Source: Effrenium voratum (taxonomy: Eukaryota > Sar > Dinophyceae > Suessiales > Symbiodiniaceae). From it: a stretch of 64,000 nt of DNA. Where the stretch lies: contig CAUJNA010003299.1 of NCBI GenBank assembly GCA_963377175.1, positions 536,602 through 600,601 on the forward strand, written 5' to 3'. Under the pieces are notes generated by a model. The model was given only the letters and a program-made list of their open reading frames with translations. It made no database searches and had not been told where the DNA came from. The translations under genes and the position numbers were made by a program. This document shows positions 1-64,000 of the stretch, piece after piece (the stretch's first letter is position 1; each line of letters starts with the position of its first letter).

Positions 1-3000
1 AATGACCGCGCCGGCGGCAGGCTGCCTGGCCGCAGAAGGTCCGGGGCCGGCGAGGAGAAGCCCATGCGGGTGCCGGAAAGCATGGGAAGGGTCGGCCCCA
101 TGCGCGTGAGGCTGTGGGGCAAGGGCGACAAACCCGAGCGCAAAGGGTCCAGGACCAACGCCGGAGGCTCGGAACGCGCCAGGCTGGACGCCGAAATCAC
201 CGGGCCCAGGTGAGCAAGGGATCTCGCTGGCAAAGGTGAGCCAACTGTCGCGAAATCAGAGGCGAACGGCAAGAAGCCAAACCGCCCAAGAGCGATAAGG
301 GGCAGGACACTGTCTGAACAAGTATGGCTCTGCACAAGCAGCATAGGCTCAAGGTACAAAAAGTCCAAGACCAACACAAAGGGGTCAAATACTCCACGCC
401 CACAAGCAAAGGGTGACAGCTCCAAGTGAGTCATGCTCCGAATCGGCATGGCTGCCTCAAACCTTGCAAAGTCCAGGGCAGAAACCAAAGCTCCAAGGTG
501 GGCGAGGGACCGCAAGGACAAGGCGCTGCCCGGGTGCACGGGGTCAAAGGCCGGCAGCGACGGGCCAGAGCTGACCCTGGAGAGCGCGGAAAAGGAGGAG
601 CCTCCGGTCATAGAGCCGCGGGTCGGGATCGGCGGGCCGAGTTGCAGGAAATCCAACACCGGCGTGGGTGGCCCGGAGCGCGCACGGCCCCAGGGCGGTG
701 GGGAGGCTTCAAAGCGGCCACGGCCTCGCGATGGCAGGGTGGGGCCCGTGTGCAGGGAGTCAAACACCGGCGGCGGCGCGTCAGGGCGAGGAGCGCCAGA
801 GATGGGAAAGGCCAAGCCCAAGCGCGCGGAGCTTTGCACCAACAGAGTGGGCCCCGGGTGCAGCAGGTCCAGAATCAAGGCTGCGGGTCCTGGGCGCGCG
901 AGGCTGCGGAGTGGCAACGGTGGCCCGAACTGGGCAGAGTCCAGGGCTGACAGCGAGGAGCCCAGCGTCGTGCGGCTGGAAACCGGCAACGGGGGGCCCA
1001 GCTTCGCAAAGCTCTGCACTGCAGGGTGGGAGCCCATCCGCGCCCAGCCGCACGCGAAAGACATCGGCCCCAGGCGCGCACAGCTGCGAATGGGCGATGC
1101 CGGCCCGGAGCCTGCAAAGGCAAACGCCAGCAGCGAGGGGTCCAGGCGTGTGACTGCAAAGGCGGGTGGCGTCAAGCCGGGGCGACCCTCGCTGTGAGGG
1201 GATGGCGGCGGGCCCAGGTGGCTGAAATCCATGGCCAAAGCGGCTGCCCCCGTGTAGCCAGAGCTGCGCGAAGAAATCGAGGAGCCGAAACTTGTGAGGT
1301 CCAGCACAAAGAGTGGTAAGCCAGGTTCAGTGGCCGCAGAGGCAAACAGCGGCGACTCAAAGTGAGCAGGGGACCGCAGTGGCAGCAAAGGTCCGGGCTC
1401 CGCAGTGTCCATCACAGGCAGGCCCGGTCCGAGACACACAGCTCCGGAGAGTGGCGGAAGTGGGCCCGAGAGCCCAAGGCTCCGCAAGAATGAGGAGGGC
1501 CCCAGGCCTGCGCAGTCAGAGGCGGAGGTAGTGGGGCCAGGCCTGCCGATGCTGGAGGGTGACGGCACAGCACCAAGGCGACCACAGGACCTCAGAAACG
1601 GCGCAGGCCCAATGGCTGCCACATCCAGGGCCGGCAGCGTGAGCCCCAGGCACATCGCGCCAGAGGCCAAGAAGGGAAGGTCAAGACGGCCCCTGCTGTG
1701 CATCGGGGGCGACAGGCCCAAATGCAAGAAGTCGAAGGCGGGCAACAGAACGTCCAACGCACTGACACCCCATGCGAAAGAAGCTGAGCCCGATCGCGCG
1801 GAGGATCTGATCAACAGAGCAGGGCCAGAAGTGCCATGGTCAAAGGCTGGCAGAGAAAGGCCCAGCGTGGCGGTGCCAGAAATAAACATGGCAGACCCCA
1901 AACGAGCATGAGACCTGGGCGAATACGGCGGCCCCAGATGCAAGAAGTCCAGGATGGGCATCCCTTCCTCACCTTTGAAGGTTCTGCCCGTGATGAAGAG
2001 CGCAGGCCCCAAACATGCGAAGCTGCGGGTGAAAGGCGCAGGCCCGGAGTGGGCAGAATCCGTCACCGGCGGGAGCAGGCCTAGCCTCGACAGGCTCCAA
2101 ACTGGCATCCGCAAGCCAGTGCCAGCAAGGCTCCTGGCCAACAGAAAAACTCCAAGGTGTAAGAAGTCCAAGACCGAGGCTGGCGCCTCCAAGCAAGCCG
2201 CTCCAAACATCAAGAGGGCCAACCCAGGGCGACCCGTGCTCCTCAAAGGCAGAGTGAGCTCACAGCGTGCAAAATCCAGGGCAGACGGCAGAAGCCCGGA
2301 GCGCACAGCGCTAAAGACGGGCGGAGCACTTCCAGAAAGGCCGGCGCTTTGGAGGGACGTCGCCGGTCCAGAGCTGGTCACATCAAGAGCCGACAGCATG
2401 GAACCCATGCGGCACAAGCTGGACATCAACAGCACTAGGCCCGGCCGCGCCACAGCTCTGGTGGGCAGAAAGGAGCCCGAATAAGCCGTGTCGAAGACGG
2501 GCGGGGTGGGCCCCACGCGTGTCAGGCCGGAGGGAGGCGAGGCTGGACCGGGCCGGCCCATGCTTTGGAGAAACGGCATGGAGCCCAGACCCAGGTAGTC
2601 AGAGACCAGCAGCAGAGGGCCGAAGCGCGACACGCTGGAGACCAAAAGGGCCAAGCCGATGCTGGCCACCGATCGCGCTGACAAGGATGGGGCCATGGCT
2701 GTGTGGTCCGGCGCCAGCAGGGAAGGGCCAAGCTCTATGCGGCCATAGGTCGGGAAGGCCGAGCCCGGGCGTCCCACAGACCTTGGCGAAAGCGTGGGGC
2801 CTGGCTCGCTCATACCCAGCACCGGCAGCAGCGCATCCAGGTGTGTCCAGGACCAGGCCGAGAAGGCCAAGCCCGGGCGGGCACGGCTGTGGGGCGACGG
2901 GGTTGAGCCCGGGTTGGCCATGTCTGGAGCCGCAGTCATCGACTCCGAGCAGCCCAAGCCAAACAGCAACGAGGTCGGGCCCGGGTAGGCGGAGTTCTGC

Positions 3001-6000
3001 ATTGGCATCGCTGGGCCCATGGTCACATAGTCACAGGTGGACTGGGACGAACCAGTGCGGCTGAAGCCAAAAGCAAAGGAAGCGGAGCCGGTGTGGCCGA
3101 GAGACCTTGAGGGCAAAGAGGAGCCCAAATGCAAATAGTCCAAGGTGGGCACTGGAAGGCCGAACCTGCTGCAGCTCCACACTGAAACTGCCAGGCCCGT
3201 TCAGGCAAAGGACCTGGGCAGCAACATCGGGCCGAGCTTGGCCATGTCGAGGGTGGGCAAGGTGGAGCCCAGGCAAAGCATGCCACAAGGCGATGAGGTA
3301 GGCCCGACGCGGCCAGAAGATCGCATTGAGCAAGATAAGCCCATGTGCCCGTGGTCCAGCGGCAAAGGTGCCAAGTCCATGCGTGAAGCACTGTAGATGG
3401 AGAATGGGCTGCCTGCTCGGCCAAATGGTCGCATGGGCATGGTGAGCCCCAAGTGCAAGAAGTCGGGCACCGAAATGGATGACTCGAGATGTGTTCTGCT
3501 GAAGGTGGGGGAGGGCAAGCCCAAGTGCCCGACAGCACGCAGCAGTAGCATCGGCCCAAGGCTGGAGAGGTCAAAGGGCGGCATCAGCATTTCAGAGCGC
3601 GCGCATGACCGAGCCGACAAGGAGGCCTCCAAGTTCGCAGAGTCCGGCACCGGCAGCAACGAGCCCGGCCGGGTGGCGGCGGACACCAAGAGCGGCGAGC
3701 CCAGTCGCGTGTGGGACCTCGCAAGCAGGGAGCTGCCAGGCCGGAAGAGGTCCGGAGTCGGCGCCGCTGGGCCCAGGCGCGAGAAGCTTCGAGCAGACAC
3801 CACAGAGCCCAGGGCCACGAAGTCGGCCGCCGGGGGCGACGGTCCAGAGCGTGCCAGGCCGCAGGGCGAAGGCGCGAAGCCCAAGCACCCGGAGCTCCGC
3901 GAAGATGGCGGAGGGCCCAGGTTCTCGCAGTCCAAAGCCAGCAGCGGCGACCCAGCGCGCCCCACGCTGAAAGTGGGCGAGGCCGGGCCCAAGTGCGCCG
4001 TGCTCCTCAGGGGCGGAGCCGAGCCAAAGTGCGCAAAGTCCAGTGCCGACATGGCCGGGCCGACGTGCAAGAAGCTCCTGATGGGCGGCGGGGCTCCCAA
4101 CTGCATATGTTCAAGAACTGGCAGAGACGGGTTGAGTCGCGTCACCCCGCAGGCTGGGAAGGCAGCTTCCAGACGGCCAGGGCTGCGCAAAGGCAGCGTC
4201 GACTCCGGCTTTGCGAGGTCAAGTGCTAGTAGCAACAAGCCAGGCCTCACCGAACCACAGATTGAGCAGGACAGGCCAAAGCGCATCTTGCTCCGCGACA
4301 AAAGCGCTGGCTCGGAATGAGCAAAGTCAAGGACGAGCGCGGCACTTCCAATGCGGCCGAGGCTTTGCAACAATGCAACGGAGCCAGTTAGCAGCACATC
4401 CAGCAGCAACAAGGAGAACTCGAAGCGCGCAAGGCCTAAGACGGGCATTCCGGGCCCCGAGTGCGCACAGCCACGCAACGCCGTGGGCGAGCCTGGGTTG
4501 AGCAAGTCTGGGGTGGGCGCTGCAGGGCCGAATTGCGCAGGGCTCCGCAAGGGCAGCGACAAGTCGAGGTGCAGGTAGTCCACGGTGGGCGAAGGGACGT
4601 CAAAGCGCGCTGCGCTCATCACGGAGCACCCGGAGCCGAACCTTCCCACGCTGCGCGAGGAGGGCATGAAGCCCGTGAAGGTAGGGTCCGTGGCGGGCGG
4701 CAGAGAGCCTGGCTGCGTGCGGCTAAAGACTGGGGAGGAGCTGCCCAGTCGGGCGGAACTGCGGGGGGAGAGGCACAATCCCAAAAAGGAGACGTCAGAG
4801 GCAGGCGGCGTGGAACCCGAGCGGCTGCTGCCCCACGCAAAGGAGGGCGAACCACACTGCGCCGTAGATCTCAAAACCAGCATGGGCCCGGGATGCAGAA
4901 GGTCGAGGGTTGGCGCCATGAAGCCAGAGCGTGCGTGGCTGTGTACCAGAGGGCTTGACCCCAAGTGCGCCCGGTCCGGGGCTGGAAGTGAGGATTCAGG
5001 GCGCAGAGGAGCAAAGGCGGAGGAGGCCGAGGCTGCGTAGGCAGAGCTCCGGGGCAGCAGCGTAGGCCCAGATCGCGCAGAGCTGCGCGCGGGCAGCGAA
5101 ACGCCGGGATGCAGAGAATCCAGGGCCGGCGTGGCAGAGTCGAGCTGCGCGCAGCTCCGCGCAGGTGGGGTCAAACCGACTGACACAAGGTCTGAGGTTG
5201 GCATAAACAAGTCCAAGCACACAGGGCTCCGAGCAAACAGGGAAAGGTCAATGTAGACATGATCAAGCACAAGAAGAGTCGAGCCCAGCATGGTCTTGCC
5301 AAACACTAGGAACGAGACATCCAAACACGCAAGAGATCTGATAAACAGGAGGGATCCCAAATGCAGAAAGTCCAAGGTCAGCAAAAAGCTGCCCATGCAA
5401 GCCAAGCCGGAGATAGAAGCCGACGGCTCCATGCACGCGCAGCTGTGTAACGACATGGTGAGGCCTAGCTTCGCAGAGTCCAAGGCTGGCGGTGTGAAGC
5501 CAAACCGCGACATGCCGGAGGTGGGCGGCATCGGCCCGTATCGCGCGGAGCCTCGCACCGGCAAGGGTGGACCAGGGCGCAGGAGGTCCAGAGCCAGCAA
5601 AGCGAAACCTGAGCATGCAAAGGCTTGCAAGGAGGGCGGTGGGTCAGGCATCACGTGGTCCAAGGCCAGCGGAAACGCACCCAACCGCGAGACTCCTGCC
5701 GCAGGCATCAAAGGCCCGCAGCGCGCAAAGCTGTGCGCGAACAGCACCAGTCCGGGGTGCAAGGAGTCAAGGACCAGCAGCACAAAACCAAGCCGCACGC
5801 GGCTCCGGACAGGTGGCAATAGGCCCAGATTCGCGTGGTCCGGGGTTGGCGTGGGGAGGCCCAGCCTGGTCATGCCCACAACTGAGGAGGTGAGGCCCGG
5901 GCGTGCGAAGGATCGCAGAGGCAGCAACAAGCCAGTCTTCACCACGTCAAGCAGGGGCGTCGACAAGCCCAAACGTACACACGACCAAGTGGGCAGGGTA

Positions 6001-9000
6001 GGGCCAAGGTGGGCAAAGGAGCGTAAGGATGGAGTGGATCCAAGGTGCAAGGAGTCCGGTGCCAACAGAGACACCCCAAACCTTCCCAGGCTGAAAACAA
6101 GGAAGGGCAGTTCCGAGTGCGCAAATGCTCGCAGCAGCAGCGGGCTGCCGGAGTGGGCAGGGTCCGGCGCCGGCGCCGGAGCTCCTAAGCGCGACATGCC
6201 CACGCAGGACGGAGTGGGCCCCGTGCGTGCCGTGCTGCGCAGGGACGTGGTGGGGCCGGGCTTCAGAAAGTCCAGCGGCGGAAAGGGCGGCCCAGAGCGC
6301 GCCACGCCAAAAGCCGGCAAGGTGCTGCCCAAAGCGCCGGAGCTCCGCACGGAGAAGCAGAGGCCGGGGTTGGTGAAGTCCGAAGCTGGCGCCGGCGGCC
6401 CGGAGCGCGCGCACTTGAAGGCAGGCATCGAGCTGCCCAAAGTGCTGGAGGACCTCAGCAGCGGTGGGGAGCCGAGGAAGGCAAGGTCCAACACGAGAGT
6501 CGAGGGCCCCAACCTTGCCGGGCCTTCCAGTGGCATGACTGGGCCCGGTTGGCCAAGGGACCGCATGAGCAGCGGCGGGTCCAAATGCGCGAAGTCCAGC
6601 GTGGGGAAGGGGCTGCCCAGCTCCACCGCGCCAAAGGCTGGCACGAAGAGCCCCAGGCGAGCGAGGCTTTGGGTCGGCATCAAGGAGGCCAGCGCAGCGC
6701 AGTCGGAGGCAGATGGGGAGAGCCCAAACCAGGTCAAGCCGAAGAGAGGCGCAGAGGCTCCAGCACATCCAAGGCTCCTTGCAGGAGACGTGAGCCCCAT
6801 GTGGGAGCTGTCCAGAGGCAACATGAACAAGTCAAACCGAACTCTGCTAAAGGTAGAGAACGGCACACCCGAGCGCCCGAGGTCTTGCAGCAGCAAGCAC
6901 GGGCCGAAGTGGACGGAGTCAAAGGCAAGAAGCAAGGGTCCCATCCGCGTCGCAGAAAGAGCAGACGGAGGAGCACCACAACAAGCCAAACCGCGGACGG
7001 GCAACGATGGCCCAAGGTGCGAAAAGTCCAAGAGCAACGGCACAGACCCAGGCTGTGACATGGACCGCAGCAGCGGAGAGGGACCAAAAATCACCGTGTC
7101 TGAGGCGGGTGGGCACGGGCCAAATCGAGCTGCGCTGGATGCCGGCATTGTAGAGCCATACCTCGCAGGGCTTCGGAAGGGTACGGCTGGCCCGATGTGC
7201 TGGCTGTCTGCCACCGGCATGGGCGCACCAACTCTCACCTGCCCGGAGGCCGGCAACACAGAGCCCACGCGCGCATTGCTCCTGGGCGAGGAGGTGGGGC
7301 CCGTGCTCAGGAAGTCAGAGGTCGACGTCAAGGACTCAGACCTACTCAGCTTGAAGGCCGAAAGCGGTGCACCACATCATCCCGAGCTGTGCGCCAAAGG
7401 CAAAGAGTCCGGCTGCAAGTGGTCGGACGTTGGCGTCGAAAACCCGGACCTGGCCACACCGAAAATCGGCAGCGCTGGGTCCAGGCAAGCAGAGCTGCGG
7501 GCTGAAGAGGCCAGACCCGGCGTGGCGAAGTCCAAGGGCGGCAAAGGAGGGCCCAAGCGCGTCATGCCGTAGGCTGAGGGTGGCAGACCCAAACAGCTGG
7601 AGCCTTGGGATGACAAAACGGAGCCGGACTGGGCGTGGTCAAGCGCCGGCGGTAAGGACTCAAAGCAGCCCAGCCCGAACGTCGGCGCAGAGGGGCCGAT
7701 GTGGGCCGTGCTGCGTACAGGCATGGCAAAGCCACACTTCGCCATATCCAGGGGCGGCATGAAGAGGCCAAAGCGACCAAGGCCGAAGGGCAAGAAAGTG
7801 GAGCCAAGCCGAGCCATGCTGTGCAGAGGCAACATCAGCCCAAGGTGCGAAAATGCCAAAGGGGACATGGGAGCACCACATTGGACCATGCCAAAGGCGG
7901 ATGAAGCTGGGTCTGCACGGCCGAGGCTTCGCATGGGCATCATGCTGCCCAAATCGCTGAGATCCGGCACCGGCACCAACAGCTCGGAGCGTGCCAAGCC
8001 GAAGACGGACACTGAGCTGTCAGGGTTTCCGGGGCTCTTGGGAGACAAGCTCAAGTCCAAATGGGCAAAGTCCAGCACAGGCAGGGTCAAACCCAGGAGA
8101 ATCTTGCCGAAGATGGGGGTGGAGGAGCCAGGAGCCGCCTTGCTTCGAGTGGAGAAGGCCAGGCCAAAGTGTACAAAGTCGAAGAGGGGCGTGGATGGGC
8201 CGCACCTGCTGACACCCAAGATGGGCAGAGCTGGCCCGGGTCACCCCATAGCCCGCGGCAGCGACGGCGCGCCCGCAGTTACCAGGTCCAGGGCAGGCGA
8301 CGGCGCATCCGTGCGCGAGGCCCCGGAGACGGAGGGCGCCGAGCCCGGCTGCGAACCGCCCCGCATGGAGGGTGGGGAGTCCGTGTGGAGGAGGTCTGGG
8401 ATGAGTGCTGACGGGCCGGAGCGCGCTTGCCCGCAGAGCACCATGGCAAAGCCCGCACGGCCAAAGCTTTGGGGCGACGAAATAGGGCCCAAATGCAGGA
8501 AGTCCAAGGCCAAGAGCGAAAGGCCAAAGCAGCCAGTGCCGAAGGCGGGCAGAGCTACGCCGGCACGCGCACGGTCGCGAACTGGCAGAGCCAAGCCCAG
8601 ATGGGAAAGGTCCAGCAGTGGCGTGAGGAGGCCAAAGCGCGAGACGCCCAGTGCCAACAAGGACAAGGCGGGGCGAATGAAGCCACGTGCGGACAGGACG
8701 GAGCCCAAAGTTTCGCTGTCCAGAGCCAGCAGCAACAGACCGAAGCAAGCCAACCCAAAGGCCAAAACTGTAGAAGCAGCTCGCGCAAGGCTTTGCAGAG
8801 GCAGGACGGAACCTGTCGTTACAAGATCAAGTGCTGGCAGCATCAAGCCCAGGCATACCACTCCATAGGCCAGTGCCGCCAGGTCAATGCGAGAATGGCT
8901 CCGCGGAAACAGCGGCAGCCCGGTGTGGATAGAGTCCAAGATTAACGGCAGCAGGCCCGGCTGAGCACAGCCGTACACAGACAAAGGCGGCCCAAGACAA

Positions 9001-9995
9001 GCAAAGCCTTGCAAGGGCAAGAAGGACTCTGTGTTCACAGGGTCCAAGGTTGACAGGGTCAGCTCAGGCCAAGCGACACCATAGACAGAGACCGACGATC
9101 CAGGCCAAAGGGAGCTGTGCAAGGACGTGCTGAAGCCTACCTGCATGAAGTCTAAAATCGGAGGTAAAAAGCCCAAGCGTGTCATGCCGAAGGCAAACAT
9201 AACAGGGTCGAGCTGCACAGGTGTTTGGATGGACAACAAAGAGCCGGTATGCACAGAGTCAGGGGCAAAGAGAGGGAAGCCAAGACGTCCCATGCCATAC
9301 ATCAGCGGAGGAGGCCCGGGTTGTACCATGGACCTCAAGGGAATCAAAGAGCCCAAATGTATGAGGTCCAGCACGGGCAGCGACGAGTCCAGGCACGATA
9401 TGCCATACACCAACGGCAACACTTCGAATCGCGCCATGCCCCGAACAAACAACAGACTGTCCATGAGCACAAGATCAGGCGCCGACAGCGAAAACTCCAG
9501 CCGACTGATGCCATAGGTGGACAGCGCCAGACCTGGGCGCATGGAAGACCTCAAAGGCATGGCCAAACCAACGCAGGCGGGGTCCAACATGGGCAACAAA
9601 AGCCCCAACCGCACCACGCCATAGGCGGACGAGGCCAGGCCCAATCTGGCGAATCCACGAGGTGACACCAACAGCCCCAAGCTGGCCGGGTCCAAAAGCG
9701 GCAGTGAAAAGTCCAGGCGGCTGATGCCGAAAACCAACAAGGCCGGCCCAGTGCGGGTGAAGGTGTGAGTCGAGGGCGGAAGTCCAGTGTTTGCAAAATC
9801 CAGAATTGGCGCCGGAGCACCCGAGCACGCCAGACCATACGAGGGCACCGAAGCGCCGCAGCGGGCGAAAGTTTGCAACGACATGGCCAAACCCGCCGAC
9901 ACGAAATCCAAAGCCGAAGGCAAAACGTCCGGCCGGGAAATGCCATACATGGAAGGCGCCAAGCCAGTGCGCAAGAAGCCACGCAGGAGCAATGC
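1..9995 (-). CDS. Giant solenoid-repeat gene (gene 2), repeat exon after the 789-nt intron; continues past the left edge
   Basis: The minus frame (codon first base congruent to 2 mod 3) is open from 9,995 to position 1 except for three TGA codons at 3,201, 7,377 and 8,241. It encodes about 3,330 residues, nearly all in 36-residue units of three 12-mers: YGMSRLGSSLPV-like, then LDFVHLGSSLPL-like, then RSFARLGSSLPV-like. The array is still running at position 1, so the C-terminus is outside the window. The start is the acceptor AG at 9,997-9,996; joining GCA at 9,995 to CCG at 10,785 restores the module exactly (IGP then ALLLRGF). I checked positions 1-3,200 triplet by triplet and found no stop in this frame. 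No enzyme motif, signal peptide or membrane segment is apparent. A repetitive beta-rich structural or surface protein is an inference from the alternating small and hydrophobic residues. It could be a decaying copy because of the TGAs. Confidence 0.8.
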
Positions 9996-12900
9996 CTCGG
10001 CAAGGCACGGAGGGGCGGAAGTGGGAGGCCTGAGTTGTGTCATCCACCTTACCAGAAGAGCCCACAGCCCCAATAGATCTATAGCTTCTATGGGGTCACC
10101 AACTGTGTTTGGGGGGGGAAAGTATCTGCTTGCCCGGTCAGCAAAGGGTGCGACCCCCGACCCCATCGGCTTACAGCGCGACCTTTTTACACACTTTTTC
10201 ACCCATGTTGATGGGGTTCCTTCAAGGGGCTCAACGTCGATTGACATTGGGTACAGTTGGTCGCTGCGACACCAAGGAACCGGGTGTGTTGCGAACAAAC
10301 AACACGCGCAGTCAATATCAGGTGCTTGTCATTCAAGCGAGTTCTCAAGGAACAGCCATCTATCATATTTGTTTAGGCTGCTACCAAGCAGCACAAAACG
10401 TATAAGTTCAATCTGGCCCATATCCCTTTCAAGCTAACAAGATCGGGAATGAACATCACCGGCAAGCAACACAAGAGGGAGGTTGTTCTGTTCCGTCGTC
10501 CCTCGGCCAATCTGTTGAAGATTCCACAAGTGCAACCCAACACCCCTCTTGTTCCATGTGACTAGTAACCCAAGTGCTAAGCAGCCCACTTCAAAACGCA
10601 GAGATGGGTCACGCAGAACATACTTCTGAGCAGGCGAGTGATCAACTTCCAGAACAACAACCTTGAGCTGACCCCGAAATATCTGCCAATGTTAGACCGA
10701 AACTACAAGGATAAATCATAGATCCCCAACTGAAGGTGGTTTACAGCTGGGACGGCACCTCCCCAATTCCCAGTGCCAGGGCGCCGGTCCGATGTTCACA
10801 AGGTCCGGCACCGGCGAGAAGGGCCCCAGGCGGCTGGCGCCGTAGGCCAAGGGCGCCGAGCCCAGGCGCAGAGATCCCCGCGGAAGCGGCCCCGGCCCCA
10901 GGCTGGCGCGGTCCAAGAGCGGCAGAGGAGGCCCCAGACGCACCAGGCCGGAGGCCGAAGGAGAGAGCTCCGCGCGCAAGAAGGAGCGCGAGGAAGGGGA
11001 AGCCTCCGTGCAGGCCGAGTCCAAAAGAGAAGGAAACGGGCCCAGACGGCTGATGCCATAGGCCGACATGGAGAAGCCCAGGCAGGCGAAGCCGTGCAAA
11101 GAAGGTGCGAAGCCGAATTGGGCCGGGTCAGGAACTGGAGGCAGAGGTCCCAAGCGCGAGAGCCCGTAGGCCGAAGGCGCGGAACCCATGTGCAGGAAGG
11201 AGTGCAAGGGAGGAGAGCTGCCCAGGTTGGCAAAGTCAAGAGGAAACAAAGGCGAGTCCAGACGCAGCAAGCCGTATGCAGACAACAAGAAGCCACAGCA
11301 TGCAAGGGACCGTAAGGACAGGGCTGGCCCGATTGTCACGAGGTCCAAGACCAGAGGCGAGAACTCTGACTTCGAGAACCCGGAGGTGGGCAAAGAGGGG
11401 CCGAGGCGCACAGAGCTCTTCAGCGGCGTGGGTGGGCCAAACTGCGCAAAGTCCGGCAAAAGCAGCAAAGATCCCAGGCGCACCATGCCAAATGCCGGCA
11501 AGGCAGGCCCCAACTGCGCGGGCGACCGCGGCAAAGGCGGCGGGCCTGCGTGCATGGGGTCCAGGGTTGGCAGGGTGCTGTCCAGCCGGGTAGAGCCGTA
11601 AATCAGGAGCGCCAGGCCGAAACACACGGAGCTGTGGAGCGGTAAAGGTGCCCCGATGTTCGCGAAGTCGACCACAGGCGGCAGGGGGCCAGGGGTCACC
11701 ATGCCGTAAGCCGGCAGCAAAGAGCCTAGCCTGCAGAAGGATTGCAGCAATACGGAGCTCTCTGGATGCGCAGAGTCCAGCAAAAGCGGCAAAGAGCCGG
11801 TGCATGTCATGCCATAAGGAGGTGGAGAAGGCCCCAAACGCGCAAACGACCTGATTGGCATCGGCGCCTCCAAATGCACAGGGTCAAGCACGAACAACAA
11901 GAAGCCCAGACGGTTAAGTCCGTACACCAGCAAGGCAAGCCCAAAGCACACGTGACTTCGAGCCAGGGGCGGAAAGCCGAAGTTGATGAAGTCCAAGGCC
12001 AACAGCATGGGGCCAGGCCTCGTCATGCCAAAGGCCAAAGGCATGAATCCGGGCCTTGCGGGCGCCCGCAGAGATGCGGCCAAGCCCGGCTGCACGTGGT
12101 CCGAGGTGGGCGGCGGCAGGTCCGAGCGGCTGGCGCCATAGGCGAAAAGCGGAGGCCCCAGTCGCATGAAGGACCTGGTCAACGACGAGGAGTCGAGGCA
12201 GGCAGAGTCCGAGGCGGGCGGCGGACTTCCCAGGCGTGCAAGGCCGAAGGCAGCCGTGGGAGAGCCCGGCTGCAGGAAGGTGCGTGACAACGTGGAAAGC
12301 CCGAAGCAGCTCGTGTCAAGGACGGGCAAGGAGGGGCCGGGACAGGTGCAGCCAAAGGCCGGCAAAGGGGAGTCAGGGCGCATGAAGCCTTGGGGAGGCA
12401 AGGCGCTGCCAGAGTGCGTGAGGTCCAAAATCAGCAGCAACAGTTCAAGGCGAACCAGGCCATACACAGGCGATGGCAAGTCCATTTGCAAGGAGCTCTT
12501 GAGTGACGGCGATGGCCCCAGCTGAGCAGAGTCAAGAAGCGGCGGCAAGGGGCCTGGCCGGCACAGCCCGAAGGCTGGCATTGGCGGGCCAGGCCTCACG
12601 TGGCTCTGCAGGAACATCAGAAAGCCCAGCCTGACAAAGTCAAGGGCTGAAGGTGAGGGCTCAAGCCTAGACACGCCATAAGCTGGCGAAAGAGAGTCAG
12701 GTCGGCAAGGCCCATGCAGTGGCATGATCGGCTCCAGCCGCACAAGGTCCGGCGCCAACAAGGGTGGGCCCAGGCTGGAAATGCCAAAAGCGGGCAGCAG
12801 CAGCTCCGAACGGATGTGGCTCCTCAAGGACAAGGTGGGCCCGGAATGGGCGGCATCCAACGCCAGAGGCAAGGGCCCCGAGCGCACCAGGCCATAGGCC

Positions 12901-15900
12901 GACGGAGCAGGCCCAAGCCTCGCAAAGCTGCGGGGGGGCGACGCGGGTCCAGGCTGCGCCATGTCCGGCAGTGGCAGCAACACCTCTGGTCGCGAGAGAC
13001 CGTAGGTGGAAAGTGAAGGACCCAGCCTTGCATGGCTACGGGTTGACAGCGGCGGGCCCGTTTGCATCACGTCCGGAATGGGCAGCAGCAGCCCAGGGCA
13101 GGTGAGCCCGTAGACTGGGGGCGCCGGCCCAGTTCGAAGAAAGCTGTGAGGCGAAAGCAGCAGTTCCGGGCTGACAAGATCCAAGGCGAACAAAGAAGAG
13201 CCTACACACGACAGGCCAAAGGCAGGAGGCGGGAAGCCAGGGCACATGGGAGTTCTGGCCGACGGAAACGAGCCGACGCTGCAGAAGTCCAAGACCGGCA
13301 ACGATGTGCCAGGCCAGGTCAGGCCATACAACAACAAGGAGGCATCCAAACAAACGGGCCCGCGCACTGAAGGGGCGCTACCTGGCGTGGCGCGGTCGAG
13401 CGCCGGCGAGGATGGACCGGGGCGCGTCAGGCCAAACGCCGGCGGCGTTGGGCCGAGACGCACGAAGCCACGAGCAAATAACGGCAACCCGATATGGATG
13501 GAGTCCAGCGCCAAAAGTGGCGGCCCCGTCCGTGACAAGCCGTAGGCAGGGAGAGACGGCCCCAAACAAACAGAGCCTTGCAAGGGCAGGCTGGGGCCAA
13601 GGTTAGCCACATCCAGCGCCAGTGGCGAAGAGCCCAAGCAGGTCATGCCATAAGCGGGAGGCATCAGGCCCAAACACAGGAAGGACTTCAAAGGCAAAGG
13701 CGAGTCAAGGCTTGAGTGGTCCAAGACCAACGGTATGAAGCCGAGCTTGCACATGCCATAGACGGAGGGCGACAGGCCGAACCTGGCAAAAGCCCGCAAC
13801 AGCAAGGCAGGGCCAAGGTGCAAAAGGTCCGACACCGAAAGGCTCGAGCCCGGTAGGTTTAGGCCGTAGGTCGAGAGGCTGAAGCCGAGACGCGAAGGGC
13901 TGCGGGGGGGCGACAAAAGCCCTGAGTGCGCGTGGTCCAGCAAGGGCAGGGACGGCTCCAGGCGTGTCATGCCATAGATGGCCGCGGCCGAGCCGAGTTG
14001 AATGGAGCTGCGCAACGGCGGCGGCGAGTCCAGCTGCAGAGGGTCTGGCAAAGGTGGCGAGGCATCTGGTCGAGTCATGCCGGAGACCGGCAGACAGGAG
14101 CCCATCCGCACAGAGCTGCGGGGAAAAGGCGCAGGCCCAATGTTGGCCGGGTCAGGGGGCGGCAAAAGAGCGCCCAAGCAGCATAGGCCGTAGGCCAACA
14201 GGAGCAGGTCAACCCAAGCAAAGTTCCGCAGAAACAAACTGCTGCCAAAGATGCTGAGGTCTGGTACTGACGTCAAAGGGCCGAGGCGTGCCAGCCCAAA
14301 AGCCAAAAGCAGCAGCCCTGAACGAAGGAAGCCCTGCGACAGCGGCATGGGTCCTGGGTCTACAGGATCCAGCGCCGGCAAGGGCAGGCCCAGTTTCGAC
14401 AAGCCGTACACCAAGAGAGGCGCGCCCATCTGCAAGAAGCTCCTCAAAGGCATGCTGGGCCCCAAACTGGTGTGATCCGAGGCCGGCGAAAGGGAGCCCA
14501 GGCACACCGAGCCGTAGGCGGACAATGAAAGGCCCAAACGCATGTGGCTCCTGGGTGGCAGGCTGAAGCCAGGGCTCACAAAGTCCAGAGTCGGCGAGCT
14601 CGGGCCCGGTCGGGTGAGCCCGAACACCGACAAGCAGGAGCCGGGCCGCATGGACGCCCGCAGCGACGACGCCGGACCAAGATTGGCCGAGTCCAGCATA
14701 GGCAGGCTAAAGTCAAGTCTGCTGAGCCCGTAGGCGGACGAGGTGGGTCCTGGCCTTATGAAGCTTCTGGGCAAGAGCGAGCTGCCGGCCTGGGCGTGGT
14801 CCAAAGGCAGCAGCGGCAAACCAATCCGCATCAGGCCATACGCCAACAACGCACTGCCCAGGCGCATGAAGCTGCGGAGCAACATCGGGGGGTCCAAATG
14901 GATATGGTCTGGCGCCAACGTTGAAGCGCCCGGCTGGCAGGTTCCATACACCGGCGCCACCAAACCCGCGCGGACGGAGGTCCGCAGCGAAGCGCTGGAG
15001 CCGAACTGCGCGAGGTCCGGCGCCGGGAGCGTGGAGCCCATCCTGGTCAGGCCGTATGCGAAAATGGTGCTGCCCAGACACGCGGAGGTCTGCAAAGGCA
15101 AAGGCACGCCCAACTGCACCCAGTCCAATGCCGAAAGCAAGGAACCCAAACAGGACATGCCAAAGGCCGGCAAGAAGGAGCCCATGTGCACAGGGCTTCG
15201 TGGCGATGGCAAAGAGCCCGCGTGGATAAGGTCCAGGGTTGACGAAATGCTTTCCAAGCATCCCAAGCCATAGAGCAACAGCAAGGGGCCTGTCCGGAAG
15301 TGTCCTTGCAAGGACAGGCTACTTCCTAGGTGGATGGAATCCAACACAGAAAAGGAGGGCTCCAGGCGCGAGAGGCCGAAGGCCAAAGGAGTGGAGCCAA
15401 GTCTGAGGTGCCCTTGGGTCGGCAAAGGCGGGCCAATGTGCACAAGGTCCAGCGCAGGTGAGGGCGGCCCCATCCTTGAGAGGCCGTAGGCGGGCAAAAC
15501 CAGCTCGAGTTGCAGGAAGCTCCGCGGCGGCAGGAAGGAGCCCAGCTGGATGAGGTCAAGCACTGGCAGGAAAGGCCCGATCCGCGAGAGGCCGTAGGCG
15601 AAAAGCGGCAAGCCCAAGCAGGCAGAGGTGCGAGGCGAAGGTGAGGAGCCGATGGAGATCAAGTCCAAAACCGACAGCAACAAGCCCGGCCTGGCGATGC
15701 CATAAACCGGCGCCAGTGGGCCAATGCGCACAAGGGCCCGCGTCAGCAACAAGGCGCCAGTGTGGGTGTGGTCCAACACCAGCAACAGTGCGCCGGCGCA
15801 GCTCAGGCCGTAGGCCGGCAGGAAGGACCCCAAGCAGGCGTGGCCGCGCAGCAAAGGGGTCGGACCGGTGGTGATGTGATCCAAAAGCGGCGGGGAGCTG

Positions 15901-18900
15901 CCGAGCCGAGTGATGCCGTAGGCCGACAGCAGGAGGCCGAGCCGTTGGAAGGCCCGAGCAGAGGGCGCTGGGCCCGCCATGATGAAGTCCAAGGCAGAGG
16001 AGGACAGCCCCAACCGCGCCATGCCAAACACAGAAGTGGGCGGGCCCGCCTGGCTGAGCGTGCGCGGCGGCAGAAGGGGGCCCGCGTGAATGAGGTCCAA
16101 TGGCAGCAGCGGGGCTCCCAAGCGCATGATGCCATAGGGAGGCAGCAAGGGTCCGGTGCGGCAGGGAGACCTCAACAGCAGCAGTGGCCCCAAATGCCCA
16201 GTGTCCAGCACCAAAAGCGGCGGCTCCAACCGCGCCAGTCCGAAGGCGGACGGTGATGGCCCAGAGCGCGTAAAAGTGCGGGGCAAAGGTGGCGGGCCCA
16301 AGTGGACGAAGTCCGAGGTGGGCGTCGGCGGGCCAAGCCGCGCTACTCCATAGGCCGGCAGAAGAAGGCCGATGCACAAGAACCCGCGCGCAGGCGCAAA
16401 GGAGCCAAGATGAACGTAATCTGGAACCAGCAGTGGGGACCCCAAGCGACAAATGCCATAGGTTGGCAAGGAGAGGTCAGTGCATAGGAGGTGCTGCAGC
16501 GACATGGGAGAGCCGAGGCTCACAGAGTCAGGAGCTGGCAGGAGGAATTCAGGGCGTGTCATGCCAAAGACCAACAGCAAAAAGCCTGCCCGCAAGTAGC
16601 CGCGCAGCAAGAGAGAGAGGTCCAGGTGAATGAAGTCCATGGTGGAAGGAGCCAGGCCCAAACACGACATGCCATAGGCAAACAAGAAAGCCTCCGAACG
16701 AGCGAAGGCTTGCAGTGGCAGTGCAAATCCGGGACTCGCAGAGTCCAGTAACAACAGGATTGAGTCAAGGCAAGTCATGCCGTACATAGAGACTGCCAAG
16801 CCAAGATGCACAGGGGACCGTGTTGGCAGCAACGAGCCGATGTTTGCGGAGTCCAGCAATAGCGGGGAAAACTCAAGCCGCACCATGCCGAAAGTGAGCA
16901 GGCTGGGTCCCAGTCGAGCAGGACTCCTGGTTAATGACGAGGCATCTGCACTGAGGAAGTCCAGAATAGGCGAGGGCGGCCCCAGGCAGCACACGCCATA
17001 GGCAGGCATCGGGCTTCCCATGCGCGCAGGTGACCGCAAGGGCGGCAGGCTGCCAGTGTTGATGAGGTTCAGCGCCGAAAGTGGCGCGCCAGGGCGTGCA
17101 CACCCGAAGGCTAAAGGAGAGGAGCCAAGGTGAGCAAAGGTGTGCAAGGGCGTGGAGGGGTCCATGTGCACCGAGTCCGGGGTTGACGGCAACAAGCCCA
17201 ACCGAGACAGGCCGTAGACCAACAGAGCCGAGCCCAGACACACGGACGTCCGCATTGGCGACAGGCTGCCGGAGTTCGTCATATCCAGCACCAACAGCAC
17301 AGGTCCCAAGCTCGACAGGCCGGAGGCTGGCAGCAAAGGGCCCGAACGCGCAAAGCTCCGAAGAGGCGTCGGCAGGCCAAGGGCGATAGAGTCCAGCGCC
17401 GGCGTCAAAGGGTCCAGCCGTGCCATGCCAAAGGCCGACAAGGGCAAATCCAGGCGTGCGAGACTTCTAGGGGAAGGCGGCGAACCTGACATCACGAGGT
17501 CCAAGGCGGAAAGCGACGGCTCCAGGTGGTGCATGCCATAGGCAAACAGCAACGGCCCGATTTGGAGGTGGCTCCTCAGCAAAGTGGAGCTGCCGGAAGT
17601 GGAAGAGTCAAGGGCCGGCGGTGGAGGGCCAATGGCAGTCATTCCATACACTGAGGTCGAAAGACCTAACCTGGCATGACCTTGCAATGACAACAAGCTG
17701 CCAGCTGACAAGAGGTCCAGAGTAAATGATGGAAGCCCCAACCAGACCAGGCCATATGAGAACATGAAAGACTCAGCGCGCGCCCAAGTTTGCAGTAACA
17801 AGCACAAGCCGATGTGCACAAAGTCTAGCACTGGCAGGAAAGGGCCCAAGCGAGTCATTCCATAGGCCAGCACCAGCACTTCCAAACGCACGGGCGACCG
17901 AGGCAACAAGGATGAGCCCAAATGGACAGAGTCCGGCGCAGGCGGGGGAAATCCTGGCCGCGACATGCCGGACGCTGGCATGGCTGGACCAGGTTGGGCA
18001 GAGCCTCGCAGGGAGAGGGTGGACTCCAAGTGGATGGAATCAAGCACCAGCGGCAAGGCGTCCAGCCAGGACAGGCCAGCCACAGAGGTCGAAAGCCCAG
18101 GTCGCACAAAAGACTGAGGCGACAGCAGGGAGCCCAAGTGGATGAGGTCCAGCATGGAGAGCGGCAAACCTGTGCGGGCCATGCCGTACACTAACAGAGT
18201 GGACCCGGCGTGGAACATGGACCTTGGGGGCAGCAGGGGGCCTAGGTGAGAAGAGTCCGGCACCAACAGCGGCAACTCCAGGCGCGACAGGCCGAAGGCG
18301 GACGTCATCAGGTCCGTTCGGCAGAGGCCCCGCAAGGACGAGGAGCTGTCCGGGCGCACGGAGTCCGAAGCCGACAGAGGCAGCCCTGGGCGGTTCATGC
18401 CGTAGGCGGGCGGCAAGGGCCCCAGTCGCAGAGGGCCGCGGAGAGACGAGGGGCTGCCGGAGATGGAGTGGTCCAACACCGAAAGCGACGAGCCCAGGCG
18501 CGCCATGCCAGAGGCCAAGGGAGTGGAGCCCAAACGCGCAGAGTTGTGGGGAGGCGTCGGAAAGCCCAAATGGATGCGGTCCAGCACGGAAAGGCTCACG
18601 TCCAAGCGACACATGCCATAAACTGGCGGGACCGAGCCAGGGCGCATGTGAGATCGGAAAGGCAGGCTGCTGTCCATATGCACGAGGTCCAGGGTGGGCG
18701 GAAAGGGGCCCAAGGTCGACAGGCCGTAGGCGGAGGGCGAGAAGTCAGGCCTCAAGAGACTCCGTGTGAACAAGGGCAAGCCCATGTTGGCGAAGTCCGA
18801 GGCCAGCAAAAACAGGTCTGATCTGGTCATCCCATACACCAACAGCGCGAGGCCAATACAAGCAAGGCCTTGGGGCAGCAAGCTGGGGCCGGTGTTCACA

Positions 18901-21900
18901 GGGTCCGGCACCGGCAGAGGCGGTCCCATCCTGCAGACCCCATAGGCGGACATAGAGCTGCCAAGTCGGATGAGGCTCCTGGGAGGCAGCGGAAATGCAA
19001 GCTGCGTGAGGTCAGGCGCCGGCGGCAGAAAGCCCAAGAGTGTCATGCCGTAGATGGGCGCCGCAAGCCCTGATTGCGCGTGGGTGTGTAGCGGCGGAAA
19101 GGAGCCAATCGTCACAAGGTCCAGCACTGACGTGGGCGGAGCAGGCCGAGACATGCCGTAGGCCAACAGCGTGAGGCCCGAACAAGTGGAGCCGCGCAGG
19201 GGAGGCGAAAGCCCAAGGTGGATGAGGTCAAGGATGGGCGAGGGAAGGCCCAAGCAAACCATGCCGTACAGGGACAAAAAGACTTCCATCCGAGCAAAGG
19301 AGCGCGGAGAAGGCGAAAGCCCCAGGCAACCAAGATCCGGAGCGAACAACGCCGGGCCCAACCTCGACACGCCAAAGGCCAACAAGGCACTGTCCAAGCG
19401 CGCAGGGCCTTGCAGCAGCATCGGGGATCCAGACTGGATGAAATCCAGCACCAGCAGCAAAAGGCCCAGCCGTGACAAGCCGAACGTGGGGAGAGTGGAG
19501 CCGATCTTGATGAATCCGTGCGAAAATGCGGAGGATGCCATGCAGGCGGGGTCCAAGGCAAACACCAAAGAGCCTGGCCGGGTCATGCCATACACCAGCA
19601 GAGGTGCGCCGGCGCGGATGGAGTTCCGCAGCAGCGGCGGTGGGCCTGGGTGCGCGAAGTCAGGCGCCAGAGGGGATGAGCCCAGGCGCGACATGCCGAA
19701 AGCCGACGGCAACGGTCCAAGCCTGGCAGGGTGCCTGGGCGGCAGAGGAGGGCCCAGGTGCAGAAGGTCCGACGCCAACAGCATAGGTCCCGACCGCGTA
19801 ATGCCATACACCAACAAGGCCGAACCGCAGCGGACAGGCGTGTGCGGCGACGCCGGAGGGCCGAACTGGATGAGATCCAGAGCAAGCATGGAAGGCTCTG
19901 GCCGGCTCAATCCGGAGGCGGGCAAGGAGGCGCCAGGGCGAGCAAAGCTGTGCAGGGGCGTGGTGGGGCCAAAGCTACCAAAGTCTGGTACTGACATGGT
20001 GGAGCCCAAACGCACCAAACCATAGACAGGTGCCGGAAAGCCCGGCCTCCCAAAGCTCCGCAAGGGCAAGGGCGGGTCCGTGTGCACAAAGTCAGTGGCA
20101 AGCGGCGAAAAGCCGAGACATACCATGCCGTAGACAGGCAGGCCAGAGCCAATCCGGGCAGGATTGCGCGCCGACAGCCCGGAGCCCAACCTCACAAAGT
20201 CCAGCGGCGAAATGGAAAAGTCAAGTCGCACCACGCCATAGGCCAACAACAAGGGCCCAGCGCAAGCATGCATTTGCAGCAGCAGAGAGGAGCCCGCCGT
20301 GATATGGTCCAGGGCTGGCAGAATTGGCCCAGGCCGTGTCATGCCATACACTGGCGTGGCGGGCCCCACCCGAACAAAGCTTCGAGGCGGCAGCGAGGAC
20401 CCTGGGTGCAGAAAGTCCGGGACAGGAAGCGCCGGACCCAGGCAGCTCATGCCATAGATGGGCGTGGAAGGCCCAAAACGGCAGTGGCCTTGCAGGAAGG
20501 GTGTTGAGCCCGAAAACACGGAGTCCAGCGCCGAGGGTGGCGGCCCCAGGCGGCCCATACCATATGGCAGCAACAGAGAACCGCAGCAGGCAGAGCTCCG
20601 AAGAGAAAGCGGTGGCTCAGGCTGAACAAAGTCCAAAGCAGAAGGCGAAAGGCCCGGCCGGGACATGCCGAAGGCCAAAGGCGCGAGTCCTAAGTGCAAG
20701 GATCCCCGCATCAACGAGGAGGGCCCCAAATGGCTGAGATCCAGTGTGGGCGTCGGCACGTCCGGGCGAGTCATGCCATACGCCGGTGGAGATAGCCCAG
20801 TGCGCGCAGGGCTGTGCAAGGGCGTTGGGCTGCCAGGGTTCAAGAGGTCCAGCGCGAGCAAAGACGAGTCCAGGCGGTTCATGCCGTAGGTGGGCATCGG
20901 GGCGCCCAGGCGGATGAGCGACCGCAGAAACGTGGTGCTGCCGAGGTTCGAGCAGTCCGACGCCAACAGAGACGAGCCCAGGCGCAGCACCCCATAGGCC
21001 GGCAGCATGGGGCCTGCGCGCGCGTAGGAGCGGAGTGGCATGGGAGGGCCCAAGTGGAAGAGGTCCAAAGCCGGCAAAGTGGGGCCAGGCCGCTGCATGC
21101 CATAGAGAAAGGGTGAGAGCCCAGGCCGCACAGAGCTGCGCATGGAGGGCGAGCTGCCTGGGTGAATGAAGTCCAAGGGTGACATAGAGGAGCCAGGGCG
21201 CATCAGGCCATAGACGGGCGAGGTGGACTCAGGTTGCAAATAACTACGGGTTGACAGAGAGGATCCGATGTTGATAGGGTCCAGAGCTGACAGCATGAAG
21301 CCCGGCTTGGTCAGGCCAAACACTGGCAAGGTGGGCTCCAGATGCAAAGGGCTGTGCGGTAACGCGGCCGGCCCGGCGCTCACAGGATCCAGCGCCAGCA
21401 AAGGAGAGCCCAACTTGGCAATGCCATAGAGTGGCAAGGAGAGGTCAGTTCGGATGAGGGAGTGCAAGGACAGTGGAACACCCGGAGTGACAGTGTCCAG
21501 AATCAGCAGTGGCAAACCCAAACAAGTCATGCCAAAGGCTGGGGGCGGCAGCCCAAAGCGCACGGAGCCATGCAAGGGTAGATTGGGTCCTGGGCTTGAG
21601 TGGTCCAAGGCCAGCAGCAAAAGGCCCATCTTGCTGATGCCCCAAGCCAACAGCGGGGACCCCAGGTGGCAAAGGCTGTGCATCAGCAACAGAGACCCTA
21701 GCAGCACAGAGTCCAGTATGGAGGCCGGAAACTCGGGCCTTGCAATGCCATAGGCGGGCATGGCGGGTCCGATTCACATCGTGCTCCGGGGCGGCGGCGC
21801 CGGCCCAGTGTGCACAAAGTCCAAAGCCAAAAGCGGCGAACCCGAGCGCGACAGCCCGTAGGTGGGCAACAGAGGCCCGGAGCGCGCCGTGCTACGGAGA

Positions 21901-24900
21901 GGCGCCGACAGCCCAAGGTGCACAAGGTCAAGAACCAACAGCAAAGGGCCCAAACGCGTCCTGTCGTAGGCCAACAGCAAGGCGCCCGTGCGAACAAAGC
22001 TCAGAGTCAATGAAGACGGGCCCATGTTGACAAAATCCAACGCCAGCAAGGTGGACCCCGGGCGCGTGACACCGTAAGCGGACAACAGCAAGTCCAAGTG
22101 CAGGAAGCTATGCAGAGGCAAAGTGGGTTCTGCGTGCATACGGTCAAGCAAAGGCAAACTGGGCCCCGGGCAAGTCACGCCGTAGGCCGACAGAGAAGCC
22201 TCCGTGCGGACGGGGCTGCACGTTGACGGTATGAATCCAAGGTTGGCGAAGTCCAAGGGCGACGGGCAGAGGCCTGGGCGCACAATGCCGTAGACGGAGA
22301 GCGCGGGCCCGAAACACGAGAAGCTGTGGAGAGGAGGTGAGGACCCTAAATGCACGTAGTCCACCGCAGGCGTTGCGAGCCCCGAACGGCACATGCCATA
22401 TGCCAACAAAGAGGAGCCGGGGCGCATGTGGGACCGCGGTGGCAACAGCAGGCCTGGGTTCAAGTGGTCGGGCGTCGAGGGCGGGGAGCCCAGACAAGTG
22501 ACGCCGTAAGTGGGCATCAAAAGCCCTGAGCGGAGCATGCTGTGCAGGGGCAGCACCGAGCCAAGATGCATGAAGTCCAACACAGGCAAGGCGAAGCCTG
22601 GACAAGACATGCCATAGGCCAGCAAGGTGAGGCCCAAACAGCTAAAAGCTCGCAGAGGTGGGGTGGGGCCAGGATGAATGAAGTCCAGGATCAGCGTAGA
22701 AGCTCCCGGCCAAGCCAGCCCAAAGGCCGGCAGGGGCAGCTCAATGCGCATGGAGCCCTGCAGAGGCGACAAGGAGTCAGACTGCACGGAGTCCAAGACG
22801 GGCAAAGGCAAGTCCAAATGCGCAACCCCATAGGCCAGCGGCGAAAACCCCAGGCGCGCCGTGCTCCTTAGCAAGGAGCTGAAGCCCATGTGCACAAAGT
22901 CCAAGGTGGAAAGCCCCCAGCCCAGGCGGGCCATGCCATACACCGACAACACGCTGCCAAAGCGAACGGAGCTGCGGACCGGCGCCAAAGGCCCTGAGTT
23001 CACAGGGTCCAGCACTGGAGGCGAAGGTCCGGGCCGCGCCGTACCGTAGGGGGACATGGTGAAGCCTGGGCGCCAGTGGGAGCGCAAGGGCGGCGAAAGG
23101 CCCAGGTGCAGAAGGTCCAAAACCGGGAGCGACGAGCCCGGACGGCATAGGCCGTACGCTGGAGGGGTGAAGCCCAGATGAATGGAGGACCTCATGGGCG
23201 AGGGAAACCCCAAGTGCACAAGGTCCAGTGCAGGCATGGAGGAGCCTGGCCGCATGATGCCGTACACCGAAGGGCTAGACCCTGACCATGCGTAAGACCG
23301 CACCAGCAGCGAGCTCGCCCCAACAAAGCAGTCCTTAACCGCCGGGTTCGGGCCAAGCCGGGTGATGCCAAAAACCAACAGCGAAGAGCCCAGGCGAATA
23401 TGGCTCCGCAGCGGCAAGAACGAGTCCGAGCTGAGGTGGTCAAGCGCTGACAAGCTGCTGCCGAGATGAACCACGCCGTAGGCCAGCAAAAAGAAGTCCA
23501 TTCGCGCAAGGGCTCGGGTGGAAGGCATGCTCCCCAGATTCGCGTGGTCCAAAGCCGGCAAAAACAGGCCCAAAGCCGTAAGCCCAAAAGCGGACAGCCC
23601 CGGGCCCAAATGCATGAAGGACTGCAAAGGTGGCGAGAACCCGATTTGCGTGGAGTCCAAAGGGGGCAGCGAAGAGCCTAGGCACGTCATGCCGGAAACG
23701 GGCGAAGACAGACCCGCACGAACAGGGCTTTGGATAAACAAGATCGGTCCAAGGAAGATGTGGTCCAGCATCGAAAGGGTCAAACCCAGGCGCATCACGC
23801 CGTAGGTCGAAATGGAGCTGCCCATGCGAGCAAAGCTTTGCAGTGACAGCAGCAGCCCAAGCTGCACCAGGTCAGGGGCCGGCAACAGAAAGCCGGGCCG
23901 CGTCATGCCGAAGGCGGGCGGTGTAAGCCCCAATCGGCAGGAGCCCTGCAACGGCAACGGGCTCCCCAGTCGCACGGAGTCCGCGGCTGGCGGCAGCGGG
24001 TCCAGGCGCATCATGCCGTAAGCCAGCGGCGTCGGCCCGATGCGGCAGCTTGCCCTAGGCAACGAAGGCGAGCCAGGCGACACAAGGTCCAGCGCCGAAG
24101 GCGAAGGCCCTGGCAGGGACATCCCGTACATGGACAGCACCAAGCCCAAGCGCGCAAAGCCCCGCAAGGAGGCCGACAGCCCGAAGTGGCAGTAGTCCAG
24201 AGTGGAGGGCGCCGAGCCCAGGCGCGTCAGGCCATAGATGGGCGCCGTGAAGCCGAAGCGCCCGAAGCTGCGCGGAGACGAAGAGGCGCCGATGTGGACG
24301 AGGTCCGGGACGGGCAGAGGCTTTTCGGAGCGCACCGAGTGGAAGAGTGCCGGAGGCGCGCCGGTCCGCGCGAGGTTGTGCGTGGGCAGGGACGGGCCCA
24401 AGTTCACGGAGTCCAAGGCCGGTGGCAAAGAACCCAGGAGCACATGGCCGTAAACCGACAAGGGGGAGTCCAAGCAGGCGAATCCTTGCAACAACGAGAC
24501 GCTGTCGAAATGCATAAGGTCCAAAGTTAACGGAAAGAAGTCCAAACGAGTCACCCCATAAACGAGCAAAGGCGGGTCAGGCCTGCAGAGGCTTTGCACA
24601 AGCATGGCGGATCCGCCGGTCATAAAGTCCGGTGTCGGCAAGCTGGGGTCCGGGCAAGTCAGGCCAAAAACCAACAGTAGCGGCCCTGAGCAGAAGAGGC
24701 TTTGCAGTGAAGGCATGGGCCCGGTATGGATGAGGTCAAAGGCTGAAGGCGGGGAGCCCAAGCAGGACATGCCGTAGGCAGAGGTGCACGAGCCCGTGCA
24801 CACAAGGCTGCGCGTTGGCGAGGGGCTGCCAGGGCGAATGAAATCCAACGCTGGAATGGAGGAGCCTGGCCGCGCGCAGCCGGAGGGCGGCGAGGTAAAG

Positions 24901-27900
24901 CCGGGGCGCATGAGGCCACGCAACAGCGACAAGGGGCCGATCGCCATGTGGTCCAACGCCAAGGGAGGAGGGCCCAACCGCACCAGGCCGTAGGCGGACG
25001 GGGAAGGGCCCGAGCGCGCCATGCTGCGTGCTGAGGGGCTCGAGCCCGAGCTCACATGGTCCGGAACAAATAGAAACAAACCCGGTCTCAGGCAGCCATA
25101 GGGCGACGTGGGCGCGCCCAGCTGTGCGTGGCTGCGGGGAGGAAGCATTGAGCCCAAAGACAAGTGGTCTGGCACTGGCAGCAGAAGGCCTGGGACAGTC
25201 ATGCCGTAGGCGGGCAAAGCTGAGCCGATGTGCATGTGGCTTTGAAGTGGCATGGGCAACCCCGAGTGCAGGAAATCCGATGCCGGCAACAGCAGGCCCA
25301 GCCAAGTCATTCCCCACAACGAGGGAGATGGACCAAGTTGAACAAGGCTACGTGCAAGCAAGGTGGAGTCTGGGTGGACAAGGTCGAGTGCAAAGGCAGG
25401 AAAGCCTGGCCTTGACATGCCGTAGGCCAACAAGAAGAGGCCCAGTCAAATGAGGCCGTGCAACAGCAGCACCAAGCCAAGACTGATGGGATCAGGCGCT
25501 GAGCATGGCGAGCCCAGTCGCGACATGCCCCAAATGGACATCAAGGCTCCGGGCTGCATGGATCCCCTGGGCAACAGCACTGGGCCCGAGTGGACGAAGT
25601 CCGAGATCGGCGGCGGCGGGCCGGGACAGGTGATGCCAAAGGCAGGTGTCGTGGAGCCGATGTGCATGAGGCTCCTGGGGGGCAGGGTGAGGCCAGCGCT
25701 GAGGAACTCCAAGATTGGCAGGCTGGGCTCCGGCTGAGTCATGCCGTAGATGGAGAGTGACAAACCCAGGCACGAAGGGCCCTGCAAAGGCAACAAGGCG
25801 CCTGGCTGCAAAAGGTCCAGGGCAGGCGTGGGAGGGCCCGGCCGCGTCAAGCCAAAGACTGGAGGTGTGAAACCTGGGTGCAAATAGCTGCGCGGAAACG
25901 TGGCCGGGCCGGTGCGGATGAAGTCCAAAGCCAGCAGCAAAGGACCCGTAGTGGCCGTGCCGTAGAGCGGTAGCATGGGCCCTGGCCAGATGAAGGACCG
26001 CAGCGGCAAGAAAGAGCCAAGCGAGATCAGGTCCGGAACCGGCAGTAACAAGCCCAGGCGCGTCATGCCAGACGCCAACAGGGGCAATTCGAGGCGTGCG
26101 TAGCCCTGCGGAGGCAAAAGCGGGTCCATGTGCACAAGGTCCAGCGCAAGCAAGAGGGAGCCAAGCCGAGAAATGCCATAGGCCGACAGAGTCGGGCCCA
26201 GCTGTGTGTAGCCGCGCAGGGGCGACAAGGCGCCTGGGTGAAGGAAGTCCAGCACCGGCAGCAGTGGGCCTGTGCGAGACATGCCATAGATCGACAAGGG
26301 CGAGCCCAGTCGCGCGAGGCCCCGAGGCGACAGAGGAGAGCCAAAGAGCACAAAGTCCAAGGTCAGCGCTGGAGCTCCTGGACAGCTCAAGCCATAGGCC
26401 GGCATCATGAAGCCAGGCCGCGCGTGGGATCGCAAGGGCGGCGGCGGGCCGGAGTGCCCGAAGTCCAAGGCCGAAAGGGATGAGCCCAAGCAAGTCATGC
26501 CGTACACCAGCAGAGAAAAGCCAAGTTGCAAATGATACCGCGGCGGCATCACAGGCCCCAAGTGGACAGAGTCAAGCACTGGCGAGGTAAAGCCAAGCCG
26601 CGCCATGCCGTAGGCCGAGCAGGCCGGGCCCAAACGCATCCACGCCCTCGAGGGCAAAATGGGCCCCAGCTGCACAAGGTCGAGCACTGGCAGTGGGGAT
26701 GCCAGCTTGGCAATGCCGTAAGCGGACAAGGCCAAACCCAGCTGAGAGGAGCTCTGCATTGGCGAGGGGGCGCCGACGTGACAAGGGTCCAGCGGCAGAG
26801 GCGACGAGTCCAGTCGCACCAAGCCATAGGCCAACGAGACCAGGCCTGGACGTGCAAGCCCGCGCGAGGGCAGAAAGCTGCCTGTCACAGTGTAGTCTGG
26901 CACTGATAAAGACAACTCAGGGCGGCTGATGCCCCAGGCAGACATCAGCAACTCCAAGCACATTAGACCCTGCAGTGGCAAGGAAGGGCCCAGCTGGACA
27001 AGGTCAGGGATAGGCAAGGGCAGCTCTGGGCGGGTGAGGCCATAGACCAACAGCCCCGGTCCAGGGTGTGCATGGCCGCGCGTGGACATGGAGGAGCCCA
27101 TGATGGCGTGGTCAGGAGCCAACGGGGGCGAGTCCGTGCAAACCATGCCATACACAAATGCCGAGGAGCCTGGTCAAGAGAGGCTGCGCAAAGGCAAGGG
27201 CAGGCCCATGTGCACAGAATCCAGGGCAAACAGCAGCAGGCCGGGCCGGGTCATGCCGTACACCAGCATGGAGGAACCAAGCCTGCCAAAGCCCCTCAGC
27301 GGGAGAGAGCTTTGCATGCTGCCATAGTCGAAGGCCAACAGCATCCTCCCGGTGCGCAAGAAGCTGCCAGCAGGCGTCGGAGGGCCCATACACACAGAGT
27401 CCAAGGTAGACAAGAGCAGCCCCAAGCAGCCCAGACCATAAGCAGAGAGCGGCAGCTCAGGTCATGCAAGGCCCTGCAAAGAAAGCAACGGCTCAAGCTG
27501 CACAGAGTCCAAGATCGACAGAAACAAGCCCGAGCAACTCACGCCGTAGGCCGACGGCGAAAATCCCAGGCGTGCAAAGCTCCGAACTGAGTACGAGCTC
27601 AGGAACTCGGCATAGCCTCTAGTCCTGAAGCCCTCAGTGACCACGCACATGCCGTAGATGAACATGGACGGCCCGAGCTGTGCGAAGCCCTGCAACAAAG
27701 AGGCCGAGCCCACAGTCACAAGGTCCAGCGCCGGAGGCGAGGAGCCCAAGCATGCCAGGCCGTACACAGAAGGCATCAGACCCAAGCGCGACATGCTGCG
27801 TGCGGATGGGGTACTTCCCAAGGCGAAGTGGTCCAGGGCCAACAGCGGAACCTCCGGGCGGGCCATGCCGTAGGCCGGAAAGGAGAGCCCCAAGTGGATG

Positions 27901-30900
27901 GAGCTGTGCAATGGCGGAGGGCTGCCCAAATGGATGTGATCCAGCACCAACAGCATGCTTCCCAGCCGCGACATGCCATAGACCGGCATCGCCAAACCGG
28001 TCCGCTGAAGACCTCGGATGGGCAAAGGGCTGCCAGAGTGCATGAAATCCAAGGGCGAAGTCGGTGCACCCAGGTTGCAGAGGCCATAGACCGAGGACGC
28101 GCTCCCAAATCACGTGGGGCTGTGCAGGGGCGAAAATGGCCCAAAGCCCACGTGGTCCAGCACGGGCGGGAACGCGCCGAGCTTGGTCACGCCGAAGGCG
28201 GATGAGGTGAAGCCCGTCCTGCAGTGCGCCTGCAAAGGCAGGGAAAGGCCCAGGTGCAAGGAGTCCAGTGCCAGCAGCGAGGGCCCCAAGCGCGTGAGGC
28301 CGTAGGCCAAAGGCGCCGAGCCCAGGCGCGCCGTGCTGCGGGGCGAAGAGGTGGGGCCGAAGGCGATAAAGTCCGAGGCGGGCGGCGGAAGGCCTAAGCG
28401 CACCATGCCGGAGGCTGAAGGCGCCGAGCCAAGGCGGCCAGGTGCGCGGGGCAGTGGCGTGGGGCCCAAATGCACAAGGTCGAGGGTCGGCAACAGAGGG
28501 CCCGTACGGAGCATGCCATAGGCCGAGAGACTCAAACCCATTTGCATGTAAGACCTTGGAAACAGTACTGGGCCCAGCTGCACGTGGTCTAAGGCTGAAG
28601 GAGACGAGCCGGGCTGGGTCACACCGTAGGGGGGCAACAAGGAGCCCGAACAAACGGAGCCTTGCACTGGCAAGGATGAGCCAAGATGCGCAAGGTCCAA
28701 GACAGGCATGGAGCTATCAGGTCGGCTCATACCGTAAGCTGATGGCATCAGCCCAGCATGCATGAGGCCACGTGGAGGCATGGTCAACCCAATGTTCACA
28801 GAGTCCAGTGTGGGAAAGCTCAAGCCAAGGCGTCCACAACCGTAGGCTGAAATCGAGGCCCCGGTGTGGATGTGGCTTCTCAGCAGCGGCAAGGAGTCTA
28901 GGTGAGCAAAGTCCAACAGGGGCGGTGAGGGCCCAAGTCGTGCCATGCCATAGGCGGAGGAGGCGAGGCCGGGACGGCCAGGTGCTTGCGACGACGCTGG
29001 GGACTCAAAGCTGGAGTGGTCCAGCACCGAAGCCGCCGAGCCCGAACGATTCATGCCGTAGGGTGACAAGGCCGAGCCAGGCCGAGAGGACGCCCGCAAA
29101 AGCAGCGGGGAGCCGAGGTGCACGGAGTCCAGCGCCAAAGGTGACGAGCCCGTGCGATGCATGCCGTAGATAGACGAGGTGAATCCCAAGCAAACGAAGG
29201 CTCGTGCCGAAAGCGAAGCGCCCGAAGAAACAAGGTCCGGCGCGAGCGGTGGCGAGCCCAAGTGCGTCACCCCGTACGCCAACGTCGCGGCGCCGGGTCG
29301 CATAGAAGTCCGCAGTGGTGTCGGCGGGCCCGGCTGCACCAAGTCCAGCGCAAACAGCAAAGGACCTGTACAGGTCATGCCGTACAGGGGGATGGAGGCA
29401 CCTGGCCGAGCCAAGGCACGAGGAAGCAGCAAGAAGCCCGTGGTGGCGAAATCTGAGGCGAACAATAAGAAGCCAAGGCGCGTCAGCCCGGAAACAGCCA
29501 AGGAGGCTCCAGGGCGTGCGAGCGTGCGCGGCACCAAAGAGGGGCCGATCTGGATGTGGTCTAGCGCCAGCATGGGCGAGCCTAAGCGCATGAGCCCAAA
29601 GACCAACGAGCTCAAGCCGGGATGAGCGGAGCCGCGCAGAGAAACAGCGGAGCCCAGGTGAATAAGGTCCAGGGCAAACAACGGCACGTCCGAACGGCTC
29701 AGCCCATAAGCCGTCGTGGCAAGCCCGAGTTGAGCCGGGCTGTGCAGAGGAGGCAAGGACCCGAGGAGCACAAAGTCAGGCACTAACAGCACGAAACCCG
29801 TGCGGCTAATGCCATAGGCCGACATCATGGGGCCCGTGCGCGCGTAGCTGTGTGAAAACATGAAGCTGTCAAAGCACACGTGGTCCAAGGCCAGCGTGGA
29901 GGAGCCGAGCATGCCAACTCCGTAGAGCGAAGTCGTGGGCCCCAGGCGCGCCGAGCTGCGTAAAGGCATGGGCGGTCCCAGATTGATGAGGTCCAACACA
30001 AGGAGAGTGGGCCCTGGCCGTGACAAGCCAAAGACCAAAGGCATCGGACCGGTTCAGGCGAGGGTTTGCGAAGACATGGGGCTGCCAGCTAAGATGGGAT
30101 CAAGGACCAGCGAAGTCAAGTCCAAACGGCTCAGTCCAAAGACAAGGAGTGGGGAGCCAAGCCACACAAAACTCTTCGGCAGCATTGTGGACCCCATGTG
30201 AGTGAAATCAAGGGGCGATAACAGCAAGCCAAGCCTGGTCATGCCATAAGCCGAGAGCGGAAACCCAAGATGGAGGCATGCTCGGGATGGCACAACGCTG
30301 CCAGGATGGACATAGTCTGGGACTGGGATTGGTGAGGCTGGGCGGGTCATGCCATAGGCCAAGAGCGCCAAGCCTGGGCAAAGGGAGCTATGCAACGAAG
30401 CTGAGAATCCGGCGAGCCCAAAGTCCAACATCGGCATCGTGGGGCCGGGGCGCGCCGCGCCGTAGAGAGCCGCCGACAAGCCGATGCGCGCGAAAGCGCG
30501 GGGGGAAGAGGAGGAGCCGAGGTGGGCGGAGTCCAAGGGCGAAAGCGAAGATCCAAGGCGCACCATGCCATAGATGGAGGCGGAAGATTCTGGACACCCA
30601 CAGGCCCGCAGCAACGAGGAGCTTCCCATGTGCGCAGAGTCCGGCGCCAAAAGTGGGGAGCCCGAGCTGGACATGCCATAGGCGAGCAACGCCAAGTCCG
30701 TGCGCACGTGGCTCCTGGCCGACATGGAAGAAGCAGAACTGGTGAGGTCAAGGGCCAACGGAGGAGGACCCGGGCGAGACATGCCGTAGGCGAACATCAT
30801 GAGCCCCAAGCGCATTGAGGCTCTCAAAGGCATGGAAGAACCCACGCGCACAGAGTCCAGTGCCAGCAGTAGAGCGCCAGTGCGGGACATACCACTGGCC

Positions 30901-32540
30901 AAAGGGGCTGAGCCCAGGCGAACGAAGCCTTGCGTGGGCACGGGAAAGCCCAGAGACACATAATCCAATACCAACAAGAAGGGCCCAAGCTGAACCAAGC
31001 CATAGACCAAAGGCAATACTCCAAGGCAAGCGAAATTCCTAAGGGACGGCAGTGAGCCTGGCTGAACAGAATCCAGAGCAAGCGGGCTTGGCCCCAGGCA
31101 AGCAACGCCATAAGTGGACATGATCGGGCCAGCGCAAGTGTGGGCTCTCGCGGAAGGCGAGGAGCCGGGGTGAACAAGGTCAGGTGCCGACGGAATCGAC
31201 CCTAGACGAGACAGGCCGTAGACGGGCGGGCACGACCCAAGCCTTGCAAAGCCCCGAAGAGACAAAGGAGCACCTGGGGAGAAAAGGTCCGTGGCTGGCA
31301 GGGAACTTTCCAGGCGTGTGATACCATAGACCGACAGAGATGGCCCCAACCGCGCGAAGCTCGTGACGGGCAGGCCGCTTCCTGGCTCCACGTAGTCGTA
31401 GGTGGGCATGGCAAGCCCCGAGCGCGCCAGTCCAAATGAGGGCATCAAAGGCCCCGGACGAATGTAAGTCCGCGACAATGTCGGAGAGCCCAAGGAGACG
31501 AAGTCCAAGGCAGGCGTCGAAGCACCGAGCTGCGCCAGGCCGTAGGTGGGAAGCAAAGGGCCAAGTCACGAGGGGCCATGGAGCAAAAGCGAAAGGCCAG
31601 TGTGCAGGCAATCCAAAGTCGCCAGCAGCTCGTCCGAACGGCTCATGCCATAAGCGGGCAGCAAGCTTCCTGGGCGCACGGGGCTGCGCGCAAAGGGCGG
31701 AGGACCAGGCATGAACAAGTCCAGGGTGGGCGGAGGGGCTCCGAGCCAAGTCGTCCCATAGATGGACGTCAACAAGCCACAACACACAGGCCCTTGCAGA
31801 GACAAAAGGGATCCGGCCTGCACCAAGTCCAGAGCCGAAAGCGAAGACCCTGACCTGGACATGCCAGAGACTACAGGAGAAGCTCCCAGTCAGGCAGGGC
31901 CATGTAGCAGCATGGTGAGGCCAAGGTGGATGAAGTCCAGCGTAAACATGGGAAAGCCAGGGCGCGACAGGCCATAGGCCAAGAGTGCGGGTCCCAGGCG
32001 GCCGTGAGTCCTGAGGGACAGAGAGGCGCCCAAGTGGATGAAATCCAGCACGGGAGACGGAAGTCCAGGGCGGACGCTGCCATATGCGGACATGATCAAG
32101 CCTGATCATGCGGGACTACGAGGCAACAGAACGCTGCCAGGGTGGGCGTGGTCGGGCACCAACAAAGGAGCACCTGGCCGAGACATGCCATAGGGCGACA
32201 TGGCGGGCCCAAAGCGCACGTGGCCGCGAGGCGAAGTGGAGAAGCCAAGGTGCACAAGGTCCAAGGCAGACAGCGGGGCTTCGGGGCGCGCCATGCCGTA
32301 AGCCGATGGCACGCTCCCAGGCCGCACAAAGCTACGAGGTGGCGCAGCCGGCCCACAATTCGCGAGCTCCGGCACAGACGTCGCAGGACCCGGGCGGCTC
32401 ATGCCGTAGGCAGACATCGCGGCGCCGGGGCGGATAGGCGTCCGCGGCACCGACGAGGACCCAAAGTCCACAAAGTCTGGGGTTGCCGGAGATGCGTCCG
32501 GGCGGGTGATGCCGTAGATCGACACAACGGAACCTGATCA
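3201..32540 (-). other. Thirteen position-locked in-frame TGA codons
   Basis: Plus-strand TCA (minus TGA) starts at 3201, 7377, 8241, 21774, 25446, 27174, 27462, 28110, 30054, 31566, 31890, 32106 and 32538. Each lies in the RS-type module at residue 5, where the consensus is Arg: for example RSFA-stop-TG, HGLI-stop-LG, RSLS-stop-PG, HSPT-stop-FG, RSPA-stop-SG. Intervals are whole 108-nt units in ten of twelve cases (one after removal of the intron) and whole 36-nt modules in the other two (3201-7377 and 27174-27462). The same codon position in other units is CGN, or TGC/TGT, TGG, CAC, CAA or CAG, all one CpG transition from CGN; AGG also occurs. Confidence 0.93.
9996..10784 (-). other. GC-AG intron interrupting the giant repeat array (789 nt)
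   Basis: The repeat pattern breaks at GPAP near 10,785 and resumes at 9,995. On the minus strand the segment begins GCGCCC and ends GCCGAG, with G following, which fits dinoflagellate-type introns. Two things confirm the borders. The 36-residue unit is whole after joining. The distance between the flanking TGA sites (8,241 and 21,774) minus 789 nt is 12,744 nt, exactly 118 units of 108 nt. Inside are stops and ordinary non-repetitive sequence; open frames across it are read-through of the intron. Confidence 0.85.
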
Positions 32541-32611
32541 AGAAAGGCTACGCGCAGGAGGCAACAAGCCGAAGTGAGAGAAATCCAGGACCGGCAGCAT
32601 GGAGCCCAAAC
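10785..32611 (-). CDS. Giant solenoid-repeat gene (gene 2), 21.8-kb exon with about 200 tandem 36-residue units
   Basis: One minus-strand frame runs from 32,611 to 10,785 with ten in-frame TGA codons and no other stop or frameshift; the longest uninterrupted piece is 3,681 codons (10,716-21,761, whose 3' end runs into the intron). Units are 36 residues built of three 12-residue modules sharing a Leu-Gly-(Ser/Pro)-(Ser/Pro)-Leu core. Individual units are strongly diverged, so this is not a recent amplification, yet unit length is almost invariant. One 12-residue module is missing near 27.3-27.4 kb. The exon starts at G32,611: acceptor AG at 32,613-32,612 is followed by GT, which completes an Arg codon split with the upstream 82-nt exon and gives QA-R-LGSMLPVLDF in register. 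The first TGA comes about 24 codons into the exon. Function is unknown; a fibrous beta-solenoid is an inference. A pseudogene is possible, but the retained frame argues against long neutral decay. Confidence 0.85.
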
Positions 32612-33637
32612 CTCAGCATGCGCTCTGTTCAGTGGATCTGGCTTCTCTTGCATATGCTCTTGGAAGCCCAATTTGAAGACCGGCCAAAAGGGGGTGGGGG
32701 GGTTCAACTGATCCAGAAGATCCTCACACTCCGAAAAAGAAATCCACAAAAATCATGGCACTTCTCATCCGCAATCTCTTGGGGAGACGAACCCTTTTGT
32801 TGGTGTTTGCAGCGTTGGACCACCCTCACTTTGTGAACACAAGGAACCCCACAAATTCTTGAACGCCTCTTTGAGCAGGGCCTCTATGTGAGTCGTTCCT
32901 AAGCTAGAGAATCCCCCCCTTTTCTATGCTAAGAGAGCGCTGCTTCCCCTTGAAGCCCATCCGAGGAATTGCCACATGCTCCTGTCAAACCAAAGTCAAA
33001 GGCGTCCACGTGCGTGCTCGCTGCCCAAAGATCCAAATGAAAAGCCCACGGTCCTTACCCCGTCAAAAGTTGCCAGGTGGTATCCCAACAGCAAACCCCC
33101 AAACCTTTCGCGAATCGTAGCCCAAAGCCGCTCCGAACCGTTCTCTGGAGCCGATCTGGGAAGAGAACCCTCACGGGGGGGTAGCTGTTGGGGAAACTCG
33201 CAATCATGCACCTTAAGCAAATAGGTTGGTCTTCGACCCGCAACCAAGTGAAGTTGCTGAAGAGAGGCGAATTTAATTCTTATTCTCCACAAAGGTCAGA
33301 GCTTTCTTGACGGGCCCACCAGGAAGCCTGCACTGAAAGCGCGCCTTTCTGGCAAATATCAGTGCTTGATGAATCGAAGGTGGAAGGAAAGCAGGGTTCC
33401 CTGGCAACTGGCAACATTCCGACCCAAAAAAGAGATCTATCAACCTCCAAACAGGAAAGTCTCTGTCCTTCTTGGATCTCCTGGGTGTTTAGATTTCTTG
33501 AAGACAGAGAAAAAGAAGAAGGAAAAAAGAAGTCTTACAAACAGCACAACCAAAAAGACATTGGGCATCCTTTGGTTTTCCATCGGCTCTCCTTTTGTTT
33601 CCCTTCCCATGAAGCCGCGGGCTCTGGTGCCCCGGGC
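32612..33637 (-). other. GC-AG intron, 1,026 nt
   Basis: On the minus strand it begins GCCCGG after GAGCAAGCCC and ends GCTGAG before GTTTGG. Removing it joins LFEQA to LGSMLP through a split Arg codon (C plus GT) and keeps the 12-residue spacing. Base composition changes sharply at 32.6 kb, as expected at the end of the GC-rich repeat exon. I see no other feature inside. Confidence 0.75.
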
Positions 33638-33719
33638 GGGCTTGCTCGAAGAGCGCCAGCGAGCTGCCCGGGCGCGCGAAGCACGCCACGGAGGGAGAGC
33701 TGCCCGGCAAAGTGAAGTC
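33638..33719 (-). CDS. Gene 2 small repeat exon (82 nt)
   Basis: The minus strand reads DFTLPGSSPSVACF followed by ARPGSSLALFEQA and then one nucleotide of a split Arg codon. The two PGSS cores are 12 residues apart. Acceptor AG|GAC (AG at 33,721-33,720) gives phase 0; the donor is GC at 33,637. Upstream, the exon ending in Lys at 35,158 joins so that the spacing is again 12 residues (TGSAMPI, K, DFTL, PG). The GC-rich island stands out from its surroundings. Continuity of phase and period on both sides is the main evidence; transcript support is not available to me. Confidence 0.78.
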
Positions 33720-35157
33720 CTCAAACCGCGGAATCGGATTGAGTCGGATCCGTTCTTTTTGTGAGGAATCCCAGTCGCTTGGTTGACGTTGAAAGGGGAG
33801 CAACAAATTAAATGCTAGCAGCTAAGTGGGGATTTCAACCACTAAACCGCAATAAGCAAACATGTAAAATGTTTCCCAACAACAACCATGGTCGGGGGGG
33901 TAGGTACAAGGGGGGGGAATCCAGTGGAGTTCTCTTTGGATTCAAAATAGGGCCCAGCTGCTTCACTCCGATTCGGGTCCATTTTGATCAGGAATCCCAG
34001 TCGGGCAATTGAGAGCAGGGTTTGAGGGATCCCACTTTTAGGAATCCCAGTAGGGATACGTTCAAGGGGCGGATTCCAATTGGTCGGGGTCCCTAGGATT
34101 CAAAGCATCCAGCGATACACTCCGAGGGAATTGTGGAAATTGTTCGAAGCGGTTGGTGCAGGTAGTTGAGATGGGGTTCCTTAGGCTTTCTGAAAAACAT
34201 TTTGTAGGAATCCTTAAAGGTTCGCTAGGGAGCCTTCGGGAATCCCCCCTTTTGGATCACCTCCCCCCTTAGGGACTCCATAACATTGGGTCTGTCCTGG
34301 GATTCAAACCAAAAAAATAGGGGTTGGGTGAATATAACCATTGTTTACCTAAGGGGGTTCATCATCCAAAAACTGGCTCAATCCTTCGTTTAATGGGAGT
34401 TGAACCCTGGGTCTGTGTTCTTTTCAGGGTAACCCCCAAAACGGGTGGCTGAAAAAAGGCGACCATGCGGTCTCACCATTGGGGAACTCGCCCAAAGGGT
34501 TAGCTGCTTTCGCCTAAGCCCTGCCAACTTGCTCCAAGTCAACCCACAGCCAAGGGGCCATTTCCTTCACGCGGTTCTTTGGATGTGGTTGGCGCTTGCG
34601 ACCCCTCAAGCTGCAACCTGTAAACCCATGGAGTTTCAGGTGGTCCTTTTTATGTCAGGACCCCCCCAAAAAAAAATAAAAAGAAGAACAAGGCAATTGG
34701 AGGCAATGACGGGGGCAGATCTGCTCAGCTGAGTCTGGTTGATATTATGCAAGCCTTCAAATGTAAAATAGGTTCAACAGAGATTCCAGGTTCCAGTAAA
34801 TGATCTGGACACTTGCAAAAAACTTATCCTCCATCCAGCTAATCATGGATTTGCGCAAATGTTCAAACCAGCCGCCCGGCAACGGCTATCAAAAAAAAAG
34901 ACTTTGAGCCAAACTGGGGCCATGTGACAGCTATCTGTAACTGGGACCCCCTCCTTCGAGGGTGCAAAATGTCACTTCTAGAACAGCTCAAAATGCGAGC
35001 ACTTTCGACCCCCCCCCCCCAAGAAAAAAGAAGAAAGAAAACCCTTTGGGCCCCCAAACAACTCTCCCCTCCTTCCCCCATTGCCCTACATGGGCGGGGA
35101 GTCCAGAGACGACGCTTCTCCTTTCACCTTCCCCCCTTCCGGTGGAACCGCCCGTGC
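33720..35157 (-). other. GC-AG intron, 1,438 nt
   Basis: It begins GCACGG after ATCAAG and ends TTTGAG before GACTTC on the minus strand. The interior has several copies of a short phrase GGAATCCCAGT (33,767, 33,991 and 34,041 on the plus strand), homopolymer runs and no supportable coding signal. Confidence 0.65.
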
Positions 35158-35213
35158 CTTGATGGGCATCGCGCTACCAGTTCGAGCCACGCCGGACACA
35201 GGCGTGGTGGGGC
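35158..35213 (-). CDS. Gene 2 small repeat exon (56 nt)
   Basis: After two nucleotides completing a Gly codon, the minus strand reads PTTPVSGVARTGSAMPIK. It carries an LG-type module (LG from the junction, PTTPV, SGVAR, then TG SAMPI). Acceptor AG|GC at 35,215-35,214, donor GC at 35,157. It enters in phase 1, matching the G left by the exon at 36,243, and exits in phase 0, matching GAC at 33,719. Both joins preserve the 12-residue period. The surrounding open frame is longer but loses the pattern outside these borders. Confidence 0.76.
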
Positions 35214-36242
35214 CTGCACAGTGCACGTGGTGATTCCATGAATCCGCGTCAAGACAGGGATCCAGCTTCCGCTTGTGTCCCCTGTTAAGCCCCACCCCCA
35301 AAAGGATACCCTCAAAAAAGAGAACCCATGTGGTTTATTGAGTGTCACCCGCATTCTTGGGTATGTGTTGAGAAAAGAAGCGCGGCTTTCCGGTGGCGGA
35401 TATGTCCTTGTTTAGTCAGGGTTGACATGTTTCGAAACAGGTGGGTGTATGAGTTGCGGCTGACCTTGCTCCCCGAGGGGTGGAGGCCTTTGCATCATGG
35501 ATAGGGGAGTGGAGTTCCAGTGATTCCGCCGACATTGAACAACTGCAAGCCTTTGGGCTTGTGTGTGTGTGTGTCATTTAGGGATACGTCCAAGAAACAT
35601 CACACTCCTACCATGGGAACCCAACCCCCTCTTTTTGCATGTGATTCGATCAGCCTTCAAAAACCAACGGGCTGTAGATGTCCTAGTCGATTCTTGGTTT
35701 CGGAAGGAGAGTGGGGGCTCACCAATTTTCCCACAGAAGCCAGGGGTCAAACGAATACATGCTTTGAGGGCACCCTTGTTCTGCAAATCAACCGCTTTCA
35801 ATAAACCAACCAAACAAAAACGCGTTGTTGTCTCTTCTTTCTTTCAGTTGTAGGCCGCTAGTTTGACACATACCTGGCATACGTTCGATTCAGGACCCTC
35901 TGGCGGACACATTTGGGTAGGGTTTTATGATTCATGTCCAGCTACCTTTGAGGCGGTTCCCTAGTCGTGATTCAGCCTGGGACAACTGGGGCAACAACCC
36001 ATGTCTAAGGGATTTTTTTTGAGGGTAGAGGTAGGCGAAACAGGAACTCCTGCACCCCAGTGGGGTCTTTTTGCCACCTCTTGTGAGACATTTGGCGACC
36101 CCCTTAAAAAGGAATCCTTCACTACGAGGGGGTCGAACAATTTTCCAAAAGGACCTTTCTGCATACACCGACCTCCCCCCCGCCCAACTTAGCGCCCCTG
36201 CCCCTGCCCCCCCCCGGCGCTTCGCTGGCTTCGCTGGCTCGC
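35214..36242 (-). other. GC-AG intron, 1,029 nt
   Basis: The intron starts GCGAGC after CGGTTAG and ends CTGTGCAG on the minus strand. It contains a short plus-strand TG run near 35,562-35,575 and poly-pyrimidine stretches; no gene is seen. Confidence 0.62.
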
Positions 36243-36314
36243 CTAACCGCGCGAAGGAGGCGATGCTCAGAGAGCTGCCGAAGTTGGCGTGGTTTTGGAC
36301 GCTGAAGACCGTGC
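36243..36314 (-). CDS. Gene 2 small repeat exon (72 nt, two modules)
   Basis: The minus strand reads TVFSVQNHANFG followed by SSLSIASFARL, with Gly codons split at both ends (GC at entry, G at exit). Its length is exactly 24 codons, two 12-residue modules: NFGSSLSI and ARLG are in register with the next exon's PTTPV. Acceptor AG|GC at 36,316-36,315; donor GC at 36,242. The split Gly is supplied by the G at 36,955. This exon closely resembles the RS-type module of the giant array (ASFARLG). Confidence 0.78.
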
Positions 36315-36954
36315 CTCGTTCGCGCCGTCTCTACCGCTCCGGTCCGGTCCGGTCCAGTCCGGTCGACCGGGCGGGACCGAGGGGGGTGAGGGGGGGAAAC
36401 CAGTGGTTGGTTTGGAGATCTGGGACCTAAGCCCAACCGCGAATTAAGCACTCAAACAGCTGGAAACCCAAGGGAATTACTAAAAGCCACCAAGTTATGG
36501 ACTGGTCCTGGGGGTTTATAGGAAGAACCATTCCACATCCTCACGTTTCTCGTGGAAATGTCCGAAAAAAAACAAGTATTCAAGCCGGACCACCCAATCC
36601 ATGGCTATCAAATGGCCTGTGAAGCAACCTTCTTTGGGAGATGGGGCCAGTTGAGGGGGTCTGTGGCCTTCTTTTTCAAGGTTCCTTTTTCCAACCTGGA
36701 AACATGGCCCCAGCAAAGGGGGACCCCCCGTTTTTTATTGCCCCAAAAAGGTGATGCTTAAATTCCAAAAAGGAAGGCGGCCCTGTTTCTCCGTGGTTCA
36801 AACACGAATAGCTCCCCAAAAAGAGAACAAGGGGCGACGGAGGTGCAGGGAGTCCGGTGCTTTTGAGGTTACCCTTGGGCTTGACATAAGCGTGAGCCGA
36901 GCTCCGGACATCCCATAACCGTGAGCCACCAAAAACCCTATTTGATGGTGCTAC
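36315..36954 (-). other. GT-AG intron, 640 nt
   Basis: It begins GTAGCACC after GACCTGG and ends CGAACGAG before GCACGG. Removing it gives RLDLG-TVFSV with a correct Gly codon. No other feature is recognised. Confidence 0.55.
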
Positions 36955-36973
36955 CCAGGTCGAGGCGATCCGC
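36955..36973 (-). CDS. Gene 2 candidate microexon (19 nt)
   Basis: The minus strand gives GCG GAT CGC CTC GAC CTG G, that is ADRLDL plus the first base of Gly, ending at a GT donor. It supplies exactly the LG that the 36,243-36,314 exon needs. The acceptor AG|GCG at 36,975-36,974 is the best fit, but an earlier AG could extend the exon. The join to the 36-nt exon at 38.1 kb would be in frame but three residues too long for the 12-residue period, so one further microexon is probably missing between them. Confidence 0.5.
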
Positions 36974-38118
36974 CTTGCTGGATCTGGGGCCTTTCCAGAG
37001 CTCTTCCACAAAGCGAACATTTCTCTTTTGTGAAGAGGGGCCTCTTTCGGGGAGAGGGGGTGTTCCCTTTGATTCGTAACTGGTCACCCGCATTTCTACC
37101 CTCCCCAAACTCCAGTGCCTTCAGGCATCCGACAACCTGATGCCAGGGCCTTTTCAGGTCCGAAGCGCGTCGAAGTCTTCATGCCAGATATGGCCGGGTC
37201 AGGTTACAAGCGGAACCGAGTTTGGGAGAAAGCTTTCCCTGGAAGCTCCACGGCAATGGAGCTTCCAGTCCAAGTCCTGGGAGCTGCCGTCGCCAACACT
37301 TGTTCCTTGACGAGGAAACCTGCCAACTCAACAGCGGCTTTGGGATGCATCCCTTTGTGTGTTGGCAATCCCTCACAGCAAATGTTTGTCCTCGGAAAAG
37401 AAGCAGAATTTTCACCCACCGGAGATCACCTTCATGATACTAAGCATCTGTGGATCAGGAATCAGTCTCCTCGCAAGCAATTCATGCTTCAGCTTTTGAA
37501 AACCGAACCAACAGTAGCTGTTTGATGCTGGTGCATGCTTTGTGAACCTTGCAAGACCTCCCAGATTCGAGTGAATCATGGGGAGACTTGCAAAGAACCT
37601 ACCATTGATCCTCATTCATCATGGACGTCCGCAGATTACAAATCATGTACTGTCCAAAAATGCGGCCCTCATACAACTGAAGATTGGAAACAAGCAGTCA
37701 GCGGGCGCTGGCTTTGCCCAAAAATGGACTAGAGCCGAAGATATCTTTCGATATTCTGGGGGTGCTTTCATGAAAGAGCCCATTTTTGGTGTTTGAAGGC
37801 AAACCAAAAGCAAACCCATACAAGCTGAACCAAAAGTGAACCGAAACGGCAAAGTCCCCAGCCCCAAACCCCAAACCGCTTGAGGTCCGTCCTGTGGTGG
37901 TTTTTTGCGTCCCATCTGTGCAAAAGAAACTGGGTCACACTCACAAAAAGAAAAAGAAAAACATCGAAGCTGAACGGATCTCCATGGAACATCCTCAGGT
38001 GACCCTCACCGCAGGCGGCCTTTGCCTCTGCCTTTTGGTGGAACCTCCCGCCCGCAGGACCTGAAGGACCCGCCACAAACGCCTGAAACGCCTGGGGTGC
38101 CGGGCCCAAGAAGATGGC
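36974..38118 (-). other. Intronic stretch, possibly hiding one unresolved microexon
   Basis: The 36-nt exon upstream exits at GC (38,118) after QGD. By the pattern of the other exons the next should start with two residues and LG. Around 37.18-37.29 kb the minus strand reads LGLEAPLPWSFQ and LGSACNLTRPYL in one frame, which resemble modules, but I found no donor/acceptor pair that keeps both phase and period. I leave it uncalled. Confidence 0.4.
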
Positions 38119-38154
38119 ATCCCCCTGGATGTTGATCGAGCTACCGAGCTGCAC
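38119..38154 (-). CDS. Gene 2 single-module exon, exactly 36 nt
   Basis: Twelve codons on the minus strand: VQ LG SSINI QGD. The acceptor AG|GTG (38,156-38,155) is preceded by a long CCACCCCCACC-type pyrimidine/A tract, the complement of the G-rich run at 38,159-38,220, as expected before a 3' splice site. The donor is GC at 38,118. Entry and exit are phase 0. It shares with the exons at 40.3 and 41.0 kb the same cut: two residues, the LG core, five residues, three residues. The upstream exon ends RDH, giving RDHVQ before LG, the required five-residue linker. Confidence 0.75.
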
Positions 38155-38564
38155 CTCGGTGGAGGTGGAGGTGGGGGTGGAGGTGGAGGTGGGGGTGGGG
38201 GGTGGGGTGGGGTGGGGGTCTCTTGAAAGAGGAAAATATTGGCTGCGGTTCGGTTTTAGGCTGATTTATAAGCTGGAACTTGTTCACATCAGTTGCCTCT
38301 CCGCCCTTTGCTCGACCAGCGAATCATGGGAAGCCCCCAAAAAAACTATCGCAGCCCTAGACACATCAGCCCACAACAGCCCCAGTCATGACCCAGCGGC
38401 CTTTTGGAAAAACATCAGCGGGTTCCACCTTTTGCCGAGCCTGCTAGATGTTTTTCAGCGTTCCAAGGTCTCATTTGACACCCTTGGCAGGTCAAAGGCC
38501 CTGTTGGGCTAGGGGTTGGTACTTCACAAGCAAGCCCCAAGCCCCGACTCACTGGGCGTCAGGC
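38155..38564 (-). other. GC-AG intron, 410 nt
   Basis: It begins GCCTGA after GACCAT and ends CACCGAG. Its 3' end on the minus strand is a C/A-rich tract. Nothing else is seen. Confidence 0.6.
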
Positions 38565-38605
38565 ATGGTCTCTGACGGAGACTGTGGATGCAAAGTTGGT
38601 GTGAC
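38565..38605 (-). CDS. Gene 2 small repeat exon (41 nt)
   Basis: The minus strand gives two bases of a Gly codon and then HTNFASTVSVRDH. FASTVSV corresponds to the LGSSLSV core with Gly replaced by Ala. Acceptor AG|GT at 38,607-38,606; donor GC at 38,564. Entry is phase 1, matching the G at 39,266; exit is phase 0. The linkers FGHTN and RDHVQ on the two sides are both five residues, so the period is kept across both joins. Skipping this exon with a donor at 39,260 would also be in frame and in period (FGPVQ), so alternative splicing is conceivable. Confidence 0.68.
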
Positions 38606-39265
38606 CTGCATCGAGACAAGTGCCCCATACCGTCCCCCCTCTCCACGCTGCCATGGAACCCACCACAGATATTGGTCCAGTATCCCCCCCCAATGTTTGT
38701 GGCTGGAAGTTCTACACGCGACAAAATGTGTCGGATGCGACAGCAAAGGTTTGGAAGACTGCCCTCTTGGAAGGGCCTCACCACGCCTGCTTGTGGATTA
38801 CTCTAACTCCGAAACCTGAAATAAGGGATCTCCAGTCAAAGGACCTACATGTTGAGTTCGCCGTAAAAATGGGCAAATGATTGCTGGAATGATAAGCGTC
38901 CATGACCTACCCACCAAGCAGGTTGAACAACCAAGTACCCTATGCCATAGGTCTCTCCGATCACCTGCCGGATGCAACTTGTCAGGGGCCCTCCTTCTAA
39001 CCCGCACAAGTCGGGAAGCGCTTGGAACCACAAAAGTTCCACGTCGTCACGAAACCGGAGCAACAAACCAACACAACTGCCAGACAACCACCGAAACGCA
39101 GTTCAAAGCTGAAAGTCTGAAGGATAAATTCAAAGTTGGTACCCAACAAGTAAGCGACGCGAAGTGATCCGTTCACACCTTCCCATCCCAAAACCGTCTC
39201 AAAGAAGAAAAGAAAAAGCGGACTCTCCCAGCCACAGAGTGGAATGCCCGTCTTTGGCGCCGGGC
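38606..39265 (-). other. GC-AG intron, 660 nt
   Basis: It begins GCCCGG after GTTTTTG and ends GATGCAG. No feature is recognised inside. Confidence 0.55.
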
Positions 39266-39306
39266 CAAAAACAGAGAGGACACTGCCGAGGTTGACTTGG
39301 TTGTAC
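39266..39306 (-). CDS. Gene 2 small repeat exon (41 nt)
   Basis: One base completes a Val codon (GT plus G), then the minus strand reads YNQVNLGSVLSVF and the first base of Gly. NLGSVLSV is a textbook module core. Acceptor AG|GTAC at 39,308-39,307; donor GC at 39,265, with an alternative GC at 39,260. The entry phase 2 matches the exon ending at 39,695. Confidence 0.72.
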
Positions 39307-39694
39307 CTCGGAGGTGACTCACTCGGCACCGCAAAAACCTCACTCTCCGAATGAACGCTTGCAACATGTCAACCGCTATGCGATCATCCCGATGGAACCT
39401 CCAAAGCCATATGAGGGAACAGCTGGCAGCATACACTACGAGGCTTCTATACTGACAGCTGCCAATTGTTCTCTTGGCCCTGTAAGTGTTTTTGTCATCC
39501 CATTGGTTGGTCTTGACGCATCGACATGTCCAAATGCGTATGTCTCAAAATAGGAGGACCCAAGAAACTGCCTTGGCTTTCCTTTCATTTAACAAAGAAA
39601 ACAAAGAAGGTACCAATGCAAACGAATCCGGATGAAGGAACCCCCAGAGCCGGCCGGGTGCTTGGCACCAAAAAGATGTCTCTGAGGCAGGAAC
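39307..39694 (-). other. GT-AG intron, 388 nt
   Basis: It begins GTTCCTGCC and ends CACCTCCGAG on the minus strand. Removing it restores LGGTLSV-YNQVN-LGSVLSV. No other feature seen. Confidence 0.6.
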
Positions 39695-39756
39695 ACGGAG
39701 AGTGTTCCACCCAAGGTGGTGGCTGAGTAGATGGATACTCTGCCCCCCATGTTGAC
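39695..39756 (-). CDS. Gene 2 small repeat exon (62 nt)
   Basis: The minus strand reads VNMGGRVSIYSATTLGGTLS followed by two bases of Val. MGGRVSI and LGGTLSV are 12 residues apart. Acceptor AG|GTC at 39,758-39,757, donor GT at 39,694. Entry is phase 0 and matches the 36-nt exon upstream (FDT then VN before MG). The Gly-Gly version of the core (LGGTLSV, LGGSLSV) is found only in these 5' exons, while the giant array uses LGSS, LGPP and LGSP. Confidence 0.76.
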
Positions 39757-40276
39757 CTCAGATATGAGGCCGCCGTTCTCTTTGGAGTTGAATTCATCTC
39801 GAAGTGAGTACTTGGTCACAAGGGCTTCCCCAAAGACACGGTGGCTCCGTAAACAAAAAGCAAGTAGGGAACAGGGAAACGCCGTGATATACTGTACCAG
39901 AGTTTGCGATAGCTCTACTTGAAATGCCGCATGCAATCCCAACGAGGGCTCCATACACAAGACGGGATCAAGCCAATGAATAATAAATCTAACCTGCACA
40001 TGGAATTGACATAACCCGCACTTTTCGATTTATCTCCATTTTGAGTGCCCCCCATTTTGAGTTCCACGTCTGGGGAGTGCCTACCATGGCTTAGACAAGC
40101 TGAATCAGTGGCCTAGGAAGCCCTTTACTAACGACTGTCGTGCACCTGTGGTGCACCTACCCCAAAATGGTACCATTGGTGTTGACCCACAGCAAAATGC
40201 AGAAAGAACAGCTCTGGAGGTCAGGGCGTCCTCCTCGTTTCGACGGGACAGAAGGCAGGCAGGCTGAGGGCGGCAC
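39757..40276 (-). other. GT-AG intron, 520 nt, with a small dispersed element
   Basis: It begins GTGCCGCC and ends CATATCTGAG. Near its 5' end lies a roughly 45-bp segment (40,148-40,192) shared in inverted orientation with 58,591-58,650. No coding signal. Confidence 0.6.
40148..40192. mobile_element. Partial copy of the MITE-like family, copy D
   Basis: The plus strand GGTGCACCTACCCCAAAATG continuing to GTTGACCC is the near-complement of 58,598-58,650. Only this part is recognisable. It lies within an intron of gene 2. Confidence 0.55.
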
Positions 40277-40312
40277 CGTGTCAAAGACTGACAGCGACCC
40301 CCCTAATTTGAC
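40277..40312 (-). CDS. Gene 2 single-module exon, exactly 36 nt
   Basis: Twelve codons on the minus strand: VK LG GSLSV FDT. Acceptor AG|GTC (AG at 40,314-40,313) and donor GT at 40,276, both phase 0. Upstream it follows LRE, giving LREVK before LG; downstream FDT joins VN before MG. Both linkers are the required five residues. This is the cleanest example of one exon equalling one 12-residue module. Confidence 0.8.
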
Positions 40313-41003
40313 CTGCGCGGGGGAATGGGGGAGGGGGGAGGTGGTTGTATTGAAAACGGAGCCCTCGGACATCTGCCCAAATCCCCTGCGCGATTCCAGA
40401 GCATGCCGGGCATGCTCTGCCCTTTCTGTGTGTGTGTGTGTGTGTGTTATTTTTTGGCTTCCCCTTAGGTGAAAAGGGTACCGAGCCTCAAACAACAAAG
40501 CACACCCGAAGAGGGGCCTCTTTTCCCAACCTTCCACCAGGTGTGCAACACAGGCTGGCAACTTAGCATGTTGCTGAGAAACCGAGGACTTGCAAGCTGA
40601 CAAAGTCGAAGATTTAAAGCCTCTGAACCAGCACCCCCCCTCCCAACGACTCCTTTTTGGGCAGCGCTTGTTGTAAAAATCGTTCGGGGCGCTGGAACAT
40701 ATCTGAAAGTGTTGGGATAGATTCGAAAGAGCGTCCTGCAAAGCAAAAGCCTCCAAAGCTGCAAGATTCGGTTCCAACGTCCATCAACCTAAACTGGTCT
40801 CCGCTGTGGCAAATCGCCGATGCAGCCTGCATGCCTAATTACTTCTTGGCACGGGTGGACTTGCAGAATGTCTCATGTTCCCCTTTTAACTTGGCCCTCA
40901 TGTACACATATCCTCATGTTCCATACTTCTACCCCTGAAACGAAAGGTGTGTTTGGAGGAGACCGCAGATCAGGGGTGCCCGACCCGGATCACCCATGTC
41001 CGC
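40313..41003 (-). other. GC-AG intron, 691 nt
   Basis: It begins GCGGACATGG after AGAGAG and ends CGCGCAG. It includes a plus-strand TG dinucleotide run at about 40,429-40,448. No coding signal. Confidence 0.6.
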
Positions 41004-41039
41004 CTCTCTCAGGACCGAGAGGGTGGTGTTGAAGAAGGT
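41004..41039 (-). CDS. Gene 2 single-module exon, exactly 36 nt
   Basis: Twelve codons on the minus strand: TF FN TTLSV LRE. FN replaces the LG core and TTLSV follows as usual. Acceptor AG|ACC at 41,041-41,040; donor GC at 41,003, phase 0 on both sides. LRE plus VK of the next exon makes the five-residue linker. The upstream partner is probably the exon at 42.0 kb, which can exit in phase 0. Confidence 0.72.
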
Positions 41040-42006
41040 CTCGTCATCTGGTGTGAACCTTGCAAGCAAGAACCGGGTTCAAGCTACAAAACCGCCATCC
41101 GGTCTTCCTGTTCGTTGGCGATGCCGGGGGGCTACATACTTACACGCAGACACATCTCTTTTAACGATGTCTTCATGTCTGAAAAGTCGCCCACCACCCA
41201 AAAGAATGCCAACCCAAACTCACGTGCCCAAACGATGTCCCCTATCAACTGGGCCTACAGAAAGGCTCCGAGCAGGGGTTCTCGGTGCTGGCCAAAGCCA
41301 AGATCCCGAAATCTTGGTAGTTGCCAAAGGGCAGCCAGGAAAAAAGCGCTAACCTCGTTCGCCAAAGGCAGGCCTCGTGGTTAGTGCCGAGCCCAAGGAA
41401 ACGGCCATTTTGCGGTACCAACCGTGAGATGCATACCCGATTTGATTTAGTCCCGATTGCTGGGACGCGCGCCGAACATGTCGGGTGAAATACACACGGG
41501 TCAAAACAGAACGGGACGTCAACATGTGTTTGGGCCCGTTAAACAGACAATTCACAGCAGCGCCCAAAACCAACATGGTCATACAAGCCTATCCAGGCCT
41601 TACCAATCCCCATTATGTCAAGTAGTAGAACTCGCTACTAAGGTGGCCGTATGGGTCTTGGCCGCACATGGCGCCGGACAGCTTGGGGGGCAAACAGTTG
41701 GACACATCGCTGGCAAAGTTCTTCCTACCGCCGCAAGTCTCAGGACCTCAATCATGAGCCCCAGCGGAAACGCACTTTTGAGTTTGACCCATCTCACTTC
41801 CTGAGTGGATTGGCCAAGAAAAGGTCCAAACGTTTTGAAATTAATTACCACTGAAATGGTCCAAACCCAAAAGTGTTTCAAGTCCAGGAACTCAAGGAGT
41901 GAGACAATTAGCTAAAGCCACGTTCTTAGAGTAGGTAAAATCCAAAAGACACCAAAAACGTCACAGCCCGCGCCCCAAATCATTTTCCTGGGGCGCCCGG
42001 CGCGAC
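41040..42006 (-). other. Probable GT-AG intron, 967 nt
   Basis: From a GT donor at 42,006 to GACGAG at 41,040. Near 41.71-41.75 kb the minus strand has an AG|GTC followed by twelve codons and a GC donor (VLRLAAVGRTLP), but it lacks the LG core, so I do not call it an exon. Confidence 0.45.
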
Positions 42007-42057
42007 TTTTCCGCCCGAGGGCGTTTGCAGAACCAGGGCGTTGCCCCCGTAGAGGTC
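42007..42057 (-). CDS. Gene 2 candidate exon at the start of the module series
   Basis: The minus strand reads DLYGGNALVLQTPSGGK (17 codons), with acceptor AG|GAC at 42,059-42,058 and a GT donor at 42,006 after AAA. YGGNALV matches the module core. The phases fit both neighbours (0 in, 0 out). The linker to FN of the next exon is ten residues rather than five, so this part is irregular or the 3' border is wrong. Confidence 0.5.
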
Positions 42058-43412
42058 CTAGGGTCCACTCTGGATCCGGGCGATTGCTTGATCCGGGCAC
42101 TTGAGCAGAGCCCCCAAAACTCGTTGACTCTCCTGGTTCTACCAACATGGTAAAGGTTTCATGGTTCTGCCAACATGGTGCTACCAACATGGTGCTACCA
42201 ACATCAAAACATCATGGTGATGAAACCTGGTAGGCCGTCAAACAACCATGGCAAGGGTTCCAACCTGCCCTGATGCAGGTTGAAGGCCAAGCAGGGGGCA
42301 TCGCCGGGGAAGCCTGAAGCGGGGTCCTTGACGATGATGTCCCATAGTCTCACACCTGACCTCGGTCCGCAAGCCGCATGTATCCACATCCGTCACGGCC
42401 CCCATGGGCCTCGAAGCGGCTTTCTTCCGCTAAAAGCAACCACCACTTGCGGCTCAAAACAGCTGGAGCCCTTGCTTCTCTTTCTCCCGACTGCTTTTTG
42501 GCATGAAGCGGCTAAAGGGTGAAGTTCGGCCCTTCCAGTGGTGCTTCCGTGCCATTCAGTACACCTGGGCGAAAGTAGACGCTGCCATTCCCTTTACGTC
42601 GGTTCATCAACGGGGGATGTTGAATTTTGGAGGAGATGCCTGGTCGGAAAACCCCACAGACCGATGAACACACAAACACAAACGCGCATACTCACGCACT
42701 GCCCCCCCCCCCCCCACAAAACACCGTTTTACTCTGGGGCTGGTTTTCCCCAGCCGATCCATTTACCTCTCCAACAAGCCAGAGAACGATCCTTGCAACA
42801 AGGAAAGAATCCCGAAAAGCGGATCAGTACCTCCTCGCCATCTCCGAGCCCCCGGCGACCTCAACGTGATTCTCGGGGCCTCGAAAGAAAAGGCGATCCA
42901 TGGAAGGAGGAAAAGAGGAAGAACAGAGCGCCCCCTGCGGCGGACAAAACCCCTGTCGCATCTGTTGATTTCTGCTTTTGGCTCGTTGGGCTTCATCCAA
43001 CCGAAAAAGAAAAAACAAACTACTAACTGGTGTGAAATGGATCTTTGTCCATTCACAGCCTGGCTTGTTGTTGCAATCAGGGCATATGAGCGGCCATATA
43101 GTTGCTGAATGTTTGCCTCCTATGCTGATGGCTTAATGTGATCTTCAAGCATCCCACGACACAACGCGGACCATGAACATGAAGTGGGATCACTCTTCTC
43201 CCTGCCAAAAACATGAAAAACATGTTTTCTTTGGGGCAAACATTTGAGACACGGTCAAACTATACTGTTCCTGTAGTGGACATTGTGCGGCTGCTTTGGT
43301 TTTCTTTGGGGAAGTTGAGTGAGCCTCCAAATCGTGGAGTGAATGTTCTGACCGAACCTATTCCCTAAAGGTACATGGACGGTGGTTCTGGCGGCTTTTC
43401 TTGACCCGAAAC
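42058..43412 (-). other. Probable intron, 1,355 nt
   Basis: From a GT donor at 43,412 to AG at 42,058. A minus-strand stretch near 42.31-42.36 kb (VRLWDIIVKDP) resembles a module and could be a further exon, but no phase-compatible borders were found. The rest shows a plus-strand C run at about 42,702-42,714 and nothing else. Confidence 0.4.
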
Positions 43413-43439
43413 GTCATTTGTCAGGGCGAGGTCGCCAAA
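43413..43439 (-). CDS. Gene 2 candidate small exon (27 nt)
   Basis: The minus strand reads FGDLALTND, with acceptor AG|TTT at 43,441-43,440 and a GT donor at 43,412. FG DLALT continues the period begun by the preceding exon (LG PLDLD PSYNQ, then FG). The acceptor lacks the usual following G, and the next linker is one residue short, so confidence is moderate. Confidence 0.45.
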
Positions 43440-43558
43440 CTCGAACCCGCAAACGGCTCCCCGGTTGCTCGCTGAAGGGGAATTTTCCGGAGCTTCCTTG
43501 GAGTGCAACCCTCTCTCCGCCCCACGGAAATTCCAATTTTGCAACTCACGAGCTGGAC

Positions 43559-43576
43559 GCGCGCGCGCGCGCGCGC
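43559..43576. repeat. (GC)n dinucleotide run
   Basis: Uninterrupted alternating G and C on both strands, in the short intron just after the GC donor at 43,580. Such runs can form Z-DNA; here it is simply a simple repeat. Confidence 0.85.
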
Positions 43577-43580
43577 CCGC

Positions 43581-43630
43581 CTGATTGTAGGAGGGGTCCA
43601 AGTCCAAGGGACCCAGCAGGGTGATGTCTC
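43581..43630 (-). CDS. Gene 2 candidate exon (50 nt)
   Basis: After two bases of a split Gly the minus strand reads DITLLGPLDLDPSYNQ. LLGPLDLD is a module-like core. Acceptor AG|GA at 43,632-43,631; donor GC at 43,580, immediately followed by a GC dinucleotide run. Entry phase 1 matches the G at 49,877 (GLGI-G-DITLLG), about 6.2 kb upstream across the satellite-bearing intron. That long join is an inference from phase only. Confidence 0.5.
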
Positions 43631-43671
43631 CTGCGAAGCCGGGGGATGAAAACCTGGCCATGGTCAGTGGT

Positions 43672-45980
43672 CAAGGTTACCCCAGTGGGTTGAAGGGAAA
43701 ATGCTACCCCAGTGGGTTGAAGGGAAAATGCTACCCCAGTGGGTTGAAGGGAAAAAGCTACCCCAGTGGGTTGAAGGGAAAATGCTACCCCAGTGGGTTG
43801 AAGGGAAAAAGCTACCCCAGTGGGTTGAAGGGAAAAAGTTACCCCAGTGGGTTGAAGGGAAAAAGTTACCCCAGTGGGTTGAAGGGAAAAAGTTACCCCA
43901 NNNNNNNNNNNNNNNNNNNNNNNNNNNNNNNNNNNNNNNNNNNNNNNNNNNNNNNNNNNNNNNNNNNNNNNNNNNNNNNNNNNNNNNNNNNNNNNNNNNN
44001 CCCAGTGGGTTGAAGGGAAAAAGTTACCCCAGTGGGTTGAAGGGAAAAAGCTACCCCAGTGGGTTGAAGGGAAAAAGTTACCCCAGTGGTGGGTTGAAGG
44101 GAAAAAGTTACCCCAGGGGTGGGTTGAAGGGAAAAAGTTACCCCAGTGGGTTGAAGGGAAAAAGTTACCCCAGGGGGTTGAAGGGAAAAAGTTACCCCAG
44201 GGGGTTGAAGGGAAAAAGCTACCCCAGTGGGTTGAAGGGAAAAAGTTACCCCAGTGGGTTGAAGGGAAAAAGTTACCCCAGGGGGTTGAAGGGAAAAAGT
44301 TACCCCAAAGAGTTGAAGGGAAAAAGTTACCCCAGTGGGTTGAAGGGAAAACGTTACCCCAGTGGGTTGAAGGGAAAAAGTTACCCCAGTGGGTTGAAGG
44401 GAAAAAGTTACCCCAGTGGGTTGAAGGGAAAAAGTTACCCCAGTGGGTTGAAGGGAAAAAGTTACCCCAGTGGGTTGAAGGGAAAAAGTTACCCCAGTGG
44501 GTTGAAGGGAAAAAGTTACCCCAGTGGGTTGAAGGGAAAAAGTTACCCCAGTGGGTTGAAGGGAAAAAGTTACCCCAGTGGGTTGAAGGGAAAAAGTTAC
44601 CCCAGTGGGTTGAAGGGAAAAAGTTACCCCAGTGGGTTGAAGGGAAAAAGTTACCCCAGTGGGTTGAAGGGAAAAAGCTACCCCAGTGGGTTGAAGGGAA
44701 AAAGTTACCCCAGTGGGTTGAAGGGAAAAAATTACCCCAGTGGGTTGAAGGGAAAAAGCTACCCCAGTGGGTTGAAGGGAAAAAGTTACCCCAGGGGGTT
44801 GAAGGGAAAAAGTTACCCCAGTGGGTTGAAGGGAAAAAGTTACCCCAGTGGTGGGTTGAAGGGAAAAAGCTACCCCAGTGGGTTGAAGGGAAAAAGTTAC
44901 CCCAGTGGGTTGAAGGGAAAAAGTTACCCCAGTGGGTTGAAGGGAAAAAGTTACCCCAGGGGGTTGAAGGGAAAAAGTTACCCCAGTGGGTTGAAGGGAA
45001 AAAGTTACCCCAGGTGGGTTGAAGGGAAAAAGTTACCCCAGTGGGTTGAAGGGAAAAAGTTACCCCAGTGGGTTGAAGGGAAAAAGTTACCCCAGTGGGT
45101 TGAAGGGAAAAAGTTACCCCAGTGGGTTGAAGGGAAAAGTTACCCCAGTGGGTTGAAGGGAAAAAGTTACCCCAGTGGGTTGAAGGGAAAAAGCTACCCC
45201 AGTGGGTTGAAGGGAAAAAGTTACCCCAGTGGGTTGAAGGGAAAAAATTACCCCAGTGGGTTGAAGGGAAAAAGCTACCCCAGGGGAAAAAGTTACCCCA
45301 GTGGGTTGAAGGGAAAAAGTTACCCCAGTGGTGGGTTGAAGGGAAAGGATTACCCCAGTGGGTTGAAGGGAAAAGTTACCCCAGGGGTGGGTTGAAGGGA
45401 AAAAGCTACCCCAGTGGGTTGAAGGGAAAAAGTTACCCCAGTGGTGGGTTGAAGGGAAAAAGCTACCCCAGTGGGTTGAAGGGAAAAAGTTACCCCAGTG
45501 GGTTGAAGGGAAAAAGTTACCCCAGGGGTGGGTTGAAGGGAAAAAGCTACCCCAGTGGGTTGAAGGGAAAAAGTTACCCCAGTGGGTTGAAGGGAAAAAG
45601 TTACCCCAGTGGGTTGAAGGGAAAAAGCTACCCCAGTGGGTTGAAGGGAAAAAGTTACCCCAGGTTGAAAAAGCTACCCCAGTGGGTTGGGTTGAAGGGA
45701 AAAAGTTACCCCAGGGGTGGGTTGAAGGGAAAAAGTTACCCCAGTGGGTTGAAGGGAAAAAGTTACCCCAGGGGGTTGAAGGGAAAAAGTTACCCCAGTG
45801 GTGGGTTGAAGGGAAAAGTTACCCCAGTGGGTTGAAGGGAAAAAGTTACCCCAGTGGTGGGTTGGGAAAATGCTACCCCAGTGGGGTGAAGGGAAAAAGT
45901 TACCCCAGTGGTGGGTTGGGAAAATGCTACCCGAGTGGGTTGAAGGGAAAAAGTTACCCCAGTGGTGGGTTGAAGGGAAA
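43672..45980. repeat. 27-bp satellite, about 80 visible copies plus a gap
   Basis: The tandem unit on the plus strand is GTTACCCCAGTGGGTT followed by GAAGGGAAAAA (27 bp). Variants include GCTACCCC, a 3-bp insertion (GTGGTGGG), loss of A (GGGAAAA) and GGGGGTTG. Because 27 is divisible by three the array is open in several frames on both strands, which explains long SGLKGKSYP-type open frames; I do not regard these as a gene. The array lies in the long intron inferred between 49.9 and 43.6 kb of gene 2. Degenerate units cluster at the right end. Confidence 0.95.
43901..44000. other. Assembly gap of 100 N
   Basis: Exactly 100 N inside the 27-bp satellite. The flanks are near-identical units, so the true copy number is unknown and the array is probably collapsed. 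Confidence 0.99.
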
Positions 45981-46217
45981 CAACCGATTCCATTGTCTGA
46001 CTTTGAGAGCGGAAACCGTCAAGGTAATGAGCCCAGTTATATTCCGAGGGGAACTTTGAAGAAACATTTGCGGTAAGTGGTTCTTCATGGCAACCCGAAG
46101 GGACTCACAACTATGGCTTTGGCTTTCTTTTAGCTTTGGTGGGAACCAACCACTACCCCTGCCACCTTTCAACTTCCACAGTGCAACTGCGACAAAGATA
46201 CCTCCCAAAAACCCAAA

Positions 46218-46312
46218 AAATCGTACCCAAAATGGCTTGCCCTGGTAAATGGAAACATGGACTAAAAGCTGCGGTCTCCTGGTGATGTAACTTTGACCCA
46301 TACCCATATGAA
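46218..46312. mobile_element. MITE-like dispersed element, copy C
   Basis: The plus strand shares the core CCCTGGTAAATGGAAACA, GCGGTC and CCTGGTG with 58,318-58,380. It ends in TTTGACCCATACCCATATG, the reverse complement of the left end of that other copy (CATATG, TGGGT, GGGTCAAA). Its own left end is not clear. No coding capacity. Confidence 0.6.
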
Positions 46313-47521
46313 ACCATCCAAAGGCGAAGACCACAACTCGGACTCCAAAGCCGAAATTTGGACGTGTCAGGAGCGAGGTCAAGGCAACGAGCTGCCAGTA
46401 TGCAGGGTCTCTACAGTTGCAGAAATCCAAACATCGAGTCACTGAAACGTATTGAGGTTGGCTTCAAATAGAGGCACCCCCCTTTCGTGGTTCAAAAGTT
46501 GCAGGAACCCTAAGCCACACCTAGGTTACCTGGTGCCCACAAAAACATACACGCCACCAAAATACCCTCGCTTGTGGAATTGCAGGGACGTACCGACACT
46601 TTCACTTCAGTGCTGAAATCGCCAGGTCAGTGAGTTCATGGGCGAAGCACAGGGACCTGTATACGTAAGGGAAATGATACCGGCAGAGGCTCCCCAGTTT
46701 CGAATACTTCAGAGACATGTGCAAGGTGTTTGGAGCCTGCGCCCGTTTGCCCGGGTCATTTATCAAGAATTTCCCTTCCGGTGCTGACTGCCTGATGATG
46801 TGATTGTGAGCGGGTGAAGTGAGGGGGTAGCCCTTCGTAGGTCAGCAAGAAGCCTGGTTCTTTGTGAAGCCTCCACTAAAACTGGCTGCATATCACAAAC
46901 GGCAAAGTTTATGTGCCGCAGGCCAGCAAAGGGCAAAGCTCTGAAACCCTGCCACCGCATCTTCCCGCGTCCTTCTTTGGATACTAGCACCCATGGGGCC
47001 ACTGGAGGAAGGGTGCTGACAGCAGCCTCGGGCGCTGACTTTCTGCGGCTCGTCGGAAGCCCGGGTTCCGGTGTATACATGTGTATTGTTTATACATAAA
47101 TATACGTATTGATATGCATCCTTTCCTTCGCGCAAAAGGACGTCTCGTTGTTGATTACGGACTTTGCCAAACACAAAGCAAAAAATACGCGTCAATAACC
47201 CAAAATGAACTGGATCTTCCTTCTGAACCTAAAATCCCAGCAGGAACCAGCTGTTTTCCTATTGTCCAACGGCGAGTTCTCTTGGTTGCAGACTATACTG
47301 GTATATCTGGGCATATTACTATGACCCCAAAACGCAATACAAGGTGAACCCCACGTAAAGGACCTGCCTGGGGCAAAATTGCATGTTTTGCTTCGGATCG
47401 AAGCAGCGGGAATTGGTGTCCTGCCAGAACCACTGCGGATTGTTGAGATCGAGCCTCCAGGGTCGTTGAGAACGTCCCGCTTCCACATGGATCCACTTGG
47501 AACACGGAAGCACTGGGAGGT

Positions 47522-47835
47522 GTCTGCGCGTGTGTCTGTGTGTTTTGCGTGGTTTGTGTGTTTTGTGTGTTTTGTGTGTTGTGTGTGTTTTGTGTGTTTT
47601 GTGTGTTTTGTGTGTTTTGTGTGTTTTGTGTGTTTTGTGTGTTTTGTGTGTTTTTATTTTTTGTGTGTTTTGTGTGTTTTGTGTGGTTTGTGTGTTTTGC
47701 GTGTTTTGCGGGTTTTGCGTGTTTTGTGTGTTTTGTGTGTTTTGTGTGTTTTGTGTGTTTTGCGTGTTGTGTGTGTGTGTGTTTTGCGTGTTTTATGTGT
47801 GTTTGCAGGTGTGTTTTGTGTTGTGTGTGTGTGCC
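47522..47835. repeat. TGTGTTTTG 9-bp array
   Basis: About 30 imperfect copies of TGTGTTTTG on the plus strand, with TGCG and TGTGG variants and a T-rich interruption near 47,655. Open frames rich in Val-Cys-Phe come from this simple repeat only. Confidence 0.9.
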
Positions 47836-48429
47836 TGTTTGCCTACTTGTTTGCTTTCTTGCTCCTTTTGCTCGCGCCCGCGCGTTGGCTTGTGTTTCTC
47901 TGGGCGCCCGCACGAGGAGCCAGCTCCACAGGCGCATCTATCATCTGCCTTGCATGGCGTTTTGCGCAATCCGCGTCGATGGACCAGGAACAAGACGAGG
48001 GCCTTTTGAAAGCACCGGGGGTCGTACCACCCAAACCCCTTCCCTTAATCCTGGGTCCAAGGAAACCTTTTGGGTTCATCCCCAACCCCTTCCCTTAAGC
48101 CCGGGTCCAAGGAAACCTTTGGGTTTGTTTGGTTTCTGAAAGCGGTTGAAATGGATCTTGGAAGGTACGTTTGGCACCTGGGGAAGGGCATGGTTTGGCT
48201 ATGGCACCTATTGCTTGGTCGGTGTCCAAGAGAAAAACTGGAGGGACCAAATCCATGTTCCACCCTTGCGCTGTGGAGCACCTCCCCTGGCTGGAAAAAA
48301 GGGACCCCAGCCAACAAATATATTTGTTTGCCTGGTTAGTCGAAAACATTCAGGGAACCCCAAAAAAGCCAAAAAAACAAAGGAACTAATTTTGGGGAAG
48401 TACTCTTGAAGGTTCCATGTGATTCGCCC

Positions 48430-48561
48430 CTCTTGGAAATATCGCGGCGCTGGCCCTGCTGGGCCCCCGGCTGCCCGCGGGCGGCGAAATCCCCGCACCC
48501 TCGTTAGTGCCCGGTCCGCGCCGGGTCTCCGAGCCGCGGCGGGGGCGATGCTGTTTTCTCC
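48430..48561 (-). CDS. Doubtful GC-rich exon
   Basis: A sharp GC-rich island. After an AG at 48,563-48,562 the minus strand reads GENSIAPAAARRPGADRALT and continues Ala/Arg/Pro-rich. There is no recognised domain and no phase link to neighbours. It may be an exon of gene 2 or merely GC-rich DNA. Confidence 0.25.
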
Positions 48562-49876
48562 CTCCGGTGTCTTGGCCGGCCGTTTTTTGGGGGCTTCTAT
48601 TTTTGGGGGTAGGAAATGGAAACCTGGAGGTACAAACAAGACAAAGCGAAGTTCAAAAGCAAGCATACCAACCGAGCGACCGCCCTCCCAGAACAACCCC
48701 CCCCCCCCCATCGTTTCCCAAAAGGGCCCAACTTGCAGCAATGAAAAGGCTGCGCGGCGGCACTGTTGCCTTCCTTTTCGCCCCATTCCTGTCCGCGAGC
48801 GCGAAAAGCGTGAAACGGGGAGGCCGAGGACTGTGGATCTCATCCTGTTGCTGCTGTTTCCTTGGTTTTGTTTTAGTCAAACACGCTCTTAAGATCTCTT
48901 AAGTACTCTGGGAGCACTCTTGTAACACACTTGTTGCACCCTCTTGGATCGTTTTACAACTCATTTGGCACTCTTGGAGTTGGTCATTTCTTGGCACAAA
49001 GCCACCCTAGAATCACAACTTGGAACCCCTCGACTACCCAGCACCAATACAAAGCATCCTGAGTCCAATCTCCTTATTCTTGCCCCATACCTGGTCGATG
49101 TGACCCAACATTGGCCCCAGAAACTGGTTGCCAGTCTCACGCCCAACATTCAAAGCCAAATGTTGGTTGCAACTGCTTGAGCCAGCGAGATCTCTCAGCT
49201 TCATCCCACGATGATGGGCTTTAGCTCATTGTTTGCCTGGCAGCAGGCGCCGGCCTTCCCCGCATAACTCCACATCCGAAGAACAGAAACTGGCTCCTTG
49301 GGTTACTTGGAACTTCAACCAACGCAAGTAGGTTATAGTCATCTGCAGTTCTTACTATCTTCCAAAAGCTGAAATGAAATCTGGAAATCCAGGAATTCCT
49401 CCCCTCCCCTGGCCATATGTGGATGTTCAAGGGAATCAAATTTCAGGGCCCCCCCCTTTGTGGTGTTCCATGTTAAGTTCCAGCGTACGGGAAAAGGTAG
49501 GTGTCTTTTTGGAACATAGATGACACTCGCAGATGATGGATGCGCCAGGTAAACCAACAATCGCCCTCTATTGTTCAACCAGACCAACCAAAAATGGTAC
49601 GGATGTCCAGTGGCATCTGGATCAAAATTCCGATCCGGGATGCGGCCGCAAAGGCCGCCGACTCCCCCGCCATGCGTCAAGTTTGGATGTGGCTCCACAG
49701 CTGAGAAAAAGGCCTGGTGTCTGTTGAGGACACGCGAAGTGAGTTCCCCTGTTTTGCTTTGAGTTCTTTCATTTCTTTTTATGCTCTTTTTTGAGGGAGG
49801 GGGGATTTGGCAATTTAGTGAGTCCCTGTGACCAGTCCAACTGGACCATAGGCAACTTCTCCGGAAATCTTTGGAC

Positions 49877-49947
49877 CGATGCCCAGCCCTGTCGGGTTGG
49901 TCGCCTCCTGCTCTTTCTCCATCTCCTCCGTGTGTTGCCGCTGCTTC
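49877..49947 (-). CDS. Gene 2 candidate upstream exon with a short charged helix
   Basis: The minus strand, after one base completing a codon, reads KQRQHTEEMEKEQEATNP and then TGLGI and the first base of Gly. The first part is a strongly charged probable helix or coiled coil. Acceptor AG|G at 49,949-49,948; a GT donor at 49,876. Exit phase 1 fits the exon at 43,581-43,630. It is the most 5' piece of gene 2 that I can support; the true start codon was not found. The other two minus frames here are also open, so the frame choice rests on the phase match and the helix-like composition. Confidence 0.45.
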
Positions 49948-50084
49948 CTCGCGCGAGATTTTCGACGGACAAACGTCCCGCCAACGACCTTGGGGGTGAT
50001 TTCCTACTGGGTTGTGATTCGTCACTCGCGCTGGGAGCCGCCTCCAATCAAATCAGGGAGACTGGTTTCGGGTTCTGGAACAGG

Positions 50085-50381
50085 TGGGGGGGTTTGGGGG
50101 TTCGGAGATTGGGGGTTGGGGGGGGGGGGGGTTTGGGGTTTGGAGGTTTGGGGGTTTGGGGTTTGGGGGTTTGGGGGTTTGGGGGTTTGGGGGTTTGGGG
50201 GTTTGGGGGTTTGGGGGTTTGGGGGTTTGGGGGTTTGGGGGGGGGTTTGGGGGTTTGGGGGTTTGGGGGTTTGGGGGTTTTGGGGGTTTGGGGGTTTGGG
50301 GGTTTGGGGGTTTGGGGGTTTGGGGGTTTGGGGGTTTGGGGGTTTGGGGGTTTGGGGGTTTGGGGGTTTGGGGGTTTGGGG
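50085..50381. repeat. GGGGGTTTG 9-bp array
   Basis: About 30 copies of TTTGGGGGT on the plus strand, with a few length variants (extra G near 50,110-50,120 and 50,235-50,243, extra T near 50,280). The G runs are spaced so that quadruplex formation is likely on the plus strand. Long Gly-Leu-Val-Trp open frames are artefacts of the repeat. Confidence 0.95.
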
Positions 50382-53300
50382 AATTGGCGGAAAGAGGAAC
50401 CTAAAGGAACAAGTCAGTTTAGGGATCTATTTTGAGAACCCACATGGCACATGGTAAAGAGGGCTGCTTTTTGGACAGTACTTGTTCTTTGCTTCTGCTG
50501 GACATCTTCTTTTCATTGTTTGGGTTAAAAAACAAAACGAGGCCCGTGCCTCCAAAGGGCGGGTCACCACGGCCACCAGTTGCTCGTTTGTGTTAAACTT
50601 GCGGATTCTTCTAGGGGTTGGTCCGATTCCATCCTTTTCGATCGTTCTTTTCGACCGGATCCGTTTTCATTGGGTTTCCGGAGCTTTTCCAGAAGGATCG
50701 CTGGAAAGAATGGGGAAGGTCCCCATAGAATTCCTGCTCCGCTCGTCCACCAGGGTTCCCTGAACATACTCCAGCCGAAAGGGGGCCCATGTTGCTCACG
50801 CGGAAACCCACCAGCCGAATGTTTTGTGTTTTTGTTTTTCCGCTCGGCGGCTTGGGATTTGAGCCCCTCCGATTGAAACCATGGGGAAGGTGCCGGAAGT
50901 CCCAAAATCCGTGCCACGACCTGGGAAACCCACCGGGTCTCCGGTGGATGGTGTAGGCTCTTCAATTCGAAACCCCTGTGCTGCGGCGGATTTCCCGCGC
51001 CCCTTCTACCGATCCAGACAGGGGAGTTGCGACCATGACGCAACTAGATCTTGTCTTCAAGTAGGGAAAGGCGAAGGTCCCTTTTGCTACCCTTAGCTTT
51101 AACCAACCCCGCAAAACTCCCTCAGCATTTGTTCCCAACCCAAAACTACTTTCTTCGATTCTGACCCATTGTTGCTTGTTTTTGTGGGAACAAATCCCGT
51201 TTGGAGGGCCCAAGACAAGCTGTGGGGAACGCCAAACACGCCTGAGAGCTTCGTCCTATGCAGCTCCAGTTGCGGGGCGCTCTGGCAAATGTAGCCGCAG
51301 ACCTCGACTCGAAGCTTGCGGAGGAGCTCTCTCTGGTCCCCTGCTAAGAGTGAGCCTAACTTGTGGGTTCAATGGAAACTATAGAACCACAAGGAAACCA
51401 ACTAACTAACTAACCCGCAAGTCTACCCAACAAGGAAACCAATAACTAAATAACTATAAAACCAGTCTAAACCAACAAAACAGCTAAACAGAGAAGGAAC
51501 CGAATGGCTGGAAACCACTGAGGTTAGGAAGTTATCGGTTTCTGACTCGCTGGATCGATCCTCCAGATTCGTCCGAAGCTAACATTCCATACTGCTTATG
51601 GACAGCTTTCACATCAGGCAAGCTGAAATCGGTGACTCAACCAGTATTCAAATGTGGCTTCATCCATCGCAACTGGCGCGAAGTGGAAATTCTACATCCC
51701 ACAGTAGCCTTCAGCTGCTTCTCAAAATGGGCAACCCCTTTCATTTGGCTGGTTTTCAAAGGAAACAAACCATTTATGCAGCTCCGTCTTTTTGAGAAGC
51801 GCCCATTTTGAGCCACGGTCAAAGCTCCCCAACTGCGGGTCATGGTCATGGTCCCCTGCAAATCGGAATCCTGCTGGTTGCTTGAACTGGCCGTTACCAG
51901 ATTCACCAGCCTGCAGTCATCAAGATACAAAAGTTCCATAGGGCTGAAGCGATTCCTATCTGCCTGCAAGCTACGCCCAAGTACCCAACGGAAACGAGTG
52001 CCAAATGCCCCCCCCCCCTCCCCCGGCATCCGGCATGGCGCCTTGCACGTGTGCGGCGACTTCATCCTGCAGCGGTCGAGTTGTCGGGTTGAGTCTGGGC
52101 AAATTGCTTTACACCAGGGCGAATGTGTGGGGGTGGATGGCACAGACACGGAAAAGTTGCATCTACGTGCTTTACTCCTGTACATGATTCTGGAAAATAC
52201 GTTCATGTTTATGTGGAAGAAGGTCATCTCCGAAAATCGGGATCCAGGGAGGAGTAACCACATTGTGTGACATCCAACGGGCCGTACCTACAATGATTCT
52301 GTGATTTTACAGGAAATCCCCGGTGTATCGCAACAAATGGGGGTCAAAAACTGAGCTGCATTCAGAAGGGGAGAATCGAAATGAGCCATGAAAACCTTGA
52401 AGGGTATGTCGACAAGTATGGACCCCCTCCAATCAGGGCTCTCGAAGACAAAACAAGGAAGGGATTCTGTCAGGACGAACAAATTCCAGCTGGGCCTTCC
52501 CACAAAACAAATCACGGAATCCTTCGGAAAATCGCCCAAAGCTGGCAAAGGGTCTCACTTCCGATCAAGTGGATGGCCAACGCAAAGAATCCAGTTTCTT
52601 TGCCACTAAGATGATCTTCCCAAGACGCAGCAGAAGTCCAGCAAATGGCAACCTCAGAGACGTGTTTTCTGTTTTGCCCCAGCGACCAAACCAACACCCC
52701 CCCCCCCGTTTCGTCCCCAACAATCCGACCAAGCACCATGGTTTTTTGTCTCCTGTGCCAGGGCACGTCCACTGCGGCATCCAGAAGATAGATCAGCTCC
52801 AGGTCTGCCTGCGAGAACACCGGTAGGAATGACTGCAAGCAAAGCAGAAACACCACCAAAACAACACAAAGCAAAAAGCAAGAGGACCAAACAAGACGGG
52901 GTCAGAGATGCAAAAAGAAACAGAAGAAAAGAAGAAGAAAAGAAAAACTACTCTTTGTGCAATAAAACTCTTGTACCCAGCGACCAGAGCGGGTACAAAG
53001 CTTTAGTTGCATGATTGATTTGAGACGCTTCACCTTGCCCCGAAAGGAACTCAAGAAGCGTTTGGTCTCAAAACGGGAATCCGGGGAACCCGCAATGGGC
53101 GGCTTTCCGTGTGGTGTCCCTTTAAACCAACCCCAAGGGTACCGAGGCTCCAAAAACGACACACCCGAGCCATCACGAGGAATCTGCTTGCGCCATTGTT
53201 GTTTGGGGGAAGTTTACAAAGTAAATCGTACGAATCGTAGTTGGATTCGGTGTGTTCGGGGCTACCTTCCCCATGTGCCAAAAAAGAACCGGGGAACCAA

Positions 53301-55008
53301 TCCCAACCACAGAATGTTCTGGGCTACCACGTGGAATGACAACTAGTCGCACGAACTCTAACCCGAAAGGTTGCAACATAGACTAGTGTCTGCCACGCGC
53401 AGCGCCTGATCGATTGGCGAAAAGGAACAAACGACACCTGAAAACCAATTGGCAAAATAAGAAACATTGGGTGCTGAAAAAACTGCAAATCCTTCCCCCA
53501 CCTCACCCCACCAACACGCGGCACCGGCGAATCCGTCGCATTCCGCTTTTGAGTCTCAGTCAGGCAGCAGTTCCAGTGGCCAAGTGCGAACCAATTGTGG
53601 GCTGTACACACACAGGCCACAGACAGTCCGGGAGCTCTCTAGAGGCCGTTCCCCAAACCGGCGCACCCTACTTAAATGTCTTTGAAACCCCTTTTTTGTG
53701 TGTGCTTGCGGGTGGTTTTTTGTTGGAGGTGGTCCTAAACTATCTCAAAGGCCCCATAAATGACCCTCGATTGACACGCTGGATCCTTTGAGGCTTGAAA
53801 GGAAAACCGATGAAACCACCCATTTTTCCTCCCCGCATTCTGTGACAGACCGACTCACAGGTTTGGCTTCAACCAAATCTTCCATTGGTTGATGTTGCCT
53901 TTGAACCACGCCTGCACATGGTGCAAAAAACAAAGTTGGTCCAAAGTGGGTGTCTGAGCGCATGCTTTTTGGGATTTGTGCACAGGGAAACCAAGGGGAA
54001 CCCCCGACAAAAAAGAAGGGGTCCAAATCCCTATTTGGAGTGCACCTTCGGGGGGGCCTTGCAAAAGCTCTGCACAACCCCGAGGATGCGCATGGAAATC
54101 AAGGCACTTCTATTTCGCTGTGGTCAAAACTTCAGCGGCTGGCCCACATCTGAAATACCCGAAAAATTGGCCTAATCCTGCTTCATATTTTTCTTATCTT
54201 GCGGTATGCAATAGCTTTGAAGGCAACCACAGAGTAGTGGGTTCCACAACTGAGTGGTGTGTGTGTGTGTGTGTCGGTTCTTCAGTTCGCATTGTTGGCG
54301 CGCATTTCACATTCACCAAATTCCCGAGAGCGGTTGTTGCCGGCTTGTCTGGCAAAGAGCTTGGGGTTGACGGTGAGTTTGGATTGATCTAGTGGAATTT
54401 GTCAGAACCAGTTTGATTCTGGCAACAATACTTTGTGAAACTTGCAAACTTGAGTATCAAAGCCAGTCCAGAAAGGGTGTCCGTTGGTTTTTAAGAGCAG
54501 GAAGCCTTGTCCAAGTCTGAAATTTATTCACATAGTTAGATTTGGGCAACCCAAATTGGACATAAACCTTAATAAGTGTAGACTGACGTTATTAATTGCA
54601 CCTCCAGCCGACATGGTCTGGCAAAACATTGGCGAACCAGATTGGCCTCCGGCGCCGTGACCTGTGGACAAAATTCCTCAAGGGGACTCTAACGGGCCAA
54701 AACAAAGGAATGCCTAGAGTCCATGACCCTTTAAAAATGGGGTCATGGCCCCTTTTTTGGGTAATGACCCCATTTTTAAGGGTCAGGTGGAGTGTTTCAA
54801 AGCCAAACTAAGTCATGATTCATAGGAAAACATGTGCATATGCATTCAGACCGCCACACCCTCCACCCACCCACCCACCCAAATTCAGGTGTCGTTGGAC
54901 TTCTCCTTCCAAAGGTTACGATTTCAGGGATTCCAGTAAAACCGCAAAAGTTGGAAATTGAGGACATCCGCCAGCTCCTTTTGACCACAGCCTTGTCCAA
55001 CGCCTAGC
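50382..55008. other. Non-coding stretch between gene 1 and the first supported exon of gene 2
   Basis: No exon passes my tests. The stretch contains a plus-strand GT run at 54,257-54,274, short C runs near 52,008 and 52,698, and a small inverted repeat at about 54,728-54,784 (ACCCTTTAAAAATGGGGTCA against its complement, with a partial third copy). The 5' end of gene 2 and any promoter should lie here, but I recognise no promoter motif. Confidence 0.4.
54728..54784. repeat. Short inverted repeat (possible hairpin)
   Basis: The left arm GACCCTTTAAAAATGGGGTC and the right arm GACCCCATTTTTAAGGGTC are near-perfect complements separated by about 20 bp. It could be a hairpin in the RNA or the remnant of a palindromic element. 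No function is assigned. Confidence 0.6.
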
Positions 55009-55141
55009 CTAGCGCGGGTGGTACACCTTCCTGCCGGTGCCGGAGAAATGGAACTCGCCGCCCCTGGGGCCCCGAAAGACTTCGCGCCCGTTCGCGCAGC
55101 CAGAGGAGGAGTGCAGCCCAATGAAGCCAGCGGACGAGGAC
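55009..55141 (-). CDS. Gene 1 last exon: PBCV-type basic adaptor-like domain, ends at TAG
   Basis: After one base completing an Arg codon, the minus strand reads SSSAGFIGLHSSSGCANGRE and then VFRGPRGGEFHF and SGTGRKVYHPR, followed by TAG at 55,011-55,009. The pattern (aromatic, GPRGG, aromatic pair, Gly-Arg-Lys-Val-Tyr) resembles the small PBCV basic adaptor domain, which I know mostly as a C-terminal or repeated module of unknown biochemical role. Acceptor AG|G at 55,143-55,142; entry phase 2 matches the preceding exon (AG plus G gives Arg). A GC dinucleotide just before the stop could act as a donor, so this being the last exon is likely but not certain. Confidence 0.6.
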
Positions 55142-55281
55142 CTGACAGGGACCCTTCTTGGACTCAATCCCAACTAAAAGGTTTCTTCAATGACCTTCTG
55201 TTGGCAATTTAGTTGAACATTTACAACCAAGCCCCTCAAAGGGCACCATGCCACGCACATGTTGGCTTAACAGCCCATTGC
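55142..55281 (-). other. GC-AG intron, 140 nt
   Basis: It begins GCAATGGG after ATGTCCAG and ends CTGTCAG. It is short, and its phases agree on both sides. Confidence 0.55.
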
Positions 55282-55426
55282 CTGGACATGGACGAGGCCG
55301 GCGACGGTCCGAAGCCACCGCCGAAGCCACCTCCGAAGCCACCGCCAAAGCCACCGCCAAAGCCACCGCCAAAGCCACCGCCAAAGCCGCCATGGCTTGA
55401 AGACCCAAAGGGGTCGAAGCCCATTC
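55282..55426 (-). CDS. Gene 1 exon: Gly/Phe-rich low-complexity segment
   Basis: The minus strand, after a split Gly, reads MGFDPFGSSSHGGF, then about six GGGF repeats, then GPSPASSMS and two bases of Arg. The GGCTTTGGCGGT unit is 12 bp. Acceptor AG|GA at 55,428-55,427; donor GC at 55,281. Entry phase 1 matches the exon at 56,803, exit phase 2 matches 55,141. Gly-Phe-rich segments are flexible linkers in many proteins. The complementary Pro-Lys-rich open frame on the plus strand is rejected because it has no splice or phase support. Confidence 0.62.
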
Positions 55427-56802
55427 CTCGGCACGGGTATTTCAAGGAAGCAGCGCATGGGTTTTCCCCAGCGTCGACAGCCATGGGGTCAATCGGTCAA
55501 TCCGCTCTTTGTTCGGGGTGGGAGGGGGTTCCGGGCAGGTTGCGGGGCTGGTTGGGGTCAATTGCCGCTCAGCGCCAAGCTTCCGGGGCTGGCCAAATGG
55601 CTCGGCGTGTAGGCAGGGCTCGCCGCGCGGCGGGGAGGGCTCGGCGCGCGGCGGGGAGGGCTCGGCGCGCGGCGGGGAGGGCTCGGCGCGCGGCGGAGGT
55701 GATATGCGCCGGCGCCTGGTGGGTGGTAGATGCAACCGCCGGGGGCCTTTCACTCCAAGGACCCTGAAAATACGAGGGCAACTGATCTGAAAATAAACGG
55801 TCAGAGTAGGTTGCAGGCCCATCATGTTTTGGAGCCTTGACGAAGACTATGCGCAAAATGTCTCAACAATCCCACTCAGTGTAGTCCACTTTGGTCCATT
55901 CGCGCGCCTTTATACAGCCCACTCCCCACCGCCGAGGTCGGGTTTTGCGGTGGGATGAAGGCGCTTGGAGGTCGCGCGCGTCCTGGCAAAGGGCCAAGGT
56001 GAAACCTTGGATCCTTGCCCCATTTCAACGAGGGGGCCTGGCCCAAATCCATCCTTCCAACTGTTCGTTTTTGCTGGACGGCCACACTGCCATTGCCGTA
56101 AGTCCCTCGAGTTGTCCAAAAAATGCCCTTCAAGTGTGTATAAAACAGGGTGTCAAGCTCCCCCCTTCGTGGAGGCCAGCCCCCTGAGTAACCGAGAACC
56201 CTCGAATCAGGGGTCTTTTGGGCAAAAGAAAAGAAGACAAAAAACTGGGGCTTGCCAAGGTGAAGTCCTCTCGCCCGGTGTTTTTCGGCCCAGAAGGCCA
56301 GAATGATCCTGTTAGTTCCATTGGCTAGGCACCGAGGAGCGAAGGAATTGGCTCCAGATCAGTCAGCGGGGTCCTCCAAAGTGTCCAAACCTGGTTGACC
56401 TGAAGAGGAGCAGGGCAAAGCCTGCTTTACGAATCAGGATGAACAGTTGGCGACCGGCCCAAGGCTTGAAGTGACCTGCCCCCGAACAAGGCCTCTGTGA
56501 CCAAGAGAAACCAATGGGAAGGCGTCCATCGACCCTCGGGCTACCAGCTCAGAGCAACTCCTGAGTGGATTTGCCACAACAGCGCATACCCGTAGAAATT
56601 ATCTTTTCGCAGCCTCAAACCAGGAAACCCTTGCGAATCCCAATATTTACTGGATTTAATTCGTCCCCACTCATGCGAAGCGAATTTGTTCGGAACCAAT
56701 CACTTTGCAGTGGCTACCTTGGCTCAATGGTTTGGGGGCAGTGGACACCACCTTCTCCACAATCTGCCACCAAGGGCATACATCAGGGTGAGTTTCTTTA
56801 AC
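55427..56802 (-). other. GT-AG intron of gene 1, 1,376 nt
   Basis: It begins GTTAAAGAAA and ends CCGTGCCGAG on the minus strand. Its 3' part contains the 21-bp repeat. Nothing else is recognised. Confidence 0.5.
55615..55705. repeat. 21-bp GC-rich tandem repeat
   Basis: Four copies of GGCTCGGCGCGCGGCGGGGAG (spacing 21 bp) on the plus strand within the 1.4-kb intron of gene 1. They are open on both strands because 21 is divisible by three; not considered coding. Confidence 0.85.
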
Positions 56803-56927
56803 CCAATCGGCGGGTGAGCTCGCTGACCATACGCAGGACACCCTCGCGACCCGGCCCTCCTGCATTCTCCGCCGGCGCTCGCCGGCTTTCGTCTTGGGTG
56901 TTTCTCGCCTCGCGGATGGCTGCCTTG
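56803..56927 (-). CDS. Gene 1 exon: charged, probably helical
   Basis: The minus strand reads (S)KAAIREARNTQDESRRA, then PAENAGGPGREG and VLRMVSELTRRL with one base of Gly. Acceptor AG|C at 56,929-56,928 gives entry phase 2, matching the exon at 57,385 (AG plus C gives Ser); AG|G at 56,925-56,924 is the alternative. Donor GT at 56,802, exit phase 1, matching 55,426. No family recognised. VLRMVSEL resembles the AVLQAL helix of the upstream duplicated exons. Confidence 0.6.
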
Positions 56928-57384
56928 CTGTGAGCATCATGGTAGCACCTGCCATTTCGTCAGGGCGGCTACGAAATATGAACTAGTGTCCTTAAAACCA
57001 ACCCACACGGCCCTGAACAAACAACAGCCAATATGGCTATGAGGCTATAAGTTTCAATTATATGGGTTCTGAAGTTTGATTCCGGACACCCCTTGGCTGG
57101 TTTCACTTTTGGCAAACCATGCCGCATTCCGGGGAATCTTGACACAAAGCCAGAAAAATGCACCTGCAGTCAGCTTGCGCCACGGGGCCACGGAGTAATT
57201 TTTCGCGTTCGCGCCTTCCCCCGGGTATAGAACAGGTTCAACTAGGCGACTCGCCCGCTTTTTTTGGCTTTCCAATGTCGGCTTCGCCGCGTGGTTCCAT
57301 CTTGGTGTCCCTTTGAAACAAAGCTGCAAAGGGTAAGCCTCAAAAAAGAAGCACCACTCCCAGTAGCCGCTCAAGATTTCTTGC
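56928..57384 (-). other. GC-AG intron of gene 1, 457 nt
   Basis: It begins GCAAGAAATC and ends GCTCACAG on the minus strand. No other feature. Confidence 0.5.
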
Positions 57385-57482
57385 CTCATGTCGCGCTGGG
57401 CCACGAAGTCGCGGCCCGGTTCGCTCTGCTTGGCGATGACCTGCAGTAGGTGGCCCCGCGCCTCCGCGGACATCCGGCCCTC
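57385..57482 (-). CDS. Gene 1 exon: helix related to the duplicated DRAAVLQAL exons
   Basis: The minus strand reads EGRMSAEARGHLLQVIAKQS, then EPGRDFVAQRDM and two bases. SAEARGHLLQVIAKQ aligns with SEEDRAAVLQALAED of the exons near 62-63 kb: an acidic or Glu/Ala start, Arg, then a hydrophobic helix. Acceptor AG|GAG at 57,484-57,483; donor GC at 57,384. Upstream, PRE of the 59.1-kb exon joins in phase 0. Confidence 0.6.
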
Positions 57483-57554
57483 CTGGGATCTCGGATGGGT
57501 CGAGCTGGGTGTGAACACCCACGACCCCTGAAGCAACCGCCATTGCGTATCTCC

Positions 57555-57640
57555 TTGGGTCGGTTGGGTCGGTTGGGTCGGTTGGGTCGGTTGGGTCGGT
57601 TGGGTCGGTTGGGTCGGTTGGGTCGGTAGGTTGGTTGGGT
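57555..57640. repeat. CGGTTGGGT 9-bp array
   Basis: Nine near-perfect copies on the plus strand, ending in a degenerate GGTAGGTTGGTTGGG. It lies about 70 bp upstream of the 57.4-kb exon; on the transcribed sense strand it is ACCCAACCG, so it could act as a pyrimidine/A-rich tract ahead of the acceptor. Confidence 0.93.
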
Positions 57641-58282
57641 TCAAAGCAGGCTGAGGAATTCAAAAAAAATGCGCCACCGACCCTGCCTCCACAATCCTGT
57701 AGAGCGCCTGGTTCATGCCTTGCCGCGAAACATCTCGCAGGAACAAGGCAGGGACACACTCTTCTTTGGGGTTCCAAACTAATTGTCGGAAAGTTGAGAA
57801 AAAACTCCAAAAACAAGTCCACTCTTGAGCCCCGTTTTTGCTTCACCACTTTTGGCATGCCCCCAACATTGAGGGCCATGCAAAGCAGAAAGGCGCACCG
57901 TGTCACCATAGACAAAGAACCTTTTTGGGGGTGATTTTGCAGTGGTGTGTCCTCAAACAACAAAGGTGTTGTTCTGCCGAGCCTGCAAAAGAACAACCGC
58001 TGACACCAGGCGGAAAGGAGCTGTTTCTCATAAGCATTCACACCTGCCATCGAGCGATGTCTTAGTCATATCCCAGTTGCGTTGTTCCAAGCCTGAGCTC
58101 ATCCTGTCCAGCCTTGCCGAGCCAGTCCGGTACAGACCCGCATCCCGCTCGTCGCGCGAATGATGCTCGTTGCGCCCTGCCTGCGAGTCAAATCTGAATA
58201 TCTGTTTTTGCGTGGGGTGTCTTTTTCAAGCGCACCCTTTGTCGGTTGGTGTGAAGGGAACCACAAGGCTGCGATGTAGGCC

Positions 58283-58405
58283 AAATCCATATGAATATGG
58301 GTGTGGGTCAAAAATAAGTACCCAAAATGTAACCCTGGTAAATGGAAACAAGGAATCAAACCTGCGGTCGCCTGGTGGTACAATGCTAACCCGTACACAT
58401 ATACT
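58283..58405. mobile_element. MITE-like dispersed element, copy A
   Basis: The left end ATATGGGTGTGGGTCAAA and the right end TAACCCGTACACATAT are imperfect inverted repeats around a core (CCCTGGTAAATGGAAACA, then CTGCGGTC) shared with the copy near 46.2-46.3 kb. About 120 bp, non-coding. Target-site duplications are not evident. Confidence 0.6.
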
Positions 58406-58590
58406 TATATTTTATATTTAGTGCGCCAGACGGATCCGAGCCCCGGCAAGCAGTTGATCGTTCGCAGGAAAACCCAAAAGCCAAAGAGCTCAAACTGCCA
58501 GCATGCGGGTCATTCCCGTCATGGGAACGGAACCCTTTACGTTGGTTGTCTAAACTCCCTATCAAGCGGTTGACGACAAACCCTACCAGC

Positions 58591-58716
58591 ACCCATATGG
58601 CTGTAGGTCAAAACCAATGCTACCATTTCGGGGTAGGTGCACCACCATTTTAGTCTATTTTAGTGGGAATTGGGATGTACACTTGGGGTACGGGATTGTG
58701 ACCCACGGCCATATGC
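58591..58716. mobile_element. MITE-like dispersed element, copy B
   Basis: The ends CATATGGCTGTAGGTCAAA and TGTGACCCACGGCCATATG are imperfect inverted repeats. The left 55 bp matches, in opposite orientation, 40,148-40,192 (GGTGCACCTACCCC, AAATGGTA, CATTGGT). Non-coding. Confidence 0.6.
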
Positions 58717-59108
58717 AAACATCCATTACTGCATACACATGAACCTGCAAACGTGTCTTGTTTGAGGGTTTGAAGGTGCCCGGGTCTGAGCTGACTTCGA
58801 CGACCAAGATGTGCCTTCGCGGCGGGGACCAGTCCAGAAGCGTTGCTGGCTTTGGGTGCCTCAGCCCTCTCCGGCTTTGGGCGCCGACTAATTTGTAGAG
58901 CGCCCGACCCCCGCCCGGCGCCTTCCGGCTTTTGATTCTACGCTGCGGTAGCTATATGTAGGCACATTTGTTTCAATTCACCAATGGACACACTTTTGGG
59001 GGTTGCTCAATATTCCTGCCCCCCAAATGTCCATGGCATGGGTAACTTTTCCCATGTAGTGGTTGAAATATCATCTTCTTACTGGTCTCCCTGAATGGTC
59101 CTTTCTTC

Positions 59109-59222
59109 TTCCCTCGGCGGAGCTCCCAAGGCCCCCTTTTTTGGGGCATCGGCATCGGGAACTGCGCCCGGGTCCTGCGCCCGGATGTTGTCCTTGGAAT
59201 AACCGAAGCGCAACAGCTCGTC
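59109..59222 (-). CDS. Gene 1 exon (114 nt)
   Basis: Thirty-eight codons on the minus strand: DELLRFGYSKDNIRAQDPGA, then VPDADAPKKGALGAPPRE. Acceptor AG|GAC at 59,224-59,223 and a GA donor at 59,108, both phase 0. The borders fall at the same place as in the DRAAVLQAL exons: an acidic D at the start and an E at the end. No domain recognised. Confidence 0.55.
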
Positions 59223-61849
59223 CTCCCGGGGACTTTTTGTGAAAACGTCGCCCTGTTTTTTTTTTTCTGTGACCCCCCAAAAAAAGAGAAGAACAAGAAG
59301 AGGAGACAGGTCATGATCTCCAAAAGACGGCAAAGAGGGAAGGTTGGCACGGCCCATTCTGGCCAAAGGGGGGAAAAAGAAGGGGGCCGCCCCGGTTTGG
59401 TCCTTGAGCGCCGGATCATCGGTCTGCTGAAAGGCCTCGTACCTGAGATCGAGGTCAAGAAGCGCCACCAGGAGAAACGAAATCCATTTCGCACGGTTCA
59501 GACAATTCAAACGAATCATGGACGACCCCGTAAACTAACAAACCCGGTCTTTTTACGGCTTCCAAGTGGTGCAAGATTCTGTCCATCCACAGTAGGAAGG
59601 TAGCAAAAGGAAAAGGGAAAAGAAGAGAAGCAACATCAGGAAGGCACCTACCAACTGGCGCGGGATTCTGTCCATCCAAAGTATGTTTGAAGTAGCGGTT
59701 GTTGACGCAATATTGTCTGAACTTGGCCCAGATTATGAAACCACAGAAAAAAGGACGTAGGAGGGCCCCTTCCCCAGTGCCATGAAACACTTGGCAACTT
59801 GCAGCACACACACTCACACCCCACAACCCCTCAAAGAAATCTCCTTCGAGGCGGTCAACTTAAGCGGAATCCAACATCGAACTCCTAGTTGATGAGAGAA
59901 ATGATCCGGCGATCCTTCACTTGGAAAGGAACCCAAGAGGAGGGGACACCGATGCCCAAAACGCCTCCGCCCCCAGCCAGGTTGCAGCAAAGAATTCGGG
60001 ATGCGGTGGCATTCCTCAGGGAGGATTGCCTTGAACATGTCTAAACGACCATGCCTTGAACAACCACTGCTGGAACAACCAGTTTAACCAGCACCTCAAA
60101 GCAAACTCAGTTTTTGGGCCAAGACCCTTCAAGGGGGACCAAGAAACTGGGTCCTTCGACTATGAGGGCTTGAATAGTTGGAATCGGGTTGTGGCTGCCA
60201 AGCTAAGGAATGTGTTCAAGATAATCATGTGTTAGCCCCTTACAGTGCCATGAAAGTAAGTGCACTCCAAATTGTGTATTTGTTTCTTGCAAGCCACTGT
60301 GACCCAAGAGTTGCTTTTTGAGCATGGCTTTCGCTCCCAACTCCTGCTGATCATCAAAGTCGCAGCCTGGATGGCGATTTGGATGCTGCCTCTTAGAGGC
60401 CACCCTGAAGTCTGTGGCGCTGCGAATCCTCGATGCTGGAGATCGAGATCCACCCACTGGAATTGAGAAATCCCCCATGAGCGTGTTCGAATTTCTGAAA
60501 TGCTTCCTGAGAAAGGAATCATAGTCAAAACCATGGTATCGATGGGGTCCACCCACAAACACCAAGTCAAGAGTTGAAGGGGTGGCTGCACCTGTTTGTG
60601 GCGGAGCTGTCTTACAGCACCCCACGCAGTCTCATTTCAGGATGCTCCTCCTTCCCGACGCCGAACTGTCTGTCGCTTGGACCAACCAGGCATAGGGGTC
60701 CAAACCAAAAAGGGGCGACTGCTGGCAATCGGGATGCGAAACTCAAGCCATGACAAAAAGTCTGACTTCGTCGAAGAATAGCCCCAACACTTTCAACCTG
60801 CAAGCAAGCTTCCTTGAATTCCTTTTTGGAAATCCAAGCGTGGGTCCATCTCCAATTTTGGTTGACAAGCAGTTGAGTCACAATCCAGGCTTGGTATGAT
60901 ACGAGCTATCCAATGGCATTTGAAGAATCAAAATGGCGGCAGCATCTACTTCATAGCTGAGCTATACCCTTGTAGGTGTTCATTACAGCGCCCAAAACTA
61001 TCCAGAAAACAACAAAAATGGTGGGATGTACTCGAACCTTAAAGTCAGACCCGCATTATTATTTTTGGTGCGTTTTGCCCTGGATCGGTGAAGCAGTTCC
61101 TTTTTGTGCACACATCCAACTCCCATCCTCACCAGCTCGTCTGTCAGCGACCCTGCGCGGCTTGTTCGCCCAAAGCAAAGGGGGCCTACTGGGGATGCAC
61201 GAAATCAATTTTGCGCCACTTTGAAACCATGAGAAACCATTTTTGGTGGTATTTACAGAGAAATCATCATTCTAGGGTTTCTCAGGTGCAGGATTTCGTC
61301 CATCCGCCGTATGAACGTCCAAATGTTTCACTTGAGGGACCCGGATTTCGCAACGGGACGATGTAAAGCCCACAAATGACCCGCACTCCTTCACTCTTTA
61401 AATAGTTGGATGCATTGTTTACTTCCAACATTTCGAGATTGGCCCATGCTTCCCTCACCGGTCCAATCCGTAAAAACCCTCGGGGGGTCAAGATCAGCAA
61501 CCAAACTCAAGCGCATGTCTTGTGTTGGAACTAACAGGGTTCTTCCCCTTTAAACATCCCCCCACCCAACAGAAACTCAACTCCAATGGGATACAAATTT
61601 GTAGGAGGCCCCATGTCATGTCCATTTGCTGATCCTGCTCAGGCCATGCCCCCTGCATGACTTCCAGAACCGAGAAGATGAATGGGAGAAGGCCCCTGTA
61701 TCGAAAATCCCTACCATCAATTGTCCCTGCCATCAATTCATTTGAGGTGGGCACATGAGACAAATCCATGTCCAGCCTGAGAATCAAACCAAGTGCTCTA
61801 GTCAACCCATGGCCAACGAGGAGCGCCCATTGCCAGGTCTTTCGCCTAC
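59223..61849 (-). other. Intron or introns of gene 1, with no confident exon
   Basis: The exon upstream exits in phase 1 with its GT donor and the one downstream enters in phase 0, so at least one exon here is missed or a different donor is used. A minus-strand open frame at 60,203-60,625 (GFDYDSFLRKHFRNS, then DFSIPVGGSRSP) has a protein-like look and might be part of a decayed transposon, but I cannot identify it. Confidence 0.35.
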
Positions 61850-61982
61850 CCTTCCGCCCGGGTTTTGGATCGGATTGTGACTCGCCTGTCGCTCGGGGAG
61901 ACGGTGGCGGTGGGCCTTTTTCGTGTGCACCCTGTGCCGTGTGAGCATCTTCGCCCAAAGCCTGCAGTACAGCTGCCCTGTC
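61850..61982 (-). CDS. Gene 1 duplicated exon, copy 3 (DRAAVLQAL type)
   Basis: The minus strand reads DRAAVLQALGEDAHTAQG, then AHEKGPPPPSPRATG and ESQSDPKPGRK. It has an acidic-capped helix followed by a Pro-rich tail. Acceptor AG|GAC at 61,984-61,983, the same position as in the two sister exons; donor GT at 61,849 (phase 1), with other GC or GA donors possible inside. The unspliced upstream reads GLAEE, again like the SEE that ends copy 1. Confidence 0.6.
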
Positions 61983-62312
61983 CTCCTCGGCCAAGCCGGT
62001 CCTGAAGTCTCGCGCCGCGCAAAAGCTGTTGCCGTTTGTGGTTCAGTGGAGAAACCTTCATCTGAGCAGCTGGCAAAATTACCACAATAGGCCAAGAGGG
62101 GACCCAAAACCGGTACCTATCAACTTGAGATTGTGCTCATTTGATCCAACATGTTCCGAAAAGGTCAGAGGGTCGTTTCGGTCAGCCAATGCACAGCCAA
62201 GAATACTTCCGTTCGTCTGTGACAGGATGCTCGATGGGCTAAGGTTCTTTTGCGGTTTTCTTGCTTTGCCAATGGCAAAGAGCCAGCCAAGTTTCCACCC
62301 ATGATCCAGGGC
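61983..62312 (-). other. GC-AG intron of gene 1, 330 nt
   Basis: It begins GCCCTGG after CCAGAA and ends GCCGAGGAG on the minus strand. No other feature. Confidence 0.5.
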
Positions 62313-62411
62313 TTCTGGTGCGGGAGCTGGCCGGGAGGGAGCTGGCCAGGAGGGAGCTGGGGCTTCTCGGATCGCATCATCTGCCAAGGCCTGCAGCACA
62401 GCCGCCCTGTC
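62313..62411 (-). CDS. Gene 1 duplicated exon, copy 2 (DRAAVLQAL type)
   Basis: Thirty-three codons on the minus strand: DRAAVLQALADDAIREAPAP, then SWPAPSRPAPAPE. The first nine residues are identical to copy 3; the tail is Pro/Ala/Ser-rich from a short internal CCAGCTCCCTCC repeat. Acceptor AG|GAC at 62,413-62,412, donor GC at 62,312, phase 0 at both ends, so it can be duplicated without breaking the frame. Confidence 0.65.
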
Positions 62412-62996
62412 CTCAAGGCAGCTCAAAAACCAATTCGAGGTAAGCTGACCGTTTGTCCCCAACTGAACGCACCGCAACTCCTGCGTGGCCTACCAATGGC
62501 AGTTGGCCTACCAATGGCATTGGCCTGCAGCAACCGCGGACCCCCCCAAACCAAGGCTTACATGGTAGCTCACGGCCTGGACATCATACCCCTTCGCTCC
62601 ATGTCACACACAACTCCCATTCCCCAGAAAGACCGGCCGTCGGTTGTACTTTCCCCGAGTGCTATGTTTTCTTTTTTTTACCCGGGGCACCGCTTACATG
62701 GCAGCTTCTGTGTAACCCCGGAGGCGACACTAACATGATGTAGGATATATTTTTTTACTGGGGCCGACTATGATTGTTGGAGAAAGAGTAGCCCCTGAAC
62801 CACACTGTTTAACTGGGGAATCAAGTCCCTCGCGTGGGGGTTGCTTAAAATAAAGGTGCCTGGAAACTTTCGCCGGCCTTTCGCCTTCCTTTGCGGCCCT
62901 GCTCGTTGTCAAGCAATTGTTTTCTACAAGCAAAACTAGGAAACCATTCACACAGTTTCCTCCCCACAAGTTTGGTCATCGGGAGCAGCCCTGGTC
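62412..62996 (-). other. GA-AG intron of gene 1, 585 nt
   Basis: It begins GACCAGG after TCCGAGGAG and ends TGCCTTGAG on the minus strand. GA donors are known in dinoflagellates. No other feature. Confidence 0.5.
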
Positions 62997-63143
62997 CTCC
63001 TCGGACATGCCATCCCAGGCGTCTGCCTGCACCCAATCCGGGCGAGGCATCGCAGGCACACGAGAGGCTGGGGTAGGAGGTGGCATCGGAGGGGGCGTCG
63101 GAAGCTCATCCTCCTCCAAGATGCGGAGCACTGCTGCCCGGTC
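62997..63143 (-). CDS. Gene 1 duplicated exon, copy 1 (DRAAVLQAL type)
   Basis: Forty-nine codons on the minus strand: DRAAVLRILEEDELPTPPPM, then PPPTPASRVPAMPRPDWV and QADAWDGMSEE. It is the longest copy: acidic helix, Pro-rich linker and a Trp-containing acidic end that reads straight into the next copy's DRAAVLQ. Acceptor AG|GAC at 63,145-63,144, GA donor at 62,996, phase 0. The upstream unspliced sequence QLEHLSFQ is intronic but also resembles the end of such a unit. More copies may lie beyond 64 kb. Confidence 0.65.
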
Positions 63144-64000
63144 CTGGAAACTGAGGTGTTCCAACTGCTCCGCGACACCGGCCAGCATGATGACAAAGGC
63201 CGAGAAAAGCTCAAACCCGAACCCTCCCAAAAACAAAACACAGCTGAGCCGAAACAAGCCGGAGCCAAACTCAAGACCAATTCGTCTCCAGGCCAGGTCT
63301 TTTTTCATGCGTTCCCCTCGTCCAGTCCGCTTCCTGTTCTGGAGGCTGTGTACCCAGACTGTAACTATTACCCAAACGAGTCATGGTAACAGTTTGTGGA
63401 AATCAATCAACAGATGTCCGCAAGATGCCCCCTGTGCAACGGCAGACGTCGAACTGTAGATTTGAAGATGCAGATGTACGACTCTTGCAAAAAGGGGAGA
63501 CTCAGCTGAAGGTCTTGAACAGGGGACCCCTGAACGCTCCAAACACAAATTGAAAGCCAGGTCCACGAAACGGAAAACTTTGGTTCCCAGGAAACGATCC
63601 GGCACTAGGTATTATAATTCCCAAACCGGACACGAAAACCGGACACGAAAGCCCCCAGCAAAGAGCCTGCATCGCGGCTCGGGCAAAACGAATGCCCAGC
63701 AGATGTTCGGGAGAAAAGAAACGGTAAAAGTTCACACAAAGCAAGGGGCTCCCCATACACGTCACCCCGCGCAGAGCTCCTTGGTTGGCAAGCAAGCGAG
63801 CTACGCCCGCAAAGCAGTCAGCCCAAAGCGGGGCAACGGCAAAGCAAGGGGAAGGAACAAATCGCCGCGTCTTCTCTCTCCCAAAAATACAGACCAATCG
63901 GCCCCAGAGTGTTTCTCAAAATAGAGCCCCAAAAACTGGGGCTTCTTTGTGGTTCCCTTTTTGATTGCGACCCCCAAATAAATAAAAAATATCCGTCGCC
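63144..64000. other. Right-edge non-coding stretch
   Basis: Upstream of the last recognised exon of gene 1. Open frames here show no splice-phase or repeat support. I see nothing further. Confidence 0.4.

What the first reader, a model, noticed from the sequence alone, without database searches (positions are those of the whole stretch)
3201..32540. Thirteen in-frame TGA codons, all at one residue of a 36-residue repeat
Seen in the sequence: in a frame of about 10,600 codons there is no TAA, no TAG and no frameshift, yet TGA occurs 13 times, always at the fifth residue (consensus Arg) of the RS-type module. Each unit has three Arg positions and many codons one step from a stop, so 13 of 13 at one site is far from random. 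The base after the TGA is never G (it is A, C or T). Inference: the TGA may be read through or recoded, or corrected by U-to-C editing (TGA to CGA), or premature ends are tolerated only there. The simple alternative is CpG decay of CGA codons, which are enriched at this site in the units I sampled.
Basis: partly seen in the sequence, partly recalled or inferred. Interest (0 to 1): 0.92.

Follow-up and report, generated by a model that had tools for sequence, protein, structure and literature searches.

The report
Stop codons tolerated at one position
Giant repeat genes of a dinoflagellate alga carry dozens of the stop codon TGA, nearly all at one position of the repeat, yet the code after them stays intact, which suggests that the cell reads past these stops there.

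Summary
The genome is that of a peridinin dinoflagellate. On the - strand lies an array of 12-residue modules (R, Y, D); all 13 TGAs are the last codon of R modules (R12). The other in-frame stops lie in an inferred GC-AG intron. Four arrays (3,376 modules, about 122 kb) show no frameshift and 48 stops: 45 TGA and 2 TAG at R12, 1 TGA at sister site Y12. CGA decay supplies the TGAs but not the site: TGA:CGA is 45:75 at R12 and 1:49 at Y12 (P = 2.6e-7), though Cys and Trp occur at both. TGA at R12 is as frequent as other TGN codons predict; TAA/TAG there look depleted (P = 0.01). Selection against other stops persists after 18 upstream stops, though some residues loosen. Of 42 database relatives, 30 end just before R12. 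Pseudogene decay fits poorly. Best reading: UGA at R12 is passed as a sense codon, by recoding or, less likely, RNA editing. There were no RNA or protein data; separate expression of the pieces is not excluded.

The parts
10785..32609 (-). First block of the repeat array in this window: R-Y-D modules of 12 residues, 10 of the 13 TGAs
   Evidence: Module segmentation; translation; block end
9996..10784 (-). Inferred GC-AG intron, phase 0, between residues 3 and 4 of an R module; holds the only other in-frame stops (TGA, TAA, TAG, TGA)
   Evidence: 789 nt; joined flanks read PDLVN IGPALLLRGFLR TGLA; sequence
1..9995 (-). Second block, runs out of the window to C3117:535983; a third block lies at C3117:535141-520970
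32538..32540 (-). in-frame TGA at R12, 24th codon of the recognised array
32106..32108 (-). in-frame TGA at R12
31890..31892 (-). in-frame TGA at R12
31566..31568 (-). in-frame TGA at R12
30054..30056 (-). in-frame TGA at R12
28110..28112 (-). in-frame TGA at R12
27462..27464 (-). in-frame TGA at R12
27174..27176 (-). in-frame TGA at R12
25446..25448 (-). in-frame TGA at R12
21774..21776 (-). in-frame TGA at R12
8241..8243 (-). in-frame TGA at R12
7377..7379 (-). in-frame TGA at R12
3201..3203 (-). in-frame TGA at R12

Best explanation
The arrays are live protein-coding giant repeat genes of a dinoflagellate, and UGA at residue 12 of the R module is passed as if it were a sense codon. Shown from sequence: strict frame keeping, selection against stops at the other sites, TGA at R12 as frequent as neutral change predicts, and continued selection against other stops after many such TGAs. 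Inferred: translation really continues through them, with high efficiency (after 18 stops, about 0.88 or more per site if a tenth of full dose must remain), most likely because the ribosome or its factors decode UGA there (near-cognate Trp, Cys and Arg are all found at R12). CpG decay of CGA codons supplies the TGAs. What tells R12 from Y12 is not the neighbouring bases; a nascent-peptide effect of the R module, a somewhat stronger fold downstream of R12, or a lesser cost of an occasional stop after a complete R module are the candidates left.
For: Seven array blocks, 3,376 modules, no frameshift inside a block, 48 stops = 45 TGA and 2 TAG at R12, 1 TGA at Y12. The other five frames of the bodies hold 499-899 stops each (106 modules). 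All stops but R12 TGA: 195.8 expected from per-position base frequencies, 3 seen. R12 TGA 43 seen, 38.7 expected. R12 45 TGA:75 CGA against Y12 1:49, P = 2.6e-7, also when only units with residue 11 Ser, Thr or Ala are compared (P = 9e-5). TAA/TAG at R12 2 against 95 CAA/CAG, TAC/TAT 11 against 85 CAC/CAT, P = 0.01. From each stop to the next Met: 1,516 codons, 8.75 stops expected, 1 seen; D9 is Asp in 23 of 23 and Y9 Gly in 20 of 23 units lying between a stop and the next Met. Last fifth of array E, with 18 stops upstream: 15.7 other stops expected, 0 seen. The most alike 396-nt units are 60% identical (ungapped), so the TGAs are separate events in old sequence. 30 of 42 database relatives end just before R12; three pairs of relatives at 81, 82 and 93% identity share the same R12 end.
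Against: No RNA, ribosome or peptide data. No base near the stop marks R12-TGA, and TGA units do not have a stronger downstream fold than other R12 units (P = 0.34), so the determinant is unknown. No single standard residue for UGA explains the pattern: Cys, Trp and Arg are found at Y12 too, and Gln or His at R8, where 123 CGA and no TGA occur. The TAA/TAG depletion is modest. The independence expectation overstates stop numbers because residue choice couples codon positions. Toward the 3' end some residues loosen: D9 Asp falls to 0.90 in W and 0.79 in C265, Y9 Gly to 0.68 in W, 0.53 in E and 0.43 in C265, which a falling dose of translation would also give. Array W ends exactly with an R12 TGA, where translation may really stop. 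UGA is not a general sense codon here: 95 of 97 PCP matches and 125 of 135 kinase matches hold no in-frame stop.
Confidence: 0.5

Rival explanations
1. RNA editing: the DNA carries TGA but the mRNA is changed, either A-to-I of the third base (UGA to UGG, Trp) or U-to-C of the first (UGA to CGA, Arg), at a place set by the module.
For: Nuclear editing is reported in Symbiodinium microadriaticum (PMC5357065, passages) and named as a possible corrector of premature stops in the Polarella genome paper (PMC7245778, passage). A third-base A-to-I change would save UGA but not UAA, in line.
Against: U-to-C should save TAA/TAG as well, which look depleted. In the table passage seen, loss of a stop codon by editing is 0 and 1 sites in the two columns. 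No strong structure at R12.
Confidence: 0.2
2. R12 stops are true ends. The array is expressed in pieces (many internal trans-splice or start sites), and a product may end after a complete R module but nowhere else.
For: 30 of 42 relatives end there; conserved ends in three pairs of relatives; array W ends with an R12 TGA.
Against: Sequence between a stop and the next Met is about as constrained as the rest; in array E a TGA and a TAG lie one unit apart with no Met between them; TAA/TAG at R12 should be as welcome as TGA and seem not to be (P = 0.01); no base difference downstream of stops. Gene predictors end ORFs at stops anyway, so the relatives' ends do not tell termination from readthrough.
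Confidence: 0.2
3. Ordinary pseudogene decay by loss of methylated CpG in CGA codons.
For: TGA:CGA at R12 matches TGC/TGT/TGG to CGC/CGT/CGG (P = 0.16). Some residues loosen toward the 3' ends.
Against: No frameshift in about 122 kb although in-frame indels occur; Y12 CGA codons do not decay to TGA although Y12 CGC/CGT/CGG do become TGC/TGT/TGG; no other stops downstream.
Confidence: 0.05
4. Selenocysteine: UGA is read as Sec through a SECIS element.
For: Would be UGA-specific; a residue outside the standard 20 could be accepted at R12 and not at Y12 (reasoning).
Against: No SECIS or other Rfam match at E up to 1 in the four 10-kb loci searched; these hold only about 3.0, 6.8, 1.1 and 1.0 kb beyond the ends of W, E, B365 and C265, Rfam may miss protist SECIS, and further 3' exons are unknown. 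Cys is about equally frequent at R12 and Y12.
Confidence: 0.03

Closest known systems
Contingent UGA (stop or Trp) in Amoebophrya sp. ex Karlodinium veneficum (PMC6394959, abstract and passages)
   Same: Alveolate relative; UGA inside frames; internal UGA biased to the 5' part (here in arrays W and C265, P = 0.006 and 0.034, not in B365, P = 0.28, or E, P = 0.99)
   Different: There it is found across many genes and with UAA/UAG; here at one site of one repeat family, while PCP and kinase matches mostly follow the standard code
Context-dependent termination in ciliates such as Condylostoma (PMC4967479, search listing only; details recalled)
   Same: A stop codon that is sense inside a frame
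Programmed stop-codon readthrough and selenoprotein recoding (recalled)
   Same: UGA-specific passage
   Different: Known cases use a local or 3'UTR signal (recalled); none was found here; array E has 20 TGA and 2 TAG sites
Dinoflagellate nuclear RNA editing (PMC5357065, passages)
   Same: Could restore a codon
   Different: The passages seen report no clusters of repaired stops

Membership tests
Genome-wide reassigned or contingent genetic code (Amoebophrya type) | UGA found at conserved sense positions across genes | tested here: not met
   2 of 97 PCP matches and 10 of 135 kinase matches (my count) hold an in-frame stop; Y8 Trp is TGG 35, TGA 0. Two families only.
Programmed stop-codon readthrough | Conserved coding signal after the stop | tested here: met
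Programmed stop-codon readthrough | Stimulating context near the stop | tested here: inconclusive
   No base from -60 to +75 stands out in 135 tests (lowest P 0.0046). Mean fold of the 60 nt downstream is -17.3 at R12, -14.9 at Y12, -16.4 at D12; TGA and other R12 units do not differ (P = 0.34)
Programmed stop-codon readthrough | Readthrough product | not testable with these tools
   No RNA or peptide data
Selenoproteins | SECIS in the 3' region | tested here: inconclusive
   No Rfam match in the 40 kb searched; 3' ends incomplete
RNA editing | Base differs between DNA and RNA | not testable with these tools
   No reads
Decayed pseudogene | Frameshifts and stops at random sites | tested here: not met
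Peridinin dinoflagellate genome | Peridinin-chlorophyll protein genes | tested here: met
   PF02429: 97 matches here, none in the 14 control genomes

The most novel reading that the evidence does not exclude
Module-phase decoding: in a family of giant dinoflagellate repeat proteins the meaning of UGA depends on where in the repeat it stands, sense at the end of the R module and stop elsewhere, set by the nascent repeat peptide or by a longer-range feature of the mRNA rather than by neighbouring bases, efficient enough to pass about 20 UGAs in one message, and old in dinoflagellates.
Probability: 0.3. Interest if true: 0.95.

Novelty: new variant of a known kind. Interest (0 to 1): 0.85.

Why it matters
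It is a natural experiment with an internal control: the same codon, in the same genes, is free at one repeat position and purged at the sister position 12 codons later, with 1,210 and 1,003 modules to compare. If UGA is decoded there, it would be a new way to set the meaning of a stop codon, in a group said to use the standard code with few exceptions (PMC11453091, passage). If it is edited, it would be a dense nuclear case of stop repair. Either way, database models of these proteins may be cut at R12 (30 of 42 relatives end there).

Tried and rejected
Local context of the TGA: 135 positions compared, none convincing. RNA fold: pairing at the codon is alike at R12 and Y12; the 60 nt downstream fold somewhat more strongly at R12 (-17.3) than at Y12 (-14.9) or D12 (-16.4), but TGA units do not differ from other R12 units there (P = 0.34) and fold less over 153 nt (-47.0 against -51.0, P = 0.001). 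A single residue for UGA: none of the standard 20 fits R8, Y8, R12 and Y12 together (reasoning). Recent unit duplication carrying TGAs: none seen in an ungapped comparison. Re-initiation at a Met: disfavoured. Leaky stops with falling dose: selection against other stops does not fall, but D9 Asp and Y9 Gly loosen toward the 3' end in W and C265, and Y9 Gly in E, so it is weakened rather than excluded. Rfam and tRNA scans: nothing (Rfam on four loci and the window; tRNA on L039-L050 only). Pfam on two stretches and PDB on one: no family for the repeat. A first homolog search with one 360-residue piece found nothing. The AlphaFold model is useless (mean pLDDT 33.5), so no fold search was run. 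A paper search for RLGSSLS with dinoflagellate found 0 papers. In searches (listed 1 of 1, 20 of 23, 20 of 223, 20 of 42, 12 of 24, 8 of 8, 12 of 19, 3 of 3) no title or abstract start that I saw describes this repeat or these stops; five papers were opened for passages only (PMC4967479 was not opened), so four in all.

Limits: rows were dropped before counts. One search kept modules within array bodies chosen by eye (3,106); one search used a rule (runs of 10 or more modules, joined where the gap is at most 60 nt and a multiple of three) and kept 3,376. By that rule a frameshift would show as a split run; the only splits are at two introns in W and one insert in B365 that I did not resolve (both sides in one frame). 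18 gaps of one module length are unrecognised modules and could hide a compensated shift; 12 other in-frame indels occur. P values use the first set, those the second. Modules were typed by a scoring matrix trained on these same arrays, with stops scored as zero. Per array the R12/Y12 contrast is significant in W (0.013) and E (0.0001), not in B365 (0.18) or C265 (0.5). Both homolog searches scored only the 8,000 candidates sharing most words and only a limited length range. Of the 42 relatives, three groups are close kin (P0010/P0020/P0036, P0011/P0015, P0027/P0031/P0039); two carry organism names (P0012 Symbiodinium microadriaticum, P0007 Heterocapsa arctica) and neither ends at R12. Five end before Y12, one of them (P0016) weakly typed. 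None shares a 12-residue word with the four arrays, but that they come from other species is inference.
Full report
What is there. The window is C3117:536602-600601 of a 1.16-Gb genome in 3,699 contigs. A search for the peridinin-chlorophyll protein family gave 97 matches here and none in 14 control genomes, so it is a peridinin dinoflagellate. On the - strand, from 32609 to the left edge, runs an array of three 12-residue modules: R (consensus LGSSLPLRSFAR), Y (LGSSLPAYGLTR) and D (LGSSLPALDFVH). No Pfam family or solved structure matched the stretches tested. Third codon positions carry the least information in all three modules, as expected of coding sequence in this frame.

The observation. 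All 13 TGAs of the array in the window are the last codon of the R module, R12. The other in-frame stops (TGA 10716, TAA 10692, TAG 10434, TGA 10329) lie in a 789-nt stretch that begins with GC and ends with AG, whose removal restores a perfect module. A second GC-AG stretch, at about C3117:535.98-535.14 kb, also restores the frame (read by eye from the sequence). An insert in array B365 was not resolved.

More arrays. A search of the same genome with one stretch showed three more arrays: C3117 about 364.6-385.8 kb (B365), C3117 264.0-279.1 kb (C265) and C3628 211.8-253.1 kb (E). Its list is a lower bound. The window's own array (W) ends at C3117:520970. Together seven blocks hold 3,376 modules (1,210 R, 1,003 Y, 1,163 D). 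A frameshift would have split a block; the only splits are the three inserts. There are 48 stops: 45 TGA and 2 TAG at R12 and one TGA at Y12. The other five frames of the same arrays hold 499 to 899 stops.

Is it more than decay? CGA turns to TGA by the common C-to-T change. At R12 the ratio TGA:CGA (45:75) is like that of the other TGN to CGN codons (243:504). At Y12, where Cys and Trp are about as frequent as at R12, there are 49 CGA and a single TGA (P = 2.6e-7). The contrast has the same direction with each preceding base and holds when residue 11 is limited to Ser, Thr or Ala. So TGA is purged at Y12, as in a live gene, and is free at R12. TAA and TAG at R12 seem purged: 2 against 95 CAA/CAG, while TAC/TAT are 11 against 85 CAC/CAT (P = 0.01); at D12 0 against 115, with 25 against 358 (P = 0.002). 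Apart from R12 TGA, 195.8 stops are expected from base frequencies per position and 3 are seen. That expectation is too high in absolute terms, since the residues themselves are selected, but the comparisons within one codon are free of this flaw.

Old sequence, separate events. In an ungapped comparison the most alike pair of 396-nt units in the four arrays is 60% identical. There is no trace of recent unit copying. Each TGA is its own event, and a frame kept without a shift through such divergence means long selection (inference).

What happens after a stop. Between each stop and the next Met there are 1,516 codons with 8.75 expected stops and one seen, an R12 TAG one unit after a TGA in array E. 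Y9 is Gly in 20 of 23 and D9 Asp in 23 of 23 units that lie between a stop and the next Met. By fifths of each array, selection against other stops does not weaken: in the last fifth of E, after 18 stops, 15.7 are expected and none seen, with R8 kept in 99% and D9 in 96%. Against this, some residues do loosen toward the 3' end: D9 to 0.90 in W and 0.79 in C265, Y9 Gly to 0.68, 0.53 and 0.43 in the fourth fifths of W, E and C265, while B365 shows no such trend. TGAs are more frequent in the 5' part of W (P = 0.006) and C265 (P = 0.034), not significantly in B365 or E; a simple cost of truncation would predict the reverse.

Beyond these arrays. Two profile searches gave 22 and 20 relatives. Of all 42, 30 end at the residue before R12, 5 before Y12, and 7 elsewhere. 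None shares a 12-residue word with the arrays here. P0027 and P0031 (81% identical, 406 residues, no gap), P0011 and P0015 (82%), and P0010 and P0020 (93%) end at the same R12, so such stops seem to last. The DNA of these was not available, so the kind of stop and whether the array continues are not known. Several relatives come from contigs of the same length, and two EukProt models (s2095_g16, s2095_g18) bear one scaffold number, which suggests arrays cut into pieces by gene prediction (inference). Only two relatives carry organism names, Symbiodinium microadriaticum and Heterocapsa arctica; that the rest are from other dinoflagellates is inference.

Mechanism. Plain decay is disfavoured. 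What remains is passage through UGA (by decoding or editing) or separate expression of pieces that may end only after a complete R module. Passage is favoured by the constraint before the next Met, by the apparent preference for TGA over TAA/TAG, and by continued selection against other stops after 18 stops. No base near the stop sets R12-TGA apart; the RNA downstream of R12 folds somewhat more strongly than that of Y12, but not more so in TGA units. No standard residue for UGA fits all sites: Cys, Trp and Arg are found at Y12, Gln and His at R8. This leaves the nascent peptide, a longer RNA feature, a module-specific edit, or a mixed model in which UGA is passed with high yield and the few products that end at R12 do little harm while those ending elsewhere do. 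I rate passage by decoding at 0.5, editing 0.2, separate products 0.2.

Against what is known. A review states that dinoflagellates use the standard code, with exceptions such as Amoebophrya (PMC11453091, passage). In Amoebophrya UGA is contingently Trp or stop, with internal UGA biased to the 5' end (PMC6394959, abstract and passages). Nuclear editing occurs in S. microadriaticum (PMC5357065, passages), and the Polarella genome paper names correction of premature stops by editing as a possibility (PMC7245778, passage). None of the passages seen describes stops confined to one position of a repeat.

Noticed in passing
window 43678-45980, + strand: 27-bp tandem array (TRF rows of 8.3 and 72.7 copies) inside a 564-residue open frame with a whole-protein match to the collagen repeat (PF01391, E 6e-19, but no single stretch passes on its own, so it may be low complexity); a 100-N assembly gap (43901-44000) sits in it.
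   Followed up: partly
window 47537-47830, 50088-50381, 57555-57640: Short G/T-rich tandem repeats with units TGTGTGTTT, GGGGGTTT and TTGGGTCGG.
   Followed up: no
window 1-32609 (array W): In the repeat, residues 3 to 6 of each module vary mainly among Ser, Leu, Pro and Phe, that is largely C/T changes at first and second codon bases, while the first base of codon 2 (G) and codon D9 are almost invariant. The cause is not known.
   Followed up: partly
C3117:520970-521005 (locus L050): The last module of array W ends exactly with an R12 TGA before non-repeat sequence, so this one may be a true terminator.
   Followed up: no
G000:C3530, C336, C355, C188, C1204, C639: Tandem runs of peridinin-chlorophyll protein matches, many with the same score.
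   Followed up: no
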